This document shows positions 1-64,000 of a stretch of DNA of 64,000 bases, in pieces; position 1 is the first letter of the stretch, and the number at the start of each line of letters is the position of its first letter. Below the pieces are notes generated by a model. It was not told the DNA's origin. It saw nothing but the letters and a program-made list of their open reading frames with translations, and did not search any database. This stretch comes from Sphingobium sp. (lineage in GTDB: Bacteria > Pseudomonadota > Alphaproteobacteria > Sphingomonadales > Sphingomonadaceae), in contig CP136575.1 in the NCBI GenBank assembly GCA_035196065.1, forward strand, positions 1,579,001 to 1,643,000, read 5' to 3'. The position numbers were made by a program, and so were the translations under genes.

Positions 1-10
1 CCGATATTCC

Positions 11-91
11 ATTGTTGCGAAACTGGCAACATATTGTTGCGCGATTAAAGGCTATCGAAATTACCGCTTCGGCCACAATTTTCGCGCAACA
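11..91. promoter_or_regulatory. Repeated TGTTGC/GCAACA motifs upstream of the TonB receptor
   Basis: The hexamer TGTTGC occurs at 13-18 and 35-40 and its reverse complement GCAACA at 26-31 and 86-91. The first two facing copies form an inverted repeat with a 7-base gap, and ATTGTTGCG is directly repeated 22 bases apart (11-19 and 33-41), about two helical turns. This is the only visible candidate control element ahead of the receptor at 129; the operator shared by the other operons is absent. A regulatory role is inference. Confidence 0.35.
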
Positions 92-128
92 GCGCGCATT
101 TGTCGCGTGATCGATCAGGGAGAGGTTT

Positions 129-2697
129 ATGTTGAAGATCCGAAACCGAATGGGAATGTCAAGCCGCGTCGCGTTGCTCTGCACCGGGGCTGCGATTGCA
201 TTGGCAATGCCTGTTGCAGCCGTTCAGGCCCAAGACGCCGGCAATGAAGACGCCGCTGAAGAAGCTGCCAATCCGGAAATCATCGTGACGGCAACGTCGC
301 GCGGGCGCATCGCGCTCGATACCCCGCTTGCCGTCAGCCAGGTGAGCGAAGAATCGCTCTCGCGCCTTGGCGTTAGCAGCCAGGCCGACGTGCTCAACTC
401 GATCCCGACGATCAAGGCTGACGCTGGCGGCGGTGAAGTTGCATCGAATGTGTTCGTGCGCGGCCTTCCATCTGGCGGGCAGTTCCAGTTCACCCCGCTG
501 ACCTATGACGGCATCACAGTCCTGTCGACTTTTGGCCTCAACTCGTCGGCCTATGATGTTTATTACCGCAACGATCTGGGCATCAGCCGGATGGAATTCG
601 TCCGTGGCGGCGTTTCCAACCTGTTCGGTGCCGGTTCGGTCGCCGGCATGATCAACTATATCAGCAAGACTGGTGGCGATACGCTCGAAGGCACTGTCCA
701 ACTCGAGGTTGCTGAAAAGGAACGTTACAAGGGCGACTTCGCTTTGAGCGGTCCACTTTCCGAAAACATGTATTTCGCGCTCTCCGGCTGGTACCGCACT
801 GACAAGGGTCCGCTCAAGACGGGGCTCGATACCGAAGGGTTCCAGCTGCGCGGCAATTTGAAATATGAATTCCCCGATGACAGCGGGTCGGTGACGCTGT
901 TTGGTCAATATATTGACGACCAGGCGGTCTTCTACCTGCCGATCCCGCTCGACGGCACGACCCGTAACCGCACCGCCGGCAATGACGGCCGCAAGGTGTT
1001 TTCGGTGCAGAATCCCAATGTCGCCGGCTTGGGCTTCAACACCCCTGATGGTCCATTTGTTACCGACATCACCGATGGCGTTTCTTCCAAGGGCAGCCAG
1101 ATCGCCATCGCATTCGACAAGGATTTTGGCGACAGCGGTTGGGGCATTAACGGCCGCATCAAATATAGCGACTATAACCACAAATTTGGCCTCTGGTCGG
1201 ATGGCGACGGCGTGGTCAATGTGCCCGAAACGCTGGCTGCATTCGTTAGCAACAGTGCCCGTCGCGGCCAGATTGCAGAGCTGAACGGCATCGGCGCGGC
1301 CAATGCGAACTTCACCTATGTTGGCGGCGGTGCGGTGGCATCCAATGCGATTTTGTTCGCAAACCGCTTTACCGATCGTGACCGGCCGATGCAGGATTTC
1401 ACCGCCGAGGCGAACCTGACCAAGGACGCCACCACCGGCAATGTTGAGCACAGCTTCACGCTGGGCGGCTTTTACGCCAATGCCACTGCAGACGATATCA
1501 ACGTCACGACGACCTATCTGGGCGAGTTCAACAATGAAGCGCGTCTGGTCAACCTGACCGTTACCAATCCGACCTCGGGCGCCAGCACGATCATTTCGCG
1601 GAATGGCTTGCTCAATGCGGGCGGTGGCTATGTGAATAACCGTCATAAGGCGGAACGTTATGCGGCCTATTTTGCCGATCAGATGCAGATTGGCGAACGC
1701 TTCAATTTCGACATCGGCGGCCGCATTGAACATTTCAAGGGTGACATCAGCCGTGAACGTACGTCAACGACTGTCACCGATGCCACCACGACGCAACTGT
1801 CAGCTGCGCTGCGTGATGTGATCTGGGGCAATGACGGCTATCTGACCGGCAAGGTTTCGACCACCGAATGGGCGCTGGCCGCTGGTGCGCTGTATAAGCT
1901 TACCGACCGGGTTAGCCTCTATGCCAATGCCAGCCGCGGATATTTCTTCCCTGAAATCCGCTCGGTCGGCTTCCGCACGCTGCCCGCTGGCACCGCTGCC
2001 AATGCCAGCCTGTCACCGAGGAACCGCCAGCTATGAAGGCGAAGTGATCAAGCAGGCGCAAGGCGGCATCAAGATCAGCCAGCCGACCTTCAGCTTCGAA
2101 GCTGCGGCCTTCTACACCAACCTCAAAAATCGTCGTCAGGTGTTGTTCGTCAACGCGCCGGGCGGTGGTTTCCAGGAACTGGTCAATCTCGTCGCGACCG
2201 AATCCTATGGTGTTGAGGCGGTTCTCGATATCGAACTGGTGAACAATCTGCGCTTCAACGGCAATTTGACGCTGCAAAAGGCGAAATACACTGAGTTTCA
2301 GGCCAATGTCGGCGGCGTTCCTACATCGAACCCCGCAATCATCGGCAATGATCTCGAACGTCAGCCGGAAATGTTGTATAATGCAGGTCTCTATTATGAT
2401 GATGGCGCACTCGATGTGTCCCTCTTCACCAACTACACTGCAGACAACTACACCGCTTCGAACAACGCCATCCGGTTGGACGGCTGGAATGTCGTGAATT
2501 TCGATGCCGGCTATACGTTCAAGCTTGGTAATAATGATGCTCGGCTCGGTCTCAACGTCTTCAACCTGTTGAACAGCGACGCCGTTACCGAAGGCTCGCC
2601 GCGCCAGGATAACAACCAGACGGTTGCGGGTGCCTATTTTGTAGGTCGTCCGGTGCTGCCCCGCCGCATCATGGGTCGCCTGACCTATAACTTCTGA
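129..2697 (+). pseudogene. TonB-dependent outer-membrane receptor, frameshifted near 2019
   Basis: The product would be an outer-membrane beta-barrel importer energised by TonB. A signal peptide (roughly residues 1-35, ending AVQAQ) is followed by the TonB-box-like IIVTATSRG and a plug domain (VRGG...NYISKTGG). The reading frame opened at 129 stops at 2036, while the remaining barrel continues in the next frame to 2697 and ends RRIMGRLTYNF with the expected terminal Phe. Removing the A at 2019 restores ...LSPGTASYEGE... and one continuous protein of about 855 residues, a normal size. Start at 129 is supported by AGGGAG at 117-122. Either a real inactivating insertion or a sequencing error. 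The substrate is unknown; the context suggests a steroid or steroid conjugate. Confidence 0.85.
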
Positions 2698-2706
2698 TAT
2701 CCCTTT

Positions 2707-2740
2707 GCCGGGCGCGCTTGTTGCGTGCCCGGCTGTTTTT
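2707..2740 (+). terminator. Rho-independent terminator after the TonB receptor
   Basis: GCCGGGCGCGC (2707-2717) pairs with GCGTGCCCGGC (2723-2733), an 11-base-pair stem with one G-T pair and a 5-base loop, followed by TGTTTTT. It lies 9 bases after the receptor stop codon and separates it from the next gene. Confidence 0.85.
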
Positions 2741-2750
2741 CGGATACCAA

Positions 2751-4028
2751 ATGACCAATATGATTTCGAATGAAGCTGCACGTGACATTTTGCGGTCGAA
2801 TGACCGTGGCGGTTACACAGTCCCCAATGGCCGGGTTTATCCCTTTCAGTGGAACTGGGACTCTGCCTTTGTCGCGATCGGTTTCGACACGTTCGACCAT
2901 GACCGTGCCTGGCAGGAGGTTGAAACCCTTTTTAGCGCGCAATGGGAAGACGGCTTCGTCCCGCACATCATCTTCTGGCAGGAAGATGAAGGATATTTCC
3001 CCGGCCCCACTGTCTGGGACACAAAGCGTAATCCGATAACATCAGGGATCACGCAGCCGCCTGTCGCAGCCAGCATGATCTACATCCTCTGGGAAAATGC
3101 GAAAGCCCGTGGCGAGGGCGATACATTTAAGCCGCGCATGGTGGCGCTGTTTGACCAGCTGCTGGCTTGGCACCGTTGGTTCCGCGATCATCGCGATCCG
3201 GACAAACGGGGGGTCGTCGTTGCGATGCACCCTTGGGAAACGGGGCGCGATAATTCCCCCGAATGGGATGCGCCGGGTGAACCGATCGATATTTCCAATG
3301 TCGGTGAATATGTGCGCCGTGATACCGGGCATCTGGATGCAAAGATGCGCCCGACAAAGCTGGAATATGATCGTTATCTAGCGCTGGTCCAATATGGGCA
3401 TGCGCAAGGCTGGGATCATGCGAAGATCGCTGCAGGCAATCCGTTCAAGGTTGCCGATGTCGGCATGTCGATGATGCTACTGCGCGCCAATCGTGACCTT
3501 TTGCTGCTGGCACAGGATCTGGGTCGGAACGCCGAGGCTGAGGAAATCGCGGCGATGGTCGCCACGGCAGAGGCAGGCATTGACTGGCTGTGGGATGAGC
3601 AGAAGCATGCCTGGTGCTCGCGCGATCTGATTAGCGGAAAATCCTCTGGCTACATCACCAGTGCATCGTTTCTCAGCTTTTATGCCGGCCTTTCCGACCC
3701 TGCGAAGGATGCGGCGATGCTGACGCATTTTGCCCGGATCGGCAGCAAGGTTGAATATCTGATGCCCAGCCTTGATCCGGATGATTCTGGTTTCCAGATG
3801 ATCCGTTACTGGCGCGGCCCGGTTTGGGCGGTGGTCAATTTCATGATCGGCAAGGGCCTTGCCGAAATGGGGTATGACGCCGAAGCTGAACGGATGCGGC
3901 GCGATACATTGGCGCTGATCGAACGGAATGGCTTCTACGAAGCCTTCAGTCCGATTGATGGCACTGGCAGTGGCGGGGACGATTTCAGCTGGACAGCGGC
4001 CATCTGGCTGGCGCTTAACGAAGCGTGA
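2751..4028 (+). CDS. GH63/GH37-like glycoside hydrolase (glycosylglycerate-hydrolase type)
   Basis: A 425-residue protein with the look of an (alpha/alpha)6-barrel glycosidase of the GH63 group. The N-terminal YPFQWNWDSAF segment resembles the substrate loop of these enzymes, HPWETGRDNSPEWD carries the Asp used as general acid in mannosyl/glucosylglycerate hydrolases, and FYEAFSPIDGTG near the C-terminus would hold the second carboxylate. No signal peptide, so probably cytoplasmic. The start is the ATG after the terminator; a second ATG lies 9 bases on. The stop overlaps the next gene's start, so the two are co-translated. The real substrate is unknown. It is not a recognised steroid gene; action on a steroid glycoside would be speculation. 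Confidence 0.65.
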   Translation: MTNMISNEAARDILRSNDRGGYTVPNGRVYPFQWNWDSAFVAIGFDTFDHDRAWQEVETLFSAQWEDGFVPHIIFWQEDEGYFPGPTVWDTKRNPITSGITQPPVAASMIYILWENAKARGEGDTFKPRMVALFDQLLAWHRWFRDHRDPDKRGVVVAMHPWETGRDNSPEWDAPGEPIDISNVGEYVRRDTGHLDAKMRPTKLEYDRYLALVQYGHAQGWDHAKIAAGNPFKVADVGMSMMLLRANRDLLLLAQDLGRNAEAEEIAAMVATAEAGIDWLWDEQKHAWCSRDLISGKSSGYITSASFLSFYAGLSDPAKDAAMLTHFARIGSKVEYLMPSLDPDDSGFQMIRYWRGPVWAVVNFMIGKGLAEMGYDAEAERMRRDTLALIERNGFYEAFSPIDGTGSGGDDFSWTAAIWLALNEA

Positions 4029-4801
4029 CGGGTGAGGGGGCTGCCGTGCATCTGACCCCCGAGCAAAAGGCCTTTTACGACGAGAATGGCTATGTGCTGG
4101 TTCCGGGGCTGTTCACCCCGGAGGAGGCCGCAGCCTATCGAGCGGAAGTCCACGCCATTGACGCTCGCCAAGGCGAGACCAATGCGACATGGGCAAGTGT
4201 GAAGGGCGACACCGCGATCGCGCACAGCCATGATGTACATTTCAAGAGTGGCGCATTTACACGGTTGCTGACCGACGCCAGGCTAACCGGGATTGCGCAG
4301 GACATTATCGGCCCGAATGTCCAACTGCACCACACCAAGATGTTCATCAAGCCGCCGGAACGCGGATCGCCCTTTCCGATGCATCAGGACTATCCTTATT
4401 TCCCGCATCGCGATCATAGCATGATTGCGGTCATCCTGCATTTTGACGATGCGCCCGAGGAAAAGGGGTGTTTGTGCGCCTATCCGGGATCGCATAAATT
4501 GGGGCCGCTGCCTGCGGAAGGTGCCGACCATCATGTGTCGCAGACAGACTTTCCCTTCGAAGGCGCAACGACCATCCCTGCCAAGGCGGGCGATGCGATC
4601 TTCTTTAACTATCTGACCGTCCATGGATCGGGCATTAACCGGTCCGATGAGCCCCGCACCACCCTGTTGATCCAGTTGCGTGATCCCGCTGATCCGCCGC
4701 TCAACAACCGCCACGCATCGCGCGGGCAGGGGATGATGCTGGCCGGGATCGACCCGACGATCGGGGAATTCAAATTCGCTTGGGAAAATGGCGACGCCTG
4801 A
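4025..4801 (+). CDS. Phytanoyl-CoA dioxygenase (PhyH) family oxygenase
   Basis: A 258-residue Fe(II)/2-oxoglutarate oxygenase. The metal triad is visible as H120-x-D122 (PMHQDYPY) and H200 (LTVHGSG), with R211 (EPRTTLL) placed to bind 2-oxoglutarate. Members hydroxylate acyl-CoAs or other small molecules. The start is GTG at 4025, overlapping the stop of the glycosidase as GTGA, a coupling arrangement seen repeatedly in this window. Paired with the glycosidase and downstream of the broken receptor, it could belong to an uptake and modification module, but the substrate cannot be read from the sequence. Confidence 0.75.
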   Translation: MTGEGAAVHLTPEQKAFYDENGYVLVPGLFTPEEAAAYRAEVHAIDARQGETNATWASVKGDTAIAHSHDVHFKSGAFTRLLTDARLTGIAQDIIGPNVQLHHTKMFIKPPERGSPFPMHQDYPYFPHRDHSMIAVILHFDDAPEEKGCLCAYPGSHKLGPLPAEGADHHVSQTDFPFEGATTIPAKAGDAIFFNYLTVHGSGINRSDEPRTTLLIQLRDPADPPLNNRHASRGQGMMLAGIDPTIGEFKFAWENGDA

Positions 4802-4878
4802 TCGTCCGCCAGCGGTTGTGATGCTGCGTATAATGCACCGCCGAACCGGATAGGTGGCCGTGCCTGCACAATAAGGCG

Positions 4879-6048
4879 TCAGGCGTTGCCGGCTTTCCAG
4901 TCGCGCTTGATCTTCTTGGCGAGGCTCCATTTATGGACTTCTGTGGGGCCGTCATAGATGCGGAAGGCGCGGATTTCGCGGAAGACTTGTTCAACGATCG
5001 TCTTGTCGGTCACTCCGGTGCCGCCCATCACCTGCACGCAACGGTCGGCGATGCGCATCAAAGCCTCGGATACTGCGACCTTGGCCATGGAGCTTTCCGC
5101 AGTGCCGAGATCGCCGCTGTCGAGCACGGCCGCACACCATTGGATCATCAGCTCGGCCTGTTTCAGGTCGATCAGATTTTCCGCGAGCATGAAGCCGACG
5201 CCCTCATGGTCGATCAACGTTTTACCGAATGCCATGCGGCGATTGGCATAATCGGTCGCAATTTCATGGGCCCGCTGGCAGGCGCCATGCCAGCGCATGC
5301 AATGTGAAAGCCGGGCAGGGGAAAGGCGGATCTGCGCATATTTGAAGCCTTCGCCCGCGTTGCCGAGCATCTGGTCGGCCGGAACGCGCAGATTATCGAT
5401 CAGCACGGTGGCATGGCCGCCGGGCATCGAATTGTCGATTGTGTTCGGCACATGCTCAATACGGATGGCAGGATCGGGCAGGTCGACAAGGAACATGCAC
5501 GCACCTTCGTCTGCCTTGGCCATGATGATGCCGACCTTTGCACCCTGCGCCCCGGTGATGAATGCCTTGCGGCCGTTGATGACCCAATGGTTGCCATCCA
5601 TATGGCAATGGGTCTGCATCATTGATGGATCGGATCCCGCGCCGCCTTCGCTGGCCGGTTCGGTCATGAAAAAGGCAGATCGGGCCCGGCCTGCGACCAA
5701 CGGCTCGAGAAATCGTTCCTTGATTTCTGGGCTACCCACCTTGCCAAGCAGATACATATTGCCCTCATCGGGCGCACCTGTGTTGCATGCCAGCGGCCCC
5801 AGCGGCGACAGCCCGGTCTTTTGCAGGACATAGGCCGTTTCCACTTGAGTCAGATGTCCGCCATCGGGCAGGATATGCGGGGTCAATACGCCTACCGCGC
5901 GGGCTTTCTCTTTCAGCTCCGCGACCAGATCATCGGTCGGCGCGCCATGATGGTCGCGGCGCGGATCGCTTTCATAAGGCGCAACAACTGTGCGGACGAA
6001 TTCTTCCACCCGGGCGCCAATATCCAGTGCGCGTTGCGTCATGCTCAT
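4879..6048 (-). CDS. Acyl-CoA dehydrogenase (ACAD10/11-like)
   Basis: A 389-residue flavoprotein that would desaturate an acyl-CoA at alpha-beta. It has the FAD-binding stretch FFMTEPASEGGAGSD, the ACAD core NRMAFGKTLIDHEGVGFMLAEN and the C-terminal MGGTGVTDKTIVEQVFREIRAFRIYDGPTEVHKW. The residue matching the usual catalytic Glu of medium-chain enzymes is Asp (IYDGPTE), as in ACAD10/11 relatives. It is divergent from a CaiB/BaiF CoA-transferase across 185 bases, suggesting the two work on the same CoA ester. The operator found at the other divergent promoters is not present here. Substrate unknown. Confidence 0.85.
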   Translation of the reverse strand: MSMTQRALDIGARVEEFVRTVVAPYESDPRRDHHGAPTDDLVAELKEKARAVGVLTPHILPDGGHLTQVETAYVLQKTGLSPLGPLACNTGAPDEGNMYLLGKVGSPEIKERFLEPLVAGRARSAFFMTEPASEGGAGSDPSMMQTHCHMDGNHWVINGRKAFITGAQGAKVGIIMAKADEGACMFLVDLPDPAIRIEHVPNTIDNSMPGGHATVLIDNLRVPADQMLGNAGEGFKYAQIRLSPARLSHCMRWHGACQRAHEIATDYANRRMAFGKTLIDHEGVGFMLAENLIDLKQAELMIQWCAAVLDSGDLGTAESSMAKVAVSEALMRIADRCVQVMGGTGVTDKTIVEQVFREIRAFRIYDGPTEVHKWSLAKKIKRDWKAGNA

Positions 6049-6233
6049 TCAAACATCGTCCTTATCTTGCGCCACAATGGCGGCGCCGCTTCTCCAAGCA
6101 ATGCATCTGCCTGTGTCGAGGCGTTTTGCCAAGCTGCATTGGCGGATGCGGGTGGTGCGGTTATCGCTTTCTACATTGCCCCAAGGCTGGCTATAGGCCG
6201 CCGCAACGATTTTTTGCGCAAAGTGGGGCAATC

Positions 6234-7328
6234 ATGGGAAAACTGACCGGCATCAAAGTTATCGACCTTTCGGTGTTTCTTCCCGGGCCGATGATGACGG
6301 TGATGATGGCAGATCAGGGCGCGGAGGTTATCAAGGTTGAGTCCATGGCGGGCGATCCGTCGCGTGAGCAGGCCCCGTTCGAGGCCGGCCAATCGGTCTG
6401 GTTCCGCAATCTTAATCGGGGCAAAAAGAGTGTTGTTCTTGATCTGAAAAGCGAAGCCGGCAAGGCCCGGCTGTGGCGGATGATCGAGGATGCAGATGTT
6501 TTTGTCGAAGGTTTCCGGCCCGGCGTGATGCAGCGACTGGGTTTCGATTATGCAGCGGTCGCCGCGCGTAATCCGCGCATCGTCTATTGCTCGATTTCCG
6601 GCTTTGGCCAATTTGGTGCGCTGGCCCACCATCCCGCGCATGACATGGCGACGCAGGCGCTGGCCGGTTTCCTCTCGGTCAATGACGCGCCCGATGGCAC
6701 ACCGGTTGTGCCAGGCGTCGCCGCCTCCGATATGGCTGCCGGGCTGACTGCGCTTTCCGCCACGCTGATGGCGCTGATCGGGCGCGAACGGACAGGGCGG
6801 GGCGACTATATCGATTGCGCGATGTTTGATAGCCTCTTGCCTTGGTGCGTTCATACTGCGGGCAGTGCAATTGCCGGTGGTCCGTCGCCTGTTTCGTCGC
6901 AGCAAAGGTCGCTTGGCGGGGCTGGCTTCTATCAGATTTATCGCACCAGTGATGCAAAGCATGTGGTGCTCGGCGGGCGGGAGATCAAATTTGCCGAAAA
7001 TCTGCTCCATGCCCTCGACCGTCCCGACCTAGTCGAACATGCGAAGCGTGAGGCGGGCGAGCAGGTGGAATTAATCGCCTTTCTGCGTGCCACCTTTGCC
7101 CAAAAAACGCGCGATCAATGGGTCGCATGGTTCGCCGACAAGGATGTCGCCTTTGCGCCGATACTGGATTTTCGCGAAGCGCTCGATCAACCCCATATCG
7201 CCGAACGGGGGCTTTGGGTCGAACATGATGGGGCGCACCATATGGCGCCCGCCATCCGCTTTGCATCGGAACAATGGACACCGGCAAAGGCGCCGGACCT
7301 TAATGGAAATGGTGATGAACTGCCCTAG
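6234..7328 (+). CDS. CaiB/BaiF family (class III) CoA-transferase
   Basis: A 364-residue class III CoA-transferase moving CoA between carboxylic acids through an aspartyl anhydride. It opens LTGIKVIDLSVFLPGP and has GxEVIKVE and NRGKKSVVLDLKS, all typical; the predicted nucleophile is D137 (AHDMATQA). BaiF, which moves CoA between bile acids in gut clostridia, belongs to this family, so a steroid acid is a plausible substrate here, but that is inference. I chose ATG 6234, where similarity begins; the frame is open further upstream without recognisable sequence. Its stop overlaps the stop of the convergent OYE gene (both TAG within CTAG, 7325-7328). Confidence 0.85.
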   Translation: MGKLTGIKVIDLSVFLPGPMMTVMMADQGAEVIKVESMAGDPSREQAPFEAGQSVWFRNLNRGKKSVVLDLKSEAGKARLWRMIEDADVFVEGFRPGVMQRLGFDYAAVAARNPRIVYCSISGFGQFGALAHHPAHDMATQALAGFLSVNDAPDGTPVVPGVAASDMAAGLTALSATLMALIGRERTGRGDYIDCAMFDSLLPWCVHTAGSAIAGGPSPVSSQQRSLGGAGFYQIYRTSDAKHVVLGGREIKFAENLLHALDRPDLVEHAKREAGEQVELIAFLRATFAQKTRDQWVAWFADKDVAFAPILDFREALDQPHIAERGLWVEHDGAHHMAPAIRFASEQWTPAKAPDLNGNGDELP

Positions 7329-8407
7329 GCCCTAGGATAATCGGTATAGCCCTTTTCTTCCCCGGTATAGAGATGCGCATAGTCGGGCTTGGTCAGCGGC
7401 ACGCCAGATCTTAGTCGCGCCGGAAGATCGGGGTTCGATATGAACGGGCGGCCAAAGGATACGGCATCAGCGCGCCCGGCATCGAGTATCGCGGCCGCGC
7501 TGTCCGCCTTAAGATTGTTGTTGGTGATGATCGGGCTGGACCAGTTGGCGCGCACCATGGCGAGGCTATCGAGATCGGCAAGCGCCATATCGACCAGATG
7601 GACATAGGCGAGGCCTGCCCCTGTGCGCGGATTTCCAATCCCTTCTGCGGCGCGCAACAAGGCTGCAAACACCGGTTCGGGATCGGATGGATCCATGCCG
7701 TTATAGGGATTGCCGGGCGATATGCGGAAGCCGACCCGGTCAGCCCCGATGCTGTCCGCCATGCGCCCCAACAGCAGTTCGGCAAAGGCCACCCGATTTT
7801 CGGGTGAGCCGCCAAAGGCATCGTCACGATGGTTGCTTGCGCTATTCAGGAACTGGTTCACCAGATAGCCACTGGCACAATGCAATTCCACGCCGTCAAT
7901 GCCCGCGGCACGGGCATTTTTGGCGGCCTGTGCAAACTCCTCGGCAACACGGAAGATATCCTCCGGCGTCATAGCGCGCGGCGTACCACAGTCCGCAGGA
8001 ATGCCATCGGGGCCTGGAACCTTGTCTGGGCAGGAAATGGCCGAAGGGGCGATGATATCGGCTGCATAGCCGCGATTGGCCTCAACGACGACGCGCCCGC
8101 AATGCATCAATTGCATCACAATCCGGCCGCCCTCGGCGTGTACGGCGTCTGCCACCTTTGCCCAGCCATCAACCTGCTGCTGCGACCATATGCCGGGTGT
8201 GCGCCAATAGCCTTTCCCCTCAGCGGAAGGCTGGACGCCTTCGGTGACGATTAGCCCGGCACTTGCCCGTTGACGGTAATATTCGACCATCAGATCGGTG
8301 GGTACATCGTCCGGCCCGGCCCTGTCCCGGGTCATCGGCGCCATGACGATGCGGCTGGACAGTTCGAATGCGCCGAAACGAACGGGGGTGAAAAGGCTTT
8401 CATGCAT
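7325..8407 (-). CDS. Old Yellow Enzyme family NADH:flavin oxidoreductase (ene-reductase)
   Basis: A 360-residue FMN TIM-barrel enzyme of the NemA/PETN-reductase type that reduces activated C=C bonds. It starts MHESLFTPVRFG, and the sequence SSNHRDDAFGGSPENR follows the active-site strand. The usual His-x-x-His pair that holds the substrate carbonyl reads H176-C-A-S179 with Y181 kept, so the second His is Ser. Start 8407 was chosen over an upstream in-frame ATG because that one lies inside the operator at 8431-8468. Transcribed divergently from an SDR. In a bile-acid setting it could saturate a ring double bond created by dehydration; this is inference. Confidence 0.85.
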   Translation of the reverse strand: MHESLFTPVRFGAFELSSRIVMAPMTRDRAGPDDVPTDLMVEYYRQRASAGLIVTEGVQPSAEGKGYWRTPGIWSQQQVDGWAKVADAVHAEGGRIVMQLMHCGRVVVEANRGYAADIIAPSAISCPDKVPGPDGIPADCGTPRAMTPEDIFRVAEEFAQAAKNARAAGIDGVELHCASGYLVNQFLNSASNHRDDAFGGSPENRVAFAELLLGRMADSIGADRVGFRISPGNPYNGMDPSDPEPVFAALLRAAEGIGNPRTGAGLAYVHLVDMALADLDSLAMVRANWSSPIITNNNLKADSAAAILDAGRADAVSFGRPFISNPDLPARLRSGVPLTKPDYAHLYTGEEKGYTDYPRA

Positions 8408-8430
8408 ATGGGTTAAACGTCCTTGACCGC

Positions 8431-8468
8431 GATTTGCGTAACACACTATGTCGATTATTACGCAAATC
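8431..8468. promoter_or_regulatory. Operator O1, perfect inverted repeat between OYE and SDR genes
   Basis: GATTTGCGTAA (8431-8441), 16 bases, TTACGCAAATC (8458-8468): the two 11-base arms are exact reverse complements. This is the reference copy of a motif found in six divergent promoter regions of this window. It lies 23 bases from the OYE start and 17 bases from the SDR start, so a bound protein could block both promoters. Confidence 0.85.
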
Positions 8469-8485
8469 AAGGAAGGAAACGCGCA

Positions 8486-9238
8486 ATGAACTATGGATTC
8501 GATGGAAAAGTGGCGTTGGTTACCGGTGCCGGCAGTGGTATCGGCCGTTCGGCGGCACTAGGCTTTGCCGCATCGGGTGCGCGCGTGGTCGTTTCCGACG
8601 TGAATGAAGCCAGCGGAACTGAGACGGTTGACCTGATCGCGGCGGCTGGCGGCACTGCGGTTTTCCAGAAATGCGACGTATCCGACGGCGATGAGGTAAA
8701 GGCGCTGATCGCACGCGCGGTTTCCGAATTTGGCGGGCTTGATTTCGCCCACAACAATGCGGGCATCAATTCGATGATGGCCGACGAATATCAGGACGAT
8801 GTCTGGGCCAAGAGCGTGGGCGTCAACCTGACCGGCGTGATGATGTGCATGCGTGAGGAAGCGGCCGTGATGCTGAAGGCAGGGAAGGGCGCGATCGTCA
8901 ACACGGCTTCGATCAACGGGCTTGTCGGCAATGGCGCGCAACCGGGTTATGTTGCGACCAAACATGGCGTCGTCGGCCTGACCCGCCATGGCGCACTTCG
9001 CTGGGCGCAGGCGGGTATCCGTGTCAATGCTGTCTGCCCGGGGGTTGTCGAAACAGGGATGACGGCGCCGCTCGCCGCCAATCCCGATATGCGCAAGGTG
9101 CTGGATGGGATGACCCCAATGGGCCGCATGGGTCGGCCAGAGGAAATTGCCAGTGCGGTTCTCTGGCTATGCTCGGATCAGGCCAGCTTCGTGACCGGCC
9201 ACGCGATGGTGGTCGATGGCGGTGCAACTGCGGTTTAG
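8486..9238 (+). CDS. Short-chain dehydrogenase/reductase (SDR)
   Basis: A 250-residue classical SDR that would interconvert a hydroxyl and a ketone with NAD(P). It shows the cofactor motif TGAGSGIG (residues 14-21), HNNAG, the catalytic Ser in NTASING and YVATK (Tyr-x3-Lys), and the C-terminal VTGHAMVVDGG. D39 after VVVSD suggests NAD preference. A strong GGAAGGAA ribosome site (8471-8478) fixes the start at 8486. It is divergent from the OYE gene around operator O1, so it probably acts on a steroid hydroxyl, but the position is unknown. Its stop overlaps that of fadD3. Confidence 0.9.
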   Translation: MNYGFDGKVALVTGAGSGIGRSAALGFAASGARVVVSDVNEASGTETVDLIAAAGGTAVFQKCDVSDGDEVKALIARAVSEFGGLDFAHNNAGINSMMADEYQDDVWAKSVGVNLTGVMMCMREEAAVMLKAGKGAIVNTASINGLVGNGAQPGYVATKHGVVGLTRHGALRWAQAGIRVNAVCPGVVETGMTAPLAANPDMRKVLDGMTPMGRMGRPEEIASAVLWLCSDQASFVTGHAMVVDGGATAV

Positions 9239-10788
9239 GCTGATGCCGCGCCGCGCAACTCTGTCTTGAGCACTTTGCCAGAGGCGTTGCGCGGCAGGTC
9301 TTCGACAAAGACGAAACTGCGCGGAACCTTGAAATTGGCCATATTGGCCCTGCTCCATTCGACCAGTTCCGCCTCGCTTGTGGACATGCCCGAACGCAGC
9401 ACGACATAAGCGCGGCCAATTTCGCCCAGCCGTTCGTCGGCAATGCCGATCACGGCGACCATGGCAATGGCGGGATGTGCGGCGAGCAGTTTCTCGACCT
9501 CTGCCGGATAGACGTTGAAGCCGCCCGAAATATAGAGGTCCTTCTTGCGATCGGTAATGCGGACATAGCCTTGTGCATCCATTGTGCCGATGTCGCCGGT
9601 GTGGAGCCAGCCTTGCGGGTCAATGGCCTCGGCAGTCGCCGCCGGATCGTCAAGATAGCCGAGCATCACCCCTTGGCCGCGCACCAATATCTCGCCGGTT
9701 TCGCCGCGCGGCACTTCGCGCCCGGCATCGTCGGCGATGATCACATCGTTTCCGGGGATCGCCGCGCCGCAACTATGGGCGATCAGTTCGACCGGGTCGC
9801 CCGGCCTGCATCCAGTGATGTTGACGCATTCGGTCATGCCATAAGCAGTGATGATATCGCCGAGGCCTAGTTCACTGCGGATTTCCTCGATCAGCACAGG
9901 CGGAACGGTTGCGGCCCCGGTGGTGCCGCCGCGCAGCGATGAACTGTCGAACGGATGTTGGCGCTTGTGTGCAATCAGCATCTGGAAAATGGTCGGCGCA
10001 CCGGGCAAGAAATTGATCTTTTCGCGCTCGATACACTGCGCCGCCTCTGCGACATCGAATTGCGGCATCGGCACCATCACGGCACCGGCCATCAGGCAGG
10101 CTACCCAGCCGACCTTCATGCCGAAACTGTGGAAGAAGGGATTGACGATGAGATAGCGTTCGCCCTCATGCAGGCCGGTGTTGCCGATCCACACCTTCAC
10201 CTGCGGCAATACCCGGGCATAACTCATCATCACGCCCTTGGGGCTGCCGGTGGTGCCGCTGGTAAACAAAATGTCGGAAAGGTGATCGGCGGTGAGGCCA
10301 ACGAGGACGGCATCAACATCATCTGCCTTTGCCGTCCCTTCCGCGATGAAAGCCGGCCAGTTATCGGCCCCTGCCGCGATGTCGGTCAGCAATAGGGTGC
10401 GTTCCAGATCGGGCAGATCTTCACCTGCCAGCAGGGCGGGGTAATCGGTGCCAAGAAAATCATCGACGGTGAACAGGATGCGTGCCTTGGTGCGGCGCAA
10501 TATGTCGCCCGCCTCGCGGCCCTTATAGCGGGTGTTGAGCGGCACGACGGCGGCACCGGCACCCATTGCGCCAATGGCGGCGAGCACCCACAAGCGGCTG
10601 TTTGGGGCCCAGATTGCCACCCGATCGCCCTCGCCAATGCCTTGCGCGAGGCAGGCGGCAATTGCGGCACGTGCCTCCGACCAAAGCTCGGCAAAGGTCC
10701 ACTGCCGGCCATTTTCGATCAGCGCGGGGGAATCGGGCCATTTGAGCGCCGCAGTTTCGGCAAGATGCGGGATGGTATCGGTACGCAT
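9235..10788 (-). CDS. fadD3: Acyl-CoA synthetase, FadD3-like (HIP-CoA ligase)
   Basis: A 517-residue adenylate-forming ligase. Motifs in order: FTSGTTGSPKGV (ATP loop), YGMTECVN, GWLHTGDIG, DRKKDLYISGGFNVYPAEVE and the C-terminal NASGKVLKTEL with the catalytic Lys. In Mycobacterium tuberculosis FadD3 charges HIP, the indane propionate left after rings A/B are removed; the length and the neighbours (ipdF, fadE30, fadA6) match that role. The upstream open frame is longer, but MRTDTIPHLAE at 10788 overlaps the stop of the isomerase gene as ATGA and is the likely start. Last gene of the 17-gene minus operon. Assignment rests on context as much as on sequence. Confidence 0.75.
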   Translation of the reverse strand: MRTDTIPHLAETAALKWPDSPALIENGRQWTFAELWSEARAAIAACLAQGIGEGDRVAIWAPNSRLWVLAAIGAMGAGAAVVPLNTRYKGREAGDILRRTKARILFTVDDFLGTDYPALLAGEDLPDLERTLLLTDIAAGADNWPAFIAEGTAKADDVDAVLVGLTADHLSDILFTSGTTGSPKGVMMSYARVLPQVKVWIGNTGLHEGERYLIVNPFFHSFGMKVGWVACLMAGAVMVPMPQFDVAEAAQCIEREKINFLPGAPTIFQMLIAHKRQHPFDSSSLRGGTTGAATVPPVLIEEIRSELGLGDIITAYGMTECVNITGCRPGDPVELIAHSCGAAIPGNDVIIADDAGREVPRGETGEILVRGQGVMLGYLDDPAATAEAIDPQGWLHTGDIGTMDAQGYVRITDRKKDLYISGGFNVYPAEVEKLLAAHPAIAMVAVIGIADERLGEIGRAYVVLRSGMSTSEAELVEWSRANMANFKVPRSFVFVEDLPRNASGKVLKTELRGAASA

Positions 10789-11162
10789 CAACCTGCCTTC
10801 ATATTCTCCGGCCCCCAATAGGCACGCATTTCGACGATCTTGCCTTCGTCATTCAGGCGGAAGGTATCGATCACCTCGATCACTGATTTCTGGCCCTGCC
10901 ATTCGAGCCGGACGGCGAAAGGAAAGGCGACATAATCGGCTGCGCAACGCGGTTCGCCCAGCAGTTCCAGTTTCGCGCCGGTGGCCGTCGAACCTTGGTA
11001 GAATGCGCGAATTTCGTCATGGCCCTGCTTAATGGGAGTGCCTATCGGGTCTTCTACGGTCGCATCCGCGTCAAAAAGCGCGACGATCGCTTCCGCATCG
11101 CCAAGGGCAAAAGCATCGATATAGCCATGGACGGCGGCGAGTTTCTGTTCGGTGGTGGGCAT
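10788..11162 (-). CDS. ksi: Steroid Delta5-isomerase (3-ketosteroid isomerase)
   Basis: A 124-residue protein that matches bacterial ketosteroid isomerase along its length, including ATVEDPIGTPI, IRAFY and FRLNDEGKIVEMRA. With the start at ATG 11162 the catalytic residues fall at Y14, D38 and D99, exactly the numbering of the Comamonas testosteroni enzyme. The reaction moves the double bond of 3-oxo-Delta5-steroids into conjugation (Delta4). A GGAG inside the end of the MaoC gene serves ATG 11162; a TTG two codons upstream is less likely. Its presence in the operon argues directly that the pathway substrate is a steroid. Confidence 0.93.
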   Translation of the reverse strand: MPTTEQKLAAVHGYIDAFALGDAEAIVALFDADATVEDPIGTPIKQGHDEIRAFYQGSTATGAKLELLGEPRCAADYVAFPFAVRLEWQGQKSVIEVIDTFRLNDEGKIVEMRAYWGPENMKAG

Positions 11163-11164
11163 GG

Positions 11165-11626
11165 TCAATTCTCCGGGAAATAGCGGCTGATGGTATCAAC
11201 AACGCAGGCGGGCTTGTCGCTGCCTTCTATCTCGACCGTGACGCGCACGACCGACTGGATCGCGCCCTTCACTTCCTCAACGCCGACAATCTCTCCCACG
11301 CCGCGGATGCGGCTGCCGACCTTTACGGGACTAAGGAAACGCAGCCGGTCTGCGCCGACATTCACTGCATGGGCAAATCCGCGCACCTCGATCAGTTGCG
11401 GCAGGAAATAGTTCACAAGGCTCATCGTAAGATAGCCATGCGCGATCGTGCCGCCAAAGGGGCCATCCTTGGCCCGTTCGACATCGACATGGATCCATTG
11501 ATGGTCGCCCGTCACCTCGGCAAAGCCGTTGACGCGGTCCTGATCGATGGTGAGCCAGTCGGTCGGACCAAGCTTCGTGCCTTCGGCACCGATCAGCGCG
11601 GCTGGTGTCTCAAAAATGCGGGTCAT
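11165..11626 (-). CDS. MaoC-like (R)-specific enoyl-CoA hydratase
   Basis: A 153-residue single hotdog-fold hydratase adding water to a trans-2-enoyl-CoA. The hydratase-2 signature is clear: FAEVTGDHQWIHVDVERA, with D41 and H46 as the catalytic pair, followed by GGTIAHGYLTMSL. AGGAG seven bases upstream supports ATG 11626 rather than the longer frame. Located between ipdF and ksi, it may hydrate one of the C/D-ring enoyl-CoA esters produced by the acyl-CoA dehydrogenases of this operon. The exact substrate is not evident. Confidence 0.88.
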   Translation of the reverse strand: MTRIFETPAALIGAEGTKLGPTDWLTIDQDRVNGFAEVTGDHQWIHVDVERAKDGPFGGTIAHGYLTMSLVNYFLPQLIEVRGFAHAVNVGADRLRFLSPVKVGSRIRGVGEIVGVEEVKGAIQSVVRVTVEIEGSDKPACVVDTISRYFPEN

Positions 11627-11636
11627 GCAGCCACTC

Positions 11637-12416
11637 CTATGCCCGTTGACTGGAGACCGAAACAATCTCCCCTGTCATGTAAGAGGAAAGGTCAGACGCT
11701 AGGAACAGCATCACATTGGCCACCTCCCACACCTCGGCCGGGCGACCAAAAGCCTCTTTCGCCGACAATTCGGCAAGCAGATCGTCAGTGGTCACCTTTG
11801 CAAGAAAGGCGTGCATCGCAATTGATGGCGCGACAGCGTTAATGCGTACCCCATGCTCTGCCGCTTCGACGGCGGAACAGCGGGTAAAGGCCATCACGCC
11901 GGCCTTGGCTGCGGCATAATGTGCCTGTCCCTTTTGCGCGCGCCAGCCCAGCACCGAGGCGTTGTTGACGATCACGCCCGATTTCTGGGTATACATGGTC
12001 GGCAGGAAGGCGCGGCTCATGCGGAAGACGCTGTTCAGTGTCACGTCAAGGACGCGCGACCATTGGTCATCGGTCATGTCGACGACATCGGCCTCTCCGC
12101 CCAATCCGGCATTGTTGATCAGGACATCGATCCGGCCAAGTTCGGCCAGCGCGGCAGCATGGAGCGCGTCAACCTGATCCTGCGCGGTCACGTCGCACAC
12201 AAAGGTTGCGGGCCGCGGCGTGCCGGTTTCTTCAGCGATCCGGTCTGCGGCTTCGCCGAGCCGGCGTTCGTGAAAATCGCTGATCAGTACGGTGGCACCT
12301 TCCTCTGCGGCACGTTTGGCCGCCGAAAAGCCGATGCCGGTGCCGGCGGCGGCGGTGACGACGACAGTCTTGCCCTTCAGCAGGCCGCGCGGTTCGGGAT
12401 AAGCAGGTATTGTCAT
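11637..12416 (-). CDS. ipdF: IpdF-like SDR of the HIP (C/D-ring) pathway
   Basis: A 259-residue SDR that closely follows M. tuberculosis IpdF (Rv3559c) as I recall it: the unusual cofactor motif VVVTAAAGTGIG, ISDFHERRLGE, VNNASVLGWRAQKGQAHYAAAKAGVMAFTRCSAVEAAEHGVRINAV style blocks (catalytic Tyr-x3-Lys in HYAAAK) and SSYMTGEIVSVSSQ at the C-terminus. In the known pathway it acts at the C5 keto/hydroxy position of HIP-CoA. It overlaps fadE30 by ATGA, the same neighbour as in mycobacteria. Confidence 0.88.
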   Translation of the reverse strand: MTIPAYPEPRGLLKGKTVVVTAAAGTGIGFSAAKRAAEEGATVLISDFHERRLGEAADRIAEETGTPRPATFVCDVTAQDQVDALHAAALAELGRIDVLINNAGLGGEADVVDMTDDQWSRVLDVTLNSVFRMSRAFLPTMYTQKSGVIVNNASVLGWRAQKGQAHYAAAKAGVMAFTRCSAVEAAEHGVRINAVAPSIAMHAFLAKVTTDDLLAELSAKEAFGRPAEVWEVANVMLFLASDLSSYMTGEIVSVSSQRA

Positions 12417-13591
12417 ACGTCTCCCCTCGGTTCGCGCGGCATGGCGAGGCCCCGTTCTGCGATCAGGTTGCGCTGGATCTGGTTGGTGCCGCCATAGATG
12501 GTGTCGGCCCGGCTATAGAGGAACAGATTGGGCAGCATCGACCATTCATAGTCGGGATTGTCGGTGACTTCACCAGCCTGACCGAGAATATCCATTGCCA
12601 GCTCGCCGAGGCTGCGCCGCCAGCTTGCCCATTGGATTTTGTAGGTCAGTGCAGCACCATCGACCTTGCTATGGTCGGTGTTGGAAAGCATGCGCAGCGC
12701 GCCATAGCGCATCAGCCGCAGCCCGATTTCGGCCTTTGCAAGGCGCTGGCGGATCAGTGGATCGCTGGCCGCGCCATTGGCCTTGGCGGCAGCGATGATC
12801 TCGTCCAGTTCGTTGCGGAAGGCCATTTGCTGGCCCAGTGTTGATACGCCGCGTTCAAAAGCGAGCAAGCCCATCGCGATCTTCCAGCCATCGCCGACAG
12901 CGCCGATCAGGCTGTCTTCGGGGCAGGTGGCATCGGTGAAGAAGGTCTCGTTGAATTCGGCGTCGCCGTTGATCTGTTTGATCGGGCGGATCTCGATACC
13001 CGGTTGGTCGATCTCCATCATAAGGAAAGTCAGGCCCTTCGGTCCCTTTGATCCTTCCTCGGTACGGGTAACGACGAAGATCCAGTCGGAAATATGCGCA
13101 AGGCTGGTCCAGATTTTCTGGCCATTGACGATCCATGCGCCGTCTTCCAGCCGGCCCTTGGTGCGCACACTGGCAAGATCCGATCCTGCGCCGGGTTCTG
13201 AAAAGCCCTGGCAGAAAATCGTATTGCCCGCCGCGATATCAGGCAGAAAGCGCTTCTTCTGCTCTTCGGTACCAAAGGCGAGCAGTGTCGGCCCGGCAAG
13301 TTCGATACCGATATGATTGACGCGGCCGGGAACGCCAGCACGGGCATATTCCTCGGCAAAGATAACCTGCTGCGCAAGGCTGGCCCCACGGCCGCCCCAT
13401 TCCTTGGGCCAGCCGATACAGCCCCAGCCATGCGCGCCAAGATGCTGTTCCCATTCCTTGCGCCGCTCGGCCTTTTCGGTAAGCGTGGTGATGCCTTTGA
13501 TGTCGCGGAATTCACCCGCCATCTGGGCGTTGAGCCAGTCGGCGCATTCGGCGCGGAACGCTTCTTCCGCTGGCGAGAAACCGAGTTTCAT
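12413..13591 (-). CDS. fadE30: Acyl-CoA dehydrogenase, FadE30-like (alpha-type subunit)
   Basis: A 392-residue acyl-CoA dehydrogenase. It has the FAD stretch FCQGFSEPGAGSDLAS and GQKIWTS typical of steroid FadE proteins. The position of the usual catalytic Glu (YEGT) is Gly in TIYGGTNQIQRN; instead E246 in AFERG sits where isovaleryl-CoA dehydrogenase and mycobacterial ChsE4 carry theirs. Adjacent to ipdF as fadE30 is in M. tuberculosis, where it desaturates the HIP-CoA propionate side chain. It overlaps the next FadE gene (13588-14643) by ATGA, so the two may form a heteromer. Confidence 0.78.
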   Translation of the reverse strand: MKLGFSPAEEAFRAECADWLNAQMAGEFRDIKGITTLTEKAERRKEWEQHLGAHGWGCIGWPKEWGGRGASLAQQVIFAEEYARAGVPGRVNHIGIELAGPTLLAFGTEEQKKRFLPDIAAGNTIFCQGFSEPGAGSDLASVRTKGRLEDGAWIVNGQKIWTSLAHISDWIFVVTRTEEGSKGPKGLTFLMMEIDQPGIEIRPIKQINGDAEFNETFFTDATCPEDSLIGAVGDGWKIAMGLLAFERGVSTLGQQMAFRNELDEIIAAAKANGAASDPLIRQRLAKAEIGLRLMRYGALRMLSNTDHSKVDGAALTYKIQWASWRRSLGELAMDILGQAGEVTDNPDYEWSMLPNLFLYSRADTIYGGTNQIQRNLIAERGLAMPREPRGDV

Positions 13592-14643
13592 GCCGCTTCT
13601 CCCAAAATCAGCTGTGCCACCTGTTCGCGGTGGAAGTCGCCTTTGCCCAGCATCGTCTGGATCGAACGGGCGCGCTTGAAGTAAAGGTGCGCGTCATGCT
13701 CCCATGTAAAGCCGATGCCGCCATGGAGCTGAATCATATTGCCTGCACACATGAAGAAGGTATCGGCGCAGAAGCTTTTCGCCGCATGCAGTGCAATCGG
13801 GGCCTCGTCTGACGCCTCATCGACCGCGCAGGCCGCCCAATAAACGGCCGAACGCGCCTGCTCGATTTCGATCATCATGTCGGCCAGCCGGTGCTTATAG
13901 GCTTGGAAAGACCCGATTGCCCGGCCGAACTGTACGCGTTCCTTTGCATAGGCAACGGTGCGGTCAAGCGCGGCCTGCGCTCCGCCCAGTGCCTCGGCAG
14001 CAAGGCACACCCAACCGCCTGCGTGAAGCGCATCAATCGCCGCCTGCGCGTTGGGAAGCGGGTCGGCATCGGCCGCAGCCAATGTCACCTTGGAAAGCGG
14101 ACGGGTCTGGTCCATCGAGGTATAGGCTTGCACCGAAACCCCGGGGGCGTCAGCGCGTACGATCCATGCATGGCCCGGAGTGACGAACAGAAACATGTCG
14201 GCCGCCGCGCCATGCGGCACCAGATCGAATGTGCCGGTCAGCTTTCCGTCTGCATATTGCGCGGTTGCCGTGCCTTCGGCGGCGGCTATCGCTTCACCGC
14301 TGGCGAGTTTCGGCAGCCATTCGGCCTGTTGGGCATCGCTGCCGCCAGCGGAAATGGCACGCGCTGCGGTTGCCAGGCCGAGCAAGGGCAAGGCGGCCAC
14401 TTGCGCGCCGGCGGCTTCAGCGACCAGCGCAAATTCCACAAGGCCGAGTCCCGCCCCGCCATGCGCTTCAGGCAGTGCTATTCCTGCAAGGCCCAGTTCG
14501 GTGCAAAAGGATTGCCACAATGCGCGGTCAATGCCGTCGGCCGACATCGCCCGGCGCGTGCGTTCCGACGTCGCATTTTCGGCGAAAAAGGCTTTCGCGG
14601 TCTCGCCAATCATGGCCTGTTCTTCGGTAAAGGCGAATTCCAT
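13588..14643 (-). CDS. Acyl-CoA dehydrogenase, short beta-type subunit
   Basis: A 351-residue acyl-CoA dehydrogenase starting MEFAFTEEQAMIGETAKAFF. It retains the ACAD fold (VQFGRAIGSFQAYKHRLADM, QLHGGIGFTWEHDAHLYFKRA) but lacks a Glu at either known catalytic position and has a weak substrate-loop region, as in the non-catalytic partner of mycobacterial alpha2beta2 steroid dehydrogenases. It is translationally coupled to fadE30 on one side and to an SDR on the other (ATGA overlaps at 13588-13591 and 14643-14646). The longer upstream open frame is not real. Role as partner is inference. Confidence 0.8.
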   Translation of the reverse strand: MEFAFTEEQAMIGETAKAFFAENATSERTRRAMSADGIDRALWQSFCTELGLAGIALPEAHGGAGLGLVEFALVAEAAGAQVAALPLLGLATAARAISAGGSDAQQAEWLPKLASGEAIAAAEGTATAQYADGKLTGTFDLVPHGAAADMFLFVTPGHAWIVRADAPGVSVQAYTSMDQTRPLSKVTLAAADADPLPNAQAAIDALHAGGWVCLAAEALGGAQAALDRTVAYAKERVQFGRAIGSFQAYKHRLADMMIEIEQARSAVYWAACAVDEASDEAPIALHAAKSFCADTFFMCAGNMIQLHGGIGFTWEHDAHLYFKRARSIQTMLGKGDFHREQVAQLILGEAA

Positions 14644-15548
14644 CAGCCCGTACCCCATACCTTGCGGGGCGCGATGCGCTCCGAAAGCAGTTTGTCGACG
14701 GCACCGCCGACATCGGCCGGATCCCAGCATTGCCCCGCATCGACAAATGGCCCTTCGCGCCATCCATCTTCGAGCATGATCTTACCGCCTTCGAGTTCAA
14801 AGACGCAGCCGGTGACATGCGCGCTTTCGCCGCTGCCAAGCCACACGACCGTGGGCGCGATATTGGCGGGGTCCATCACGTCGAATGCCTGACCCTCGGT
14901 CGCCATTTTGTCGGCAAAGGCCTGTTCGGTCATGCGCGTGCGCGCCGAAGGGGCGAGCGCGTTTGCCGTGATTCCATAGCGTCCCAATTCCGCCGCCTGC
15001 ACCAGCGTCAGCGAAGCAATGCCGCCCTTGGCAGTCGAATAGGCCGCCTGGGCAATGCTGCCCTGCAAACCCGCGCCCGACGAGGTGTTGATAATCCGCG
15101 CATCGGGATTGGCGCCGCCCTTTTGCTTTTCGCGCCAATAATTGACGGCATGACGCGACAGGCAGAAATGGCCGCGCAGATGGACATGCATCGTTGCATC
15201 CCATTCCTCGAGCGTCGCGGACACGAACATCCGGTCGCGGACGATGCCCGCATTGTTGACGATGACATGCAGGTCGCCAAAGGCATCCAGTGCTGCATCG
15301 ACGATCCTCTTCGCGCCATCCCAATCGGTGATGTCTTCATAATTGGCGATCGCCTTGCCGCCCGCCGCCTTGATCTCTTCCACCACCGCATCTGCGGCCG
15401 ATGTGTCACGGCCTTCGCCCTGAAGCGAAGTGCCGATATCATTTACGACGACATTTGCACCTTCCGCGCCAAAGGCAAGCGCATAGGCCCGGCCCAATCC
15501 GCGTGCGGCGCCGGTGATGATCACCGTTCTTCCTTCACAAATACCCAT
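14643..15548 (-). CDS. SDR dehydrogenase, Rv3548c-like, C/D-ring beta-oxidation
   Basis: A 301-residue SDR beginning MGICEGRTVIITGAARGLGRAYALAFGAE, with VVNDIGTSLQGEGRD, VNNAG, NTSSGAG and AYSTAK. The long C-terminal extension ending APRKVWGTG is seen in Rv3548c-type and multifunctional-enzyme-2 dehydrogenases, which oxidise 3-hydroxyacyl-CoA to 3-ketoacyl-CoA. That activity fits its place between an acyl-CoA dehydrogenase and the thiolase. It overlaps fadA6 by a single base (TAATG). The precise step is not established by the sequence. Confidence 0.8.
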   Translation of the reverse strand: MGICEGRTVIITGAARGLGRAYALAFGAEGANVVVNDIGTSLQGEGRDTSAADAVVEEIKAAGGKAIANYEDITDWDGAKRIVDAALDAFGDLHVIVNNAGIVRDRMFVSATLEEWDATMHVHLRGHFCLSRHAVNYWREKQKGGANPDARIINTSSGAGLQGSIAQAAYSTAKGGIASLTLVQAAELGRYGITANALAPSARTRMTEQAFADKMATEGQAFDVMDPANIAPTVVWLGSGESAHVTGCVFELEGGKIMLEDGWREGPFVDAGQCWDPADVGGAVDKLLSERIAPRKVWGTG

Positions 15549-16699
15549 TACAGCCTCTCGATAATCGTCACATTGGCTTGCCCGCCGCCTTCGCACATTG
15601 TCTGCAGCCCATAGCGGCCACCGGTGCGTTCCAGCGCGCCCAGCATAGTTGTCATCAACCGTGCACCGGTACCGCCCAACGGATGGCCCAGTGCAATCGC
15701 ACCGCCCTGCACATTGACCTTCTCATGCGGGATGCCGAGTTCCTTCATCCACGCCATTGGGACTGAAGCAAAGGCTTCGTTGCATTCAAAAAGGTCGATA
15801 TCCTCGATGCGCATGCCCGCTTTCTGAAGCGCATATTGCGTCGCCGGAATGGGCGCGGTGAGCATCCAGACCGGATCGTCCGCGCGGACCGAGATATGAT
15901 GAATCCGCGCGCGCGGGTTCAGCCCATGATCCTTCACCGCCTGTTCGGATGCGATCAGCAATGCTGCTGCGCCGTCGCAATTCTGGCTGGCAACACCGGC
16001 GGTAATCACGCCGCCTTCCTGAACGGTTTTCAGGCTGGCCAATCCTTCGAGCGTCGTTTGCGGACGAATGGTTTCATCGCGTTCCAGCCCGTTGAGCGGC
16101 GACACTTCGCGGTCGAACCAGCCATTGTCCCAAGCGGTCCGCGCCCGCAGGTGCGAGGCGAGGGCGAATTCTTCCATGGCTTCGCGGCTGATGCCCCATT
16201 TGCCCGCGATCATTTCCGCCGAATTGATCTGGTTCAACAGGCCGTCGCCATAGCGGGCAACCCAACCGGGCGAGGTGTTGAACGGATTGGAGAAACCATA
16301 AGGTTCAGCAGCGAGCATCGCCGCCGAAATCGGAATGGCGTTCATCGCCTGGCTGCCGCCCGCGACAACCAGATCCTGTGTACCGCTCATCACGCCTTGC
16401 GCGGCGAAATGCACTGCCTGTTGTGATGATCCGCACTGCCGGTCAATCGTGGTTCCCGGTACATGCTGCGGCAGACCTGCGACCAGCCAGACGGTGCGTC
16501 CGATATCGCCCGCCTGTGGGCCAATGGTATCGCAGCAGCCCCAGACAACATCGTCCACCGCGCCCGCATCAATACCCGTGCGCTCGACAAGCGCCTTGAT
16601 CGGGGCTGCGCCCAGATCGGCTGGATGCAATTCTGCAAGGCTGCCTTTCTTGCGCCCAATAGGGGTGCGGACAGCATCAATGATATAGGCTTCGGCCAT
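15548..16699 (-). CDS. fadA6: Thiolase, FadA6-like
   Basis: A 383-residue thiolase that cleaves a 3-ketoacyl-CoA with CoA. Catalytic residues are all present: nucleophile C89 (DRQCGSSQQA), H339 (ALGHPLGGTGAR) and C369 (TMCEGGGQA), with the NEAF motif at 307-310. FadA6 completes the last C/D-ring steps in the mycobacterial pathway, and the co-transcribed ipdA, ipdB, ipdC and echA20 homologues support the same role here. The gene follows the FadE at 16709-17638 by 9 bases. Confidence 0.87.
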   Translation of the reverse strand: MAEAYIIDAVRTPIGRKKGSLAELHPADLGAAPIKALVERTGIDAGAVDDVVWGCCDTIGPQAGDIGRTVWLVAGLPQHVPGTTIDRQCGSSQQAVHFAAQGVMSGTQDLVVAGGSQAMNAIPISAAMLAAEPYGFSNPFNTSPGWVARYGDGLLNQINSAEMIAGKWGISREAMEEFALASHLRARTAWDNGWFDREVSPLNGLERDETIRPQTTLEGLASLKTVQEGGVITAGVASQNCDGAAALLIASEQAVKDHGLNPRARIHHISVRADDPVWMLTAPIPATQYALQKAGMRIEDIDLFECNEAFASVPMAWMKELGIPHEKVNVQGGAIALGHPLGGTGARLMTTMLGALERTGGRYGLQTMCEGGGQANVTIIERL

Positions 16700-16708
16700 G
16701 AATTTTCC

Positions 16709-17638
16709 TTATGCGAAAGTGGCTTGCGGGCCAATTTGAAGAGCGCTTCCCAGCACAGCTTCATCGATCCGCTTCAGATGGAAGGCGCGTGATCCCCATG
16801 CCCCGGCCAGCGCCCAGCTGCGTTTCATCCAGAAATGCAGGTCAACTTCATAAGTGTAGCCCATGGCGCCATGTACCTGGATGGCAGTTTCGGCGGTCAG
16901 CATTGCTGCGTCGGTCGCGGCGACCTTGGCATGGCTGACATGGACCGGCGCAGAGGCCAGCCCGTCCTGCATTGCGGCGGCGGCGCGCCACACCACGGGC
17001 TTGGCAAATTCGATCGCGACGGCACAATTGGCCAATTGGTGTTTGATCGCTTGGAAAGCGCCGACCGGCTGACCGAACTGGGTGCGAATTTTCGCATAGT
17101 CGACCGCCTGTTGCAGCATCGCATCGGCAATCCCGACCAGCTGGGCGGCGGTCATCAGCGCGGCAAGATTCAAAAGCTGGGGGTCATCGTCCCCACCGCC
17201 CCTGACAAGCAAACGCAACGGATCTACGCTGGTCAGCGCCTCGCCGTCACTGCTATCCGCAACCCAAGGGTTGATCGCATGATGCAGCGGATATTTGACC
17301 ACGCCTGCCGCAATGGCAGCCAGTTGGCTATATTCGCCCTTGGCCAAAAGCCAGGGCACCGCCACAAAGGCGGTATCGACCAACGGCTCTGTGAGGCAGT
17401 ATCGTCCGCATTCAGCCGCTATCGGTGCAGCGTCGACAAGGTTGAGACCCAATCCGCCATGTTCTTCGGGAACAAGCAAGCCGGGCAGGCCCATTTCGAC
17501 AAGCCCCCGCCAGATCGCCGGATCTCGTTTGTCTCCCTGATCGAGGCGGCGCAGCACTTCCTGTCCGTGAATGGCGGCCAGATAGTCGCGCACACTTTCG
17601 GTCAGCAGCAGTTGGTCTTCGGTGAAGCGGAAATCCAT
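16709..17638 (-). CDS. Acyl-CoA dehydrogenase, short beta-type subunit
   Basis: A 309-residue, shorter than usual acyl-CoA dehydrogenase starting MDFRFTEDQLLLTESVRDY. The middle beta domain is reduced, while AKIRTQFGQPVGAFQAIKHQLANC and IQVHGAMGYTYEVDLHFWMKR of the C-terminal helical domain are kept. No Glu is seen at either catalytic position, which suggests a structural partner for the full-length FadE at 17652-18815, the gene just upstream. ATG 17638 was preferred over a long upstream extension that runs through the neighbouring gene in another frame. Confidence 0.8.
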   Translation of the reverse strand: MDFRFTEDQLLLTESVRDYLAAIHGQEVLRRLDQGDKRDPAIWRGLVEMGLPGLLVPEEHGGLGLNLVDAAPIAAECGRYCLTEPLVDTAFVAVPWLLAKGEYSQLAAIAAGVVKYPLHHAINPWVADSSDGEALTSVDPLRLLVRGGGDDDPQLLNLAALMTAAQLVGIADAMLQQAVDYAKIRTQFGQPVGAFQAIKHQLANCAVAIEFAKPVVWRAAAAMQDGLASAPVHVSHAKVAATDAAMLTAETAIQVHGAMGYTYEVDLHFWMKRSWALAGAWGSRAFHLKRIDEAVLGSALQIGPQATFA

Positions 17639-17651
17639 CTCTCTGTTCCCT

Positions 17652-18815
17652 TCAGCCATTACCGATACGTGGCAGGCCCAAAAGCCGTTCCGCGGTGATG
17701 TTGCGCTGGACTTCGTTCGATCCCGCATAAATCGGACCCGACAGCGAGAACATATAGCCTTCGAGCCACTGGTTGACCGAACCGTCTTCAAAATGCTTGA
17801 GTTCGGCATAAGCACCCAGAAGCTGCATCGCGGTGCGGTGCATCGAACGGTCAAGTTCCGACCAGAAAATCTTGTTCAGACTTGCCTCGGCACCGATTTT
17901 CCCGCCGGCCATGATTTTCGCGGCAACAGCATAAGTGTTGTAGGCATAGGCCTGTGCCGCCATCCATGCTTGCAGGACTGCTTCGCGCGCCGACGGTGCG
18001 GCATCCTCTTCATGCTTGCGATATAGTTCGACCAGCCGTTTCGCTGTTGCCTGGAACCTGCCGGGCGAGCGCAACATCAGGCCGCGTTCAAAGCCGGCCG
18101 TTGCCATCGCCACATTCCAGCCTTCGCCTTCGCCGGCGAGGCAATTTTCCACCGGCACGCGTACTTCATCGAAGAACAGTTCGGCAAAACCCGTGTCGCC
18201 ATGCAGTTGTCGGATCGGGCGGCGGGTGATGCCGGGCGTGTTGAGGTCAAACAGGATGAAGGTCAGCCCTTTGTGGCGCTTGCTCTCCGGATCGGTGCGG
18301 AAAATGCCGAAGCCCCAGTCGGCAAAGGCGGCACGGCTGCTCCACGTCTTTTGTCCGGTGATGACATAATGGTCACCATCCCGCACGGCCTTGGATGAAA
18401 TTGCGGCCATGTCGCTGCCCGCGCCGGGTTCCGACCAGGCCTGCGCCCAGATCACCTCACCCCGCGCCATCGGCGGCAGGAAACGTTGTTTCTGCTCTTC
18501 TGTGCCAAATTCCATGATCGTCGGGCCGAGCAGGAATATGCCATTCTGGTTTGCCCGGTTGGGGCCGCCGGCACGGAAATATTCTTCCTCGAAAATCAGC
18601 CACTGGATCAGGTCAAGCCCGCGTCCGCCATAGATTTCGGGCCAGGTGACCATGCCCCAATTGCCGCTGGCAAGGGTCCGTTCCCATTCGACATGGCTGT
18701 CAAAACCTTCGCGGCACTCCAGGGTAACCAGCGGCTCCTTGGGAACATGCGCCTCCATCCACGCGCGCACTTCGGCGCGGAAGGCTTCCTGTTCGGGGGT
18801 ATAGTGCAATTGCAT
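17652..18815 (-). CDS. Acyl-CoA dehydrogenase, full-length alpha-type subunit
   Basis: A 387-residue acyl-CoA dehydrogenase with FAD motif WAQAWSEPGAGSDMAA and GQKTWSS. Ala replaces Glu at the medium-chain catalytic position (PIYAGSNEVQRN) and E243 in GFERG occupies the isovaleryl-CoA-dehydrogenase position, as in the fadE30-like gene. With the following short FadE it would form the second alpha/beta pair of this operon. Probable substrate is a steroid-derived CoA ester (FadE31-33 type steps), by context. Its start overlaps the echA20 stop as ATGA. Confidence 0.83.
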   Translation of the reverse strand: MQLHYTPEQEAFRAEVRAWMEAHVPKEPLVTLECREGFDSHVEWERTLASGNWGMVTWPEIYGGRGLDLIQWLIFEEEYFRAGGPNRANQNGIFLLGPTIMEFGTEEQKQRFLPPMARGEVIWAQAWSEPGAGSDMAAISSKAVRDGDHYVITGQKTWSSRAAFADWGFGIFRTDPESKRHKGLTFILFDLNTPGITRRPIRQLHGDTGFAELFFDEVRVPVENCLAGEGEGWNVAMATAGFERGLMLRSPGRFQATAKRLVELYRKHEEDAAPSAREAVLQAWMAAQAYAYNTYAVAAKIMAGGKIGAEASLNKIFWSELDRSMHRTAMQLLGAYAELKHFEDGSVNQWLEGYMFSLSGPIYAGSNEVQRNITAERLLGLPRIGNG

Positions 18816-19564
18816 CAGAATTCGGCTGCCTTGCCCGTGTCGACGAAAGCGTCGCGTGATTTTTGGCTGTCTTCGTGCATGTACATTTCGAGGGTGAAGC
18901 CCTGTTCCCAGCGATAGCCGCGATCAACGTCGCGCGGTTCAAGGCCGTTCAATGCTTCTTTTGCGATGACCAATGCCTTGCGCGATTTGGACGCAATGAC
19001 GGCGCAGAAGGCGCGTGCTTCGGTTTCCAGTGTTTCGCGCGGCACAATCTTTTCCACCGCGCCAAGGCGATAGGCCTCTTCGGCAGGGATATTGCCGCCG
19101 GTGAAAAAGGCAGCGCGCACCTTGTGCAAGGGCAACATGCGCGACAAATGGCTCGCCCCGCCCATTGCACCACGATCCACCTCGGGAAGGCTGAAATAGG
19201 CGTCGTCGGCAGCGATGATCGTGTCGCTTGCCCCGCAAATGCCGATACCTCCGCCGATCACGAATTTGTGCACCGCGCTGACCACGGGCACTTCAGCGTC
19301 GCGGATCGCCTTGAAGGTCAGATAATTGCCGCGGTTCAAAATGGTGATGCGTTCGGGATGCGCCTGCATCTCCTTGATATCGACGCCGCCACAAAAGCCA
19401 CGGCCTTCGGCACGGATCAGGATGCAGTTCACGTCGGGATTGCGCCCGGCATTGGTGATGATGTCGGGGATCGCCATCCATGTGTCGCTGTCAAAAGCGT
19501 TTACGGGCGGCACGTCGAAGACGATTTCCGCGATTTTGTCCTTGATGGTGCAGGTTATGGGCAT
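18815..19564 (-). CDS. echA20: EchA20-like crotonase, ring-D-opening hydrolase
   Basis: A 249-residue crotonase that matches M. tuberculosis EchA20 (Rv3550) strongly from memory: PIT-start, PPVNAF, RAEGRGFCGGVDIKEMQ (oxyanion strand), GGGIGICGASD, FSLPEVDRGAMGGASHLSR with acidic E128 and D130, and EALNG...YRWEQGFTLEMY near the end. In that organism EchA20 hydrolytically opens ring D of HIEC-CoA before IpdAB opens ring C. Gene order ipdA, ipdB, ech, ipdC, echA20 supports the assignment. Confidence 0.9.
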   Translation of the reverse strand: MPITCTIKDKIAEIVFDVPPVNAFDSDTWMAIPDIITNAGRNPDVNCILIRAEGRGFCGGVDIKEMQAHPERITILNRGNYLTFKAIRDAEVPVVSAVHKFVIGGGIGICGASDTIIAADDAYFSLPEVDRGAMGGASHLSRMLPLHKVRAAFFTGGNIPAEEAYRLGAVEKIVPRETLETEARAFCAVIASKSRKALVIAKEALNGLEPRDVDRGYRWEQGFTLEMYMHEDSQKSRDAFVDTGKAAEF

Positions 19565-19574
19565 GGATTTCCTC

Positions 19575-20636
19575 TCAGGCCTTCAGGGCAGCAAGCGCCG
19601 TCAATCGGGCTTCGGCCTCGGCCATGATGCTATCAATCAATTGCTGGCAGTCGGGCAGGTCGGCGAGCCGACCGGCGACCATTCCGGTGGCCATCAAACC
19701 ATTATTGGCGTCGCCTGAAACGACGGCGCGCTGGATCATCATGGGTGCTGCGGCGGCCATCATTGCCTGGGCAAGCGGCATTTCGCCATGTGCCGTCATG
19801 CTGCGGGCTGTTCGCAGGACATCGGCCCAGCCCATGCCCGTCTGGCGTTTCATTTCGAGGCCCGCCTCAACCGCGCGCAGCCACATCGCCGTCTTTCCTG
19901 ACGCTTCGATCCGGCGGAGCAGAGGGTTCAATATCATCCGCTGCGGAATGCCATCGACCTTGGTCGATACGACAATGTCGGCGGTGCCGGCTTTGACATA
20001 GGCCGTCTTGGGACCGGTCGGCACCGGACTGTCGCTTGTCATCATGAAACGGGTGCCCATGGCAACGCCGACCGCGCCATAGGCCAGCGCCGCTGCCAAC
20101 CCTCGGCCGTCAGCAAAGCCGCCCGCTGCGACCACCGGTATTTGCACGGCGTCGAGCACCTGCGGCAACAGCACAGTGGTCGGTACCGATCCGGTGTGCC
20201 CGCCGCCTTCGCCGCCTTGCACCGTCACCATGTCACAGCCAAGCTCTGCCATTTTCTGTGCATGTTTCACGGCGCCTACGGTCGGGATGCAAAGGATGCC
20301 TGCATCCTTGAACCGGCCGATCATTTTCGCATCAGGACCGCGGCCAAAACTGACCGCGCGGACACGATCCTTGTTGGCGATGATGATATCGACAATTTCG
20401 GCGGCGCCCGGCTGGAAACTGTGGAAATTGACCCCGAAATCATGCGGTGTCAGATCCCGTAGCCGGGCGATTTCCTCGCCAAGCTCCGCCGGTGACATCA
20501 CCGCTGCGGCCAAGAAACCAAAGGCGCCGGCATTGCTGGTTGCGGCCACGAGCTGCGACGTCGCGATCCAGCCCATTGCTGTCTGGATAACAGGCACGCG
20601 GCAACCCAGCGCATCGGTAAGCGGCGTTTTCAGCAA
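19575..20636 (-). CDS. ipdC: IpdC-like flavin enzyme of the C/D-ring pathway
   Basis: A 353-residue FMN TIM-barrel protein of the nitronate monooxygenase superfamily, matching IpdC (Rv3553): PVIQTAMGW, VQGGEGGGHTGSVPTTVLLPQVLDAV, VVAAGGFADGRGLAAALAYGAVGVAMGTRFMMTSDS and VAGRLADLPDCQQLIDSI. IpdC introduces a ring double bond into HIC-CoA ahead of ring cleavage. The start codon appears to be TTG at 20636, 6 bases after the preceding stop; no clear ribosome site, so translation is probably coupled. Confidence 0.9.
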   Translation of the reverse strand: MLKTPLTDALGCRVPVIQTAMGWIATSQLVAATSNAGAFGFLAAAVMSPAELGEEIARLRDLTPHDFGVNFHSFQPGAAEIVDIIIANKDRVRAVSFGRGPDAKMIGRFKDAGILCIPTVGAVKHAQKMAELGCDMVTVQGGEGGGHTGSVPTTVLLPQVLDAVQIPVVAAGGFADGRGLAAALAYGAVGVAMGTRFMMTSDSPVPTGPKTAYVKAGTADIVVSTKVDGIPQRMILNPLLRRIEASGKTAMWLRAVEAGLEMKRQTGMGWADVLRTARSMTAHGEMPLAQAMMAAAAPMMIQRAVVSGDANNGLMATGMVAGRLADLPDCQQLIDSIMAEAEARLTALAALKA

Positions 20637-20642
20637 CGGCTA

Positions 20643-21530
20643 TTATCCCGCTTTGTTGGAGGCAGCGGCCGATTTGCCGCTGACGCCGCCGATAGAATCG
20701 CCGGTGACAAGGTCATTTTGCGCATGGGCGAAATGGTGCATGTGGAACACGGCATCCATCGCGCTACGCTTTCCGCGCAGTTCCTCAACATGGTTGACCG
20801 CCTGTTTCGTCAGCCAGTTGCCCAGCCGCGAATTTTTCGCGAGTTTGGCCGCGATTGCGGCTGCGGTATCGCGCAGTTCCTCGCGCGGAACGACGCGGTT
20901 GACCATGCCGAAACGTTCGGCGCGGCTTGCCGGCATCCGTTCGCCTAGCAACAGGAATTCCTTTGCGACACGGGGCGGCAATTCATAGGCGTGCGCGAAA
21001 TATTCAACGCCGGGAATGCCCATCAGCGGCACAACCGGATCCTGGAAAAAGGCATCCTCGCTGGCAACGATCAGGTCGCAGATCCATGCAAGCATCAATC
21101 CGCCGGCGATACAGGCGCCTTGGACCATTGCCACCGTCGGCTTGGGAACATCGCGCCAGCGACGGCACATGCCAAGATACTGCTCCTGTTCGCGGGTGTA
21201 GAGCAACTCGGCCGCTGGCTTGTTCGTATGCGGCGCGACCATCAGCCGCTTGTCGAATTCATGATGCAGATCGCGGCCCGGGGTGCCGATGTCATGCCCT
21301 GCCGAAAAATGCTTTCCAACGCCGCCCAGAACGATGGCTTTGACCGCATCGTCGTTGACTGCGCGCTGAAAGGCATCATCCAGTGCGTAGGTCATCTGAC
21401 CGTTTTGCGCATTGTTGAAATCGGGCCGGTTCATCATGATCCACGCGACCCCGTCTGCCACTTCATACAGGATCGGGCTGTCGGTCTCGTAGGTGATGTC
21501 GACTTTCTTTGGTTCGACCAGTCTGTCCAT
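20643..21530 (-). CDS. Enoyl-CoA hydratase/isomerase (crotonase) family
   Basis: A 295-residue crotonase with an N-terminal extension of about 25 residues and a low-complexity C-terminal tail. Oxyanion-hole motifs KHFSAGHDIG and GACIAGGLMLAWICD are present; FFQDPVVPLMGIPGVEYFAHAYEL replaces the acidic region of classical hydratases, so it may not be a simple hydratase. One base separates it from ipdB. It is embedded in the ipd genes, implying a step in C/D-ring beta-oxidation, but I cannot assign it to a named mycobacterial enzyme. Confidence 0.8.
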   Translation of the reverse strand: MDRLVEPKKVDITYETDSPILYEVADGVAWIMMNRPDFNNAQNGQMTYALDDAFQRAVNDDAVKAIVLGGVGKHFSAGHDIGTPGRDLHHEFDKRLMVAPHTNKPAAELLYTREQEQYLGMCRRWRDVPKPTVAMVQGACIAGGLMLAWICDLIVASEDAFFQDPVVPLMGIPGVEYFAHAYELPPRVAKEFLLLGERMPASRAERFGMVNRVVPREELRDTAAAIAAKLAKNSRLGNWLTKQAVNHVEELRGKRSAMDAVFHMHHFAHAQNDLVTGDSIGGVSGKSAAASNKAG

Positions 21531-21531
21531 C

Positions 21532-22314
21532 TCAGTCTCTCCTCGCGGGCGGATTGTCTTTTATAACCGATCCACGGAAATTATGCGGATCGAGCCCGTT
21601 GATGATATCCATCTGTTCTGCGGTCGGCATGGGCGTTTCGCCAAGATCGCCTTTCAGCAGTTCAAAACCCGTCGCTGCCTGCACCTCGTCAAAGCTGACA
21701 CCCGGATGCAGCGATATGACGCGGATGGCGTGATCGGGCCCGCCAAAGTCCATCACGCACAAATTGGTGACAATCCGGCGTAATTCGACGCCTGAGAAAT
21801 TGCCGCCGGCAACGCGCTTGGCCGGATTATAACCGACGCCCGAGACCATATCGACTTCGCCTTCTACGAATATGCGGGTCGAATGGGCAGGGAAGAAGAA
21901 GCTGTTCGGGTGGTAAATCCCGTTTCCGGGGAAGCCGCGCACGCCCAGCATCTGCGTCTTGGGCTGGGCATGGGTGCCGCCAAGATAAGACAGGTTGATC
22001 TGGCCGAAGCGGTCGATCTGGGTTGGTGTGACCATGGCATGGCGGCGGCCTGTCCACACCGCGCTATCGAAAAAGCGCGAGAAGGGCAGATGGCCTGCGG
22101 CCTTGCGGTCGTCATAGCCACGCGGACCAAGCGGCACCGGCTGTTCGACCAGATAGGCCTCGCCATCGGTCATCATCAGTTCTGGGGTATGGGTCAGCTT
22201 GGCAAGGCCAGCGCCCAGCCGCGGCACGGGGCCGATGCCGGTTGCGATTACCTCTCCGCTGCCGCGAAAGGCATCGGCGCAGGCGACGATGCAGAGTTCA
22301 GCCAGTGTTGCCAT
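21532..22314 (-). CDS. ipdB: IpdB, beta subunit of the ring-C-opening CoA-transferase-like hydrolase
   Basis: A 260-residue protein of the class I CoA-transferase beta fold that matches IpdB (Rv3552): AELCIVACADAFR, LMMTDGEAYLVEQP, QIDRFGQINLSYLG, LGVRGFPGNGIYHPNSFF, NLCVMDFGGPDHAIRVISLHPGVSFDEVQAATGFE. IpdAB lacks transferase activity and hydrolyses a C-C bond of COCHEA-CoA, opening ring C. Starts with an ATGA overlap with ipdA, as expected for obligate heteromer subunits. Confidence 0.92.
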   Translation of the reverse strand: MATLAELCIVACADAFRGSGEVIATGIGPVPRLGAGLAKLTHTPELMMTDGEAYLVEQPVPLGPRGYDDRKAAGHLPFSRFFDSAVWTGRRHAMVTPTQIDRFGQINLSYLGGTHAQPKTQMLGVRGFPGNGIYHPNSFFFPAHSTRIFVEGEVDMVSGVGYNPAKRVAGGNFSGVELRRIVTNLCVMDFGGPDHAIRVISLHPGVSFDEVQAATGFELLKGDLGETPMPTAEQMDIINGLDPHNFRGSVIKDNPPARRD

Positions 22315-23195
22315 CAGTAAATCGCCAGCGGGATGTTCATCACCGCTTCCTTTCCGCCCAGACTATCCAGATAAGCCGCCTCGTTGTCGCCGACAAAACG
22401 GTCAGTCACCGCGCCCCAGTCACCCGGGTCGCGCGCTGCATCGGCATAGGCCTTGAACGCCTTCATGTCGGGCCCGTAGAGTGGCGGCATCGAACTGGGA
22501 TGTGCGCCACATGCGATTTCGGTGACGCCGCTGACAAAACAACGTTCGAAGACATTGGCCCGCGCATCCTGCGGGTAATGGTCTTCCATTCGGTCGACCA
22601 GTTCCTCACAGCTGACATAGGTATTGGTCGCCGCCTTGGCGAACCATTCGTCATAATAGGTATCTGCGCCCAGCAGTTGCACATTGCCCCGCCAGTCGCA
22701 GCGATTGACGTGAAGCAGCGCCGCATCAAGCTTGAGTGCGGGCATCGCGATCAGCGTTTCGCCATCGGCATAGGGCGACTTTACCGTCTTCAGTCCCCCC
22801 AATTCGGCAAGATCGGTGCCCAGGCCCACCCGCGTCGGCAGAAAGGGCAGGCCGAATGCTGCGGCTTTCAGACCCCATTGGAACATGCCTTCGTCCAGTT
22901 CGAGCACGTCGATCTGCCCGGCCTCACGAGCTTTGCGAAACCATGGTTCCAACGGGATAGCGTCGAGCGAGACAAAGGCGAATACCAGTTTCTTCACCTT
23001 GCCAGCCGCGCACAGCATCCCGACATCCGCACCGCCATAAGCGACAATGGTAAGGTCTTTGAGATCAGACCGGAGGATTTCACGGATCAGCGCCATTGGC
23101 TTGCGCCGGGGCCCCCAGCCGCCGATTCCCAATGTCATGCCGTCGCGGAGTTGGCCGACAATGGCGGCCGGTGTCATGCGTTTATCAAGGGTCAC
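22314..23195 (-). CDS. ipdA: IpdA, alpha subunit of the ring-C-opening CoA-transferase-like hydrolase
   Basis: A 293-residue class I CoA-transferase alpha-fold protein matching IpdA (Rv3551): GMTLGIGGWGPRRKPMALIREILRSDLKDLTIVAYGGADVGMLCAAGKVKK and ETLIAMPALKLDAALLHVNR-type blocks. With IpdB it opens ring C. I place the start at GTG 23195, which overlaps the hsaC stop as GTGA and gives the expected N-terminus (VTLDKRMTPAAIVGQLRDG); an ATG six codons later is the alternative. Confidence 0.92.
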   Translation of the reverse strand: MTLDKRMTPAAIVGQLRDGMTLGIGGWGPRRKPMALIREILRSDLKDLTIVAYGGADVGMLCAAGKVKKLVFAFVSLDAIPLEPWFRKAREAGQIDVLELDEGMFQWGLKAAAFGLPFLPTRVGLGTDLAELGGLKTVKSPYADGETLIAMPALKLDAALLHVNRCDWRGNVQLLGADTYYDEWFAKAATNTYVSCEELVDRMEDHYPQDARANVFERCFVSGVTEIACGAHPSSMPPLYGPDMKAFKAYADAARDPGDWGAVTDRFVGDNEAAYLDSLGGKEAVMNIPLAIY

Positions 23196-24118
23196 TCGGC
23201 TGCCTCCGCCTGGGCGTCTTTCATTGCCTTTTGCCAGGCCCATTCATGGCCCCAGATGCTGATGCCTTCATGCCGGGTGACTTCCCACTTGGCTGGGTCG
23301 ATCACCAGACTGTCACAGCCGATCTCAAGGTCAAAGCCTGATGGCGTCTGGACGTAGAAGCCTACGGTTTCGTCGTTGAAATGCTGCCCGATCGAGGCGG
23401 ATTCGGCATATCCAAAGGCTTTCATGCGATCATGTGCTTTGCCGACTTCGATCAGGTTTGGATATTCGAGCATGATATGCACCGCGCCTGAGGGCGGCAC
23501 CGGGCCTTCGCCAAATGCGATGCTGTGGTGGCGGCCATTTTCCGCGTGGAGAAATGCGAAATGCATGGGCGGCGCTTCCGGCCCCATCAGATGGAAGGCG
23601 GGCATATCGGTTTGGTGGAAGCCGATAACATTGCAGTGGAAATCGCGCACTTCGGCAAAATTAGGCGCGCTGAAAACCGCATGGCCCATGCCCATGTCGC
23701 CGGTGACAAAACCGGGGACGCCGACGGGTGAGGCAAAGGCTTCGTCCGTTGCGCTATCGCCATAGTAGAATTCCAGCCCGTTGCCGGCAGGGTCGGTTGT
23801 GCGGAAGCCTCCGGTGACGCAGCGCGATTGCGCTTCGGCATCCGTAAAGGTTTCGACCGGCTGGCCAGCAGCCCTTATCCGGTTAGCGAGATCAGCAAGG
23901 TCTGCGGCATCGGCCACTTCATATCCCGCAGCCTTGAACCAGTCGCGATGCGACTTTTCGAGGCGGAAACGAAACGGCCGCTGGTCGATGCGATATTGCG
24001 CTGCGCCGTCCAAGGCATTGTGCGTGCGCATCACACCCGCCACCTGAGTTAGGAAATGGTCCCACTTATCAGGCTGCGCGGTTTCAATCACTACATAGCC
24101 AAGCGCCTTAACCCCCAT
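23192..24118 (-). CDS. hsaC: HsaC/TesB-like extradiol dioxygenase (3,4-DHSA 2,3-meta-cleavage type)
   Basis: A 308-residue two-domain vicinal-oxygen-chelate dioxygenase. The Fe(II) ligands are H146 (MGMGHAVFS), H214 (GAVHIMLEY) and E265 (SGFDLEIGCD), all conserved. In testosterone and cholesterol catabolism the enzyme cleaves the catechol ring A of 3,4-DHSA between C4 and C5. Here it sits at the head of the C/D-ring operon rather than with hsaA, hsaD and hsaB, which lie on the opposite strand. It begins 3 bases after the SDR stop. Confidence 0.92.
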   Translation of the reverse strand: MGVKALGYVVIETAQPDKWDHFLTQVAGVMRTHNALDGAAQYRIDQRPFRFRLEKSHRDWFKAAGYEVADAADLADLANRIRAAGQPVETFTDAEAQSRCVTGGFRTTDPAGNGLEFYYGDSATDEAFASPVGVPGFVTGDMGMGHAVFSAPNFAEVRDFHCNVIGFHQTDMPAFHLMGPEAPPMHFAFLHAENGRHHSIAFGEGPVPPSGAVHIMLEYPNLIEVGKAHDRMKAFGYAESASIGQHFNDETVGFYVQTPSGFDLEIGCDSLVIDPAKWEVTRHEGISIWGHEWAWQKAMKDAQAEAAE

Positions 24119-24121
24119 CGC

Positions 24122-24895
24122 TTAGGCTCCTTTCACAAGATCTAGAAAATATGGACGTTCGCCGCCGCCATCGACCTGAATGCGCGCGCCGCTTACCCAT
24201 TGGGCAAGATCGGAAGCGAGCCACAGAACGGCGCCTGCAATATCATCGCCCGTGCCCATCCGGCCGAGCGGCATCGAGGCCCCTACCTTTGCCTGAGATT
24301 CGGCATCCCCATAGGTAGCTTCGGCATTTTCGGTGGTCATCAGGCCAGCAATGATTGCGTTCACGCGGATGCCGTCTTTGCCCCATTCCTGCGCAAGGCT
24401 TTGCGTCAGATTGAGGAGGCCGGCCTTGGATGCGCCGTAAAGGGCAGTGCCGGGCGAGGGACGTGCGCCGGAGACGCTGGCGATGTTGATGATGCTTCCT
24501 GATCCGGCGCGCGCCATGTGCGCATATGCGGCCTGTGCCATATATAGGGGGGCAAGCATGTTCAGCTTCACCAGCGCATCGACAAAGCGTGGCGATGCAG
24601 TTGCGGCATCATGCGAGGGCGATCCGCCGGCATTATTGACCAGAATGTCCAGTCTGCCCTTGCTGGATGCGACGCCGTCGACAAAAGCTTTTGCAGCATC
24701 GGGATCGCGAATGTCGCAGGGTATGAAATCGACGCCGTCAGGCAGCGAATCGGGCGCGTTGCGTCCGCAAATTGCTACGCTGCATCCGGCCTGCGCCAGT
24801 TGCGCCGCAACGTCGCGACCAAGGCCGCGGGTTCCGCCGGTAACGATAGCGACCTGACCAGAAAGGTCGATCCTCGATTTCATTACATCTGACAT
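24122..24895 (-). CDS. SDR, Rv3549c-like, first gene of the C/D-ring operon
   Basis: A 257-residue SDR with TGGTRGLG, VNNAGGSPSHDAATASPRF, NIASVSGARPSPGTALYGASKAG (Tyr-x3-Lys) and SGARIQVDGGGERP at the C-terminus, a pattern I associate with Rv3549c next to the ipd genes of M. tuberculosis. Likely a hydroxyacyl-CoA or ring-hydroxyl dehydrogenase. Two ATGs are possible (24895, MSDVMKSRID, or 24883); neither has a convincing ribosome site. It is the first gene of the minus operon and faces hsaA across operator O2. Confidence 0.82.
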   Translation of the reverse strand: MSDVMKSRIDLSGQVAIVTGGTRGLGRDVAAQLAQAGCSVAICGRNAPDSLPDGVDFIPCDIRDPDAAKAFVDGVASSKGRLDILVNNAGGSPSHDAATASPRFVDALVKLNMLAPLYMAQAAYAHMARAGSGSIINIASVSGARPSPGTALYGASKAGLLNLTQSLAQEWGKDGIRVNAIIAGLMTTENAEATYGDAESQAKVGASMPLGRMGTGDDIAGAVLWLASDLAQWVSGARIQVDGGGERPYFLDLVKGA

Positions 24896-24939
24896 GTTAT
24901 TTTTACTCGTATCGAAAGTGAAAGCGCTTTTCAATTGAC

Positions 24940-24977
24940 GATTTGCGTATTGAATGGCAGAAAAATTTACGAATGTC
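24940..24977. promoter_or_regulatory. Operator O2 between the C/D-ring and A/B-ring operons
   Basis: GATTTGCGTAT (24940-24950), 16 bases, TTACGAATGTC (24967-24977). The left arm matches the O1 arm at 10 of 11 bases and the right at 8 of 11, with the same spacer length. It would control 17 genes leftward and about 12 genes rightward, the whole ring-degradation core. It also rules out the upstream hsaA start at 24954, which lies inside it. Confidence 0.75.
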
Positions 24978-25022
24978 GCTTCTCAATATGGTTTGAGTCG
25001 ACAAACTGCGGGAGAAACGCAA

Positions 25023-26243
25023 ATGGCAACGGTTGTCGCCATGCAGGACCGTTCTGTGTCCATTCCTTCGGCCGAAGAGCTTGTTGCTCGTGCAAAGGCC
25101 ATGATTCCGACATTGAAGTCGCGCGCCAAACAATGTGTCGCGCAGCGCAATGTCTCTGTCGAAACGATCGCTGAAATGCAGGAGGCGGGTTTTTTCCGCA
25201 TTCTTCAGCCCAAACGCTGGGGTGGTTTCGAAATGCACCCCAATGTGTTTTTCGATGTTCAAAAGGCATTGGCCGAAGGCTGCATGTCCACAGGCTGGAT
25301 GTATGGCGTGCTTGGTTGCCACCCCTATGAAATGGCGCTTTTCCATGACGAGGCGCAGGTCGAGGTGTGGGGCGAGGATGCCTCCATGCTGGTGGCGTCC
25401 ACTTATCAGCCGGTCGGCCAGGTAAAGACTGTCGAGGGCGGCTTCCGCCTCTCCGGCCATTGGGGTTTTTCCACCGGTTCGGTGCATTGCGGCTGGGTGT
25501 TGCTCGGCGCGCTGGTGTGGCCGGATGACGTTCCGGGTTCGGGCCCGCCCGACATGCGCACCTTCCTGTTGCCGCGCAGCGACTATGCGATTGGTGAAGA
25601 TGCTTGGCACACTTTCGGGCTGCAGGGCACCGGCAGCCATGACATCATCGTCGACGACGTATTCGTTCCGGAATATCGCACCCATCGTGCGATCGACGGT
25701 TTCCTGTGTCAGAATCCCGGGCAGGCGGCCAATGACGGTCCGCTCTACACATTGCCTTGGGCGCAGGTCTTCACCCGTTCGGTCTCGACTGCGGCCTTTG
25801 GTGGCGCTCAGGCTGCGATCAATGCGGGTATGGCGATCATGCAGGATCGCGTGTCGACCAACACCGGAAAGGCATCAAAGGCCGATCCCATACTCCATGC
25901 TGCACTGGCACGCGCCATTTCAGAGAAAAGCGAAATGGAGACGACGCTGCGCCTGACGTTCGAAGAACTGATGGGCTATGCCGAGCGTGGTGAACCGATC
26001 CCAATGCAGAAGCGCGCCTTCTTCACCTATCAGTCGAGCAATGTTGTGCGTCGCCTTGCTGATCTGGTTGACGATATCGTCAAACTGCTTGGTGGCCGGG
26101 CAATCTACATGACCAGCGACATCATCCAGCCATGGCTGGATCTGCATGCTGGCCGCGCGCATGTTGCCAATGATCCTTCGAACCGCACGGCTGACGTTAT
26201 CGGCACGATGCTGGGTGAAGAGCCCGCTTTCACCTTCCTCTGA
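25023..26243 (+). CDS. hsaA: HsaA/TesA2-like flavin-dependent 3-HSA 4-hydroxylase, oxygenase component
   Basis: A 406-residue group D flavin monooxygenase (acyl-CoA dehydrogenase fold). It carries MQEAGFFRILQPKRWGGFEM, GHWGFSTGSVHCGWVLLGA, GLQGTGSHDIIVDDVFVPEYRT and the C-terminal GGRAIYMTSDIIQPWLDLHAGRAHVANDP, all typical of HsaA. It hydroxylates the phenolic 3-HSA to the catechol using reduced flavin from HsaB (gene two downstream). GGGAG at 25010-25014 sits 8 bases before ATG 25023. First gene of the plus operon opposite operator O2. Confidence 0.93.
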   Translation: MATVVAMQDRSVSIPSAEELVARAKAMIPTLKSRAKQCVAQRNVSVETIAEMQEAGFFRILQPKRWGGFEMHPNVFFDVQKALAEGCMSTGWMYGVLGCHPYEMALFHDEAQVEVWGEDASMLVASTYQPVGQVKTVEGGFRLSGHWGFSTGSVHCGWVLLGALVWPDDVPGSGPPDMRTFLLPRSDYAIGEDAWHTFGLQGTGSHDIIVDDVFVPEYRTHRAIDGFLCQNPGQAANDGPLYTLPWAQVFTRSVSTAAFGGAQAAINAGMAIMQDRVSTNTGKASKADPILHAALARAISEKSEMETTLRLTFEELMGYAERGEPIPMQKRAFFTYQSSNVVRRLADLVDDIVKLLGGRAIYMTSDIIQPWLDLHAGRAHVANDPSNRTADVIGTMLGEEPAFTFL

Positions 26244-26257
26244 AACAGGGACCGTTC

Positions 26258-27076
26258 ATGGCCGAACTTGCGCTGAAGGATTATCGGGTTGCTGGCGATT
26301 ATGACATAAGGATCGCTGAGGCAGGCGAGGGGCCTGTTATTGTCTTTATGCATGGCAGTGGCCCGGGCGCTTCTGGCGCTTCGAATTTCAGAGACAATTG
26401 GCCTGCTTTTGTGGCGGCCGGTTATCGTGTGATCCTGCCTGATCTGATTGGCTATGGTGCATCGTCCAAGCCCGAGGGCATCGACTATACGCTGCAGCTG
26501 TTCACCGACACGCTTTACGATGCGCTGCGCCAGCATGGCATCGAAAGGGCAAGTCTGGTGGGCAATTCCTTGGGTGGCGGCATCGCTATCCAGATGACGC
26601 TGGATCATCCGGAGTTTACCGATCGACTAGTGTTGATGGCGCCGGGCTGCATCGAGGAACAGGCGAGCTATTTCACCATGCCCGGCATAGCCAAGATGGT
26701 GAGCGGCTTTGGCAGCCCCGATTTCAATCTAGAGGAACAGAAACGGCTGGTGTCGAACCTGGTCCATCCCAGCTTTGCGCCAAAGATTGCGCAGGCGCTG
26801 GTCGAGGAAAGATTTGCCGTCGCCCGCACCCAGCCAAAGGATGTCCTGGCGCGGATGCGTACGCCCAATCTGGGCCCGCGTCTTGGCGAACTTAAACAGC
26901 CCATATTGGTGATGTGGGGCCTGCAGGATGAATTCTGCCCCGAAAGCGGCGCACGCCATTTCCTCGACGCCGGTTGCGATGTGCGCACATTGACCTTCAA
27001 CCATGTCGGCCATTGGGTGCAGGTGGAGCGGGCCAGCGAATTCAATCGTTATTCGCTCGAGTTTTTACGTGATTGA
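26258..27076 (+). CDS. hsaD: HsaD/TesD-like meta-cleavage product hydrolase
   Basis: A 272-residue alpha/beta hydrolase that cleaves the C-C bond of 4,9-DSHA, giving HIP and 2-hydroxyhexa-2,4-dienoate. The oxyanion loop HGSGPGASG (32-40), nucleophile S104 in GNSLGGG, Asp in WGLQDEFCP and His in NHVGHWVQVE define the meta-cleavage hydrolase family. It follows hsaA by 14 bases; its end overlaps hsaB. Confidence 0.93.
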   Translation: MAELALKDYRVAGDYDIRIAEAGEGPVIVFMHGSGPGASGASNFRDNWPAFVAAGYRVILPDLIGYGASSKPEGIDYTLQLFTDTLYDALRQHGIERASLVGNSLGGGIAIQMTLDHPEFTDRLVLMAPGCIEEQASYFTMPGIAKMVSGFGSPDFNLEEQKRLVSNLVHPSFAPKIAQALVEERFAVARTQPKDVLARMRTPNLGPRLGELKQPILVMWGLQDEFCPESGARHFLDAGCDVRTLTFNHVGHWVQVERASEFNRYSLEFLRD

Positions 27077-27563
27077 TGGCTATCCGCTGATCCCCGAAGA
27101 ATTGCCCGCGCAGTTCAAGGCGGCGATGCGCCGGCTGGCGGCGTCGGTTTCGATCGTTGTTGCCAAGGGGGATGACGGCCCTGTTGGAATAGCGGCCACA
27201 TCGATCACGTCATTGACGGTGGACCCGCCAGCGTTGCTGGTTTGCGTCAATCGTACAACCAGCCTGCACGCATTGCTCGTGCCCACCGCGCCCTTATCGA
27301 TTAATCTGCTTGGGCGTGACCAGAAAATGATTTCTGCCGCATTTGGCGGCGGCACCCCGCGTGAGGAACGGTTTGGCATCGGCGAATGGGTGGAAGGCGA
27401 TAACGGCCTGCCAAGCCTTTCGGGTGCGCAGGCCAATCTTGAATGTGTGATCGACGCAATGCTTGCTTATGGCACGCACAGCATCGTTATCGCCCGCGTG
27501 TTGCGGGCGCGAGTGAGCGACAGTGTTGACCCGCTCATCTATCAGGACGGGGGATATTTGTGA
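27069..27563 (+). CDS. hsaB: HsaB-like flavin reductase component
   Basis: A 164-residue flavin reductase of the HpaC/HsaB type that supplies reduced FMN or FAD to HsaA. ATSITSLTVDPPALLVCVNRTTSLHALL and FSVNLLG-like PLSINLLGRDQ are hallmark stretches. No in-frame ATG lies near the expected N-terminus; GTG 27069, overlapping the hsaD stop by 8 bases, gives VIDGYPLIPEELPAQFKAAMRRL and is the best start. The frame is open further upstream inside hsaD, so the exact start is uncertain. Confidence 0.88.
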   Translation: MIDGYPLIPEELPAQFKAAMRRLAASVSIVVAKGDDGPVGIAATSITSLTVDPPALLVCVNRTTSLHALLVPTAPLSINLLGRDQKMISAAFGGGTPREERFGIGEWVEGDNGLPSLSGAQANLECVIDAMLAYGTHSIVIARVLRARVSDSVDPLIYQDGGYL

Positions 27564-28336
27564 GCGTCCACAGCCAATATGGATCGGCCCTTTATGAAGC
27601 GCTGCGCGACCGTAGGACGCTGCCGCCGCTGATCGAGCAAAATGCCGCGCTGACCATGGATGATGCCTATGCGATCAGCCTCGAATTCCTAGCGCTGCGC
27701 CGCAAGGATGGCGAACGTGTCGTCGGCAAGAAAATCGGCGTCACCTCCAAGGCGGTACAGGATATGCTGGGCGTGCATCAGCCCGATTTCGGCTTCCTGA
27801 CCGACTGGATGCACATAGACGGCGACATCGATGTCGACGCCAAGGCCCTGATTGCGCCGCGCGCAGAGGCAGAGATTGCCTTTGTCTTGAAAGAAGGGCT
27901 GGCGGGTCCGGGCATCACGGCAGAACAGGTGATCGCCGCTACTGACTATATCGCGCCCTGTTTTGAAATCGTCGACAGCCGGATAAGCGACTGGAAAATT
28001 TCGATCGTCGATACCGTCGCCGACAATGCAAGCTGCGGCGTTTTCATTCTGGGCGACGCCAAGGCTGATCCGCGCGATCATGATCTGCCGTCGCTGCATG
28101 TGACGGTGACCAAAAATGGTGCGCCGCTGTCTGAAGGATATGGCAATGCGGTGCAGGGCGATCCTGCGCAGGCGGTGGCTTGGTTGGCCAATACATTGGG
28201 CACTTATGGCGTCACGCTGGATGCAGGCGATATCATTCTGTCGGGTTCGCTCGTGCCACTGGAGCCGGCGGTCAAGGGCGATGTGTTTGAAATGACGTTG
28301 CACGGCGTGGGGACGTGCACCGCCAAATTTATATGA
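27560..28336 (+). CDS. hsaE: HsaE/TesE-like 2-hydroxyhexa-2,4-dienoate hydratase
   Basis: A 258-residue hydratase of the MhpD/2-keto-4-pentenoate hydratase family. [36 protein letters not shown] (acidic metal ligands) and [22 protein letters not shown] are diagnostic. It hydrates the C6 dienoate released by HsaD. Start is GTG 27560 within a GTGA overlap with the hsaB stop. Confidence 0.92.
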
Positions 28337-28346
28337 GGGAAACAGC

Positions 28347-29294
28347 GTGAAGCGCGTCAAGGCGGCAATCATCGGTTCGGGCAATATCGGCACTGACCTG
28401 ATGATGAAGATGATCAAATATCCGCAGAATATGGAACTGGCGGCAGTGGTCGGTATCGATCCAGAGTCTGAAGGGCTTGCCATGGCACGCGAGCATGGCA
28501 TTGCCACGACGCATGAAGGGATAGAGGGGCTGAAGAAGCTGCCCTGCTATGCCGAGATCGGCATCGCCTTTGACGCGACCAGCGCCTATGCGCACAAGGA
28601 TCATGATGCAGCCCTGCGCGCGGACGGTATTCAGGTCGTCGACCTGACGCCCGCCGCCATCGGCCCGTTTACGGTGCCTCCGGTGAATATGGAGGCGCAT
28701 CTCGACCAGCCTAATGTTAACATGGTGACCTGCGGCGGGCAGGCAACAATCCCGATGGTCGCTGCGGTGGCGCGGGTTTCCGATGCCGTCCATTATGCAG
28801 AGATTGTCGCGTCTGTATCTTCGCGCTCTGCTGGGCCGGGGACCCGTGCCAATATTGACGAATTTACCCGCACCACGGCGCGCGCGATCGAGGTTGTTGG
28901 TGGCGCGGCCAAGGGCAAGGCGATCATCATTCTCAATCCGGCCGAACCGCCGATGATCATGCGTGATACGGTGTTCACCCTATCCGAAGGCGGCGACGAA
29001 GATGCGATCCGCGCATCTGTGAAGGCGATGGTCGCCGAGGTGCAGAAATATGTGCCCGGTTACCGCCTGAAACAGGAAGTGCAGTTCGAACGTTTTGGCG
29101 ACAACAACCCGTTGAAAATTCCTGGGTTGGGTGAGTTTACCGGCATCAAATCAATGATCATGCTCGAGGTTGAAGGGGCCGGCGATTATCTGCCGCCTTA
29201 TTCTGGCAATCTCGATATCATGACGGCTGCGGCCAAGGCTACCGGCGAACTGCTTGCCGCGCGCCGCATGGGTCAGGAAGGGGCAGCGGCATGA
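28347..29294 (+). CDS. hsaG: HsaG/TesF-like acylating aldehyde dehydrogenase
   Basis: A 315-residue acetaldehyde/propanal dehydrogenase (acylating), which turns the aldehyde from the aldolase into an acyl-CoA. It has the Rossmann motif [12 protein letters not shown], the catalytic Cys in [12 protein letters not shown], and [17 protein letters not shown]. Start is GTG 28347, six bases after GAGGGA. It overlaps hsaF by ATGA, as expected because the two proteins form one channelled complex. Confidence 0.93.
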
Positions 29295-30331
29295 CGGCGC
29301 AGTTCAATGTCGAGGCGGGCGACAAGCTTTATATTCAGGACGTAACCCTGCGCGACGGGATGCACGCGATCCGTCATATGTATGGCATCGATCATGTTCG
29401 CGATATCGCCAAGGCGTTGGACGAGGCCGGCGTCGACGCGATCGAGGTGGCGCATGGCGATGGCCTGAACGGCCTCAGTTTCAATTATGGCTTTGGCGCC
29501 CATACCGACTGGGAATGGCTGGAGGCCGTCGCTGAGGTTTTGACGAAAAGCGTGCTGACCACGCTGATCCTGCCCGGCGTCGGCACGGTTGATGAATTGC
29601 GCCGTGCTTATGATCTGGGTGTACGCTCGGTGCGCGTGGCAACGCATTGCACCGAGGCGGATGTATCGAAACAGCATATCGGCATCGCCCGCGACCTTGG
29701 CATGGATGTCTCCGGCTTTCTGATGATGAGCCACATGATCGAGCCGGATTTGCTGGCAAGCCAAGCCCTGCTGATGGAAAGCTATGGCGCGCAATGCGTC
29801 TATGTGACGGACAGTGGCGGTGCGCTCGATATGGATGGCGTTCGCGCACGTTTCGAAGCCTATGACCGCGTGCTGAAGCCCGAAACACAGCGCGGCATGC
29901 ACGCACACCATAATCTTTCGCTTGGTGCGGCCAACAGCATCGTGGCAGCGCAATGCGGCGCAGTGCGTATCGACGCCAGCCTTGCCGGTATGGGCGCAGG
30001 TGCAGGCAACGCCCCGCTGGAAGTCTTTATCGCCGCCGTCGACCGCAAGGGCTGGAACCATGGCTGCGATGTGATGAAACTGATGGATGCCGCCGAAGAA
30101 CTGGTGCGTCCTTTGCAGGACCGTCCGGTGCGCGTCGACCGCGAGACATTGAGCCTTGGCTATGCGGGCGTCTATTCCAGCTTCCTGCGCCACGCCGAAA
30201 AGGCGGCAAATGATTATGGCCTCGATACGCGCGAAATTCTTGTCGAACTTGGCCGGCGCAAGATGGTCGGCGGGCAGGAGGATATGATCGTCGACGTCGC
30301 ACTCGATATGCTGAAGGCGAAAAATGGCTGA
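29291..30331 (+). CDS. hsaF: HsaF/TesG-like 4-hydroxy-2-oxoacid aldolase
   Basis: A 346-residue DRE-TIM metallolyase that splits 4-hydroxy-2-oxohexanoate to pyruvate and propanal. [17 protein letters not shown] carries the catalytic Arg-Asp, and [14 protein letters not shown] provides the metal-binding histidines. Its C-terminus ([15 protein letters not shown]) is the part that contacts the dehydrogenase in characterised complexes. Ends within the start of the next gene (8-base overlap). Confidence 0.93.
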
Positions 30332-31784
30332 AATATCGCTACACAAACCTTTCCCTGCAGCCGAGGTCGCAGGCTGGGACTTTGAAACCGACGTTGCGAT
30401 TATCGGATTTGGCGCGACCGGAGCTTGTGCGGCGATTGAGGCAGCAGATGCCGGGGCGCAGGTGATGTTGTTCGAACGCAATTCGGGCAGCGGCGGCGCA
30501 TCGGGGCTTTCGGGCGGCGAAATCTATATCGGCGGCGGTGGCGGCACCGATGCGCAGCGCGCGGCGGGTTTTGAAGACAGCACCGAAGATTTCATCGCTT
30601 ATCTGAAAGCCGCCGGAGGGCCATGCGTAGACGAGGCAAAATGCGAACATTATGGGCGCGAGGCGCTCAACCATTTCGCATGGCTCAAGGCGCAGGGCGT
30701 GCCCTATCGCGGCAATTATCTGCCTGGTAAGCATATCGAACCAACCGACGATTCAACATTGATCTGGTCGGGTAGTGAGGCGGCAGCCCCCTTTTGCGAC
30801 ATCGCAAAGCCTGCTCCGCGCGGCCATACCATCCAGCATATGGGCTGGGGCGGCGGACGTCCGCTTGTCGACACGCTTGAAGCAACGGCGCGCGCAAAGG
30901 GCGTAGAGGTGGTGGTCGATGCCCGGGTCATGGGGTTGATCGAGGATCAGGGTCGGATCGTCGGTCTGGTGGTGCGGATCGACAACCAGAACCGCTTCGT
31001 CCGCGCACGCAAAGGCGTGGTGCTTGCGACCGGCGGCTTTGTGATGAATGAAGAGATGCGGCGCAAATATTGCCCTGAAACCTTCAAAATCACGACACCG
31101 ATCGGCGACAAGGACGACGGCATGGGCATCATGCTCGGTCTTGGTGCCGGGGGTGAGGCGATCCATATGGAGCAGTTCTTCACGACCTGTCCCTGGACGA
31201 TGCCTGAGCCCCATGCCTATGGCGTGTTTGTCAATGTCATGGGCCAGCGCTTCATCAATGAGGATTGCTACCATGGCCGGGTCAGCCGCTGTGCGGTCGA
31301 CCAGCCGGGTGGCAAGGTCTATCTGCTTCTCGACAATGCGCATTTCATCCAGCCGATGGACTTTGCCCAGATGACCATTGCCGGCACTGGCGATAGCTGG
31401 GAAGAGGTTGAGGCCGAGCTTGAAATGCCGAAAGGCACGTTGTCGGCGACCATGGCGATCTACAACGCCCATGCGCATGAAGGGCGCGATCCGCTCTTTG
31501 ACAAAAAGCCGCCAATTCTCACTGCGCTGGATCAGGGGCCGTTCATCGCGCTCGAGCTCAACTTCCAGACGAGCTATTTCAGCTTTTTCACGCTTGGTGG
31601 TCTGAAAACATCTGCCCATGCCGAGGTGCTGGATCGCACAGGCGTGCCGATTGCCGGCCTCTTTGCTGCGGGCCGTTGCACATCGGGCCTCCCCGCCTGG
31701 GGGCATGGCTATAGTTCAGGGATGAGCCTTGCCGATTGCACCTTTTTCGGGCGACAAGCGGGCATAGGGGCCGCGCGGGGATGA
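30324..31784 (+). CDS. FAD-binding dehydrogenase related to KstD / fumarate reductase
   Basis: A 486-residue flavoprotein with the N-terminal dinucleotide motif GFGATG (28-33), a [11 protein letters not shown] segment, and [16 protein letters not shown]. The C-terminal [35 protein letters not shown] differs from the PGAGVTIGPALTFGYIA ending of classical KstD, and the protein is about 75 residues shorter. It may be a ring-A Delta1- or Delta4-dehydrogenase of another subfamily, since kstD is often next to hsaE-G genes, or act on another steroid position. ATG 30324 overlaps hsaF. Confidence 0.75.
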
Positions 31785-32941
31785 GCGGGGAGCTGGCTGT
31801 CAATGCGCTTCTCCAACAGGCGCGAGAGGCAACCGGGCTTTCAGATTTTGGCGACGATTGGTTTCTGCGCCCGTTGACGCGGCTGGTTGACGATGTGAAC
31901 CGCGAGGCGGGGCTCGTCTCGCCGGAAAGTAGCGCCGGCGCACGTATCCAGGGTGCGCTCGCCGACCGGCTGCAATTGGAGCAATATTTCAAGGACCATC
32001 CAGAAGCCGCGCAAGAACCGATTGATCTTGCCTGCGCTATCATCGGTCTGCCGCGCACCGGGTCGACGATGGTCCACCGGCTGCTCGCCGCTTCACCGAA
32101 ACTGACAGCCTTATGGTGGTGGGAAACCGCCTTTCCGTTCCCGCTGCCCGGTGAGGCGATGGATGATCCCGCGCCCCGGCAGGAGGCAGCAAAGGGCATG
32201 GTTGATTGGTTGCTTTCCGAATGGCCCGATTTCGAAAGCATCGATCCGATGGATGCAATGGCGATCAATGAAGAGGTGGTGCTGCTCGACCGCACTTTCC
32301 TGTCGACCACTTATGATTCCATGATGCCGATTCATGGCTATGGCCATTGGCAGGCGGAGCAGGACCATGAACCGGCGATCCGCGATCTTTACCGTTTCAT
32401 GCAGGTGATCCAGCACCAGCGCGTGGCGCGGGGCGAGGAGCGGCGGCCGTGGGTATTCAAGACACCACATTATGTGATGGGTGCGCTGGCCGGGCTGCTG
32501 AAGGTCTGGCCTGACGTAAAGCTGGTGATGACGCACCGCGATGTCGGTGACGTGCTGCCTAGCTATTGCAGCATGTGCGCATCGCTCTCGGTCAATTCGT
32601 CGACCAGTTACCGCAAGGAAGAGCAAGGCGCGCATTGGACGCGGCGCTTCCGCGATGGCCTGAACCGGCTGGAAGCCATCCGGGCTACATTGTCAGAAGG
32701 GCAGGTGATCGATGTCGCCTATCGCGATACGGTGACCGATCCGCAGGGCACGGGCGAAAAGATCCTTGCTGCATTGGGTTATGCGCCGGATGCCGACGAC
32801 CGGCAGGCGATGCGGCAGGCAATTGCGGCCAATGGGCGCGAGGCGAGACCGAAACACAAATATTCGGCCGCCGATTTTGGGTTGACGCCTGAGGGCATTG
32901 CCCAAGATTTTGCCGATTATCACAAAAAATATCTAAGCTGA
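31781..32941 (+). CDS. Sulfotransferase-family protein (PAPS-dependent fold)
   Basis: A 386-residue protein of the sulfotransferase family. The 5'-phosphosulfate loop reads GLPRTGSTMVHR (89-100) and the 3'-phosphate-binding helix is represented by MTHRDVGDVLPSYCSM; FKTPHY precedes it. Such proteins move sulfate from PAPS to a hydroxyl or amine. Why a ring-degradation operon needs one is unclear; a role on a steroid hydroxyl or on CoA would be a guess. ATG 31781 overlaps the previous stop as ATGA. Confidence 0.82.
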   Translation: MSGELAVNALLQQAREATGLSDFGDDWFLRPLTRLVDDVNREAGLVSPESSAGARIQGALADRLQLEQYFKDHPEAAQEPIDLACAIIGLPRTGSTMVHRLLAASPKLTALWWWETAFPFPLPGEAMDDPAPRQEAAKGMVDWLLSEWPDFESIDPMDAMAINEEVVLLDRTFLSTTYDSMMPIHGYGHWQAEQDHEPAIRDLYRFMQVIQHQRVARGEERRPWVFKTPHYVMGALAGLLKVWPDVKLVMTHRDVGDVLPSYCSMCASLSVNSSTSYRKEEQGAHWTRRFRDGLNRLEAIRATLSEGQVIDVAYRDTVTDPQGTGEKILAALGYAPDADDRQAMRQAIAANGREARPKHKYSAADFGLTPEGIAQDFADYHKKYLS

Positions 32942-32951
32942 GGAGAGAGCG

Positions 32952-33722
32952 ATGATCCTGAAGGACAAGGTGGTGATTGTCACCGGGGCAGGGCCGGGAA
33001 TGGGACAGGCGTTATGCCGAGGTGCGGCCGCCGAAGGTGCGAAGATGGTTGTGTCCGCCCGTTCGGTCGACGCGATCGAGGCGATTGCGGAGGATATCCG
33101 TGCAAAGGGCGGCGAGGCAATCGCAGTGCGCTGCGATGTATCTAGCAGCGATGATTGCAATGCGCTGGCCAAGGCTGCGCTCGACAAATGGGGCCGGATC
33201 GACGGCGTCGTGCATTCGGCCTATTACCATCCCGACTGGGCCAATCTTGAGGCGCACAGCATCGCGCAACTGACTCAGGTGCTGGACGTTGTCGCCGTCG
33301 GCGGATTGCGGATGGCGCAGGCGGTGATCCCGACAATGAAGGCGCAAGGATCGGGTTCCATCGTCAATATTTCTACTCTTGCGACGCGCAAGCCCATGCC
33401 GGGCGAGGGCGGCTATGCCATGGCTAAGGCAGCGCTCAACCAGCTCAGCCGGCAATTGGCGGTTGAACTGGGCGGCACGGGGATCCGCGTGAATACCGCG
33501 CTGATGGGCTGGATGGATGGCGTTCCCCTGCAGCAGTTTTTTGCCAGCATGGGTGAAGGTGGTGATGCATTCCGCAAGCAGCGCGCATCGGAAGTTCCCG
33601 TCGGCCATATTCCTGTCGATGCCGATTGTGCCAAGGCGGTCTATTTCCTGCTTTCCGATTATGCGAGCGAGGTGACCGGCGCGATGTTGGACGTCAATGG
33701 CGGGGATTGGGTGGCGGCGTGA
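32952..33722 (+). CDS. SDR oxidoreductase with non-canonical NNAG motif
   Basis: A 256-residue SDR with TGAGPGMG cofactor motif, NISTLATRKPMPGEGGYAMAKAAL (Ser and Tyr-x3-Lys catalytic residues) and GAMLDVNGGDW at the end. The strand-4 NNAG is replaced by HSAYY, which alters the catalytic Asn position. Between a sulfotransferase and a DUF1214 gene in the plus operon; substrate unknown. Confidence 0.87.
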   Translation: MILKDKVVIVTGAGPGMGQALCRGAAAEGAKMVVSARSVDAIEAIAEDIRAKGGEAIAVRCDVSSSDDCNALAKAALDKWGRIDGVVHSAYYHPDWANLEAHSIAQLTQVLDVVAVGGLRMAQAVIPTMKAQGSGSIVNISTLATRKPMPGEGGYAMAKAALNQLSRQLAVELGGTGIRVNTALMGWMDGVPLQQFFASMGEGGDAFRKQRASEVPVGHIPVDADCAKAVYFLLSDYASEVTGAMLDVNGGDWVAA

Positions 33723-34789
33723 CCGACCCGGCGCAAAGCTGGCGCGATTTTTGCGCAAAGCTGGCCGAGGCGGGGGACCTGATCCTTGCGCCCGACGTGC
33801 CCGAAGATCCGCTGATCCGCGCCGAAGGATTCCGCTATCTGTCGCGGTTGACCAAGCTTGCGCTGGAACAATATGTCGAGGCTTCGGACCCGGACTTCCC
33901 TTTTTTCTACAAGCTCAGCCATGAGACTGCGAAGATCGGGGCGGACAATCCGGACAATGTCTATTGGAATGCCTCGATCCGCGGGACGAATGATTACCGG
34001 ATTACCGGCAAGCGCGGATCGATGTTCTATTTCTCGATTGTCGCCAATGCGATGCGCTACCATATCGATGGCAGCGCGCATGCCACCGGCCAATTGCTCG
34101 ACAGCGATATCATCTGGGGTCCGGATGGCGAAGTGGAGATCATTGCCAGCTGTAACCCGCAACCCGGCAACTGGCTGCGGCTGGAACCTGATGCCAGCGT
34201 GATTGTGCTTCGTCAGTCCGCGCTCGACCGCGCAAATGAACGCGGCGGTGAGTTTCGCATCGAACGGATTGACGGGCCCGCCGTGCCGGAGCCGCTGACG
34301 GGTGAGAGACTTGCAGCGGGGCTTGCCACTTCGGCGCAATTTGTGCGCGGGATTGCAAGCACCTTTGCCGACTGGACCCGGCTGTTCCGGCAACATCCCA
34401 ACAGCTTCCCGTCGATCGATCAGTCGATGTTCCAGAAAGGCGGCGGCGCAAAGGATATCTATTACGCCCATGCCTATTGGCAGATCGCGGAGGACGAGGC
34501 GTGGGTGATCGAGGTGACGCCGCCCGAATGCTATTACTGGAATTTCCAGCTCGACAATTGGTGGATGGAAAGCCTCGACTATCGCTTCCGCCAGATCAGC
34601 GTGAACAAGCAGAGCGCGAGGCTGGAGCCTGACGGCAGTTTGCGGATCATTTGCGCAGCGCGGGATCTCGGCATCGGCAATTGGATCGACACGTGCGGAC
34701 ATAAAGAAGGGACCGCGCTGCTGCGCTGGGCGGGGGCGCATGAACACCCCCTGCCGCAGGCGCGCATCGTAAAACTGGAGGAATTGTAA
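33719..34789 (+). CDS. DUF1214-type protein of unknown function
   Basis: A 356-residue protein whose C-terminal half (YWQIAEDEAWVIEVTPPECYYWNFQLDNWWMESLDYRF and later SLRIICAARDLGIGNWIDTCGH) fits DUF1214, a beta-sandwich domain usually paired with DUF1254. No DUF1254 gene is adjacent. The N-terminal half contains YWNASIRGTNDYRITGKRGSMFYFS, also aromatic-rich. No signal peptide. GTG 33719 overlaps the SDR stop as GTGA. Function is unknown; conserved placement in a steroid operon makes it a candidate catabolic or carrier protein. Confidence 0.7.
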   Translation: MTDPAQSWRDFCAKLAEAGDLILAPDVPEDPLIRAEGFRYLSRLTKLALEQYVEASDPDFPFFYKLSHETAKIGADNPDNVYWNASIRGTNDYRITGKRGSMFYFSIVANAMRYHIDGSAHATGQLLDSDIIWGPDGEVEIIASCNPQPGNWLRLEPDASVIVLRQSALDRANERGGEFRIERIDGPAVPEPLTGERLAAGLATSAQFVRGIASTFADWTRLFRQHPNSFPSIDQSMFQKGGGAKDIYYAHAYWQIAEDEAWVIEVTPPECYYWNFQLDNWWMESLDYRFRQISVNKQSARLEPDGSLRIICAARDLGIGNWIDTCGHKEGTALLRWAGAHEHPLPQARIVKLEEL

Positions 34790-35316
34790 TGCTCGACTGG
34801 ATGAAGCAGGCGAAAAGCCATGAGGAAGACCCTGTATTTGGCTTCAACCCCGATGCGGTGACCCGTTCGGAGACGGTCGATATCGATGCGCCGGCTAGTG
34901 TCGTTTGGGATGTGCTCACCGACCTGCCGCGCTACAATGAATGGAACCCGTTCTGCATCCGCGCTGTCTCCACGCTTGAAATGGGCGCACCCGTCGAAAT
35001 GACGCTGATCAACTATGCGACCGCAGGCGGACCGACGGTGCCCAATCTCGAATATATTTGCGGCTTTGAACCGGAAAAGCTGCTTAGCTGGGAATTTCCC
35101 AATCTCGACTTCTGGCCCTATCCCGCGCGCCGCGATCAAGTGATCGAGGCGACGGGCGCATCATCGTGCCGCTATTATTCGACCGACGCCTTTCTGGGTG
35201 CGAACGGCATTCATGTATTCCGCTTTGCCGGACCTTGGGTGAAGCGGGCCTTTGATGACAGCGCAATCGCGCTGAAGGCGCGTGCCGAAGCGTTATATGC
35301 CGCCGCCAACGCTTGA
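34789..35316 (+). CDS. SRPBCC (START/Bet v 1-like) ligand-binding protein
   Basis: A 175-residue protein with the SRPBCC signature: ETVDIDAPASVVWDVLTDLPRYNEWNPFCIRAVSTLEMG, then the beta-strand pattern and a C-terminal helix with KALIAL-like spacing. The fold makes a hydrophobic cavity that binds lipids, polyketides or sterols and can act as cyclase, aromatase or carrier. Starts TAATG with the DUF1214 gene. A steroid-binding or steroid-modifying role is inference from context. Confidence 0.8.
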   Translation: MLDWMKQAKSHEEDPVFGFNPDAVTRSETVDIDAPASVVWDVLTDLPRYNEWNPFCIRAVSTLEMGAPVEMTLINYATAGGPTVPNLEYICGFEPEKLLSWEFPNLDFWPYPARRDQVIEATGASSCRYYSTDAFLGANGIHVFRFAGPWVKRAFDDSAIALKARAEALYAAANA

Positions 35317-35761
35317 GGCGCGGCTGCGGGCAGTCGAAGATCGCGAGGCCATCCGAGATCTGATTGCCAGTTATGGCCCGCTGGCGGACAGCGGCAATGC
35401 CGAAGCCGTTGCAGAGCTCTGGATCGAGGATGGCAGCTATGTCGTCGGCGGAATCGCAGAGGCAAAGGGCAGGGCGGCGATTGCCGCGTTGCTGACGAGC
35501 GAAACCCACCGTGCACTGATGGCAGACGGCTGCGCGCACTTGCTTGGCCCGGTTGTGATTGACCTTGAAGGGGACATGGCAGTGGCGCGCGGGCATAGTG
35601 CCGTTTTCCGCAATAGCGCGACGGGCTTTGAGGTCTGGCGGGTATCGGCCAACCGCTGGGAGCTGGTCCGCACCGCCGATGGCTGGCGCGTCGAGCGACG
35701 CTTCAACGCACCACTTGATGGCAGCTATGCCGCGCAGGCATTGCTTGGGATCAGTGGATAG
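35297..35761 (+). CDS. SnoaL/NTF2-like protein, last gene of the plus operon
   Basis: A 154-residue SnoaL-fold protein: LEARLRAVEDREAIRDLIASYGPLADSGNAEAVAELWIEDGSYVVGG is the usual N-terminal helix pair of the ketosteroid-isomerase/dehydratase superfamily, and WELVRTADGWRVERRFNAPL the C-terminal strand. Start at ATG 35297, overlapping the SRPBCC gene by 20 bases, or GTG 35282. One of five NTF2-like proteins in the window. Isomerase or dehydratase activity is possible. Its end overlaps the convergent TauD gene by 11 bases. Confidence 0.8.
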   Translation: MPPPTLEARLRAVEDREAIRDLIASYGPLADSGNAEAVAELWIEDGSYVVGGIAEAKGRAAIAALLTSETHRALMADGCAHLLGPVVIDLEGDMAVARGHSAVFRNSATGFEVWRVSANRWELVRTADGWRVERRFNAPLDGSYAAQALLGISG

Positions 35762-36584
35762 GCACGCCGTCGATCGTAATCCGGTGCATCAGGCGCCGAT
35801 GACCATGATAATCGTTGAGCGCATAATGCCATGTCGAGCGGTTGTCCCACATGGCGACTGTGCCCGGCTGCCAAATGAGGCGGCACTGGAATGCACTTTG
35901 CGAGCCGACGCTGTACAGATAGTTGAGCAGCGCGAGGCTTTCGTCGCGCGTCCAGCCTTCGATGTGGGTGGTGAAGGCCGAATTGACATAAAGCAGCTTC
36001 TGCCCGGTGACGGGGTGGCGGATCACCAGCGGATGCACTGCACGCGTCTTTAGTTCACGGCCCTTCAGGTCTGCGCCTTGGTCGGAATTGCTGAGGAAGC
36101 CTTGCGGTCCATAGATATGGTCGGCGGTGTGCACCGCGCGCAGTGTTTCCAGGGTGGCTTTCAGCCCGTCGGAGAGGGACTCATAAGCGGCGGCCATGCT
36201 GGAAAATAACGTGTCGCCCCCGACTGGCGGCAATTCGCGCGCAACGAGGATCGATCCCATTGCGGGTATCTGGTCATAGCTGTGATCGGTGTGCCAGCCG
36301 CCGCCAATATTGACCATCTGCGTTTCCGCTTTGCGGACTTCGGCGATTTCCGGGAATGCCCCGTTTTCCGGGAAGTAATTATTGACGACAATCGGCCCGA
36401 TTTTCTTCGCGAACGAGATATGTGCCCGCTCATCAATCTGCTGGTCGCGGAAAACGACGAGGCCGCGAGCCGCGAGCTCAGCCTTGATCGCCGCAACGTC
36501 CCCGTCCGACAGATTATTAAGGTCCAGTCCCAGCATCTCGGTGCCGACATGCTCGGACATTTTGACCATCTGGATTGTCGTCAT
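35751..36584 (-). CDS. TauD/TfdA family Fe(II)/2-oxoglutarate dioxygenase
   Basis: A 277-residue oxygenase with the facial triad H98-x-D100 (GGWHTDHSY) and H253 (STWHYALNDY), followed by HGHRRLMHRITIDG whose Arg binds 2-oxoglutarate. The ELPPVGGDTLFSSMAAAYESLS segment is family-typical. Relatives oxidise taurine, alkylsulfates or aryloxyacids. Use on the taurine released from conjugated bile salts is possible but unproven. GGAGAGGGAG supports the start. Second gene of a two-gene minus unit behind an SDR that faces operator O3. Confidence 0.85.
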   Translation of the reverse strand: MTTIQMVKMSEHVGTEMLGLDLNNLSDGDVAAIKAELAARGLVVFRDQQIDERAHISFAKKIGPIVVNNYFPENGAFPEIAEVRKAETQMVNIGGGWHTDHSYDQIPAMGSILVARELPPVGGDTLFSSMAAAYESLSDGLKATLETLRAVHTADHIYGPQGFLSNSDQGADLKGRELKTRAVHPLVIRHPVTGQKLLYVNSAFTTHIEGWTRDESLALLNYLYSVGSQSAFQCRLIWQPGTVAMWDNRSTWHYALNDYHGHRRLMHRITIDGVPIH

Positions 36585-36607
36585 CTCCCTCTCCTCGTCC
36601 GATCAGA

Positions 36608-37348
36608 CTAACCGGCGAGTTGCCCGCCGTCTATCGTGAACAGCGAGCCGGTGATCTTGCGCGCCTCATCGCTCGCCAGATAGGCAAACATCGCGGCAAT
36701 GTCAGATGGCTCGCAGCTGCCGTCGACCAGCTTCGGGGCGTTGCGCATGACAAGGTCCCAGTTGACGTCGCCTGATGGCGGCGCAGCGTTGCCCATCGGC
36801 GTATTCACATGCCCGGGGCAGATCGCATTTACCCGGACACCCTTTGACGCGAATTCGATCGCCAGACCCTTGGTGATGGCGGCGACCGCATGCTTGGATG
36901 CCGAATAGGCGATTGTGTAAGCGATGCCTTGCAGCGCGGCCGTCGACGCGGTGTTGACGATATTGCCCTTGGACTCAATCAGGTGTGGCAGCGCGGCTTG
37001 GCACAGCGCGAAGACGCTGGTGGTGTTGATTTTCAATATGCGCTCGAAATCATCGATGCTGAAATCGAGGCTGAGTCCCCATTTCAAAATCCCCGAAATA
37101 TTGCAGAGCACATCAAGTCCGTCGGTTGCCGCGGCATCGACCAGCGCGCGGCACGATGCCGTATCGCTCGCATCGAAAGTGCAGATGCGCGGCGTGCTCG
37201 CCATCATCTCTGCCGTTTCGGCAAGCCCTGCTTCGTTAATGTCGCCAATCGTTACCTGTGCGCCTTCGCTGGCGAGCCGGATTGCCGTTGCCCGGCCAAT
37301 GCCCGACGCTGCACCGGTGACCAAAATCTTCTTGCCGTGAAAGCGCAT
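36608..37348 (-). CDS. SDR dehydrogenase facing the dehydratase genes
   Basis: A 246-residue SDR: TGAASGIG, VVNTAS-type IVNTASTAALQ, YSASK catalytic motif and KITGSLFTIDGGQLAG. NNAG is replaced by NISG. D36 after TIGD indicates NAD use. GGAGG upstream fits the start at 37348. It is divergent from the two SnoaL-like genes and shares operator O3 with them, consistent with oxidation of a bile-acid hydroxyl next to dehydration; regiospecificity unknown. Confidence 0.87.
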   Translation of the reverse strand: MRFHGKKILVTGAASGIGRATAIRLASEGAQVTIGDINEAGLAETAEMMASTPRICTFDASDTASCRALVDAAATDGLDVLCNISGILKWGLSLDFSIDDFERILKINTTSVFALCQAALPHLIESKGNIVNTASTAALQGIAYTIAYSASKHAVAAITKGLAIEFASKGVRVNAICPGHVNTPMGNAAPPSGDVNWDLVMRNAPKLVDGSCEPSDIAAMFAYLASDEARKITGSLFTIDGGQLAG

Positions 37349-37368
37349 CTAACCCTCCAATAAACCTT

Positions 37369-37406
37369 GATTTGCGTAATAACTGACTTCATTCTCTACG
37401 CAAAGG
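37369..37406. promoter_or_regulatory. Operator O3 between SDR/TauD and dehydratase genes
   Basis: GATTTGCGTAA (37369-37379) is identical to the O1 left arm; after 16 bases CTACGCAAAGG (37396-37406) matches the right arm at 8 of 11. The right arm runs into the ribosome site (AGGAG) of the gene at 37417, so a bound protein would sit at or downstream of the rightward transcription start. Confidence 0.8.
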
Positions 37407-37416
37407 AGAAAGCGGG

Positions 37417-37917
37417 ATGGGAATTGAAGAAAGATTGCAGAGATTGGAGGATGATCGCGCGATCCGCGACTTGAAGGCCCGCTATCTGCGCGCCTGCGAT
37501 TCCAAGGATCCCGAAATCGTGCGTGACTGCCTGCTGCCCGATGGTGCCGTAATTGCCTATGACGGCTTTCCGGCTTTCGACAATCGTGATGATTTTGTTG
37601 CCATCTATGCGCAAATGGGCTGCGCACCGGGCATCTATGATATCCACCATGGCGCCAATGGCGTCATCGCATTTGAAAGCGCCAATCGCGCCACCGGGCA
37701 ATGGTCGCTTTTCTTCCACAATATCAATCTGGCGGCGCGAACGTTGACCCAGATGGGCGTCGAATATGACGATGTCTATGTGCAGCAGGATGGCAGGTGG
37801 TGGATTGCCGAAACGCGCTCGCGGCGGCTTTCCTGTCTGGTCCATACCGTCGACGATGCCGGTCAATCCAATGTCGTCGTTATGGGCGATCCGCCAGCGC
37901 AATTTGGGGAGGCATGA
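37417..37917 (+). CDS. SnoaL-fold steroid-dehydratase paralogue lacking the catalytic Asp
   Basis: A 166-residue protein clearly related to its downstream neighbour and to BaiE: LEDDRAIRDLKARYLRACD (Y23, D28), DIHHG (H77), and WIAETRSRRLS (Arg near 136). The Asp that BaiE carries in WYLED is Phe here (QWSLFF, F100), so chemistry or position of attack may differ. Start ATG 37417 follows AGGAG. Either a different dehydratase or isomerase, for example for another hydroxyl, or a partner of the 37920 gene. Confidence 0.82.
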   Translation: MGIEERLQRLEDDRAIRDLKARYLRACDSKDPEIVRDCLLPDGAVIAYDGFPAFDNRDDFVAIYAQMGCAPGIYDIHHGANGVIAFESANRATGQWSLFFHNINLAARTLTQMGVEYDDVYVQQDGRWWIAETRSRRLSCLVHTVDDAGQSNVVVMGDPPAQFGEA

Positions 37918-37919
37918 TC

Positions 37920-38447
37920 ATGAAGTTCAGCATCGAACAGCTTTCTGATCTGGAAGAGATCAAGCAGCTCAAGCATCGCTATTTCCGCTGCATCGACACC
38001 GCGAATGAGGCAGAGCTGGCGACACTCTTTATCGAGGATGTGACCATCGACCTACGCGGCGGCGCCTATCGCGCGCAGCTAAAGGGACGGCAGAATATGG
38101 TCGATTTCATCGGCAGCGCCTTCAACAGCGATGTCGTCGCCCAGCATCATGGCCACTGCCCCGAAATCGCCTTCACCGGGCCGGACAGCGCAGAGGGCAG
38201 CTGGTATCTGGAAGACCGCTTCATCGATCCGGTTCGCGCCCAAGACACGATCGGCACCGCCATCTACCGCGACCGTTATGTGCGCACGTCAGAAGGCTGG
38301 AAAATCGCGCACAGCGAATATGACCGCATCTACGAAATCGTCCGCCCCATCCCGGAGGAGGAAAAGCTGACCTATCATCTGCTGGCTAAGACCGGACGGA
38401 AGCCGGAGGCGCGGGTGGATATGATGCAGTGGCTGGAATGGTATTGA
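37920..38447 (+). CDS. hsh2: BaiE/Hsh2-like 7alpha-hydroxysteroid dehydratase
   Basis: A 175-residue SnoaL-fold protein strikingly like clostridial bile-acid 7alpha-dehydratase: DLEEIKQLKHRYFRCID versus BaiE IEAIKQLKAKYFRCLD, then HHGHCPEIAF and GSWYLEDRF. The BaiE active-site set is present: Y21, D26, H76, D99 and R136 (Y30, D35, H83, D106, R146 in BaiE, from memory). The reaction removes the 7alpha-hydroxyl of 3-oxo-Delta4 bile acids, giving Delta4,6 compounds, the hallmark of the Sphingobium Chol11 route. GGGGAGG (37906-37912) favours ATG 37920 over 37914. The symbol is by analogy with Chol11; substrate untested here. Confidence 0.82.
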   Translation: MKFSIEQLSDLEEIKQLKHRYFRCIDTANEAELATLFIEDVTIDLRGGAYRAQLKGRQNMVDFIGSAFNSDVVAQHHGHCPEIAFTGPDSAEGSWYLEDRFIDPVRAQDTIGTAIYRDRYVRTSEGWKIAHSEYDRIYEIVRPIPEEEKLTYHLLAKTGRKPEARVDMMQWLEWY

Positions 38448-38466
38448 GGGGGCGATTAGCCCCCTC
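38446..38466. terminator. Bidirectional hairpin between convergent genes
   Basis: GAGGGGGC, loop GATTA, GCCCCCTC: a perfect 8-base-pair stem that begins inside the stop codon of the dehydratase gene and ends 2 bases before the stop of the convergent monooxygenase gene. There is only a short pyrimidine run (TCTCTC), so termination strength is uncertain. Confidence 0.6.
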
Positions 38467-38468
38467 TC

Positions 38469-39926
38469 TCACACGATGTCGTAAGCGTCGAAATCGGGCT
38501 TTGCCATCGCATCGGCAAAAGCATCATAATCCCATGGCCAGGTGATCGGCACACCCGTCTTGTCGAGATACCAGCTGGTGCAGCCAGAACCAAAAACCGT
38601 TGCTTTTGCAGCTTTTATGCGGCGATCTTCATAATCGTCAAAAGCAGCCTTGCTGGCGACGATGCCGCTGGCGTTGCTGTTCGATACGCGGTCCAGCAAT
38701 TGTGCGACATAGTTCCATTGCCGTTCCGCAACATCGATCAATGAGAAGTTGCCAACCGGCGAACTTGGCCCGTTGAAAAGGAACAGGTTAGGGAAATCGG
38801 GGATGGAAATTGCCATATAGGCGGCGCAGCGCTCCGCCCAGGCATCCTCGATATCGCGGCCATTCAGCCCCTTGATCGATATCGGTCGGACGAAGCGGTC
38901 GGTATGGAAACCAGTTGCCAGCGCCAGCACATCCAGTTTGTGCAACACGCCCTCATTGTCGATTACGCCTTCTGGCACAATCTCGCTTATGCCGCAGACG
39001 ATGGTTTCGACATTGGGCTGCTGTGCAACGCCATAATAATCATAGCTGTAGATCAGTCGCTTGCATGCCGCCCTGTAGGTCGGACGCAGTTTTTCCCGCA
39101 GAACCGGGTCGACGACCGCATTTTCGAGCCAATCCCGGCAGATATCCTCTATCGCCTGCATCTCCGGCCCGTCGATCTCGGTGATGCCAGTGGTGAAGCG
39201 GCGGATACTCGCCCAATAGTTTTCGTCATAGCGGATTGCGTCAATCGCCTCGACACTGGCGCGGAACTTCGCCTTGTCTTCCTCGCTATATTCGAAATTG
39301 GGATAGGGCATCATCCATTGCGGGCTGCGCTGGAAATGGACAATGTCATGCCCGTCCTTGCCCAGCTTGGTGACCATTTGCACACCGGTCGAGCCATTGC
39401 CGATGACCCCGATGCGTTTTCCGGTCAGGTCAACATCTACGTCCCATTGGGCGGTATGCATCGCGCGTCCGGCAAAGCTTTTCAGCCCCTTGATATCGGG
39501 AAATTTGGGAAAATGCAGAACGCCGGTCGCCATTATTGCGACATGGGCATTGTCACGTTGCCCGTCGATGGTTTCAATTTCCCACTGGTCACCCTTCCAG
39601 ACCATGCTGGCAATTTCACTGTTAAAGCGGATTAGCGGCCGAACGCTGTAATCATCGACTACCTTCTCAAAATATGCCTGTATCTCTGCGCCGCCGACCA
39701 GATAGGCCGACCATTCGGGATTTGGCGCAAATTCGTAAGTATAGGCGTGGGCAGGAACGTCGCAGGTCAGGCCTGGATAGCGATTGTCGCGCCATGTGCC
39801 GCCGATGCGATCAGCCTTTTCATAGATGACGATGTTTTCATGGCCTGCCTCGCGCAGCTTTATGGCGCACAATATGCCGGACATGCCTGCGCCGATAATG
39901 GCGAAGCGTTTCTCGCTTTTACTCAC
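38469..39926 (-). CDS. Baeyer-Villiger-type flavin monooxygenase
   Basis: A 485-residue class B flavin monooxygenase. It has two Rossmann motifs, GAGMSG (12-17, FAD) and GNGSTG (176-181, NADPH), and the Baeyer-Villiger fingerprint F-x-G-x3-H-x3-W at 151-161 (FAGRAMHTAQW). Steroid examples insert oxygen at a ring or side-chain ketone. It lies 9 bases after a TonB receptor gene, so the two are co-transcribed from the O4 region. Substrate is unknown; a steroid ketone is a reasonable guess. Confidence 0.87.
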   Translation of the reverse strand: MSKSEKRFAIIGAGMSGILCAIKLREAGHENIVIYEKADRIGGTWRDNRYPGLTCDVPAHAYTYEFAPNPEWSAYLVGGAEIQAYFEKVVDDYSVRPLIRFNSEIASMVWKGDQWEIETIDGQRDNAHVAIMATGVLHFPKFPDIKGLKSFAGRAMHTAQWDVDVDLTGKRIGVIGNGSTGVQMVTKLGKDGHDIVHFQRSPQWMMPYPNFEYSEEDKAKFRASVEAIDAIRYDENYWASIRRFTTGITEIDGPEMQAIEDICRDWLENAVVDPVLREKLRPTYRAACKRLIYSYDYYGVAQQPNVETIVCGISEIVPEGVIDNEGVLHKLDVLALATGFHTDRFVRPISIKGLNGRDIEDAWAERCAAYMAISIPDFPNLFLFNGPSSPVGNFSLIDVAERQWNYVAQLLDRVSNSNASGIVASKAAFDDYEDRRIKAAKATVFGSGCTSWYLDKTGVPITWPWDYDAFADAMAKPDFDAYDIV

Positions 39927-39935
39927 AATATTCCC

Positions 39936-42272
39936 CTAGAACCGAACGCCAAGTGTTGCGCCCCAAGTGCGCGGATCGGGGAAATAACCAAGCGTTAGTC
40001 CGCCAAATCCTGGGCCGAAATCGATGAAGTTGCTCGGACTGTCTTCTTTGGTCAGATTGCGCACCCACAGGCTGAATTCACCCTTTGCCCCGCCAAGGTC
40101 GAAATCGGACAGCCGCAAATTCATGTTGATGATGTCGCGGCCCTTGGACTTGGTGTTGCCAGCGATCGTCTGCGCTGCAGGGTTGCCCGTCAACGCGAAG
40201 GGGAAGGTGTAGTAAGATGAGACATGGTTCCAGTCACCGGTCAGGCTCACCTTGCCCCAGTCGCCCTGCAAAAGCCGCCAGTCAAAACCGAGTGCTGCCG
40301 TGGCCTTTGGTGTATGCGGGAAGGCGCGGTTGTTCGATACATCGACGCCGCCATCGATGAAGCGCCCATAATCTGCATCGAGAATGGCCAGCGACCCGTT
40401 GATCGTGAGGCTGTCGACCGGACGGGCGACGGCTTCAAATTCGAGTCCGCGGATACGCGCTGCAGCCGCGTTGAGTACGACCGATGCAGCCGCACCCTGC
40501 GCGGTGAATACCGAAAGCTGGATATCCTTATGTTCGTCCCAGAAGCCCGCGACGTTAAAGATCAGCTTACCATCGGCGAGTCGCGTTTTTACGCCGACTT
40601 CATAGCTGTCGACCTTTTCGGGGCGATAGGGGTTGCACAATTCGCTGGTGCTGCCCGGCGCGGTCGTACAACTGAACGGGCGGCCGATCAGGCCCCCAAC
40701 ATCGGTTTCGCCGTTAAAGCCCCCTGATTTGTAACCCCGGGCCCATCGGCCGTAGAGATTGATGTCATCGCTTGCTGCATAACTTAGCGTAACGGTCGGG
40801 CTGAAATTGTTGAACTTGGCGTCGGGTACGCCGCCATAAGGCAGGTTGAACAGCACGGTGCGCGGAGTGCCGACGGCAAAGGAACGACGGATATCCTTTT
40901 TCTCGTTGGTGTAGCGGCCGCCAAGCGTCAACTTGAGCGCATCGGTCAGTTTGTAATCGAGCTGAGCGTAAAGCGCGAGGGCGCGGGTGTGCGATCCATA
41001 ATCAGACTGCAGGTCGGCAGCGCCTGGAGCACTAATCTGATTCAGGAAACCGAAGAAACGTTGCGGTCCAAGTGTTTCGGCCTTTTCCTTATAGTAAAAG
41101 GCCCCGGTTACATATGTCAGCCGGTCGTCCATCGCCGCGCCGGTCAGTTGTACTTCCTGGCTCCAAGCGTGGAAGCTGGTATCGCGCTGCGTTTGCGCGA
41201 TGTCGAGCGGCGAACCATCAAGATCGGCCGAATCCTGCCAGCGCAGATCGCGATAGGCTGTGATCGATTTCAGCGTTGCTGCACCCAGATCAAGCGATAG
41301 TGTGAGGCTGTGCCCAAAGGTGCGCGATTTTTCGTAAAGCGGATTGCCGTCGACGCTTGCTCGGTTCTGGCGATCCGGATTTGCATAGAGTCCGAGCGGG
41401 GCAATTGCGCCGAATATCGCTGGATTGGTGAAAAGGTTGTTCGGTAACACGCTGATCAGTTGCGAAAAATCGGTGCGCTGATTGTGCCGGCTATAGTCGA
41501 ACTGATAGTCTGCCGTGAAATTGCCTTCGGGCTTGAAACGCACCTGCGCCATGGCGCTGTGTGTGTTCAGGTTGCCAAGATCCTTGACCGAGGTGGGCCG
41601 CGCCAGAAATGCCTGCGGAAAGGGATTGGGCTCCACTTTCACAAAACCGTCGCGCTTCTGCATTTGGCCGGACAACTTAACCGAAAACGGGCCAAAGGCG
41701 GGAAGGTCGAGTGTTGCCTTGCCGCGCCGATAGTTGAAATTGCCATAGCTGGCCTCGGCAGAGCCGCCAAACTCGCCTGACGGTTTGCGCGTCACCAGAT
41801 TGATCGCGCCGGCGAGCGCATTACGGCCATAGAGCGTGCCTTGCGGGCCGCGCAGCACCTCGACACGCTCAAGGTCGGCGACGTCAAAAATCGATCCCTG
41901 CGCCTTGGCGATATAGACACCATCAAGATAGAGACCGACGGCCGGTTCCCAAGTGACTGCCGGGTTGATCGTGACTGATCCGCGAATGGCGATTTGAGAG
42001 ATGGTCTTGTTCGACGGAGCACGTTCGATCTTCACATTGGGCGCGATCGTGCCGAGCGCGTCGATCGAATTGATCCCGCGCGATTCGAGAAACTCTGAGC
42101 CTACCGCCGAAATGGCGATCGGCACGTCTTGGATGTTCTCCGCGCGCTTCTGTGCCGTGACGACGATCTCGCCAATGCCATCATCGGAATTCTGTGACTC
42201 CTGTGCCATGGCGGGCGCCCATCCAGCCAATGCTGTCGACGCCATTATGCATCCGATTACCGCTTTGCGCAT
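39936..42272 (-). CDS. TonB-dependent outer-membrane receptor (intact)
   Basis: A 778-residue receptor with signal peptide (MRKAVIGCIMASTALAGWAPAMAQ), TonB-box region IGEIVVTAQKR, plug motifs SIDALGTIAPNVKIER and RVEVLRGPQGTLYGRNALAGAINLVTRKP, and a C-terminal beta-signal ending WGATLGVRF. It would import a hydrophobic substrate across the outer membrane. AGGGAGAG selects ATG 42272 among three in-frame ATGs. Being in the O4 operon with a monooxygenase points to steroid or bile-acid uptake, and it may replace the broken receptor at 129-2697. Confidence 0.93.
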   Translation of the reverse strand: MRKAVIGCIMASTALAGWAPAMAQESQNSDDGIGEIVVTAQKRAENIQDVPIAISAVGSEFLESRGINSIDALGTIAPNVKIERAPSNKTISQIAIRGSVTINPAVTWEPAVGLYLDGVYIAKAQGSIFDVADLERVEVLRGPQGTLYGRNALAGAINLVTRKPSGEFGGSAEASYGNFNYRRGKATLDLPAFGPFSVKLSGQMQKRDGFVKVEPNPFPQAFLARPTSVKDLGNLNTHSAMAQVRFKPEGNFTADYQFDYSRHNQRTDFSQLISVLPNNLFTNPAIFGAIAPLGLYANPDRQNRASVDGNPLYEKSRTFGHSLTLSLDLGAATLKSITAYRDLRWQDSADLDGSPLDIAQTQRDTSFHAWSQEVQLTGAAMDDRLTYVTGAFYYKEKAETLGPQRFFGFLNQISAPGAADLQSDYGSHTRALALYAQLDYKLTDALKLTLGGRYTNEKKDIRRSFAVGTPRTVLFNLPYGGVPDAKFNNFSPTVTLSYAASDDINLYGRWARGYKSGGFNGETDVGGLIGRPFSCTTAPGSTSELCNPYRPEKVDSYEVGVKTRLADGKLIFNVAGFWDEHKDIQLSVFTAQGAAASVVLNAAAARIRGLEFEAVARPVDSLTINGSLAILDADYGRFIDGGVDVSNNRAFPHTPKATAALGFDWRLLQGDWGKVSLTGDWNHVSSYYTFPFALTGNPAAQTIAGNTKSKGRDIINMNLRLSDFDLGGAKGEFSLWVRNLTKEDSPSNFIDFGPGFGGLTLGYFPDPRTWGATLGVRF

Positions 42273-42300
42273 GTCTCTCTCCCTCATGCCATCAACCTGC

Positions 42301-42338
42301 AAAATGCGTAATTAATGTAGATCAAGTTTACGATAAAT
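42301..42338. promoter_or_regulatory. Operator O4a, TonB-receptor side
   Basis: AAAATGCGTAA (42301-42311), 16 bases, TTACGATAAAT (42328-42338). The core TGCGTAA and TTACG are kept with 8 and 7 of 11 arm matches to O1. It lies 28 bases before the receptor start. Weakest single copy, but its spacing and its pairing with O4b 62 bases away support it. Confidence 0.6.
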
Positions 42339-42362
42339 TGAATTTACGAGCAATGAAAATTC

Positions 42363-42400
42363 GATTAGCGTATTTTGATAGCTTTCAAGTTACGCATATG
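42363..42400. promoter_or_regulatory. Operator O4b, SnoaL side
   Basis: GATTAGCGTAT (42363-42373), 16 bases, TTACGCATATG (42390-42400); 9 of 11 matches in each arm. It ends 10 bases before the ATG at 42411 and abuts its GGAGGGG ribosome site. O4a and O4b are the only doubled operator in the window, one per transcription direction. Confidence 0.75.
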
Positions 42401-42410
42401 GAGGGGTTTG

Positions 42411-43049
42411 ATGCGATCATTGGAGGAGCGGATTGACCGGCTGGAGTCGCTCGATGCGATCCGCCAGCTTCCGGCAAAATATGCACTCGCGCTTGATATG
42501 CGCGACATGGACGCAATGGTTTCGCTTTTTGTCGAGGATGTCCGCGTTGGCAAGGATGCCAGCGGACGGCTGGCTCTGCGTGCCTATATGGATCGCACGC
42601 TGCGGTCGCCCTTTACCGGAACGTCCCACCATATTGGCGGGCATGTGATCGAATTTGACGATGCTGATCACGCCCATGGCGTCGTTTATTCAAAAAATGA
42701 ACATGAGACCCCCGTTGAAGGCGGCGCAGACGAATGGGTGATCATGCAGATGATGTATGTCGATGATTATGTGCGCCGCAACGGCAGCTGGCATTTCGCC
42801 CGTCGCTTGCCGCTATACTGGTACGCGACAGATCTCAACAAGCCGCCGGTTGGCGACAGGAAAATGCGATGGCCGGGAACCGAGTGGGTCGAGGGCAATT
42901 TCCACAAATTGTTCCCGAGCTATGACGAATATTGGGCCCGCGAAGGCGATCATGGCGGGCCGGTGGCCGAACCTGCGCCGCTCGAGAAATTTCTGGAAAC
43001 GATGCGGCGCGGGCAGGCCGCACCCAAGGTGAAAGTGCGGGCGGACTGA
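42411..43049 (+). CDS. SnoaL-fold protein, longer steroid-dehydratase relative
   Basis: A 212-residue protein with the same N-terminal pattern as the BaiE-like genes (LEERIDRLESLDAIRQLPAKYALALD, Y24 and D29) and a His cluster SHHIGGH (H73, H74, H78), then YVDDYVRRNGSWHFARRLPLYWY. About 60 extra C-terminal residues are not part of the SnoaL core. Possibly another hydroxysteroid dehydratase or isomerase. GGAGGGG and operator O4b immediately precede ATG 42411. Its stop overlaps the next gene (TGATG). Confidence 0.8.
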   Translation: MRSLEERIDRLESLDAIRQLPAKYALALDMRDMDAMVSLFVEDVRVGKDASGRLALRAYMDRTLRSPFTGTSHHIGGHVIEFDDADHAHGVVYSKNEHETPVEGGADEWVIMQMMYVDDYVRRNGSWHFARRLPLYWYATDLNKPPVGDRKMRWPGTEWVEGNFHKLFPSYDEYWAREGDHGGPVAEPAPLEKFLETMRRGQAAPKVKVRAD

Positions 43050-44617
43050 TGCGTAAACGCTCGATCGGCCTCGCGATCGCCGCAGCGCTCCTAATCGCAG
43101 GCGCTGGCTTTTGGACCAACGCCAATCGCGAAATCGGGATGGCGCGGCCGATTGTCGGGGCTGCATCGGGGGGCATAGTGCGTGACGACACTTTTGTGCC
43201 CGCACCGGTTGAGGGCCAACTTAACACCAATCCTTTTCTGGCCGCCGATGCCAATGGCACAATGCACGGCGACGGTAGCCAATCGGATACGCATCTCGCC
43301 GACGGTCCCTTTGCAGGCGCGCTTGAAGTGCGCAGCCGCCGGTCGGGCAATGGACTGCCGCGGCAATGCTCTACCTTTGTTTATCGCAGCGATGGCAAGC
43401 CGGTGGTGATGTGCGGCGGCCTTTCGGGCTTCCGCATGGTACTGCTCGATCCAGATACACTTGATGCGCTTGCCCATTTCGATCTGCCGGTCCGCCCCAG
43501 TTCGTTCGAAGCTTTTGTGAAGCGCGACATGGGTATCATGATGAACGACAGTTCGGGCGGCGCCTATATGTTCCTCGACAATCGCGACCGGCTTGTCTTT
43601 GCGAACAGCCAGTGGGTCGTGCAGCGGCTGGTCGCCGAAGAACGCGACGGGAAATGGAGCTTCCGGGTCGAACGCGAGTGGGATTTGAAACCCTATGTGC
43701 CGAACGACTGTTTCAACTGGAACAATTGGTCGACCGATAGTGAATGCGACAAGATCACGACCGTGATGCCCGATCATCAAGGGCGTTATTGGTGGACGAC
43801 GCGCAACGGACGGCTGGGTACGCTCGATTCCGAAAGCGGTGCGGTCAAAGTGCACAAATTGGCAGGCGAGGAAATTCAGAACGCGCTCGCGATGGATGCG
43901 CGCGCGGTCTACGTTCTTTCCGACCATGCGCAATATGCCTTCACCGCCGATGGCGCGGGCAAGCCGGTGCAACTCTGGCGGACGCCCTATGATCGCGGGA
44001 CAAAACGCAAGATAGGTTCGATCAACCAGGGAAGCGGAACCACGCCGACATTATTGGGTGACCAATGGATCACCTTTGCCGATAATGCCGATGGGCGGAT
44101 CAACATCGTCGTCCTGCGGCGCAGCGATGGCAGCCGCATCTGCGCCGTTCCGGTGTTCCGTGATGGGGCGAGCGCCACGGACAACAGCATGATTGGTTGG
44201 GGGCGTTCGATAATCCTTGAAAATAATGCCGGCTTCAAAAGCGCGCATGAACAAAAGGACTGGAATGCCATTGCAGGCGGTGTGGTGCGGGTCGATGTGC
44301 GCGCCGATGAAAGTGGGTGCGACACGATCTGGAACGCGCCGCTCAAATCGCCATCGGTGGTGCCCAAGCTGTCCGCGGCCAGCGGTATCGCCTATTTTTA
44401 TAGCTTTGATCTGGCACGGGATGCGGACGGCAAGCAGGTGCAGGACTGGTCGATTGTCGGCCTTGATTTCCGAACCGGCAGGCAGGTAATCAAGATACCG
44501 ACCGGGCGCGGCAGGCCGTTCGACAATAATTGGGCGTCAATGTCGATCGCGCCCAATGGCGATTTCTATGCCGGCATGACCGGCGGACTGGTTCAGGTGC
44601 GGCGCAAGCGGCCCTGA
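43049..44617 (+). CDS. Large exported or membrane-anchored protein of unknown function
   Basis: A 522-residue protein that I cannot assign to a family. It begins with a basic and then hydrophobic segment (MRKRSIGLAIAAALLIAGAGFW), so it is secreted to the periplasm or anchored by one helix. The body is rich in Asp, Gly and Trp with repeated strands such as RFVFANSQWVVQRL-like and TLDSESGAVKVHKL, compatible with a beta-propeller. Cysteines near CNW- and DSECDK-type spots could form disulfides. Coupled by TGATG to the SnoaL gene. A periplasmic steroid-binding or oxidising role is possible but unsupported. Confidence 0.75.
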   Translation: MRKRSIGLAIAAALLIAGAGFWTNANREIGMARPIVGAASGGIVRDDTFVPAPVEGQLNTNPFLAADANGTMHGDGSQSDTHLADGPFAGALEVRSRRSGNGLPRQCSTFVYRSDGKPVVMCGGLSGFRMVLLDPDTLDALAHFDLPVRPSSFEAFVKRDMGIMMNDSSGGAYMFLDNRDRLVFANSQWVVQRLVAEERDGKWSFRVEREWDLKPYVPNDCFNWNNWSTDSECDKITTVMPDHQGRYWWTTRNGRLGTLDSESGAVKVHKLAGEEIQNALAMDARAVYVLSDHAQYAFTADGAGKPVQLWRTPYDRGTKRKIGSINQGSGTTPTLLGDQWITFADNADGRINIVVLRRSDGSRICAVPVFRDGASATDNSMIGWGRSIILENNAGFKSAHEQKDWNAIAGGVVRVDVRADESGCDTIWNAPLKSPSVVPKLSAASGIAYFYSFDLARDADGKQVQDWSIVGLDFRTGRQVIKIPTGRGRPFDNNWASMSIAPNGDFYAGMTGGLVQVRRKRP

Positions 44618-44620
44618 CCG

Positions 44621-45433
44621 TCAAAAGAAATAGCTGGCACCATTTGCGACCAACACCGACCCGTTGACGAAGCTCGCATCGTCGGATGCAAGATAAGCAA
44701 CGGCAGCCGCGATTTCCGACGGATCGGCCATGCGGCCCAACGGAATGCTTGCCTCCATCGACTTGATCCAATCATCCGGAATGCCGGCCATGACAGGCGT
44801 GTTGGTGGGACCGGGGGCGACGGCGTTCACGCGGATCTTGCGCGGGGCAAGCTCGCGCGACAATTGCCGCGTCAAACCGATAATCGCAGCTTTTGAGGCG
44901 CAATAATGCGGTGATCCTTCGCCCGATTGGGCGCTTGTTGAACTGATGTTGATGATCGCACCGGGATTGCCATCCTTTGCCAGCACGCGGACAAATTCGC
45001 GCGCAAGGCGAAAGGCGCCGCCGACATTGACTTCCATCACCCCGGCCCAGCCGCGGTCTTCCATATAGATCAACTGGTCGACGATTATTGCCGATTGGCC
45101 ATCCTTGGCGAGTTCCGCATTGCGCTCGGCCATGGCTCCATAAAATTGTTCGGACCCATCGCCCTCGGCGGCACCGATGCCGGCATTGGCGACGGCGATA
45201 TCGAGCCGGCCGAAGGCCTTGCGCGCCTCGCGCACGGCGCTGGCGACCGATTCAGCATTAGTGACGTCACAACGAAGCGCCAGTGCGCCGCCGCTCTGTT
45301 GTGCGTCCGCGAGGTTGAGGTCGAGCGCGGCAACCTGGGCCCCTTCGGCAGTTAGCCGCTGGACGATGGCTCTGCCGATCCCTCTGCCTGCGCCGGTGAC
45401 GACCGCGCCTTGCCCCTGGAACCGCCCGCTCAT
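44621..45433 (-). CDS. SDR with inserted loop
   Basis: A 270-residue SDR: TGAGRGIGRAIV, ANAGIG, NISSTSAQSGEGSPHYCASKAAI (Ser, Tyr-x3-Lys) and GSVLVANGASYFF at the C-terminus. About 20 residues (EGDGSEQFYGAMAERNAELA) are inserted after the ANAG motif, where SDRs shape the substrate pocket. The conserved Asp after beta-2 (AALDLN) indicates NAD. Last gene of a five-gene minus operon with KstD; a steroid hydroxyl dehydrogenase is likely. Confidence 0.87.
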   Translation of the reverse strand: MSGRFQGQGAVVTGAGRGIGRAIVQRLTAEGAQVAALDLNLADAQQSGGALALRCDVTNAESVASAVREARKAFGRLDIAVANAGIGAAEGDGSEQFYGAMAERNAELAKDGQSAIIVDQLIYMEDRGWAGVMEVNVGGAFRLAREFVRVLAKDGNPGAIINISSTSAQSGEGSPHYCASKAAIIGLTRQLSRELAPRKIRVNAVAPGPTNTPVMAGIPDDWIKSMEASIPLGRMADPSEIAAAVAYLASDDASFVNGSVLVANGASYFF

Positions 45434-47121
45434 TCATTCGCTCCGGTCATGTGCCGCGCCGCTATATAGCCAAAGGTGAGTGCAGGGCCGATTGTCACGC
45501 CTGCGCCCGGATAGCTTTCGCCCATTGCCGATGCTGCATTGTTGCCCACTGCGTAAAGCCCGGGGATCGGCTTTCCATTGGTACCGATGACCTGAGCCTT
45601 GTCATTGGTTTTCAGGCCACCATTGGTGCCGATATCGCCCGGATACATCGGCATTGCGTAAAACGGGCCTTTGGCGATCGGGCGCAGACAGGGATTTGGC
45701 GTCACGGATGGGTCGCCATACATTTTGTCATAGGTGGCCTCGCCGCGTTGGAAATCGGGGTCCTCACCCTTGGCCGCATATTCATTGTAGCGCGAAACGG
45801 TTGCCGCCAGCCGCGCCGGATCGACACCCATATCGGCGGCCAGTTCTTCGATTGTATTGCCCTTTTTCATGATGGAGCGGACTTCGCCGCGTTGCAGCCA
45901 ATCGGGCATCAAGGGAAGCAAGGGGCCAACCGGATATTTGTGGCGATAGACATGGTCGAACACAAACCATGTCGGGCTGGCGTCGCCATGCTCGGCCTGG
46001 CGTCGGGCCATTTTCTGCCCGACGATATGATAGGACGCCGCCTCGTTCAGATAGCGTTCGCCTTTTTGATTGACCATCATGCAGCCCGGCAACGCGCGTT
46101 CGATTGTGCACAGACGTCCGCGATCTTCGCCCGGAACATAAAAGACCGGTGCTGCCCAGGCCGAGTGCATATTCATCGTTTCGGCGCCCACCGCAGTTCC
46201 GGCGCGGATGCTGTCGCCAGTGTTGCCCGCAATGCCGCCGGAATAAATGGCATTTTTATACAGCGGCGCGCTGGCATCGCGCATTTCCTGGTTCTTGTCG
46301 AAACCGCCGGCGGCGAGCACCACGCCCTTGCGCGTGCGGATCCGCATTTCTTTGCCTGCGTGCCGGATGATCGCTCCGGTGACCTTGCCCTTTTCGCTGA
46401 CCAGATCGACCAGCGGACTGTTGAGCCAGACGGGAACATTGCGTTGGTTGAGTGCAAGGCGCAGCCCACCAAGCAGGGCATTGCCTAGCGTCAACCGGCG
46501 ATCCTTCCGGCTCTTGAAGCGGAAGGGCAGATCGAACCAATAACGGGCGAGACTTTTGGTCAGATGCCACCACCAGCCCGGCGCGCGAAACAGGATGATA
46601 TAGGTTTCGTCAAAATGCCAATTGAGATAGCCGAAAAGGCTGGCTGCAGGTGAGGCAAACCGTAGCGTTTCGACATCCTTGCCCAACTTGCGTCCGTCAA
46701 TCGGCAGCGGCATGTGCGTGCGATACCCCTGCGGCGATCCGCCCGGTTCCTCCGCATGATAATCAGGATAAGGGAACGCCTGATAATCGAGTTCGGTGTT
46801 GGAACTGACCCAGCGCAGCATTGGCGCAGCATTTTCGACATAAGATCGGATATTCGCATCCGGCACATTGTCAGCAGATAGCTTGCGCACATATTTGAAG
46901 GCATCGTCGACTTTGTCATCAAAGCCTGCCGCACGTGCCTGATCGCTGGCGGGAATCCAGATGCCGGCCCCTGATGTTGCCGACGTGCCGCCCCACAAGG
47001 CTTCTTTTTCAATGATAAGGACATCAGCCCTATTGTCAGCCGCAACCAGCGCCGCAAGCAACCCGCCTGCGCCCGAACCGACCACCAGTGTGTCGATTTC
47101 CTTATCCCATTTGTCGGTCAT
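45430..47121 (-). CDS. kstD: 3-Ketosteroid dehydrogenase (KstD family)
   Basis: A 563-residue FAD enzyme with GSGAGGLLAALVAADN, GGTSATSGAGIWIP, KGVVLAAGGFDKNQEMR, the catalytic-loop PFYAMPMYPGDIGTNGGLKTN and the KstD-typical ending GESYPGAGVTIGPALTFGYIAARH. Members introduce Delta1 or Delta4 double bonds into ring A of 3-ketosteroids. Length equals classical KstD. The sequence alone does not separate Delta1- from Delta4(5alpha or 5beta)-dehydrogenases. It overlaps SDR genes on both sides by ATGA. Confidence 0.87.
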   Translation of the reverse strand: MTDKWDKEIDTLVVGSGAGGLLAALVAADNRADVLIIEKEALWGGTSATSGAGIWIPASDQARAAGFDDKVDDAFKYVRKLSADNVPDANIRSYVENAAPMLRWVSSNTELDYQAFPYPDYHAEEPGGSPQGYRTHMPLPIDGRKLGKDVETLRFASPAASLFGYLNWHFDETYIILFRAPGWWWHLTKSLARYWFDLPFRFKSRKDRRLTLGNALLGGLRLALNQRNVPVWLNSPLVDLVSEKGKVTGAIIRHAGKEMRIRTRKGVVLAAGGFDKNQEMRDASAPLYKNAIYSGGIAGNTGDSIRAGTAVGAETMNMHSAWAAPVFYVPGEDRGRLCTIERALPGCMMVNQKGERYLNEAASYHIVGQKMARRQAEHGDASPTWFVFDHVYRHKYPVGPLLPLMPDWLQRGEVRSIMKKGNTIEELAADMGVDPARLAATVSRYNEYAAKGEDPDFQRGEATYDKMYGDPSVTPNPCLRPIAKGPFYAMPMYPGDIGTNGGLKTNDKAQVIGTNGKPIPGLYAVGNNAASAMGESYPGAGVTIGPALTFGYIAARHMTGANE

Positions 47122-47915
47122 TTTTCTTCGCCTGTCTGGTAAAAAGAGGGTGGCTTTCGGGCCGTTATCGTTGCGTTGCGCGCCGCGAAGGCTTCGTCAA
47201 GCGCATCGGGTTGCGGGATGATCCAATAATCGCCCCGTTCAATTGCGTCGAATACAAGCGGCGCGAATGCGTCCGCTGTCATGCCATTGGCGTCGAGCAT
47301 AGCCGTCATTGCGGAATGGAAATCCCGCGACGAAGCATCAGGCTGTTCCCGGAAAATTTCACTTTTCACCGGTCCCGGCGCAAGCAGCGATACCCCTATC
47401 GGGCTGCCCAGCATGGCCAGTTCGCCGGCCAGAGACTCTGTCAACGCGACAACGGCAAATTTGGTAGCGGAATAGGGTGCCATAAAGGGGGAGGGTAGAA
47501 AGCCGCCAACCGAGGCCGTATTGATGATCCGTGCAGGCCGGCCTGCTGCGATCAGGCGGGGAACAAATGCGCGCAGGCCGTTCACTATGCCGCCGATGTT
47601 GACGTCCAGCGATGCTTGCCACCGTTCAGCCGGGATTTCCCAGCTTAGCCCCGTGGAGAGCACTCCGGCATTGTTGAAGACCATGTCGACATTGCCATGG
47701 GCATCATAAGCGGCGACAGCCAGAGCCTCGACCGACGCCGCATCGGCAACGTCGGTCGGAATGGCGAGGGCGGCCTCGCCCAGTTCAGTCGCAACTGCGT
47801 TCAGCGCGGCTGCATCGCGGTCTGCTAGAACGACCTTCATCCCCCGACGCACAGCTTCGCGCGCAAGGCCTGCGCCTATGCCGCTGGCTGCACCGGTGAT
47901 GACAGCAACGCTCAT
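47118..47915 (-). CDS. SDR dehydrogenase
   Basis: A 265-residue classical SDR: MSVAVITGAASGIGAGLAREAV, FNNAG, NTASVGGFLPSPFMAPYSATKFAV. A long C-terminal segment (DAIERGDYWIIPQPDALDEAFAARNATI) resembles that of DHRS-like or FabG-unrelated SDRs acting on bulky substrates. D36 (VLADRD) suggests NAD. Upstream neighbour of kstD in the same operon. Confidence 0.87.
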   Translation of the reverse strand: MSVAVITGAASGIGAGLAREAVRRGMKVVLADRDAAALNAVATELGEAALAIPTDVADAASVEALAVAAYDAHGNVDMVFNNAGVLSTGLSWEIPAERWQASLDVNIGGIVNGLRAFVPRLIAAGRPARIINTASVGGFLPSPFMAPYSATKFAVVALTESLAGELAMLGSPIGVSLLAPGPVKSEIFREQPDASSRDFHSAMTAMLDANGMTADAFAPLVFDAIERGDYWIIPQPDALDEAFAARNATITARKPPSFYQTGEEK

Positions 47916-47933
47916 GGATTGGCGAAGACCATG

Positions 47934-48704
47934 TCAGGACGGCAGGTAAAGCTGCGCTGCTTTGCCGCCATCTACTGGAAGCGCGACGCCGGTGACATAG
48001 CTCGCCGCGTCGGACAGCAAAAAGACAATCGCCTCTGCCAATTCATGCGGTTCGCCGCCGCGCTGCATCGGGATGGCGCCTGCCGTTTTCGCGGCTGTTT
48101 CGGGGGCCTTGGTCGCCCAGTCTTCGGTTGCCGGTGTCATCACCTGGCCGGGCACGATGACGTTCACGCGCACGTTCGAGGACGCGGCCTCCATCGCGGC
48201 AACCGCACTGAACTGGATCAATGCAGCCTTGGATGCTGAATAGCTGGACATATAGGGTGCCGCGCGGATTGCCGTGGTCGAGGCGATGTTGACGATCGAG
48301 CCTGACTTTTGCGGGACCATGATGCGCATGGCGGCGCGTGTTCCAGTGAATACCGCCTCTGCATTGACGGCAAAATCTTTGCGCCAATGATCCATCGTCA
48401 AATGCTGGATGGGGGCATAATGCACTGACATCGCATTGTTGACCAACATGTCCAGTCGGCCATGGCGCTTGGCCACATCCTCGACCAGCGCGTTGAAAGC
48501 CAGTTCGTCCGACACGTCGAGTTGGTGGGCCTCGACACTGCCATGCTCGGCGATCTCGATGCGAGCCGATTCCAGCTTTTCGGGGCGGCGGGCGCAAATC
48601 ACGACATGCGCGCCCCGGCTTGCAAGCAGCTTTGCCGTAGCCAAGCCGATACCGTCGCTGCCACCCGTGATGATTGCGACCTTGCCGGCCATATCCTTGC
48701 TCAT
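47934..48704 (-). CDS. SDR dehydrogenase
   Basis: A 256-residue SDR: MSKDMAGKVAIITGGSDGIGLATA, VVICARR (no acidic residue after beta-2, so NADP is likely), VNNAMS in place of NNAG, IASTTAIRAAPYMSSYSASKAAL and SYVTGVALPVDGG. ATG 48704 overlaps the OYE stop as ATGA, so the long open stretch upstream is not part of it. Co-transcribed with OYE and kstD. Confidence 0.87.
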   Translation of the reverse strand: MSKDMAGKVAIITGGSDGIGLATAKLLASRGAHVVICARRPEKLESARIEIAEHGSVEAHQLDVSDELAFNALVEDVAKRHGRLDMLVNNAMSVHYAPIQHLTMDHWRKDFAVNAEAVFTGTRAAMRIMVPQKSGSIVNIASTTAIRAAPYMSSYSASKAALIQFSAVAAMEAASSNVRVNVIVPGQVMTPATEDWATKAPETAAKTAGAIPMQRGGEPHELAEAIVFLLSDAASYVTGVALPVDGGKAAQLYLPS

Positions 48705-49942
48705 GCTGCTGCTCCTGCCTTTACGAAGTTGAGTTTGGCGTCGCTGGCCTTGCCTTCGACGCAGAAAGTGCCGTTGGGGGTGTACATCATAGTCACGCAA
48801 CGGTTGCATGCGGTGCAGGCCGATTTGGCGACTTCGCCTGATTGCAGCTTGTTGACGAAGCCCGGATCGAACACGAGGGCGCGGCCGAGTGCGATGCACT
48901 CAAACCCGTCAGTCATGGCCTGCTGCGCGCCGTCAAGTGACTGCACGCCGCCCAGATAGGCCAGCGGCATGTCGACTGACGCACGCACCTTCAGCGCCAG
49001 TTCGCGCAGATAATTTTCGCGGAATACGACATTTTTCGGTTCAGTCAGCGATTGCAGCCACATGCCTAGCGCGATGATCGGGTTGCCCACCGTGCCGCGA
49101 TTGGATTGTGGAAAGGATGATCCGAACATCGCGGTGATTGATTCCACGTTGAGGCCGTTTGACAGCACCGCCAGATGCGCGCCGTCGGCCTCAATCGCCT
49201 TGGCGATGGCCACGCCGTCTTCGATGCTGTTACCCTTGCCGCCATCGGTCATCGAATATTTGACGATAACCGCCATATCTTTGCCAACGGCGTCGAGCAC
49301 ACGGCCAAGGACTTCGCGGGGGAATTTAAGGCGCTTTTCGATGGTGCCGCCATAAGCGTCCCAGCGCTTGTTATAGATTTTCGACAGGAATTGGCTGAGC
49401 AGATAGCCATGGCCCATATGCAGTTCGATGGCGTCAAAACCCGCTTCGCGGGCCTGTTTTGCGGCAGCGACAAATTCATGGGTCATCGCGTCCATGTCGT
49501 CACGGTTCATTTTCTTTTTGAACCAGCGACGCGACATCACTCCTACCTTGTTGAAGCCGCCGCTTGAGGAGAGGGGACGCGAGGTTTTCAACGTTTCATG
49601 GTCAAGGAAGGTGAAGCTGCCTGCATGGGTGATCTGTGCCGACGCTGCGCCGCCATGGCGGTGGACAGCATCGGTCAGTGCGCGAAAATCGGGAAGCGAA
49701 TTCGCGTCGAGAACTGCCTGATCGACAAAGGTGCGGCCATCCATTGATGTCGCGCAATAGGCCACGGTGGACAGTGCCGCTCCGCCTTCGGAAACCCGTT
49801 CGTGGAACTGGGCGAGGCCCTTTGAAACGATGCCGCCCTTGGCCATGCCCTCATTAGTCGCCGACTTGATGAAGCGGTTACGCAACGTGATCGGGCCGAT
49901 GTTCACCGGACTGAACGGTGAAGCCGCGGATGTCGATTGCAC
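48701..49942 (-). CDS. OYE-family reductase, BaiCD/DCR-like barrel without the C-terminal NAD domain
   Basis: A 413-residue FMN barrel protein with the active-site pair H175/H178 and Y180 (ELHMGHGYLLSQFLSKIYNKR). Four cysteines C376, C379, C382 and C394 lie after the barrel in a Cx2Cx2Cx11C pattern, reminiscent of the [4Fe-4S] site of 2,4-dienoyl-CoA reductase and BaiCD/BaiH. Those proteins continue for another 230 or so residues with an FAD/NAD domain, which is missing here. It would reduce a conjugated C=C, perhaps Delta4 or Delta6 of a steroid (inference). First gene of a five-gene minus operon behind operator O5. Confidence 0.82.
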   Translation of the reverse strand: MQSTSAASPFSPVNIGPITLRNRFIKSATNEGMAKGGIVSKGLAQFHERVSEGGAALSTVAYCATSMDGRTFVDQAVLDANSLPDFRALTDAVHRHGGAASAQITHAGSFTFLDHETLKTSRPLSSSGGFNKVGVMSRRWFKKKMNRDDMDAMTHEFVAAAKQAREAGFDAIELHMGHGYLLSQFLSKIYNKRWDAYGGTIEKRLKFPREVLGRVLDAVGKDMAVIVKYSMTDGGKGNSIEDGVAIAKAIEADGAHLAVLSNGLNVESITAMFGSSFPQSNRGTVGNPIIALGMWLQSLTEPKNVVFRENYLRELALKVRASVDMPLAYLGGVQSLDGAQQAMTDGFECIALGRALVFDPGFVNKLQSGEVAKSACTACNRCVTMMYTPNGTFCVEGKASDAKLNFVKAGAAA

Positions 49943-49997
49943 TTTTTAACTCCCCTTGGTTTAACGCATTTGACGTTTTGTGTAGCAATTTGTCAAC

Positions 49998-50035
49998 GCC
50001 ATGCGTAAAAAACAGTCGAATAAATTACGAAAATT
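49998..50035. promoter_or_regulatory. Operator O5 between the OYE/kstD and SDR/AtuA operons
   Basis: GCCATGCGTAA (49998-50008), 16 bases, TTACGAAAATT (50025-50035); 8 and 9 of 11 matches to the O1 arms. It ends 15 bases before the SDR start at 50051 and begins 55 bases before the OYE start. Confidence 0.7.
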
Positions 50036-50050
50036 GCGGATGAGGACGAT

Positions 50051-50812
50051 ATGGTGCAGCTTTCCGGCAAAATAGCATTGATCACGGGTGCGGGGCAGGG
50101 GGTCGGCCAGGGTATCGCGCTTGCCATGGCGGCGGCTGGCGCAACCGTCCTTGTCACCGGACGCACCTTTGAAAAGCTGGAAAAGACAGTGGCGATGATC
50201 GTCGAGCGGGGCGGTGTCGGCCATGCAATGACATGCAATGTGAAATCTGCCGACGATCTGGCGCACATCGTTGCCGAGGCACAAGAGCGGTTCGGCGGCA
50301 TAGACATCTTGGTCAATAATGCGCAGGAAGTGCCCAACGGCCCGTTGCTTGACGTGACTGACGAAGCTTTTCTTGCCGGTTTTGAATCGGGGCCGCTCGC
50401 CTCTTTCCGGCTGATGAAGCTGGTGCAGCCGATTATGAAGGCGCGGGGCGGCGGGACGATTTTCAATCTCGCTTCGTCGGCGGGCATCCGCTGGGACATG
50501 TCGGGCTATGGTGCCTATGGCGCGGTGAAGCAGGCTACCCGCGTGCTGACCCGTGCTGGCGCGGCCGAATGGGGGCGTGATAATATTCGCGTGCTGACCA
50601 TTGCGCCGCACGCGGAATCGCCGGGGCTGAAATGGTGGGTCGCAAATAATCCGGAAGAGGCGAAGGCCTTTTTCAAAACCATCCCGCTCGGTCGCATCGG
50701 CCGGTTGGAGGAAGATATCGGCCAGGCGGTTGTCGCGCTGTGCGCCCCGGAAATGGGCTATCTGACCGGCACGACCATTCCGCTTGACGGTGGGCAGGCG
50801 AATTTCGACTGA
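50051..50812 (+). CDS. SDR dehydrogenase
   Basis: A 253-residue SDR with TGAGQGVGQGIA, VNNAQE in place of NNAG, FNLASSAGIRWDMSGYGAYGAVKQA (Ser and Tyr-x3-Lys) and TGTTIPLDGGQANFD. Arg after beta-2 (VTGRT) points to NADP. First gene of a three-gene plus operon behind O5; its partners are EthD-like and AtuA-like proteins of unknown chemistry. Confidence 0.87.
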   Translation: MVQLSGKIALITGAGQGVGQGIALAMAAAGATVLVTGRTFEKLEKTVAMIVERGGVGHAMTCNVKSADDLAHIVAEAQERFGGIDILVNNAQEVPNGPLLDVTDEAFLAGFESGPLASFRLMKLVQPIMKARGGGTIFNLASSAGIRWDMSGYGAYGAVKQATRVLTRAGAAEWGRDNIRVLTIAPHAESPGLKWWVANNPEEAKAFFKTIPLGRIGRLEEDIGQAVVALCAPEMGYLTGTTIPLDGGQANFD

Positions 50813-50824
50813 GGATGTCAACGG

Positions 50825-51517
50825 ATGGAAAAGGTTATTGCTGCCCTTTGGGGTGTTGAGAATGAAGCGCTGCTGGCAAGGCTGCCGGTGGCACTGCAGG
50901 ACGCCGGGGCAAGCAAAGTCCGGATCAATATCCGCGATGCGGCGGTCGACGCGGGCGCAGGTCTGATCCAGACATGGCAGGATCCCCAACAGCAGGCGGT
51001 GGTCCAATATTGGTTGCCCAGTGCCAATGCTCTGTTCCGGGCGAAGGCCGACGCAGCGATCGCGGCTCAATGTGAGCGCTTCCACGCCTGGCTCGTTGCT
51101 GAATCGACGATTATCCCCAATCGCGACCATCCGCCGGTTGCGGGAGATCGGACCTGGGGGTGGAGCCAAGCCAGTTTCATCAATTTCCGCGATGACCTGT
51201 CGCACGCCGATGCCGTCGCCGTCTGGCATTCGCATCACACAAGGGTTGCCATCGATACGCAGGCCAATTTCGAATATGTGCAAAATCTTGTCGTCAGGCC
51301 GTTGACCGAAGGTGCGCCGGAATATCATGCTTTTGTAGAGGAATGTTTCCCGATGGAAGCGCTCAGCGATCCTTTTGCCTTTTTCGATGCTGTTGGTGAT
51401 CCTGCAAAGTTCGAGGCCAATCTCAATGTGATGATGGACAGTTGCGGCCGCTTCATCCAGTTCGGGAAAATCGATATCATCCCTACCAGCCAATATGATT
51501 TCGCCCAAAATGACTGA
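50825..51517 (+). CDS. EthD-like dimeric alpha-beta barrel protein
   Basis: A 230-residue protein made of two ferredoxin-like halves. The second half matches the EthD pattern: DAVAVWHSHHTRVAIDTQANFEYVQNLVVRPLTEGAPEYHAFVEECFP...FFDAVGDPAKFEANLNVMMDS. EthD-type proteins include small heme-independent lyases, decarboxylases and proteins of unknown function. WHSHH could be a catalytic or metal site. Between an SDR and an AtuA-like gene, so it likely acts on the same intermediate. Function unknown. Confidence 0.7.
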   Translation: MEKVIAALWGVENEALLARLPVALQDAGASKVRINIRDAAVDAGAGLIQTWQDPQQQAVVQYWLPSANALFRAKADAAIAAQCERFHAWLVAESTIIPNRDHPPVAGDRTWGWSQASFINFRDDLSHADAVAVWHSHHTRVAIDTQANFEYVQNLVVRPLTEGAPEYHAFVEECFPMEALSDPFAFFDAVGDPAKFEANLNVMMDSCGRFIQFGKIDIIPTSQYDFAQND

Positions 51518-53246
51518 GGGCAAAGCCATCCGCATCGGCGGCGGCTCCGCCTTCTTCATCGACAGCGCGCTTGCCGTGCCCCAGCTTTTGGGAGCCGGGG
51601 TAGATTATATCCTGCTCGACTATCTGGCCGAAGGGGCCATGGGGCTGCTTGGCCGGATGAAGCAGGCGGACCCGGATAGCGGCTTTACCGGCGATTTCAT
51701 GGATGTGCATATCGGGCCGTTTCTTGCCCAGATAGCTGCAAAGCGCGTGCGCATCCTTTCCAATGCCGGCGGTGTCAACCCGGCCGGGCTGGCGGCAAAG
51801 CTGCGTCATCGCATCGCCGAACTCGGCCTCGACCTGTCGGTCGCCTGTGTCGATGGTGACGATTTGATGCACCGGCTGAGCGATTTCGCCGATACGCGCG
51901 ACATGTTTACCGGCGCACCTTTCCCGCAAAAGGGGGTGACCAGCGCAAATGCCTATCTGGGTGCATTTCCCATCGCACATGCATTGGGGCAGGGGGCCGA
52001 TATCGTCATCACCGGGCGTGTCGTTGACAGCGCGCTGGCTTTGGGACCGTTGATCCATGAATTTGGCTGGGGACCGGGCGATCTCGATCTGCTGGCCGGT
52101 GGCACACTGGCCGGGCATCTGATCGAATGCGGGGCGCAAGTGACGGGCGGTACCTTTACCGACTGGCGCGAGGTTGAAGGCTGGGCGAATATTGGCGCGC
52201 CTATCGCCGAATGCCATGCCGATGGCAGCTGTGTGATCACAAAGCCGGAAGGCAGCGGCGGATTGGTCAGCTTCGGCACGGTCGCCGAACAATTGCTGTA
52301 TGAAACGTCAGACCCGGCCGCCTATATCGTGCCTGATGTGACCTGCGATTTCACCCATGTGACAATCGAACAGGTCGGCAAGGATCGGGTGCGTGCGGCC
52401 AATGCCCGGGGTTTGCCTGCGCCCGCCACGCTGAAAGCCTGCGCCACCTGGGACGATGGTTGGCGCGCGGTTGCCTATCAGCCGGTGATCGGCCCCGCTG
52501 CGGCGGAAAAGGCAAGCAAACAGGCAGAGGCGCTGTTCGAACGTGGTCGAATGATGCTGCGCGGCCGCAACATGGCCGATTGGCGCCACACCGAATCTGT
52601 GCTGATCGGCGGCAGCGACCCGGCGTCACAAGAGGTGATTGCAAAGCTGGTCGTCGAGCATGACGAAGCGCTGGCCGTGCAGATGTTTGCACGCGAACAA
52701 TTTGCTGCGATTTCCGCGATGGCTCCGGGGACGAGCGTTGCCTTCGGGCTCCAGATCGCACCCTGCATGGGGCTGATGAGCTTTCTTGTCCCGCGCGACG
52801 AAGTGGCGGCGCGGGTCGATGGTGTGGAATTGCTCTCTGGCGAAGTCGAGGACAGGAATCCCGAACCGTTGCCCGAACCGGCGCCTCCCTCCTCTGTCAG
52901 TCCTGCGGACTGTCACCTTCCCACAAGCGGGGATGAGCTTACCGTCATGGACCTCGCTTTCACGCGCAGCGGCGAAAAGGGAGAGACGATCAATATCGGC
53001 GTGATTGCGCGTGAGCCGGCATATCTCCCGATCCTGAAGGCCGCCATTACGCCAGAGGCGCTGCGTGCGCATCTGCCGGACCTTGGCGATTTCAGCGTGA
53101 CGATTTACGATCTGCCCGGCATCCACGCGATCAATATCGTGCTCGACGGCGCATTGCCCGGTGGCCTCAACGCCAGCCAGCGGCTTGACCCTGCGGCCAA
53201 GTCTATCGGACAGCGGCTGGCGGGGATGCAATTGGCGGCAGTTTAG
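51510..53246 (+). CDS. AtuA-like protein (acyclic terpene utilisation family)
   Basis: A 578-residue protein of the AtuA/DUF1446 family: RIGGGSAFFIDS, VDYILLDYLAEGAMGLLGRM, ILSNAGGVNPAGLAAKL, VITGRVVDSALALGPL, GGGTFTDW-type segments, then a C-terminal AtuA-like domain (LTVMDLAFTRSGEKGETINIGVIARE). AtuA is needed for citronellol catabolism in Pseudomonas but its reaction is unknown. ATG 51510 matches the family N-terminus; ATG 51495 is possible. Between the two domains an extra Pro/Ser-rich linker is encoded by a repeat element (52884-52935). Stop overlaps the convergent gene. Confidence 0.82.
   Translation: MTEGKAIRIGGGSAFFIDSALAVPQLLGAGVDYILLDYLAEGAMGLLGRMKQADPDSGFTGDFMDVHIGPFLAQIAAKRVRILSNAGGVNPAGLAAKLRHRIAELGLDLSVACVDGDDLMHRLSDFADTRDMFTGAPFPQKGVTSANAYLGAFPIAHALGQGADIVITGRVVDSALALGPLIHEFGWGPGDLDLLAGGTLAGHLIECGAQVTGGTFTDWREVEGWANIGAPIAECHADGSCVITKPEGSGGLVSFGTVAEQLLYETSDPAAYIVPDVTCDFTHVTIEQVGKDRVRAANARGLPAPATLKACATWDDGWRAVAYQPVIGPAAAEKASKQAEALFERGRMMLRGRNMADWRHTESVLIGGSDPASQEVIAKLVVEHDEALAVQMFAREQFAAISAMAPGTSVAFGLQIAPCMGLMSFLVPRDEVAARVDGVELLSGEVEDRNPEPLPEPAPPSSVSPADCHLPTSGDELTVMDLAFTRSGEKGETINIGVIAREPAYLPILKAAITPEALRAHLPDLGDFSVTIYDLPGIHAINIVLDGALPGGLNASQRLDPAAKSIGQRLAGMQLAAV
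52884..52935. repeat. Palindromic repeat element embedded in the AtuA-like gene
   Basis: CAGTCC, loop TGC, GGACTG (52898-52912) is followed by TCCC, ACAAGC, GGGGA (919-933 of the 52 kb block). This double-hairpin arrangement looks like small palindromic elements that I recall being common between genes of sphingomonads. Here it is in frame and adds about 17 residues (PPSSVSPADCHLPTSGD) between two protein domains. Element identity is from memory and needs a genome-wide comparison. Confidence 0.55.
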
Positions 53247-54955
53247 GCCGCCTGCGCCCCCCGCACCAAACGGCCCGGCCGTGCACCGGTGCTTTCATCC
53301 ATGCGGCGGATGATTTGGCCCGACACGATTGTTGCGTCATAGCCTGTTGCTCGCTGATGCAGGCGTCGGCCGCCAGCGGGTAGATCGTGCACGATTTCGG
53401 GGATGTGCAGGGCGAGCCGGTCCATATCGATGATGTTGAGATCCGCCTTTGCCCCTACTTTCAATGTGCCACGATCGTTGAGGCCCACCGCCTGTGACGC
53501 CTTTTGCGTGAGCATATGGATCGCCTGTGCAAGATCGAGGCCGCCATCGCGGCGATCACGGACGAAATGTTGCAGCAGGAAGGTCGAATAGCTCGCATCG
53601 CAAATCGCACCATAATGCGCGCCACCATCGCCCAATGCCGGGATGCAATGCGGGTGGCTGAGCATTTCATGCGCGCTCGAAAGCGAGGCGCCTTCGAAAT
53701 TGCCGAGCGCAACCAGAAACAGGCCTGCGCCTTCAGTCGCGAGCAGCCGTTCATAGGCGATTTCCTGAGGCGTGCATCCGCGCGCGCGCGCCTGATCGGC
53801 CATGCTCAGGGATTTGGGCGGGGCATAATCCGGCGGATTGTCGAGCGGGAATATCCATTCCCAATTGCGGGCAAGTGCGTTGAACGGATGACCCTCGCCA
53901 AATTCCTCTGCCAATAATGCGGCGCGCAATTCCGGGTCACGCATCGCAGCGACCTTTTCTACAAGCGGCAGATCGGCGATCTTCGCCCAGCTTGGGCAGA
54001 GCACGAAGGGGTGGACGGTGAGTTCAAGGCCGGCGATGAGGCCGATCGGGCGCGGCATGACTTGCGCGGTGACTTGTCCGCCACGGGCGTTGCTCGCCTC
54101 CATCATGTCGAGCACCGCGCGCCAGCGTGGCGGGCCTTCATTGCCGCTGGCGAGCGTGAAGGTTGCCGGACGCCCTGTTTCCTCAACCACCGCGTCGATG
54201 ACCTTATATTCCTTGTCCCATCCGACAAAGGCATCGAGAACGATCTGGAATGTGCCGGCATTGGCATCCTTCATTCCCGAACAGATCGCCTTCAATTCCT
54301 GCACATCGGCGTCGAAAGATGGAATAGAGCCGCCATCGGCGGTGCGGTGGATCGAAAGACGCGACGTTGCGAAACCGAGTGCGCCTGCCTCGATCGCTTC
54401 CTTGGTCAACGAACGCATCCTTGCGAGATCATCGTCATTGGCCGGTTCACGCCGCGCACCGCGTTCACCCATTGCATAGACGCGTAAGGGGGAGTGAGGC
54501 AAATAGGCGGCGACATCAATGTCGCGCTTTCCGGCGTCGAGCCGGTCGAGATATTCGGGGAAGGTTTCCCAGTCCCATGGCAAGCCTTCGGCCATGACGA
54601 CGCCAGGGATGTCCTCGACACCTTCCATCACGTTGATCAACATATCCTGGTCCGACTTGCGGCACGGTGCAAAGCCGACGCCGCAATTGCCCATGACCAC
54701 CGTCGTCACGCCATGGGCAGAGGATGGGGCCAGTTCCTCGCCCCAAATTGCCTGCCCGTCATAATGGGTGTGCACATCGACAAAGCCCGGCGTAACAATC
54801 CGGCCACTGGCGTCAATCTCTTCGCGCCCGGCACCCAGCCCCTTGCCAATGGCGGCAACGCGACCATCCTGGATCGCGATATCGCCCTCGATTAATGCGC
54901 CGCCAGTACCATCGGCAATCGTTCCGCCACGAATGACCAGATCAAATTCGCTCAT
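53243..54955 (-). CDS. Amidohydrolase, N-acyl-D-amino-acid deacylase family
   Basis: A 570-residue metal-dependent amidohydrolase. Strand-1 ligands are H62-x-H64 (VDVHTHYDGQ); MGNCGVGFAPCR carries the Cys used by D-aminoacylases as a ligand, and LGDGGAHYG the catalytic Asp. The family cleaves N-acyl amino acids. Conjugated bile salts are N-acyl glycine or taurine amides, so deconjugation is conceivable but not shown. It overlaps the Coq4-like gene upstream (ATGA). Cytoplasmic: no signal peptide. Confidence 0.83.
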   Translation of the reverse strand: MSEFDLVIRGGTIADGTGGALIEGDIAIQDGRVAAIGKGLGAGREEIDASGRIVTPGFVDVHTHYDGQAIWGEELAPSSAHGVTTVVMGNCGVGFAPCRKSDQDMLINVMEGVEDIPGVVMAEGLPWDWETFPEYLDRLDAGKRDIDVAAYLPHSPLRVYAMGERGARREPANDDDLARMRSLTKEAIEAGALGFATSRLSIHRTADGGSIPSFDADVQELKAICSGMKDANAGTFQIVLDAFVGWDKEYKVIDAVVEETGRPATFTLASGNEGPPRWRAVLDMMEASNARGGQVTAQVMPRPIGLIAGLELTVHPFVLCPSWAKIADLPLVEKVAAMRDPELRAALLAEEFGEGHPFNALARNWEWIFPLDNPPDYAPPKSLSMADQARARGCTPQEIAYERLLATEGAGLFLVALGNFEGASLSSAHEMLSHPHCIPALGDGGAHYGAICDASYSTFLLQHFVRDRRDGGLDLAQAIHMLTQKASQAVGLNDRGTLKVGAKADLNIIDMDRLALHIPEIVHDLPAGGRRLHQRATGYDATIVSGQIIRRMDESTGARPGRLVRGAQAA

Positions 54956-55779
54956 AGGCTTGTTTTCACCCCTCCCCAGAAATCGCCTTCTTTTTGCGTG
55001 TCGAGATCGACCGCGCCGCGCACACCAAGCTGGGCGCGCGCCTCCTCAAGCGGAGAGTGCCAGACGTCTTCCATCTTGGCCATCCAGAAAGGTTCGGATT
55101 CGCGACCGATACGGATGCCCTGCTGGATGCAGTCGAGCGCGCATTCCCAAATTTGCGGATAATGCAGCATCGTGCGTATGACATAGCGCGTCGTGCCCAG
55201 AATCGACAATACGCTCATCTCGCCGGCCAGTTCCTTGTTCTGGATGTGCGTATGGATAGTTGCGAGGCGGAACCAGTAAGGGATGAGTTCACCCATATAG
55301 TTGAAGCCGCCACCCGTCAGGATATGCTCATAATCATGGGTCTGGCCCGATCGCAGCGAGTAATATTCCCATTGCGTGCGCGGCTTGTAATTGGGGACAA
55401 TCTGGATGTCGTAATTTCCCTCTGTCGCGGTCTTGTAATAGATGCCGCCGACCGTGCCGGGTGCGCAGTCTTTTAGGTCTTCGATGGTGTAATCGGAAAC
55501 AAAACCTTCTTCGAACCAGGCGTCAAAGCGCGGGTTCACCTTGCGCTCTTCGGTGATCATATGTTCGATATGATCGAAATCGCGCAGTTCGTTCAATATC
55601 GGCAGTAACTGATACATTTCCGCCGCTGGCGGGAAATCGGGTCCGTTTTTCTTCAGCGCAATAAACGCTATCCACTCTCGCAGTCGGGGGCTGTTGAGAT
55701 ATTTGGAGGAAGAAACCAAAACGCTGGAGTCAGTGCCGAGTAATTGCACGCCTCGTGCCAGGTAAGGGATGTCGTCCAA
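54952..55779 (-). CDS. Coq4-like metalloprotein
   Basis: A 275-residue protein with the Coq4 zinc motif H-D-x2-H-x11-E: H148, D149, H152 and E164 in THDYEHILTGGGFNYMGELIPYWF, preceded by FEEGFVSDYTIEDLKDCAPGTVGGIYYK. Coq4 performs oxidative decarboxylation of the ubiquinone ring precursor. A copy behind a steroid operator suggests recruitment to another substrate, perhaps a ring or side-chain carboxylate (inference). The start is TTG 55779 preceded by AAGGAAG, with operator O6 15 bases upstream. First gene of a two-gene unit with the amidohydrolase. Confidence 0.78.
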   Translation of the reverse strand: MDDIPYLARGVQLLGTDSSVLVSSSKYLNSPRLREWIAFIALKKNGPDFPPAAEMYQLLPILNELRDFDHIEHMITEERKVNPRFDAWFEEGFVSDYTIEDLKDCAPGTVGGIYYKTATEGNYDIQIVPNYKPRTQWEYYSLRSGQTHDYEHILTGGGFNYMGELIPYWFRLATIHTHIQNKELAGEMSVLSILGTTRYVIRTMLHYPQIWECALDCIQQGIRIGRESEPFWMAKMEDVWHSPLEEARAQLGVRGAVDLDTQKEGDFWGGVKTSL

Positions 55780-55794
55780 TGGGCTTCCTTTCGC

Positions 55795-55832
55795 GAAATG
55801 CGTAAAACATAGCCCTTTTAAATTCGCAAATC
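55795..55832. promoter_or_regulatory. Operator O6 between Coq4-like and SDR/FadD operons
   Basis: GAAATGCGTAA (55795-55805), 16 bases, ATTCGCAAATC (55822-55832); 9 of 11 matches in each arm relative to O1. It lies 15 bases before the Coq4-like start and 53 bases before the SDR start. Confidence 0.72.
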
Positions 55833-55885
55833 TAGGTTATTTGTAAGAATGAAACGCAAAACGCGTCGAATCGGGAGGGTTTGAA

Positions 55886-56758
55886 ATGGCGAAGGACAAG
55901 GTGGTTCTGGTAACGGGTGCCAGCCGTGGGGCAGGAGCCGGGATCGCGCGTGGCTTTGGAGAACTGGGCTATACTGTTTATGTCACCGGCCGGACCGTCA
56001 CCCCGGGCGATGCCAAAGGGTGGGACGGCACTGTCTTGCCCGGAACCGTGGCGCAGACTGCCGCCGATGTGACAGAGCGCGGCGGCAAGGGCATTGCCGT
56101 GATGTGCGACCATTCCGACGATGCGCAAGTTGCAGCATTGTTCGAACAGATCGAGCGCGAGCAGGGCCGTCTCGACATTCTCGTCAACAATGCCACCTAT
56201 ATCCACCACCAGTTGATCGAGAAAAAGCCCTTTTGGGAAAAGGAGCTCGACGCGGTGAAGATCCTCGATGTCGGCCTTCGTTCGGCCTATGTCGCCAGCT
56301 GGCACGCGGCACAGATGATGGTGAAGCAAGGGCGCGGTCTGATTGGTTTTGGATCATCCTTTGGCGGAAGCTGCTACATGCACGGGCCGGCCTATGGTGC
56401 GCAAAAGGCGGGTGTCGACAAGTTTGCCCATGACATGGAACATGACCTGCGCGGAACCGGCGTGGTCAGCGTATCGATCTGGATGGGTCCGCTGGTAACA
56501 GAACGCAGCTTGATCGCGCGGGATACCAATCCCGAACAATATGAAGGTTTCATAGAAACTGCAGAAAATCCTGAATTTACAGCGCATATCCTGAACGCGA
56601 TCGATGAAGCACCCAATCGTGATGCGCTTTCGGGCAGCACACTGATCGGCGCGGAGATTGCAAAGGAACTGGGCGTTGCCGACAAAGGTAATGAGCGGCC
56701 CTCCTATCGCGAGATGCTTGGCAATCCACCGGTGAAAAATCCCGCAGCGGTGTACTGA
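55886..56758 (+). CDS. SDR dehydrogenase, DHRS1-like
   Basis: A 290-residue SDR, longer than most: VTGASRGAGAGIARGF, TGRTVTPG (NADP-type Arg), VNNATY for NNAG, GSSFGGSCYMHGPAYGAQKAGV (Tyr-x3-Lys) and a C-terminal extension ending NPPVKNPAAVY. This layout is that of DHRS1-type enzymes, some of which reduce steroids. GGGAGG precedes the start. First gene of a probable eight-gene plus operon that includes CoA ligases and kshA. Confidence 0.87.
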   Translation: MAKDKVVLVTGASRGAGAGIARGFGELGYTVYVTGRTVTPGDAKGWDGTVLPGTVAQTAADVTERGGKGIAVMCDHSDDAQVAALFEQIEREQGRLDILVNNATYIHHQLIEKKPFWEKELDAVKILDVGLRSAYVASWHAAQMMVKQGRGLIGFGSSFGGSCYMHGPAYGAQKAGVDKFAHDMEHDLRGTGVVSVSIWMGPLVTERSLIARDTNPEQYEGFIETAENPEFTAHILNAIDEAPNRDALSGSTLIGAEIAKELGVADKGNERPSYREMLGNPPVKNPAAVY

Positions 56759-56764
56759 CGCAAT

Positions 56765-58351
56765 ATGGCCAGCCAGTTTCATCTTGCCGACCTGTTCGAA
56801 ACCGTTGCCCGCACGGTCCCCGACCGGGTCGCTTTGATCGGCGACAGCGCGCGTTACAGCTTTGCCGAACTTAATGATCGCTGCGACCGCCTCGCGGCCG
56901 GGCTTGCGGCGCAGGGTGTCAGGCGCGGCGACGCCATCGGCCTTTATCTCTATAATGCACCCGCCTATCTCGAAGCCTTTATCGCGGCGTGCAAGCTGGG
57001 TGCCGTTCCTTATAATGTGAACTATCGCTATCGCGCCGACGAGTTGCGATATCTGTTCGCCAATGCAGACAGCGCGGCGATCATTCACGGGGCTGAATTT
57101 TCGCCCATCATTCGCGACGTGCGCGCTCACGTCCCGACGCTGAAGCTCACCATTGCGGTTGCGGACGGATCGGGCGAGGATATTTCCGGGTCGGTCGATT
57201 ATGACAGTCTGCTCGCCCATGAACCGGGCGGGCCGTGGGAACGCAGCGAACAGGATTATCTGCTCTGCTATACCGGCGGCACCACGGGTATGCCGAAAGG
57301 CGTGATGTGGCCGCATCGGGCATTCTTCTTTGCCTGTGCGGGCGGTGCCGGCTTTTTCAATCCGCATGGCCCGGCGCAGACCCCTGCCGACATCGAAAGC
57401 CGTGCGCGGGATGGCTATCCGTTAAAACTGTTTCCGCTGGCCCCGCTGATGCACATGGCGGCGATGTGGGCGCTATGGGGCGCGCTGCTCAACGGCGTCA
57501 CGATCATCCTCGACGAAGGCCGGGCATTTGATCCCGAACGCATGCTGGATACAGCTGAGCGCGAAGGGGCGAATATGATTCAGTTCGTGGGCGATGCGAT
57601 GGCGACGCCGCTGCGCGATATGCTGCGCGCCCATCCGGGGCGCTGGAACCTTGCCCATGTCGTCAATCTCGGTTCCGGCGGAGCCGTCTTTTCGCAGCAT
57701 CTGAAGGATGATTTGAAGCAGCTGGTCCCCAGCGCAGGGATCACCGACGGGCTCGGCGCGTCGGAAACCGGCATGTCGGGATTGGCCGAAAAATCGGACG
57801 AAGGCGTCATGCGGCTTCCCGCTAATGAATATCAGCAGGTGGTCGTCGATGGCCGGATCGGAATTGTTGGCGAAACGGGTTTTGTCGCGCGTACCGGAAA
57901 TACGCCGATCGGCTATTATAATGATCCCGTCAAAACTGCGGAAACCTTCGTCACCATCGATGGCAAGCTATGGGCGGTATCGGGCGATGCCGGGCGACTT
58001 GATGACGACAGCAAGATCACTGTTTTCGGTCGCGGTTCGACATGCATCAACACCGGCGGCGAAAAGGTTTTCCCCGAAGAGGTTGAAGAAGCCCTGCGCA
58101 CGCATCTCGCGATCTTTGATGCTGTCGTGGCAGGCCAGCCCGACGAACGTTGGGGCGAACGGGTGATTGGCATTGTCGCGGCGCGCGCCGGGGTTGCGCA
58201 GCCGGCCTATGAGGATGTGAAGGCGTTTCTGGCAGACAAGCTTGCCGGTTATAAACTGCCCAAGGCGCTGGTGTGGGTGGATGAGGTCAAGCGGTCGCCC
58301 GCCGGTAAACAGGATTATCGCTGGGCAAAGGACATAGCGGAGAAGGCATGA
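56765..58351 (+). CDS. Acyl-CoA synthetase, FadD19-like
   Basis: A 528-residue adenylate-forming enzyme. The ATP loop reads YTGGTTGMPKGVMW, as in FadD19/FadD17 that activate steroid side chains, then LWAVSGDAGRLDDD, NTGGEKVFPEEVE and a C-terminal SPAGKQDYRWAK with the catalytic Lys. A role in charging a C24 or C22 steroid carboxylate is likely but not proven. Overlaps the next ligase by ATGA. Confidence 0.83.
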   Translation: MASQFHLADLFETVARTVPDRVALIGDSARYSFAELNDRCDRLAAGLAAQGVRRGDAIGLYLYNAPAYLEAFIAACKLGAVPYNVNYRYRADELRYLFANADSAAIIHGAEFSPIIRDVRAHVPTLKLTIAVADGSGEDISGSVDYDSLLAHEPGGPWERSEQDYLLCYTGGTTGMPKGVMWPHRAFFFACAGGAGFFNPHGPAQTPADIESRARDGYPLKLFPLAPLMHMAAMWALWGALLNGVTIILDEGRAFDPERMLDTAEREGANMIQFVGDAMATPLRDMLRAHPGRWNLAHVVNLGSGGAVFSQHLKDDLKQLVPSAGITDGLGASETGMSGLAEKSDEGVMRLPANEYQQVVVDGRIGIVGETGFVARTGNTPIGYYNDPVKTAETFVTIDGKLWAVSGDAGRLDDDSKITVFGRGSTCINTGGEKVFPEEVEEALRTHLAIFDAVVAGQPDERWGERVIGIVAARAGVAQPAYEDVKAFLADKLAGYKLPKALVWVDEVKRSPAGKQDYRWAKDIAEKA

Positions 58352-59961
58352 CGAAATCCGACCCGATCTTCGATGCTGTAACCGGGCCGGGTTCGCCATT
58401 CGAAATCGGCGAGCGTGATGGCATGCGCCGTTTTGTCAACGCGCCCTCCGATCTCAACCAGATGATCGAACGTGCCCGGGCCTTTGGCGACCGCGAGATG
58501 ATCGTTGAGGGTGATTTGCGTCTGACCTATGCCCAAGGCTTTGCAAGGCGCGATGCACTGGCGTTGATGTTGGACATCAACCAAGGCGATCGTGTTGGGC
58601 TGTGCATGAAAAACAGCGCCGCCTGGATGATCGGTTATCTTGCGATTTTGGCGCGCGGTGGCGTCGTGGTTGCGGTCAATAGCCGCGGCGCACCTTCCGA
58701 ACTGGCGGCGATGCTGGATGATGTTGGCGCAGCGCTGGTGCTGGCCGATGGCGATCGTGCCGAGCGATTGCGTGAAGGTGGCTATGCAGGGCGGATTATC
58801 GAAGCGCAGGATTTTCCGATGGAAGCGTCTGCTCCGCTTGATCCGGTCGAACCTGTAGCGGCAGATGATGCGGCGGCCATCCTGTTCACGTCCGGCACGA
58901 CCGGGCGCGTCAAGGGTGCGGTGCTCAGCCATAGCAATTTGATCCACGGCATCATGCTGATGCAATTGTCTGGCGTGATGATCCTGCACAGCATGGCGCA
59001 GAAATATGGCACCGATGTCGAGACGCTGCGTTCGCACATGCCGCAGTCGTCGGTGCTTCAGGTTTATCCGCTGTTCCATATTTCCGGAATGGGCAGCGCC
59101 TTCCTGTCGCCGCTGCTTGCCGGATCGAAGATCGTTGTGATGCACCGCTGGGATCCCGAAGAGGCGCTGCGGCTGATCGCGGCGGAACGCATCAGCATGT
59201 TCACTGGCGTTCCCACTATGCTGTGGGATGTTCTCAATCGCGCGCACCTTGAAGATGCCGACCTGTCTTCGCTGACCAATATTGGTACCGGCGGGCAGGC
59301 CTTGCCGGTCAATCTGCTCGATGCCATTCGCGCCGCGTGTCCGCAGGCATTCATGGGAACCGGCTATGGTCTTACCGAAACCTCGGGCAGCGTCGCCCAG
59401 GCGGTGGGTGAGGATTTCATCCGCAATCGCGCCGCTGCGGGAAGGGTGCTCAGCCTTGTCGACATGAAGATCGATGCGCCCGAGGGTGAGGCCGGAGAGA
59501 TCATGGTCCGCGGCCCGATGGTGATGAAAGGCTATTGGAACCGGCCCGAAGATACTGCCGCCGTGCTTTCACAAGACGGCTGGTTCCGCACCGGGGACAT
59601 TGGCCTGATTGACGAAGAAGGCTATGTCTTCATCGTCGATCGCAAAAAGGACATGGTGATTTCCGGCGGCGAGAATATTTATTGCGCCGAGGTCGAACGG
59701 GTGATGGGTTCGATGGACGGCGTTGCCGAATGTGCGGCTTTCGGCATAGCCGATGAACGACTGGGCGAATTGCTGGTCGCGATTGTTGTCGCCACGGATG
59801 TGACCGCAGACGCCATCAAAGCCGAGGTCGGTGAAAAACTGGCGCGGTACAAGGCGCCGGGCCATATATTGTTCATTGACGAACCTTTGCCGCGCAACGC
59901 CGTTGGCAAGGTCGATAAAATCAAATTGCGGGCAATGTGGCCCGATCTCGCTGGAGCTTAA
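58348..59961 (+). CDS. Acyl-CoA synthetase (AMP-forming)
   Basis: A 537-residue ligase with FTSGTTGRVKGAVLSH, GYGLTETSG, GWFRTGDIGLIDEEGYVFIVDRKKDMVISGGENIYCAEVE and NAVGKVDKIKL. About 45 extra N-terminal residues precede the adenylation domain. Two ligases in tandem suggest two different acids or chain lengths, for example the intact side chain and a shortened one (inference). No finer assignment is possible. Confidence 0.85.
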   Translation: MTKSDPIFDAVTGPGSPFEIGERDGMRRFVNAPSDLNQMIERARAFGDREMIVEGDLRLTYAQGFARRDALALMLDINQGDRVGLCMKNSAAWMIGYLAILARGGVVVAVNSRGAPSELAAMLDDVGAALVLADGDRAERLREGGYAGRIIEAQDFPMEASAPLDPVEPVAADDAAAILFTSGTTGRVKGAVLSHSNLIHGIMLMQLSGVMILHSMAQKYGTDVETLRSHMPQSSVLQVYPLFHISGMGSAFLSPLLAGSKIVVMHRWDPEEALRLIAAERISMFTGVPTMLWDVLNRAHLEDADLSSLTNIGTGGQALPVNLLDAIRAACPQAFMGTGYGLTETSGSVAQAVGEDFIRNRAAAGRVLSLVDMKIDAPEGEAGEIMVRGPMVMKGYWNRPEDTAAVLSQDGWFRTGDIGLIDEEGYVFIVDRKKDMVISGGENIYCAEVERVMGSMDGVAECAAFGIADERLGELLVAIVVATDVTADAIKAEVGEKLARYKAPGHILFIDEPLPRNAVGKVDKIKLRAMWPDLAGA

Positions 59962-59965
59962 AGAC

Positions 59966-60832
59966 ATGGGCATGCCCACTGATATCAAGATTGTCGATTG
60001 CATGCTGGGCATTCCCAATGCCGAGGACCGGTCCGACTGGTTTGCGGCATTCCGACCTTTGATCAAGGATGCCCAGACGCTTGAACAGTTTTCGATGCCC
60101 GCCCAATATATGTTCAAGGATGTCCCGACCACGGGCAATCCCGGCGATTTCGTCAAATGGACGGTTGAGCAGATGGACCGGTTCAACATCGAAAAGGCGC
60201 TGGTCGGCTGGAATGACGATGATACCTCGCGCCGGGCGAAGGAACTGTATCCCGACCGTTTCTTTTTCGATGTGCCTTGTGATCCGAACAAGGGCGTCGA
60301 TGAAGTGCGCCGTATCAAGCGGCTGCACAGCGAAGTGGGAATTTCAGCAATTAGCGTGTTCCCCAGCGGAACGTTGCCGCAGGTTGCGATCAACCATAAA
60401 TATATGTTCCCGCTCTATACCGCAGCGGCCGAACTGGGCATTCCGATCTGCCTCAATGTCGGCATTCCTGGCCCGCGCATCCCAATGGAAACGCAAAAGG
60501 TCGAACATCTCGACGAGGTCTGCTGGTTTTTCCCCGATCTGAAGATCGTGATGCGCCATGGCGCTGAGCCTTGGGAGGCACTGGCAGTGAAGCTGATGCT
60601 GAAATGGCCGAACCTCTATTATTCGACCAGCGCCTTTGCGCCCAAGCATTACCCGAAGGCGATCATCGACTACGCCAATACACGCGGGGCCGACAAGATC
60701 ATCTATGCCGGTTATTTTCCGATGGGGTTGAGCCTCGATCGCATTTTTGCTGATATGCCGCACGTTCCGTTCAAGGATGAAGTGTGGCCAAAATTCCTGA
60801 GAGAAAACGCCATGAAGGTGTTCGGCCTGTAA
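59966..60832 (+). CDS. Amidohydrolase-2-like TIM-barrel protein missing the HxH metal motif
   Basis: A 288-residue protein of the amidohydrolase-related (ACMSD-like) fold. The first strand, where relatives have D-x-H-x-H, reads IVDCMLGIP, so two metal ligands are absent. RHGAEPWEALAVKLMLKWPNLYYSTSAFAPKHYPKAIIDYANTRGADKIIYAGYFPMG, the C-terminal half, is well conserved in layout. Possibly a metal-independent hydrolase, lyase or binding protein. GGAG nine bases before ATG 59966; a second ATG lies 6 bases on. Directly follows two acyl-CoA ligases. Confidence 0.75.
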   Translation: MGMPTDIKIVDCMLGIPNAEDRSDWFAAFRPLIKDAQTLEQFSMPAQYMFKDVPTTGNPGDFVKWTVEQMDRFNIEKALVGWNDDDTSRRAKELYPDRFFFDVPCDPNKGVDEVRRIKRLHSEVGISAISVFPSGTLPQVAINHKYMFPLYTAAAELGIPICLNVGIPGPRIPMETQKVEHLDEVCWFFPDLKIVMRHGAEPWEALAVKLMLKWPNLYYSTSAFAPKHYPKAIIDYANTRGADKIIYAGYFPMGLSLDRIFADMPHVPFKDEVWPKFLRENAMKVFGL

Positions 60833-60953
60833 GGGCATTGGGAGGAGGGGGAGCCGGGAAGTCTGCTCCCCACTATACACAGTTATCGGCCCGGTGAGAC
60901 AACCCCCCGGCCCGGCCTTCTGATAAAGGGAAGGTAAAGCATGGAGACCGATG

Positions 60954-62087
60954 ATGTCCGAAGCTGAAAACAAACCCGCAGGCGACGCGCGCACCGCCCC
61001 CGTGGCCGTGTGGCAGATCCTTGAAAAGCTCAAAGGCCAGGACTTGCTCGACTGGCGACTGGCCGACGTAAAGGGCCGCGCCTCGATCGAGGAACGCAAC
61101 CTTGACATCGGCTTTCCCTTTGGCTGGTACCCGGTCGTCATGGCCAAGGACCTTGCCGTGGGTGAGGTTAAGCCGCTGCGCTATTTCTCCAAAGACCTTG
61201 CCATCTGGCGTGGCGAGGATGGTCAGGTGCGCATGGTTGATGCCTATTGCAAGCATCTGGGCGCGCATATGGGCCATGGCGGCAAAGTGCATGGCAATCT
61301 GCTTGAATGCCCGTTCCACGCCTGGCGCTATGACGGCGAAGAGGGCATCGTTAAAGAGATTCCCTATTCCAAGTCGATCCCGCCGCAGGTGAAGCGCAAA
61401 TGCACGCGCACCTGGCATGTGACCGAGGCCAATCGCTGGGTATGGGCATGGTATCACCCGCAGGACATCGCACCTTTGTTTGACGTGGTGCATATCCCCG
61501 AGACGACAGACCCTGAATGGACTGACTATGATGTCCATGAATGGAACGTCTATGGTTCGATCCAGAATATGGCTGAAAATGGCGTCGACGTGGCGCATTT
61601 CAAATATATCCATGGCACGGCCAATGTGCCGCTGGGCGAATTGCGCTGGGGTGATTGGGGCCGCGGCGCCGATGTACGGGGCAAGATGGGCACGCCTTGG
61701 GGCGAGGTCGATGGCTGCATCAGCTATGATACCATGGGTCCGGGGCAGAGCTGGACGCGCTTTACCGGTATTTCGGAAACGCTGCTGGTGGCTTGCATCA
61801 CACCTATCGAACTTGATCATGTCCACGCCCGCTTCTGTTTCACCCAGCCAAAGGCGCAGGCCGAAGGCGAGCGGGCAGGGGTGGCGCGCGCCATCATTCG
61901 CGACATTTGCAAGCAGTTTGATCAGGACAAGGTGATCTGGGATCGCCAGAAATATGAACCCAATGCCCTGATCTGCGAAGGCGACGGGCCGATAGCGCAA
62001 TTCCGTAAATTCTACAGCCGCTATTATGCCGGGCCAGATCAGGCACCGGACAGCGGCAATGTCACGCCATTGAAAAAGGCCGGATAG
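60954..62087 (+). CDS. kshA: Rieske oxygenase, KshA-like 3-ketosteroid 9alpha-hydroxylase
   Basis: A 377-residue terminal oxygenase. Rieske ligands C99, H101, C119 and H122 (CxHx17Cx2H); mononuclear iron site E208-x3-D212-x2-H215-x4-H220 with an Asp near 325-330 completing it; C-terminal CEGDGPIAQFRKFYSRYY resembles KshA. 9alpha-hydroxylation of a Delta1,4-dien-3-one breaks ring B and gives the phenol used by HsaA. No reductase (kshB) gene is in the window. ATG 60954 has GGAG at 7-base spacing; ATG 60951 is the alternative. A 121-base gap precedes it. Confidence 0.87.
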   Translation: MSEAENKPAGDARTAPVAVWQILEKLKGQDLLDWRLADVKGRASIEERNLDIGFPFGWYPVVMAKDLAVGEVKPLRYFSKDLAIWRGEDGQVRMVDAYCKHLGAHMGHGGKVHGNLLECPFHAWRYDGEEGIVKEIPYSKSIPPQVKRKCTRTWHVTEANRWVWAWYHPQDIAPLFDVVHIPETTDPEWTDYDVHEWNVYGSIQNMAENGVDVAHFKYIHGTANVPLGELRWGDWGRGADVRGKMGTPWGEVDGCISYDTMGPGQSWTRFTGISETLLVACITPIELDHVHARFCFTQPKAQAEGERAGVARAIIRDICKQFDQDKVIWDRQKYEPNALICEGDGPIAQFRKFYSRYYAGPDQAPDSGNVTPLKKAG

Positions 62088-62113
62088 CCCGACCGGAATA
62101 AGGGGAGCGAGAG

Positions 62114-62407
62114 ATGCTCGAAACAGTCGCGCCTTGGGCCGGATTATTGGGCTTGGTTGGTATGGCCGGCTTGCTGGGCATACGTAACCCTGTGGCAAAA
62201 GGGCGCGATGGTGCGGCAATCCGCTTGCTCGGTCTGTTTGGCATTGCCGGTCTGGTCGGGATCTGGATCCCCGGGGCTGGTGCGGTTGGCGCTGCCGGTG
62301 CGCTGAGCCTTTGGAATCACCAGACACCGCGGCTCGCATTTTTGGGCAAGCTCGGCTGGTTGTCGCTGATCGGCATTCCCTTCCTTTACATGTGGGGCTT
62401 GGCATGA
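62114..62407 (+). CDS. Small membrane protein of unknown function
   Basis: A 97-residue protein with about three hydrophobic segments (residues 5-25, 37-62 and 76-95) separated by short basic loops (RNPVAKGRDGAAIR, NHQTPR). Glycine- and leucine-rich, no recognised domain. GGGGAGCGAGAG upstream supports the start. It overlaps the amidase by ATGA and follows kshA by 26 bases, so it is probably an inner-membrane component of the same process, for instance transport or anchoring (inference). Confidence 0.7.
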   Translation: MLETVAPWAGLLGLVGMAGLLGIRNPVAKGRDGAAIRLLGLFGIAGLVGIWIPGAGAVGAAGALSLWNHQTPRLAFLGKLGWLSLIGIPFLYMWGLA

Positions 62408-63738
62408 CTGTCCCCCGTTTGCACGATGAACCGTCGGCGCTTGAACTTGCCGGGCAGATTGCTGCCGGGGAGTTGAGCGCCGCCGAGGCAGTCGACGCCG
62501 CGATTGCGCGCATCGAGCGGCTGGATGGTGACATCAACGCCATCGTCGTTCGCGATTTCGACCGGGCGCGCGAAGCCGCAAAAGCGGCTGACGCGCGGCG
62601 CGCTCAGGGCGTTGCCGGGCCGCTCAACGGCGTTCCGATGACAGTCAAGGAAAGCTTCAATATTGCGGGGCTGAAAACCACATGGGGGTTTGAACATGCC
62701 CGCGATTTCGTCGCCAGCGAAGATTCCCATGTGGCGCGCAAGCTGAAAGAGGCCGGCGCGATCATCCTTGGCAAGACCAATGTACCCGTTGCGCTGGCTG
62801 ACCTTCAGTCGGTGAACCCGATCTACGGACGCACCAATAATCCGCATGATGTCACCCGCGTGCCGGGCGGATCCTCGGGCGGTGGGGCAGCGGCGTTGGC
62901 CGCCGGCATGGTGCCGTTGGAATTCGGGTCCGACATTGGCGGATCTATCCGCACGCCCTGCCATTTTTGCGGCGTCATGGGGCTGAAGCCGACCTATGGG
63001 GCTATCCCGAGCGATGGCCATTTTGCACCGGGCACCAGTGGCGCGGCGCCCGTGCTTTCGATGACCGGGCCGATGGCGCGTACCACGGAGGATCTGGCAC
63101 TTGCGCTCGATCTGACCGCGGCCATGCCATTGCCGCGATCACGCCAAGCAGACTTTAACGGCATGCGTATCCTGCTGCTCGATAGCCATCCACTTGCAGA
63201 GGTGGACGCGCCCGTTGCTGCCGCATTGCGTGCCGCCGCAGACGCAGCGGCCAATGCCGGCGCAATTATATCCAGCGACAGCGCGCTGCTTCCTGATCGC
63301 GCCGCGATGCACCCCGCCTATGTCAAGTTGATGAGCAATGCCATGGCGGTGCGGATGCCGCCAAGCGAGCAATATCCCGATATCGGGATGCGCGGTTGGC
63401 TTGGTCTGCTGGACCAGCAGGCGGATTTCACCCGCCAGTGGCAACGGCTGTTCAGCAACTTTGATGCCATCTTCACGCCTGTATTCGGAACATCGGCCTT
63501 CATGCACACCGATGAACCGGACTGGCAGAAGCGCAGCCTGACGATCAACGGGCGACAAACGTCATTCGTTCCGCAAATCGCATGGATCGGACAGGCGACC
63601 TATACCGGCTTGCCCGCAGTGTCGGTGCCAGTCGGGCGCGACGGCAATCTGCCCGTCGGTATTCAGGTGATTACACCGCACTGGCAGGACCACAGCGCAA
63701 TAGCGATTGCCGGCATGCTTCACGCCATGCTTGGCTGA
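62404..63738 (+). CDS. Amidase-signature family hydrolase
   Basis: A 444-residue amidase with the Ser-cisSer-Lys triad: K82 (MTVKESFN), S157/S158 ([11 protein letters not shown]) and nucleophile S181 ([11 protein letters not shown]). It hydrolyses an amide. In this locus a plausible substrate is a glycine- or taurine-conjugated bile acid or its CoA-side-chain amide; the sequence itself does not specify it. Start ATG 62404 overlaps the membrane-protein stop; upstream open frame is not used. Confidence 0.88.
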
Positions 63739-63765
63739 ACGAACGGGAATGAAGAGGAGAGAAGA

Positions 63766-64000
63766 ATGACAGCGGCGACCTTACCCACCATCGAGGGCGG
63801 GAGCCCGCTGTTAGGACATTTGCTGCCATTTTTCCGGGATCCGGTTGGTGTGCTTCGTCAAGGCTACCAAAGCAAGGGCAGGCTGTTTTCGTTCAACATA
63901 ATGGGCCGGCGGATGAATGTCATGCTCGGGCCAGAACATAACCGTTTCTTTTTTGAAGAGACAGACAAGCTGCTTTCGATCCGCGAATCCATGCCTTTCT
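63766..64000 (+). CDS. Cytochrome P450, CYP51-like, N-terminal part (runs off the window)
   Basis: The first 78 residues read MTAATLPTIEGGSPLLGHLLPFFRDP and continue with GxxxSFNIMGRRMNVMLGPEHNRFFFEETDKLL; this matches the start of soluble bacterial CYP51-type P450s (LPxxxGGxPLLGH, FFFxxxD). The heme-Cys region is beyond the window. AGGAGAG seven bases before ATG 63766. Sterol 14alpha-demethylases or steroid hydroxylases are possible. Partial: no conclusion on function. Confidence 0.7.
   Translation, partial: MTAATLPTIEGGSPLLGHLLPFFRDPVGVLRQGYQSKGRLFSFNIMGRRMNVMLGPEHNRFFFEETDKLLSIRESMPF

Follow-up and report, generated by a model that had tools for sequence, protein, structure and literature searches.

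Introduction

Steroid catabolism in actinobacteria is controlled by KstR and KstR2, which are regulators of the TetR type. The steroid regulators described in Comamonas are TeiR/TesR, of the LuxR type, and HsdR, of the LysR type (PMC8399759, PMC6895838), and the part of PMC6895838 that treats the tardaugens steroid cluster reports no regulatory gene near it. Described Lrp/AsnC regulators often have roles in amino-acid metabolism (PMC2995911, PMC10201364), and their published sites lie, from one centre to the next, two or three helical turns apart (PMC2995911). For Sphingobium sp. Chol11, a report on its bile-salt cluster (PMC12882949, 2026) names two neighbouring Lrp/AsnC genes, NCHOL11_RS15865/RS15860; the passage on this pair suggests amino-acid metabolism as its role and describes no operator or regulon for it.

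The steroid cluster of Sphingobium sp. analyzed here, through a stretch of 64,000 nucleotides (the window, whose numbering is extended to positions beyond its right end), contains KshA-, KstD-, HsaA-, HsaC-, and HsaD-like genes. As in Chol11, this sphingomonad steroid cluster carries a tandem Lrp/AsnC pair, named A and B, and by analogy NCHOL11_RS15865/RS15860 are very probably the same pair. Control of steroid catabolism, which is the proposed role of A and B, is shared with KstR/KstR2, TeiR/TesR, and HsdR; however, the protein families differ, and none of the KstR-, TeiR/TesR-, or HsdR-type families was found among the 79 cluster genes. The Lrp/AsnC pair of Chol11 is already in print without an operator, and such a motif was not described in the literature searched.

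A degenerate operator motif with strong copies confined to the steroid cluster

The first-pass annotation reported seven copies of one inverted repeat with an invariant 16-base spacer. All seven 38-mers were verified in the window, each with two arms of 11 bases and a spacer of 16 bases; they represent seven of the ten strong copies in the genome, to which a weak one is added. The sites and the core target operon are:

8431-8468, unstranded: operator O1, perfect inverted repeat (weight matrix and genome profile); in a 78-bp intergenic gap between an old-yellow-enzyme-like gene (7325-8407, -) and an SDR gene (8486-9238, +)
24940-24977, unstranded: operator O2 (weight matrix and genome profile); between an operon with SDR and HsaC-like genes (left, -) and the core HsaA-/HsaD-like operon (right, +)
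25023-30331, +: core target operon, encoding HsaA-like monooxygenase, HsaD-like hydrolase, flavin reductase, 2-oxopent-4-enoate hydratase-like protein, acetaldehyde dehydrogenase, and aldolase
37369-37406, unstranded: operator O3; between an SDR gene (-) and a SnoaL-like gene (+)
42301-42338, unstranded: operator O4a; between a TonB-dependent receptor gene (-) and a SnoaL-like gene (+)
42363-42400, unstranded: operator O4b; same gap as O4a, 62 bp to its right
49998-50035, unstranded: operator O5; between an old-yellow-enzyme-like gene (-) and an SDR gene (+)
55795-55832, unstranded: operator O6; between a Coq4-like gene (-) and an SDR/acyl-CoA ligase operon (+)
70532-70569, 77392-77429, and 78651-78688: three further strong operators, within 15 kb past the right end of the window
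73474-73511: weak site, past the window end

The arms of O1 pair at 11 of 11 positions, as expected of a perfect inverted repeat, and those of the other six window copies at 6-8 of 11; because of this imperfect pairing they are aptly called related copies, and the one operator is one degenerate motif. A generic inverted-repeat search listed only the 8431 copy, ranked ninth of 24 repeats. Single sites are unremarkable, and it is their common sequence that is remarkable. Matches to the full consensus with up to three mismatches numbered two in the window vs 0.00 expected from shuffles. A weight matrix built from the ten sites and run over 124 kb scored these at 31.5-37.8 bits, with next-best scores of 18.2 and 9.9, and the top score with other spacers (4 to 39) was 27.3 bits.

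In the genome, TGCGTAA-N16-TTACGCA with at most one mismatch was found six times, always inside 70 kb, and once in the reversed-pattern control; the two-mismatch level, with 19 places (11 in the cluster and eight outside) vs 11 in the control, is noisy. A profile of 27 sites (the ten of this genome and 17 from relatives; 150 of 157 first-look candidates were scored) retrieved from the 3.02-Mb genome, at E<=10, the ten copies on both strands and no others, seven of them in the window. Scatter of matches over the genome was to have spoken against the regulon proposed earlier for the full steroid pathway; this check came out in favour of the regulon, as strong matches were obtained in the cluster alone. 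In relatives, the motif is again found upstream of similar operons. For the operon to the right of O2, N. aromaticivorans, S. herbicidovorans, and Novosphingobium P6W each have a counterpart with a similar gene order and a site upstream. The repeat thus lies in promoter regions of functionally linked genes, is rare elsewhere in the genome and is conserved in relatives: it is the operator of a steroid-catabolism regulon.

Spacing and placement in related genomes

In 67 related loci, which are a non-random sample because they were fetched for carrying the pattern or an A/B relative, 104 matches were found with a spacer of 16, vs 0-9 with each other spacer between 0 and 44, and none in the reversed control. 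Two of these loci (L075 and L115) belong to the same contig and another (L099) is nearly identical to this genome. Leaving out eight of the 102 distinct copies, located at contig edges, 92 of the 94 placeable copies are intergenic, although gaps make up 12.8% of the DNA, and none is in a convergent gap. The intergenic copies comprise 37 in divergent and 55 in tandem gaps. Location between divergent genes, claimed for every copy, is true of all seven window copies; however, the three strong copies beyond the window are in gaps of the tandem kind, and divergent placement does not hold as a rule in the relatives. Across 224 half-sites the arms show a fixed polarity, with G at position 6 in 91% and T at position 9 in 93%. 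Many sites end 7-20 bases upstream of the called start codon; in the window, the distance to the rightward ATG is 17 bases in O1, 10 in O3, 10 in O4b, and 15 in O5, within the 10-17 bases given before.

A tandem Lrp/AsnC pair as candidate regulator

Three genes past the right end of the window are relevant here:

76420-76899, +: regulator gene A, 159 aa, Lrp/AsnC family, about 12 kb right of the window
76896-77387, +: regulator gene B, 163 aa, Lrp/AsnC family, adjacent to A and just before the kshA-like gene
77511-78590, +: kshA-like gene, outside the window

Both proteins show an N-terminal AsnC-type HTH followed by a C-terminal ligand-binding (RAM) domain, with PF13404 and PF01037 over cut-off in A (43.2 and 50.0 bits) and in B (51.6 and 38.7 bits). 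This is the architecture of E. coli Lrp/AsnC, Pyrococcus FL11, and Sulfolobus Ss-LrpB/BarR, and both proteins align over nearly their full length with solved Lrp-family chains (best E 3e-21 for A and 6.5e-14 for B). Both are below the cut-off of every NCBIfam model matched. Regulators of this family typically respond to a small molecule, in many cases an amino acid.

Pfam analysis of all 79 cluster genes (207-81342), five of which had no match, recognised only two regulators, A and B, both by their Lrp/AsnC domains. Neither a TetR domain nor a LuxR-type (TeiR/TesR-like) regulator was matched among these genes; one TetR_N match was found 21 kb left of O1 in the flanks, where the scan took in part of the genes. 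In many loci a site follows B immediately, and in some a site precedes A. The A/B pair is predicted, very probably, to read the operator. The recognition helices of close orthologues hardly vary, which leaves little to compare with the arm variants.

Co-occurrence of operator and pair

The operator and the pair tend to occur together, both among 298 genomes of Sphingomonadaceae and in two further families of alphaproteobacteria. Among the 297 other Sphingomonadaceae genomes, at least two strict sites were found in 13 of the 23 with an A orthologue (at least 60% identity) and in three of the 274 without one (Fisher, p=3e-14, which is optimistic because the genomes are related); at least one strict site was found in 19 of 23 and 27 of 274, respectively. 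A profile match was obtained in nine of the remaining 10 orthologue-bearing genomes (best E 0.003-0.08 per genome), and therefore 22 of the 23 are accounted for. Outside Sphingomonadaceae, all three further A-bearing genomes (A at 52-58%) have B alongside (47-49%) and steroid-type genes. In two of them, sites scoring 38.6 and 40.9 bits precede old-yellow-enzyme/KshA-like and HsaA-like genes, and the third has a weak site of 20.3 bits; bit scores in G445 are inflated because its GC content is only 48%, and its reversed controls gave 0-1 matches at 14 bits.

The association has exceptions. Pairs are present in G253 and G084 with no site nearby or by profile; A relatives in G206 and G161 (51 and 34%) come with no profile match; no site at 20 bits was found in Novosphingobium AAP83 (L122) or in the 20 kb around the G071 pair; and Sphingobium EP60837, with a pair at 46-47%, has no site within 15 kb. 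In the gaps beside 19 further A/B pairs, inverted repeats with spacers of 10-21 were mostly GC-rich matches and no common motif was seen. Of 21 plasmid records with an A relative, the analysis covered eight. Near sites, A occurs without B in ES2-1 (40 kb seen) and B without A in G061, so a strict need for both proteins is doubtful.

Co-occurrence alone cannot tell the pair apart from the cluster that houses it. The operator could be read by a regulator encoded elsewhere (TetR, AraC, LuxR, LysR, or another Lrp), with A and B merely co-resident. Three further AsnC-type matches are found elsewhere in this genome, TetR, LysR, AraC, or other HTH genes are found in the clusters of some relatives, and PMC12882949 assigns TetR and AraC regulators to the clusters of Caenibius tardaugens. 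Furthermore, G139 and G296 have five and six strict sites, yet only distant tandem pairs (30-36%). However, no other regulator gene was found among the 79 cluster genes, and in the annotation of four loci (L126, L128, L129, and L131, the last with many unnamed proteins) the A/B pair is the only common regulator type and is flanked by sites. The LysR gene just left of the window is rejected as the reader: a relative (E<=1e-60) was found in just one of the 16 other motif-rich genomes tested and in none of 17 further genomes. We therefore regard a regulator from elsewhere as quite improbable, and reading by A and B is retained.

Site geometry and promoter overlap

It had been suggested that two dimers bind near-palindromic arms about 27 bases apart. 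The pseudo-dyads of the arms are 24 bp apart centre to centre, about 2.3 helical turns, and the arms are polar; on both counts the suggested pair of symmetric dimers at 27 bp is rejected. If each arm were bound by a symmetric dimer, a fixed polarity would not be needed. Sites of described Lrp/AsnC systems are likewise partly palindromic, AT-rich, and used in sets. The present system differs in its arm distance of 24 bp, its near-invariant CG core, the tandem arrangement of the regulator genes, and its steroid-gene targets. Since 2.3 turns is off the two- or three-turn rule, we do not count the site among canonical Lrp operators, although the rule may be inapplicable should each arm be a half-site for another kind of assembly.

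Eleven sequences grouped with site 70532 show a -35-like hexamer 17 bp before the TATGCG of the left arm. Depending on the site group, -35-like elements recur at -21, -8, or +17 from the operator, and kshA and the O5 leftward gene have their best promoter-like pair wholly downstream of it. The groups were assembled by eye, the search used weak consensus scoring with no shuffled control, 123 of 152 oriented promoters passed, and the promoter evidence is limited to patterns that recur across sites and are visible in the alignment of grouped sites. Consensus scans for promoters and terminators in 37000-43000 gave no excess over shuffles.

These data bear on whether the palindrome is itself a set of back-to-back promoters in which one arm supplies a -35-like TTGCGT and the other a -10-like element. 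The arm separation resembles that of -35 and -10, promoter-like pairs are found within some sites, and any promoter in a gap as short as 8408-8485 has to overlap the repeat. However, the CG core is foreign to sigma-70 elements, promoters should be genome-wide while the strong motif is cluster-only, 55 of 92 intergenic copies are in tandem gaps, and the offsets of the -35-like elements vary among site groups; we consider this reading extremely improbable. Chance or promoter artefact is rejected on the basis of genome specificity, shuffles, and spacer and placement statistics.

With the repeat taken as an operator, the repression proposed earlier agrees with promoter-like elements overlapping it in several site groups, but not with the downstream promoters of kshA and the O5 leftward gene; repression is favoured, as a prediction, where the operator overlaps -35/-10. 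Activators are common among Lrp-type regulators of catabolic genes, and A and B could bind the operator and act chiefly in this way, for which the position of the operator at kshA and the O5 leftward gene is activator-like. A protein bound to the many sites that end 7-20 bases before the start codon and overlap recurrent -10- or -35-like elements would block polymerase, and mainly activating action is judged unlikely.

Proposed mechanism and significance

Binding by A and B, their joint action, the sign of regulation, and the effector are what we infer from the computed motif, spacing, genome specificity, conservation, placement, and co-occurrence with the pair. In the preferred explanation, predicted with a probability of roughly 85%, the repeat is a steroid-regulon operator whose two arms would be bound by A and B as one assembly that mostly represses. 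A and B would bind the two inward-pointing arms (WTGCGTAA) as a higher-order assembly, and the AT-rich spacer would thereby be fixed at 16 bp. Once bound, this assembly would at most sites cover the -35 and/or -10 and thus repress, and a 38-bp operator filling a short divergent gap could silence both genes together. Repression would be lifted by a steroid or by an intermediate of its breakdown, for instance a CoA thioester. At kshA, where the operator is upstream of the promoter, the same assembly may activate.

A more specific version is offered tentatively, as possible but doubtful: an A/B hetero-oligomer would sense a steroid-derived ligand, with one A-B heterodimer on each polar arm (TGC|GTA), A and B on opposite halves and the heterodimers 24 bp apart, off the Lrp phasing, so that the whole pathway would be repressed or activated. 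If true, it would be, to our knowledge, the first pathway-specific, steroid-responsive heteromeric Lrp system, and a unit found in at least three alphaproteobacterial families.

The operator profile could find steroid genes in unannotated genomes and metagenomes, and operator and named pair make the regulation of steroid breakdown testable. The finding points to Lrp-type proteins beyond their usual amino-acid role, and operator and pair together would explain how steroid breakdown is switched on and off in this bacterium and its relatives.

Operator sites in the host genome

The window sits in a single-contig genome of 3.02 Mb (bases 1579001-1643000). All seven 38-base sites reported in it by the first-pass annotation (two 11-base arms and a spacer) were found at their positions, each with a 16-base spacer; the count holds for the window, but strong sites total ten, with the other three at window-frame positions 70532, 77392 and 78651 (window numbering extended past both ends). 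Only the first site (O1, 8431-8468) is a perfect repeat and the others retain the core TGCGTA...TACGCA with few changes; a generic inverted-repeat search reports just the perfect site, ranked ninth of 24.

A symmetric weight matrix built from the ten regional sites was scanned over the window, 20 kb to its left and 40 kb to its right. The ten sites score 31.5-37.8 bits, the next best 18.2 and 9.9 bits, and the best score at any other spacer length (4-39) is 27.3 bits. In the whole genome, the strict pattern with at most one mismatch shows six sites, all inside 70 kb, and one match in the reversed-pattern control; with two mismatches it shows 19 places, eight of them outside the cluster, versus 11 in the control. 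The genome-wide scan proposed with the motif was run as a profile search, based on 27 sites (the own ten and 17 from relatives; 150 of 157 first-look candidates were scored), and at E<=10 gives exactly the ten cluster sites, each on both strands.

Genes at the operators

Genes flanked or preceded by operators encode SDRs, old-yellow-enzyme-like, SnoaL-like and Coq4-like proteins, acyl-CoA ligases and two TonB receptors; operators are also found at a KshA-like oxygenase gene and at an HsaA/HsaD-like operon adjoining an HsaC-like operon. The KshA-like oxygenase matches PF19298 over cut-off (196 bits), and in NCBIfam shows just a 43-bit match to another oxygenase. Other best NCBIfam matches are HsaA (347 bits), HsaD (159 bits) and 3-ketosteroid dehydrogenase (516 bits), all below cut-off, while the HsaC-like protein matches HsaC (206 bits) second to a biphenyl-diol dioxygenase (241 bits), both below the NCBIfam cut-offs. 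These proteins are relatives whose role is likely the same, not certified family members. Judged by its predicted products, the gene set is a 9,10-seco-type steroid cluster, whose substrate may be bile salts, oestrogens or others.

A TonB-dependent receptor at window 207-2697 is split between neighbouring ORFs of 609 and 217 aa matching successive parts of one barrel model, and is probably a broken or mis-assembled gene. The cluster encodes two Coq4-like proteins (window 54952-55617 and, in a neighbouring stretch, L006:5604-6488), and Coq4-family genes are also found near the A/B regulator pair (described below) in N. aromaticivorans and ES2-1. At the applied threshold, Pfam gave nothing for the cluster genes at window 43049-44617 (522 aa), 33719-34789 (356 aa), 21532-22314 (260 aa) and 62114-62407 (97 aa), and L006:2928-3527 (199 aa).

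Conservation of the motif in relatives

In 67 loci of relatives, the own-genome matrix found 104 sites with spacer 16, compared with 0-9 for every other spacer length between 0 and 44, and no match in the reversed-sequence control. Among 102 distinct copies, 92 are intergenic (37 in divergent and 55 in tandem gaps) versus a gap content of 12.8% of the DNA, two overlap a called start codon and eight are at contig edges. None lies in a convergent gap, though such gaps make up about 14% of gap bases when gaps of at least 38 bases are counted.

A second matrix, of 110 sites, was applied to eight plasmid stretches of named strains which it had not seen. Seven show sites of at least 14 bits, with 0 or 1 match in each reversed control: N. 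aromaticivorans pNL2, where sites immediately precede A and are also found before an operon of HsaA type, N. sp. ES2-1, S. herbicidovorans, N. sp. P6W, Sphingobium TomTYG72, N. sp. KACC 22771 and N. sp. PP1Y. The Sphingobium EP60837 stretch shows no site of at least 14 bits. Its plasmid pEP1 is conjugative and carries an A/B pair (46-47% identity) close to toxin-antitoxin genes, and no operator lies nearer to it than 15 kb.

Two Lrp/AsnC-family genes as candidate regulators

Some 12 kb beyond the window's right end, two tandem Lrp/AsnC-family genes with a 4-base overlap immediately precede an operator and the kshA-like gene (window-frame positions):

73474: weak eleventh site (18.2 bits), at the start of the run of genes containing A and B
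76420-76899, + strand: regulator A (159 aa)
76896-77387, + strand: regulator B (163 aa)
77392: operator before the kshA-like gene

By the B sequence, the closest named relative of the host is Sphingorhabdus contaminans (92% identical), and one MAG is 100% identical. Pfam analysis of 79 called genes at window-frame 207-81342 (ORFs of 150 bases or more; five proteins without match) found no transcription factor besides A and B. A LysR-type regulator at window-frame -922 to -20 (L005:19078-19980, - strand), left of the TonB/glycosidase genes, shows no link to the operator; its neighbours are an MFS transporter gene and a MOFRL/DUF4147 gene of glycerate-kinase type.

Of 297 further Sphingomonadaceae genomes, 23 have an A orthologue, and 13 of these carry two or more strict sites, versus three of the 274 without it. 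These three outliers are G011 (A at 54%), G139 and G296 (distant pairs only). At least three strict sites occur in 15 of 298 genomes, versus at most two per genome among the tabulated counts of the reversed control; at least one strict match occurs in 27 of the 274 genomes without A, single strict matches being near control level. By profile, nine of the remaining ten A-orthologue genomes have a match (best E 0.003-0.08) and G253 has none; among four genomes with just remoter A relatives, only G057 has one, far from its pair. Within the genus of the host, genomes without the pair show one strict match each in two cases and none in three.

B directly follows A at almost every place found, distant pairs included; the exceptions, each near a site, are A without B in ES2-1 (40 kb seen) and B without A in G061; for the G061 copy, one in-frame TGA is reported. 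In G168 and G289, distant pairs (32-36%) are about 6 kb from sites preceding a gene with an HsaA-type C-terminal domain, followed in G168 by hydrolase, hydratase-type and dehydrogenase genes in the same order. Evidence against the association comes from pairs without a 20-bit site in the stretch read, those of L080, L082, L086, L087, L092, L093, L097, L098 and L122. Some genomes contain up to three tandem A/B pairs of different subfamilies, besides the lone A of ES2-1 and the lone B of G061 (loci L086/L087 in G084, L085 in G011, L078/L093/L094 in G061 and L127 in ES2-1), which suggests a regulator family that has expanded and serves other targets. G139, which has no close A/B orthologue, shows operator-like sites that adjoin a TonB receptor or lie between a luciferase-like monooxygenase gene and a Ros/MucR gene (L090, L091).

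In 337 evenly drawn alphaproteobacterial genomes, own included, A is found at 52-58% in three genomes of two other families, neither of them represented in the matrix. At each of the three loci B adjoins A and steroid-type genes lie nearby. In G619 an operator of 40.9 bits precedes an HsaA-like gene (53% identical). The operators of G445 reach 38.6 and 33.4 bits, scores inflated by its 48% GC, and are located ahead of an old-yellow-enzyme/KshA pair and between ligase and SDR genes. G540 has a single weak site (20.3 bits) near an HsaC-like gene. Reversed controls of five out-of-family stretches gave 0-1 matches at 14 bits.

Arm structure and mode of action

In 224 half-sites, C at position 7 and G at position 8 have a rounded frequency of 1.00, with at least one exception (in L081), and G occurs at position 6 in 91% and T at position 9 in 93%. 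A symmetric dimer on each near-palindromic arm, as first proposed, predicts a C9 mirroring G6; the arms are instead polar, which argues against it. Most simply, each arm would be read by a single recognition helix or by a single A-B heterodimer. Between the arms the DNA is rich in AT but otherwise unconstrained in sequence, like bent or wrapped DNA.

In the group of eleven sequences around the 70532 site, the host's among them, a -35-like hexamer (TTGNNN in 10) stands 17 bp before the TATGCG of the left arm; in O1 and six similar sites TTGACC stands immediately before the operator; and the 78651 site and seven others have TTGACA or TTGACT within the spacer. Since probable elements of the core promoter are covered by the operator in these three groups, the repression originally suggested is favoured there. 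Several genera share a TTGCC...TACG element between operator and kshA (L006:13445-13500 and similar sites); it is promoter-like and stands on the downstream side of the operator, which makes activation possible at kshA, and it may hold a third half-site. We infer the sign of regulation from these predicted elements.

Relation to published work

We found no paper joining the Lrp family, steroids and Sphingomonadaceae in the literature since 2018, and this operator appears in no paper among the matches listed on sphingomonad steroid/bile/estradiol, Chol11 and tomatine catabolism, a scope made up mostly of open-access papers. The accessible portions of PMC12882949 name a contiguous Lrp/AsnC pair of Chol11, with no operator for it, and those of PMC8399759 describe Chol11 bile-acid genes as responding to bile acids, their regulation being little known. 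For the N. tardaugens steroid cluster, the available part of PMC6895838 reports no regulator found nearby. The Lrp spacings in the consulted parts of PMC2995911 and PMC10201364 are not matched by the steroid operator. PMC10653915 reports that transcripts of the steroid pathway increase in Sphingobium RC1 in response to alpha-tomatine, and TomTYG72 is another isolate of that study. TomTYG72 carries the A/B pair and three sites, which together with the RC1 induction fits the model of A/B as operator reader and does not prove it.

Strong sites of the host are confined to the steroid cluster and the motif recurs upstream of HsaA-type genes in relatives, which upholds the motif as a steroid-pathway regulon signature. 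It is a well-conserved, genuine regulon operator, and within the Lrp/AsnC kind the A/B pair is a strong candidate for its regulator.
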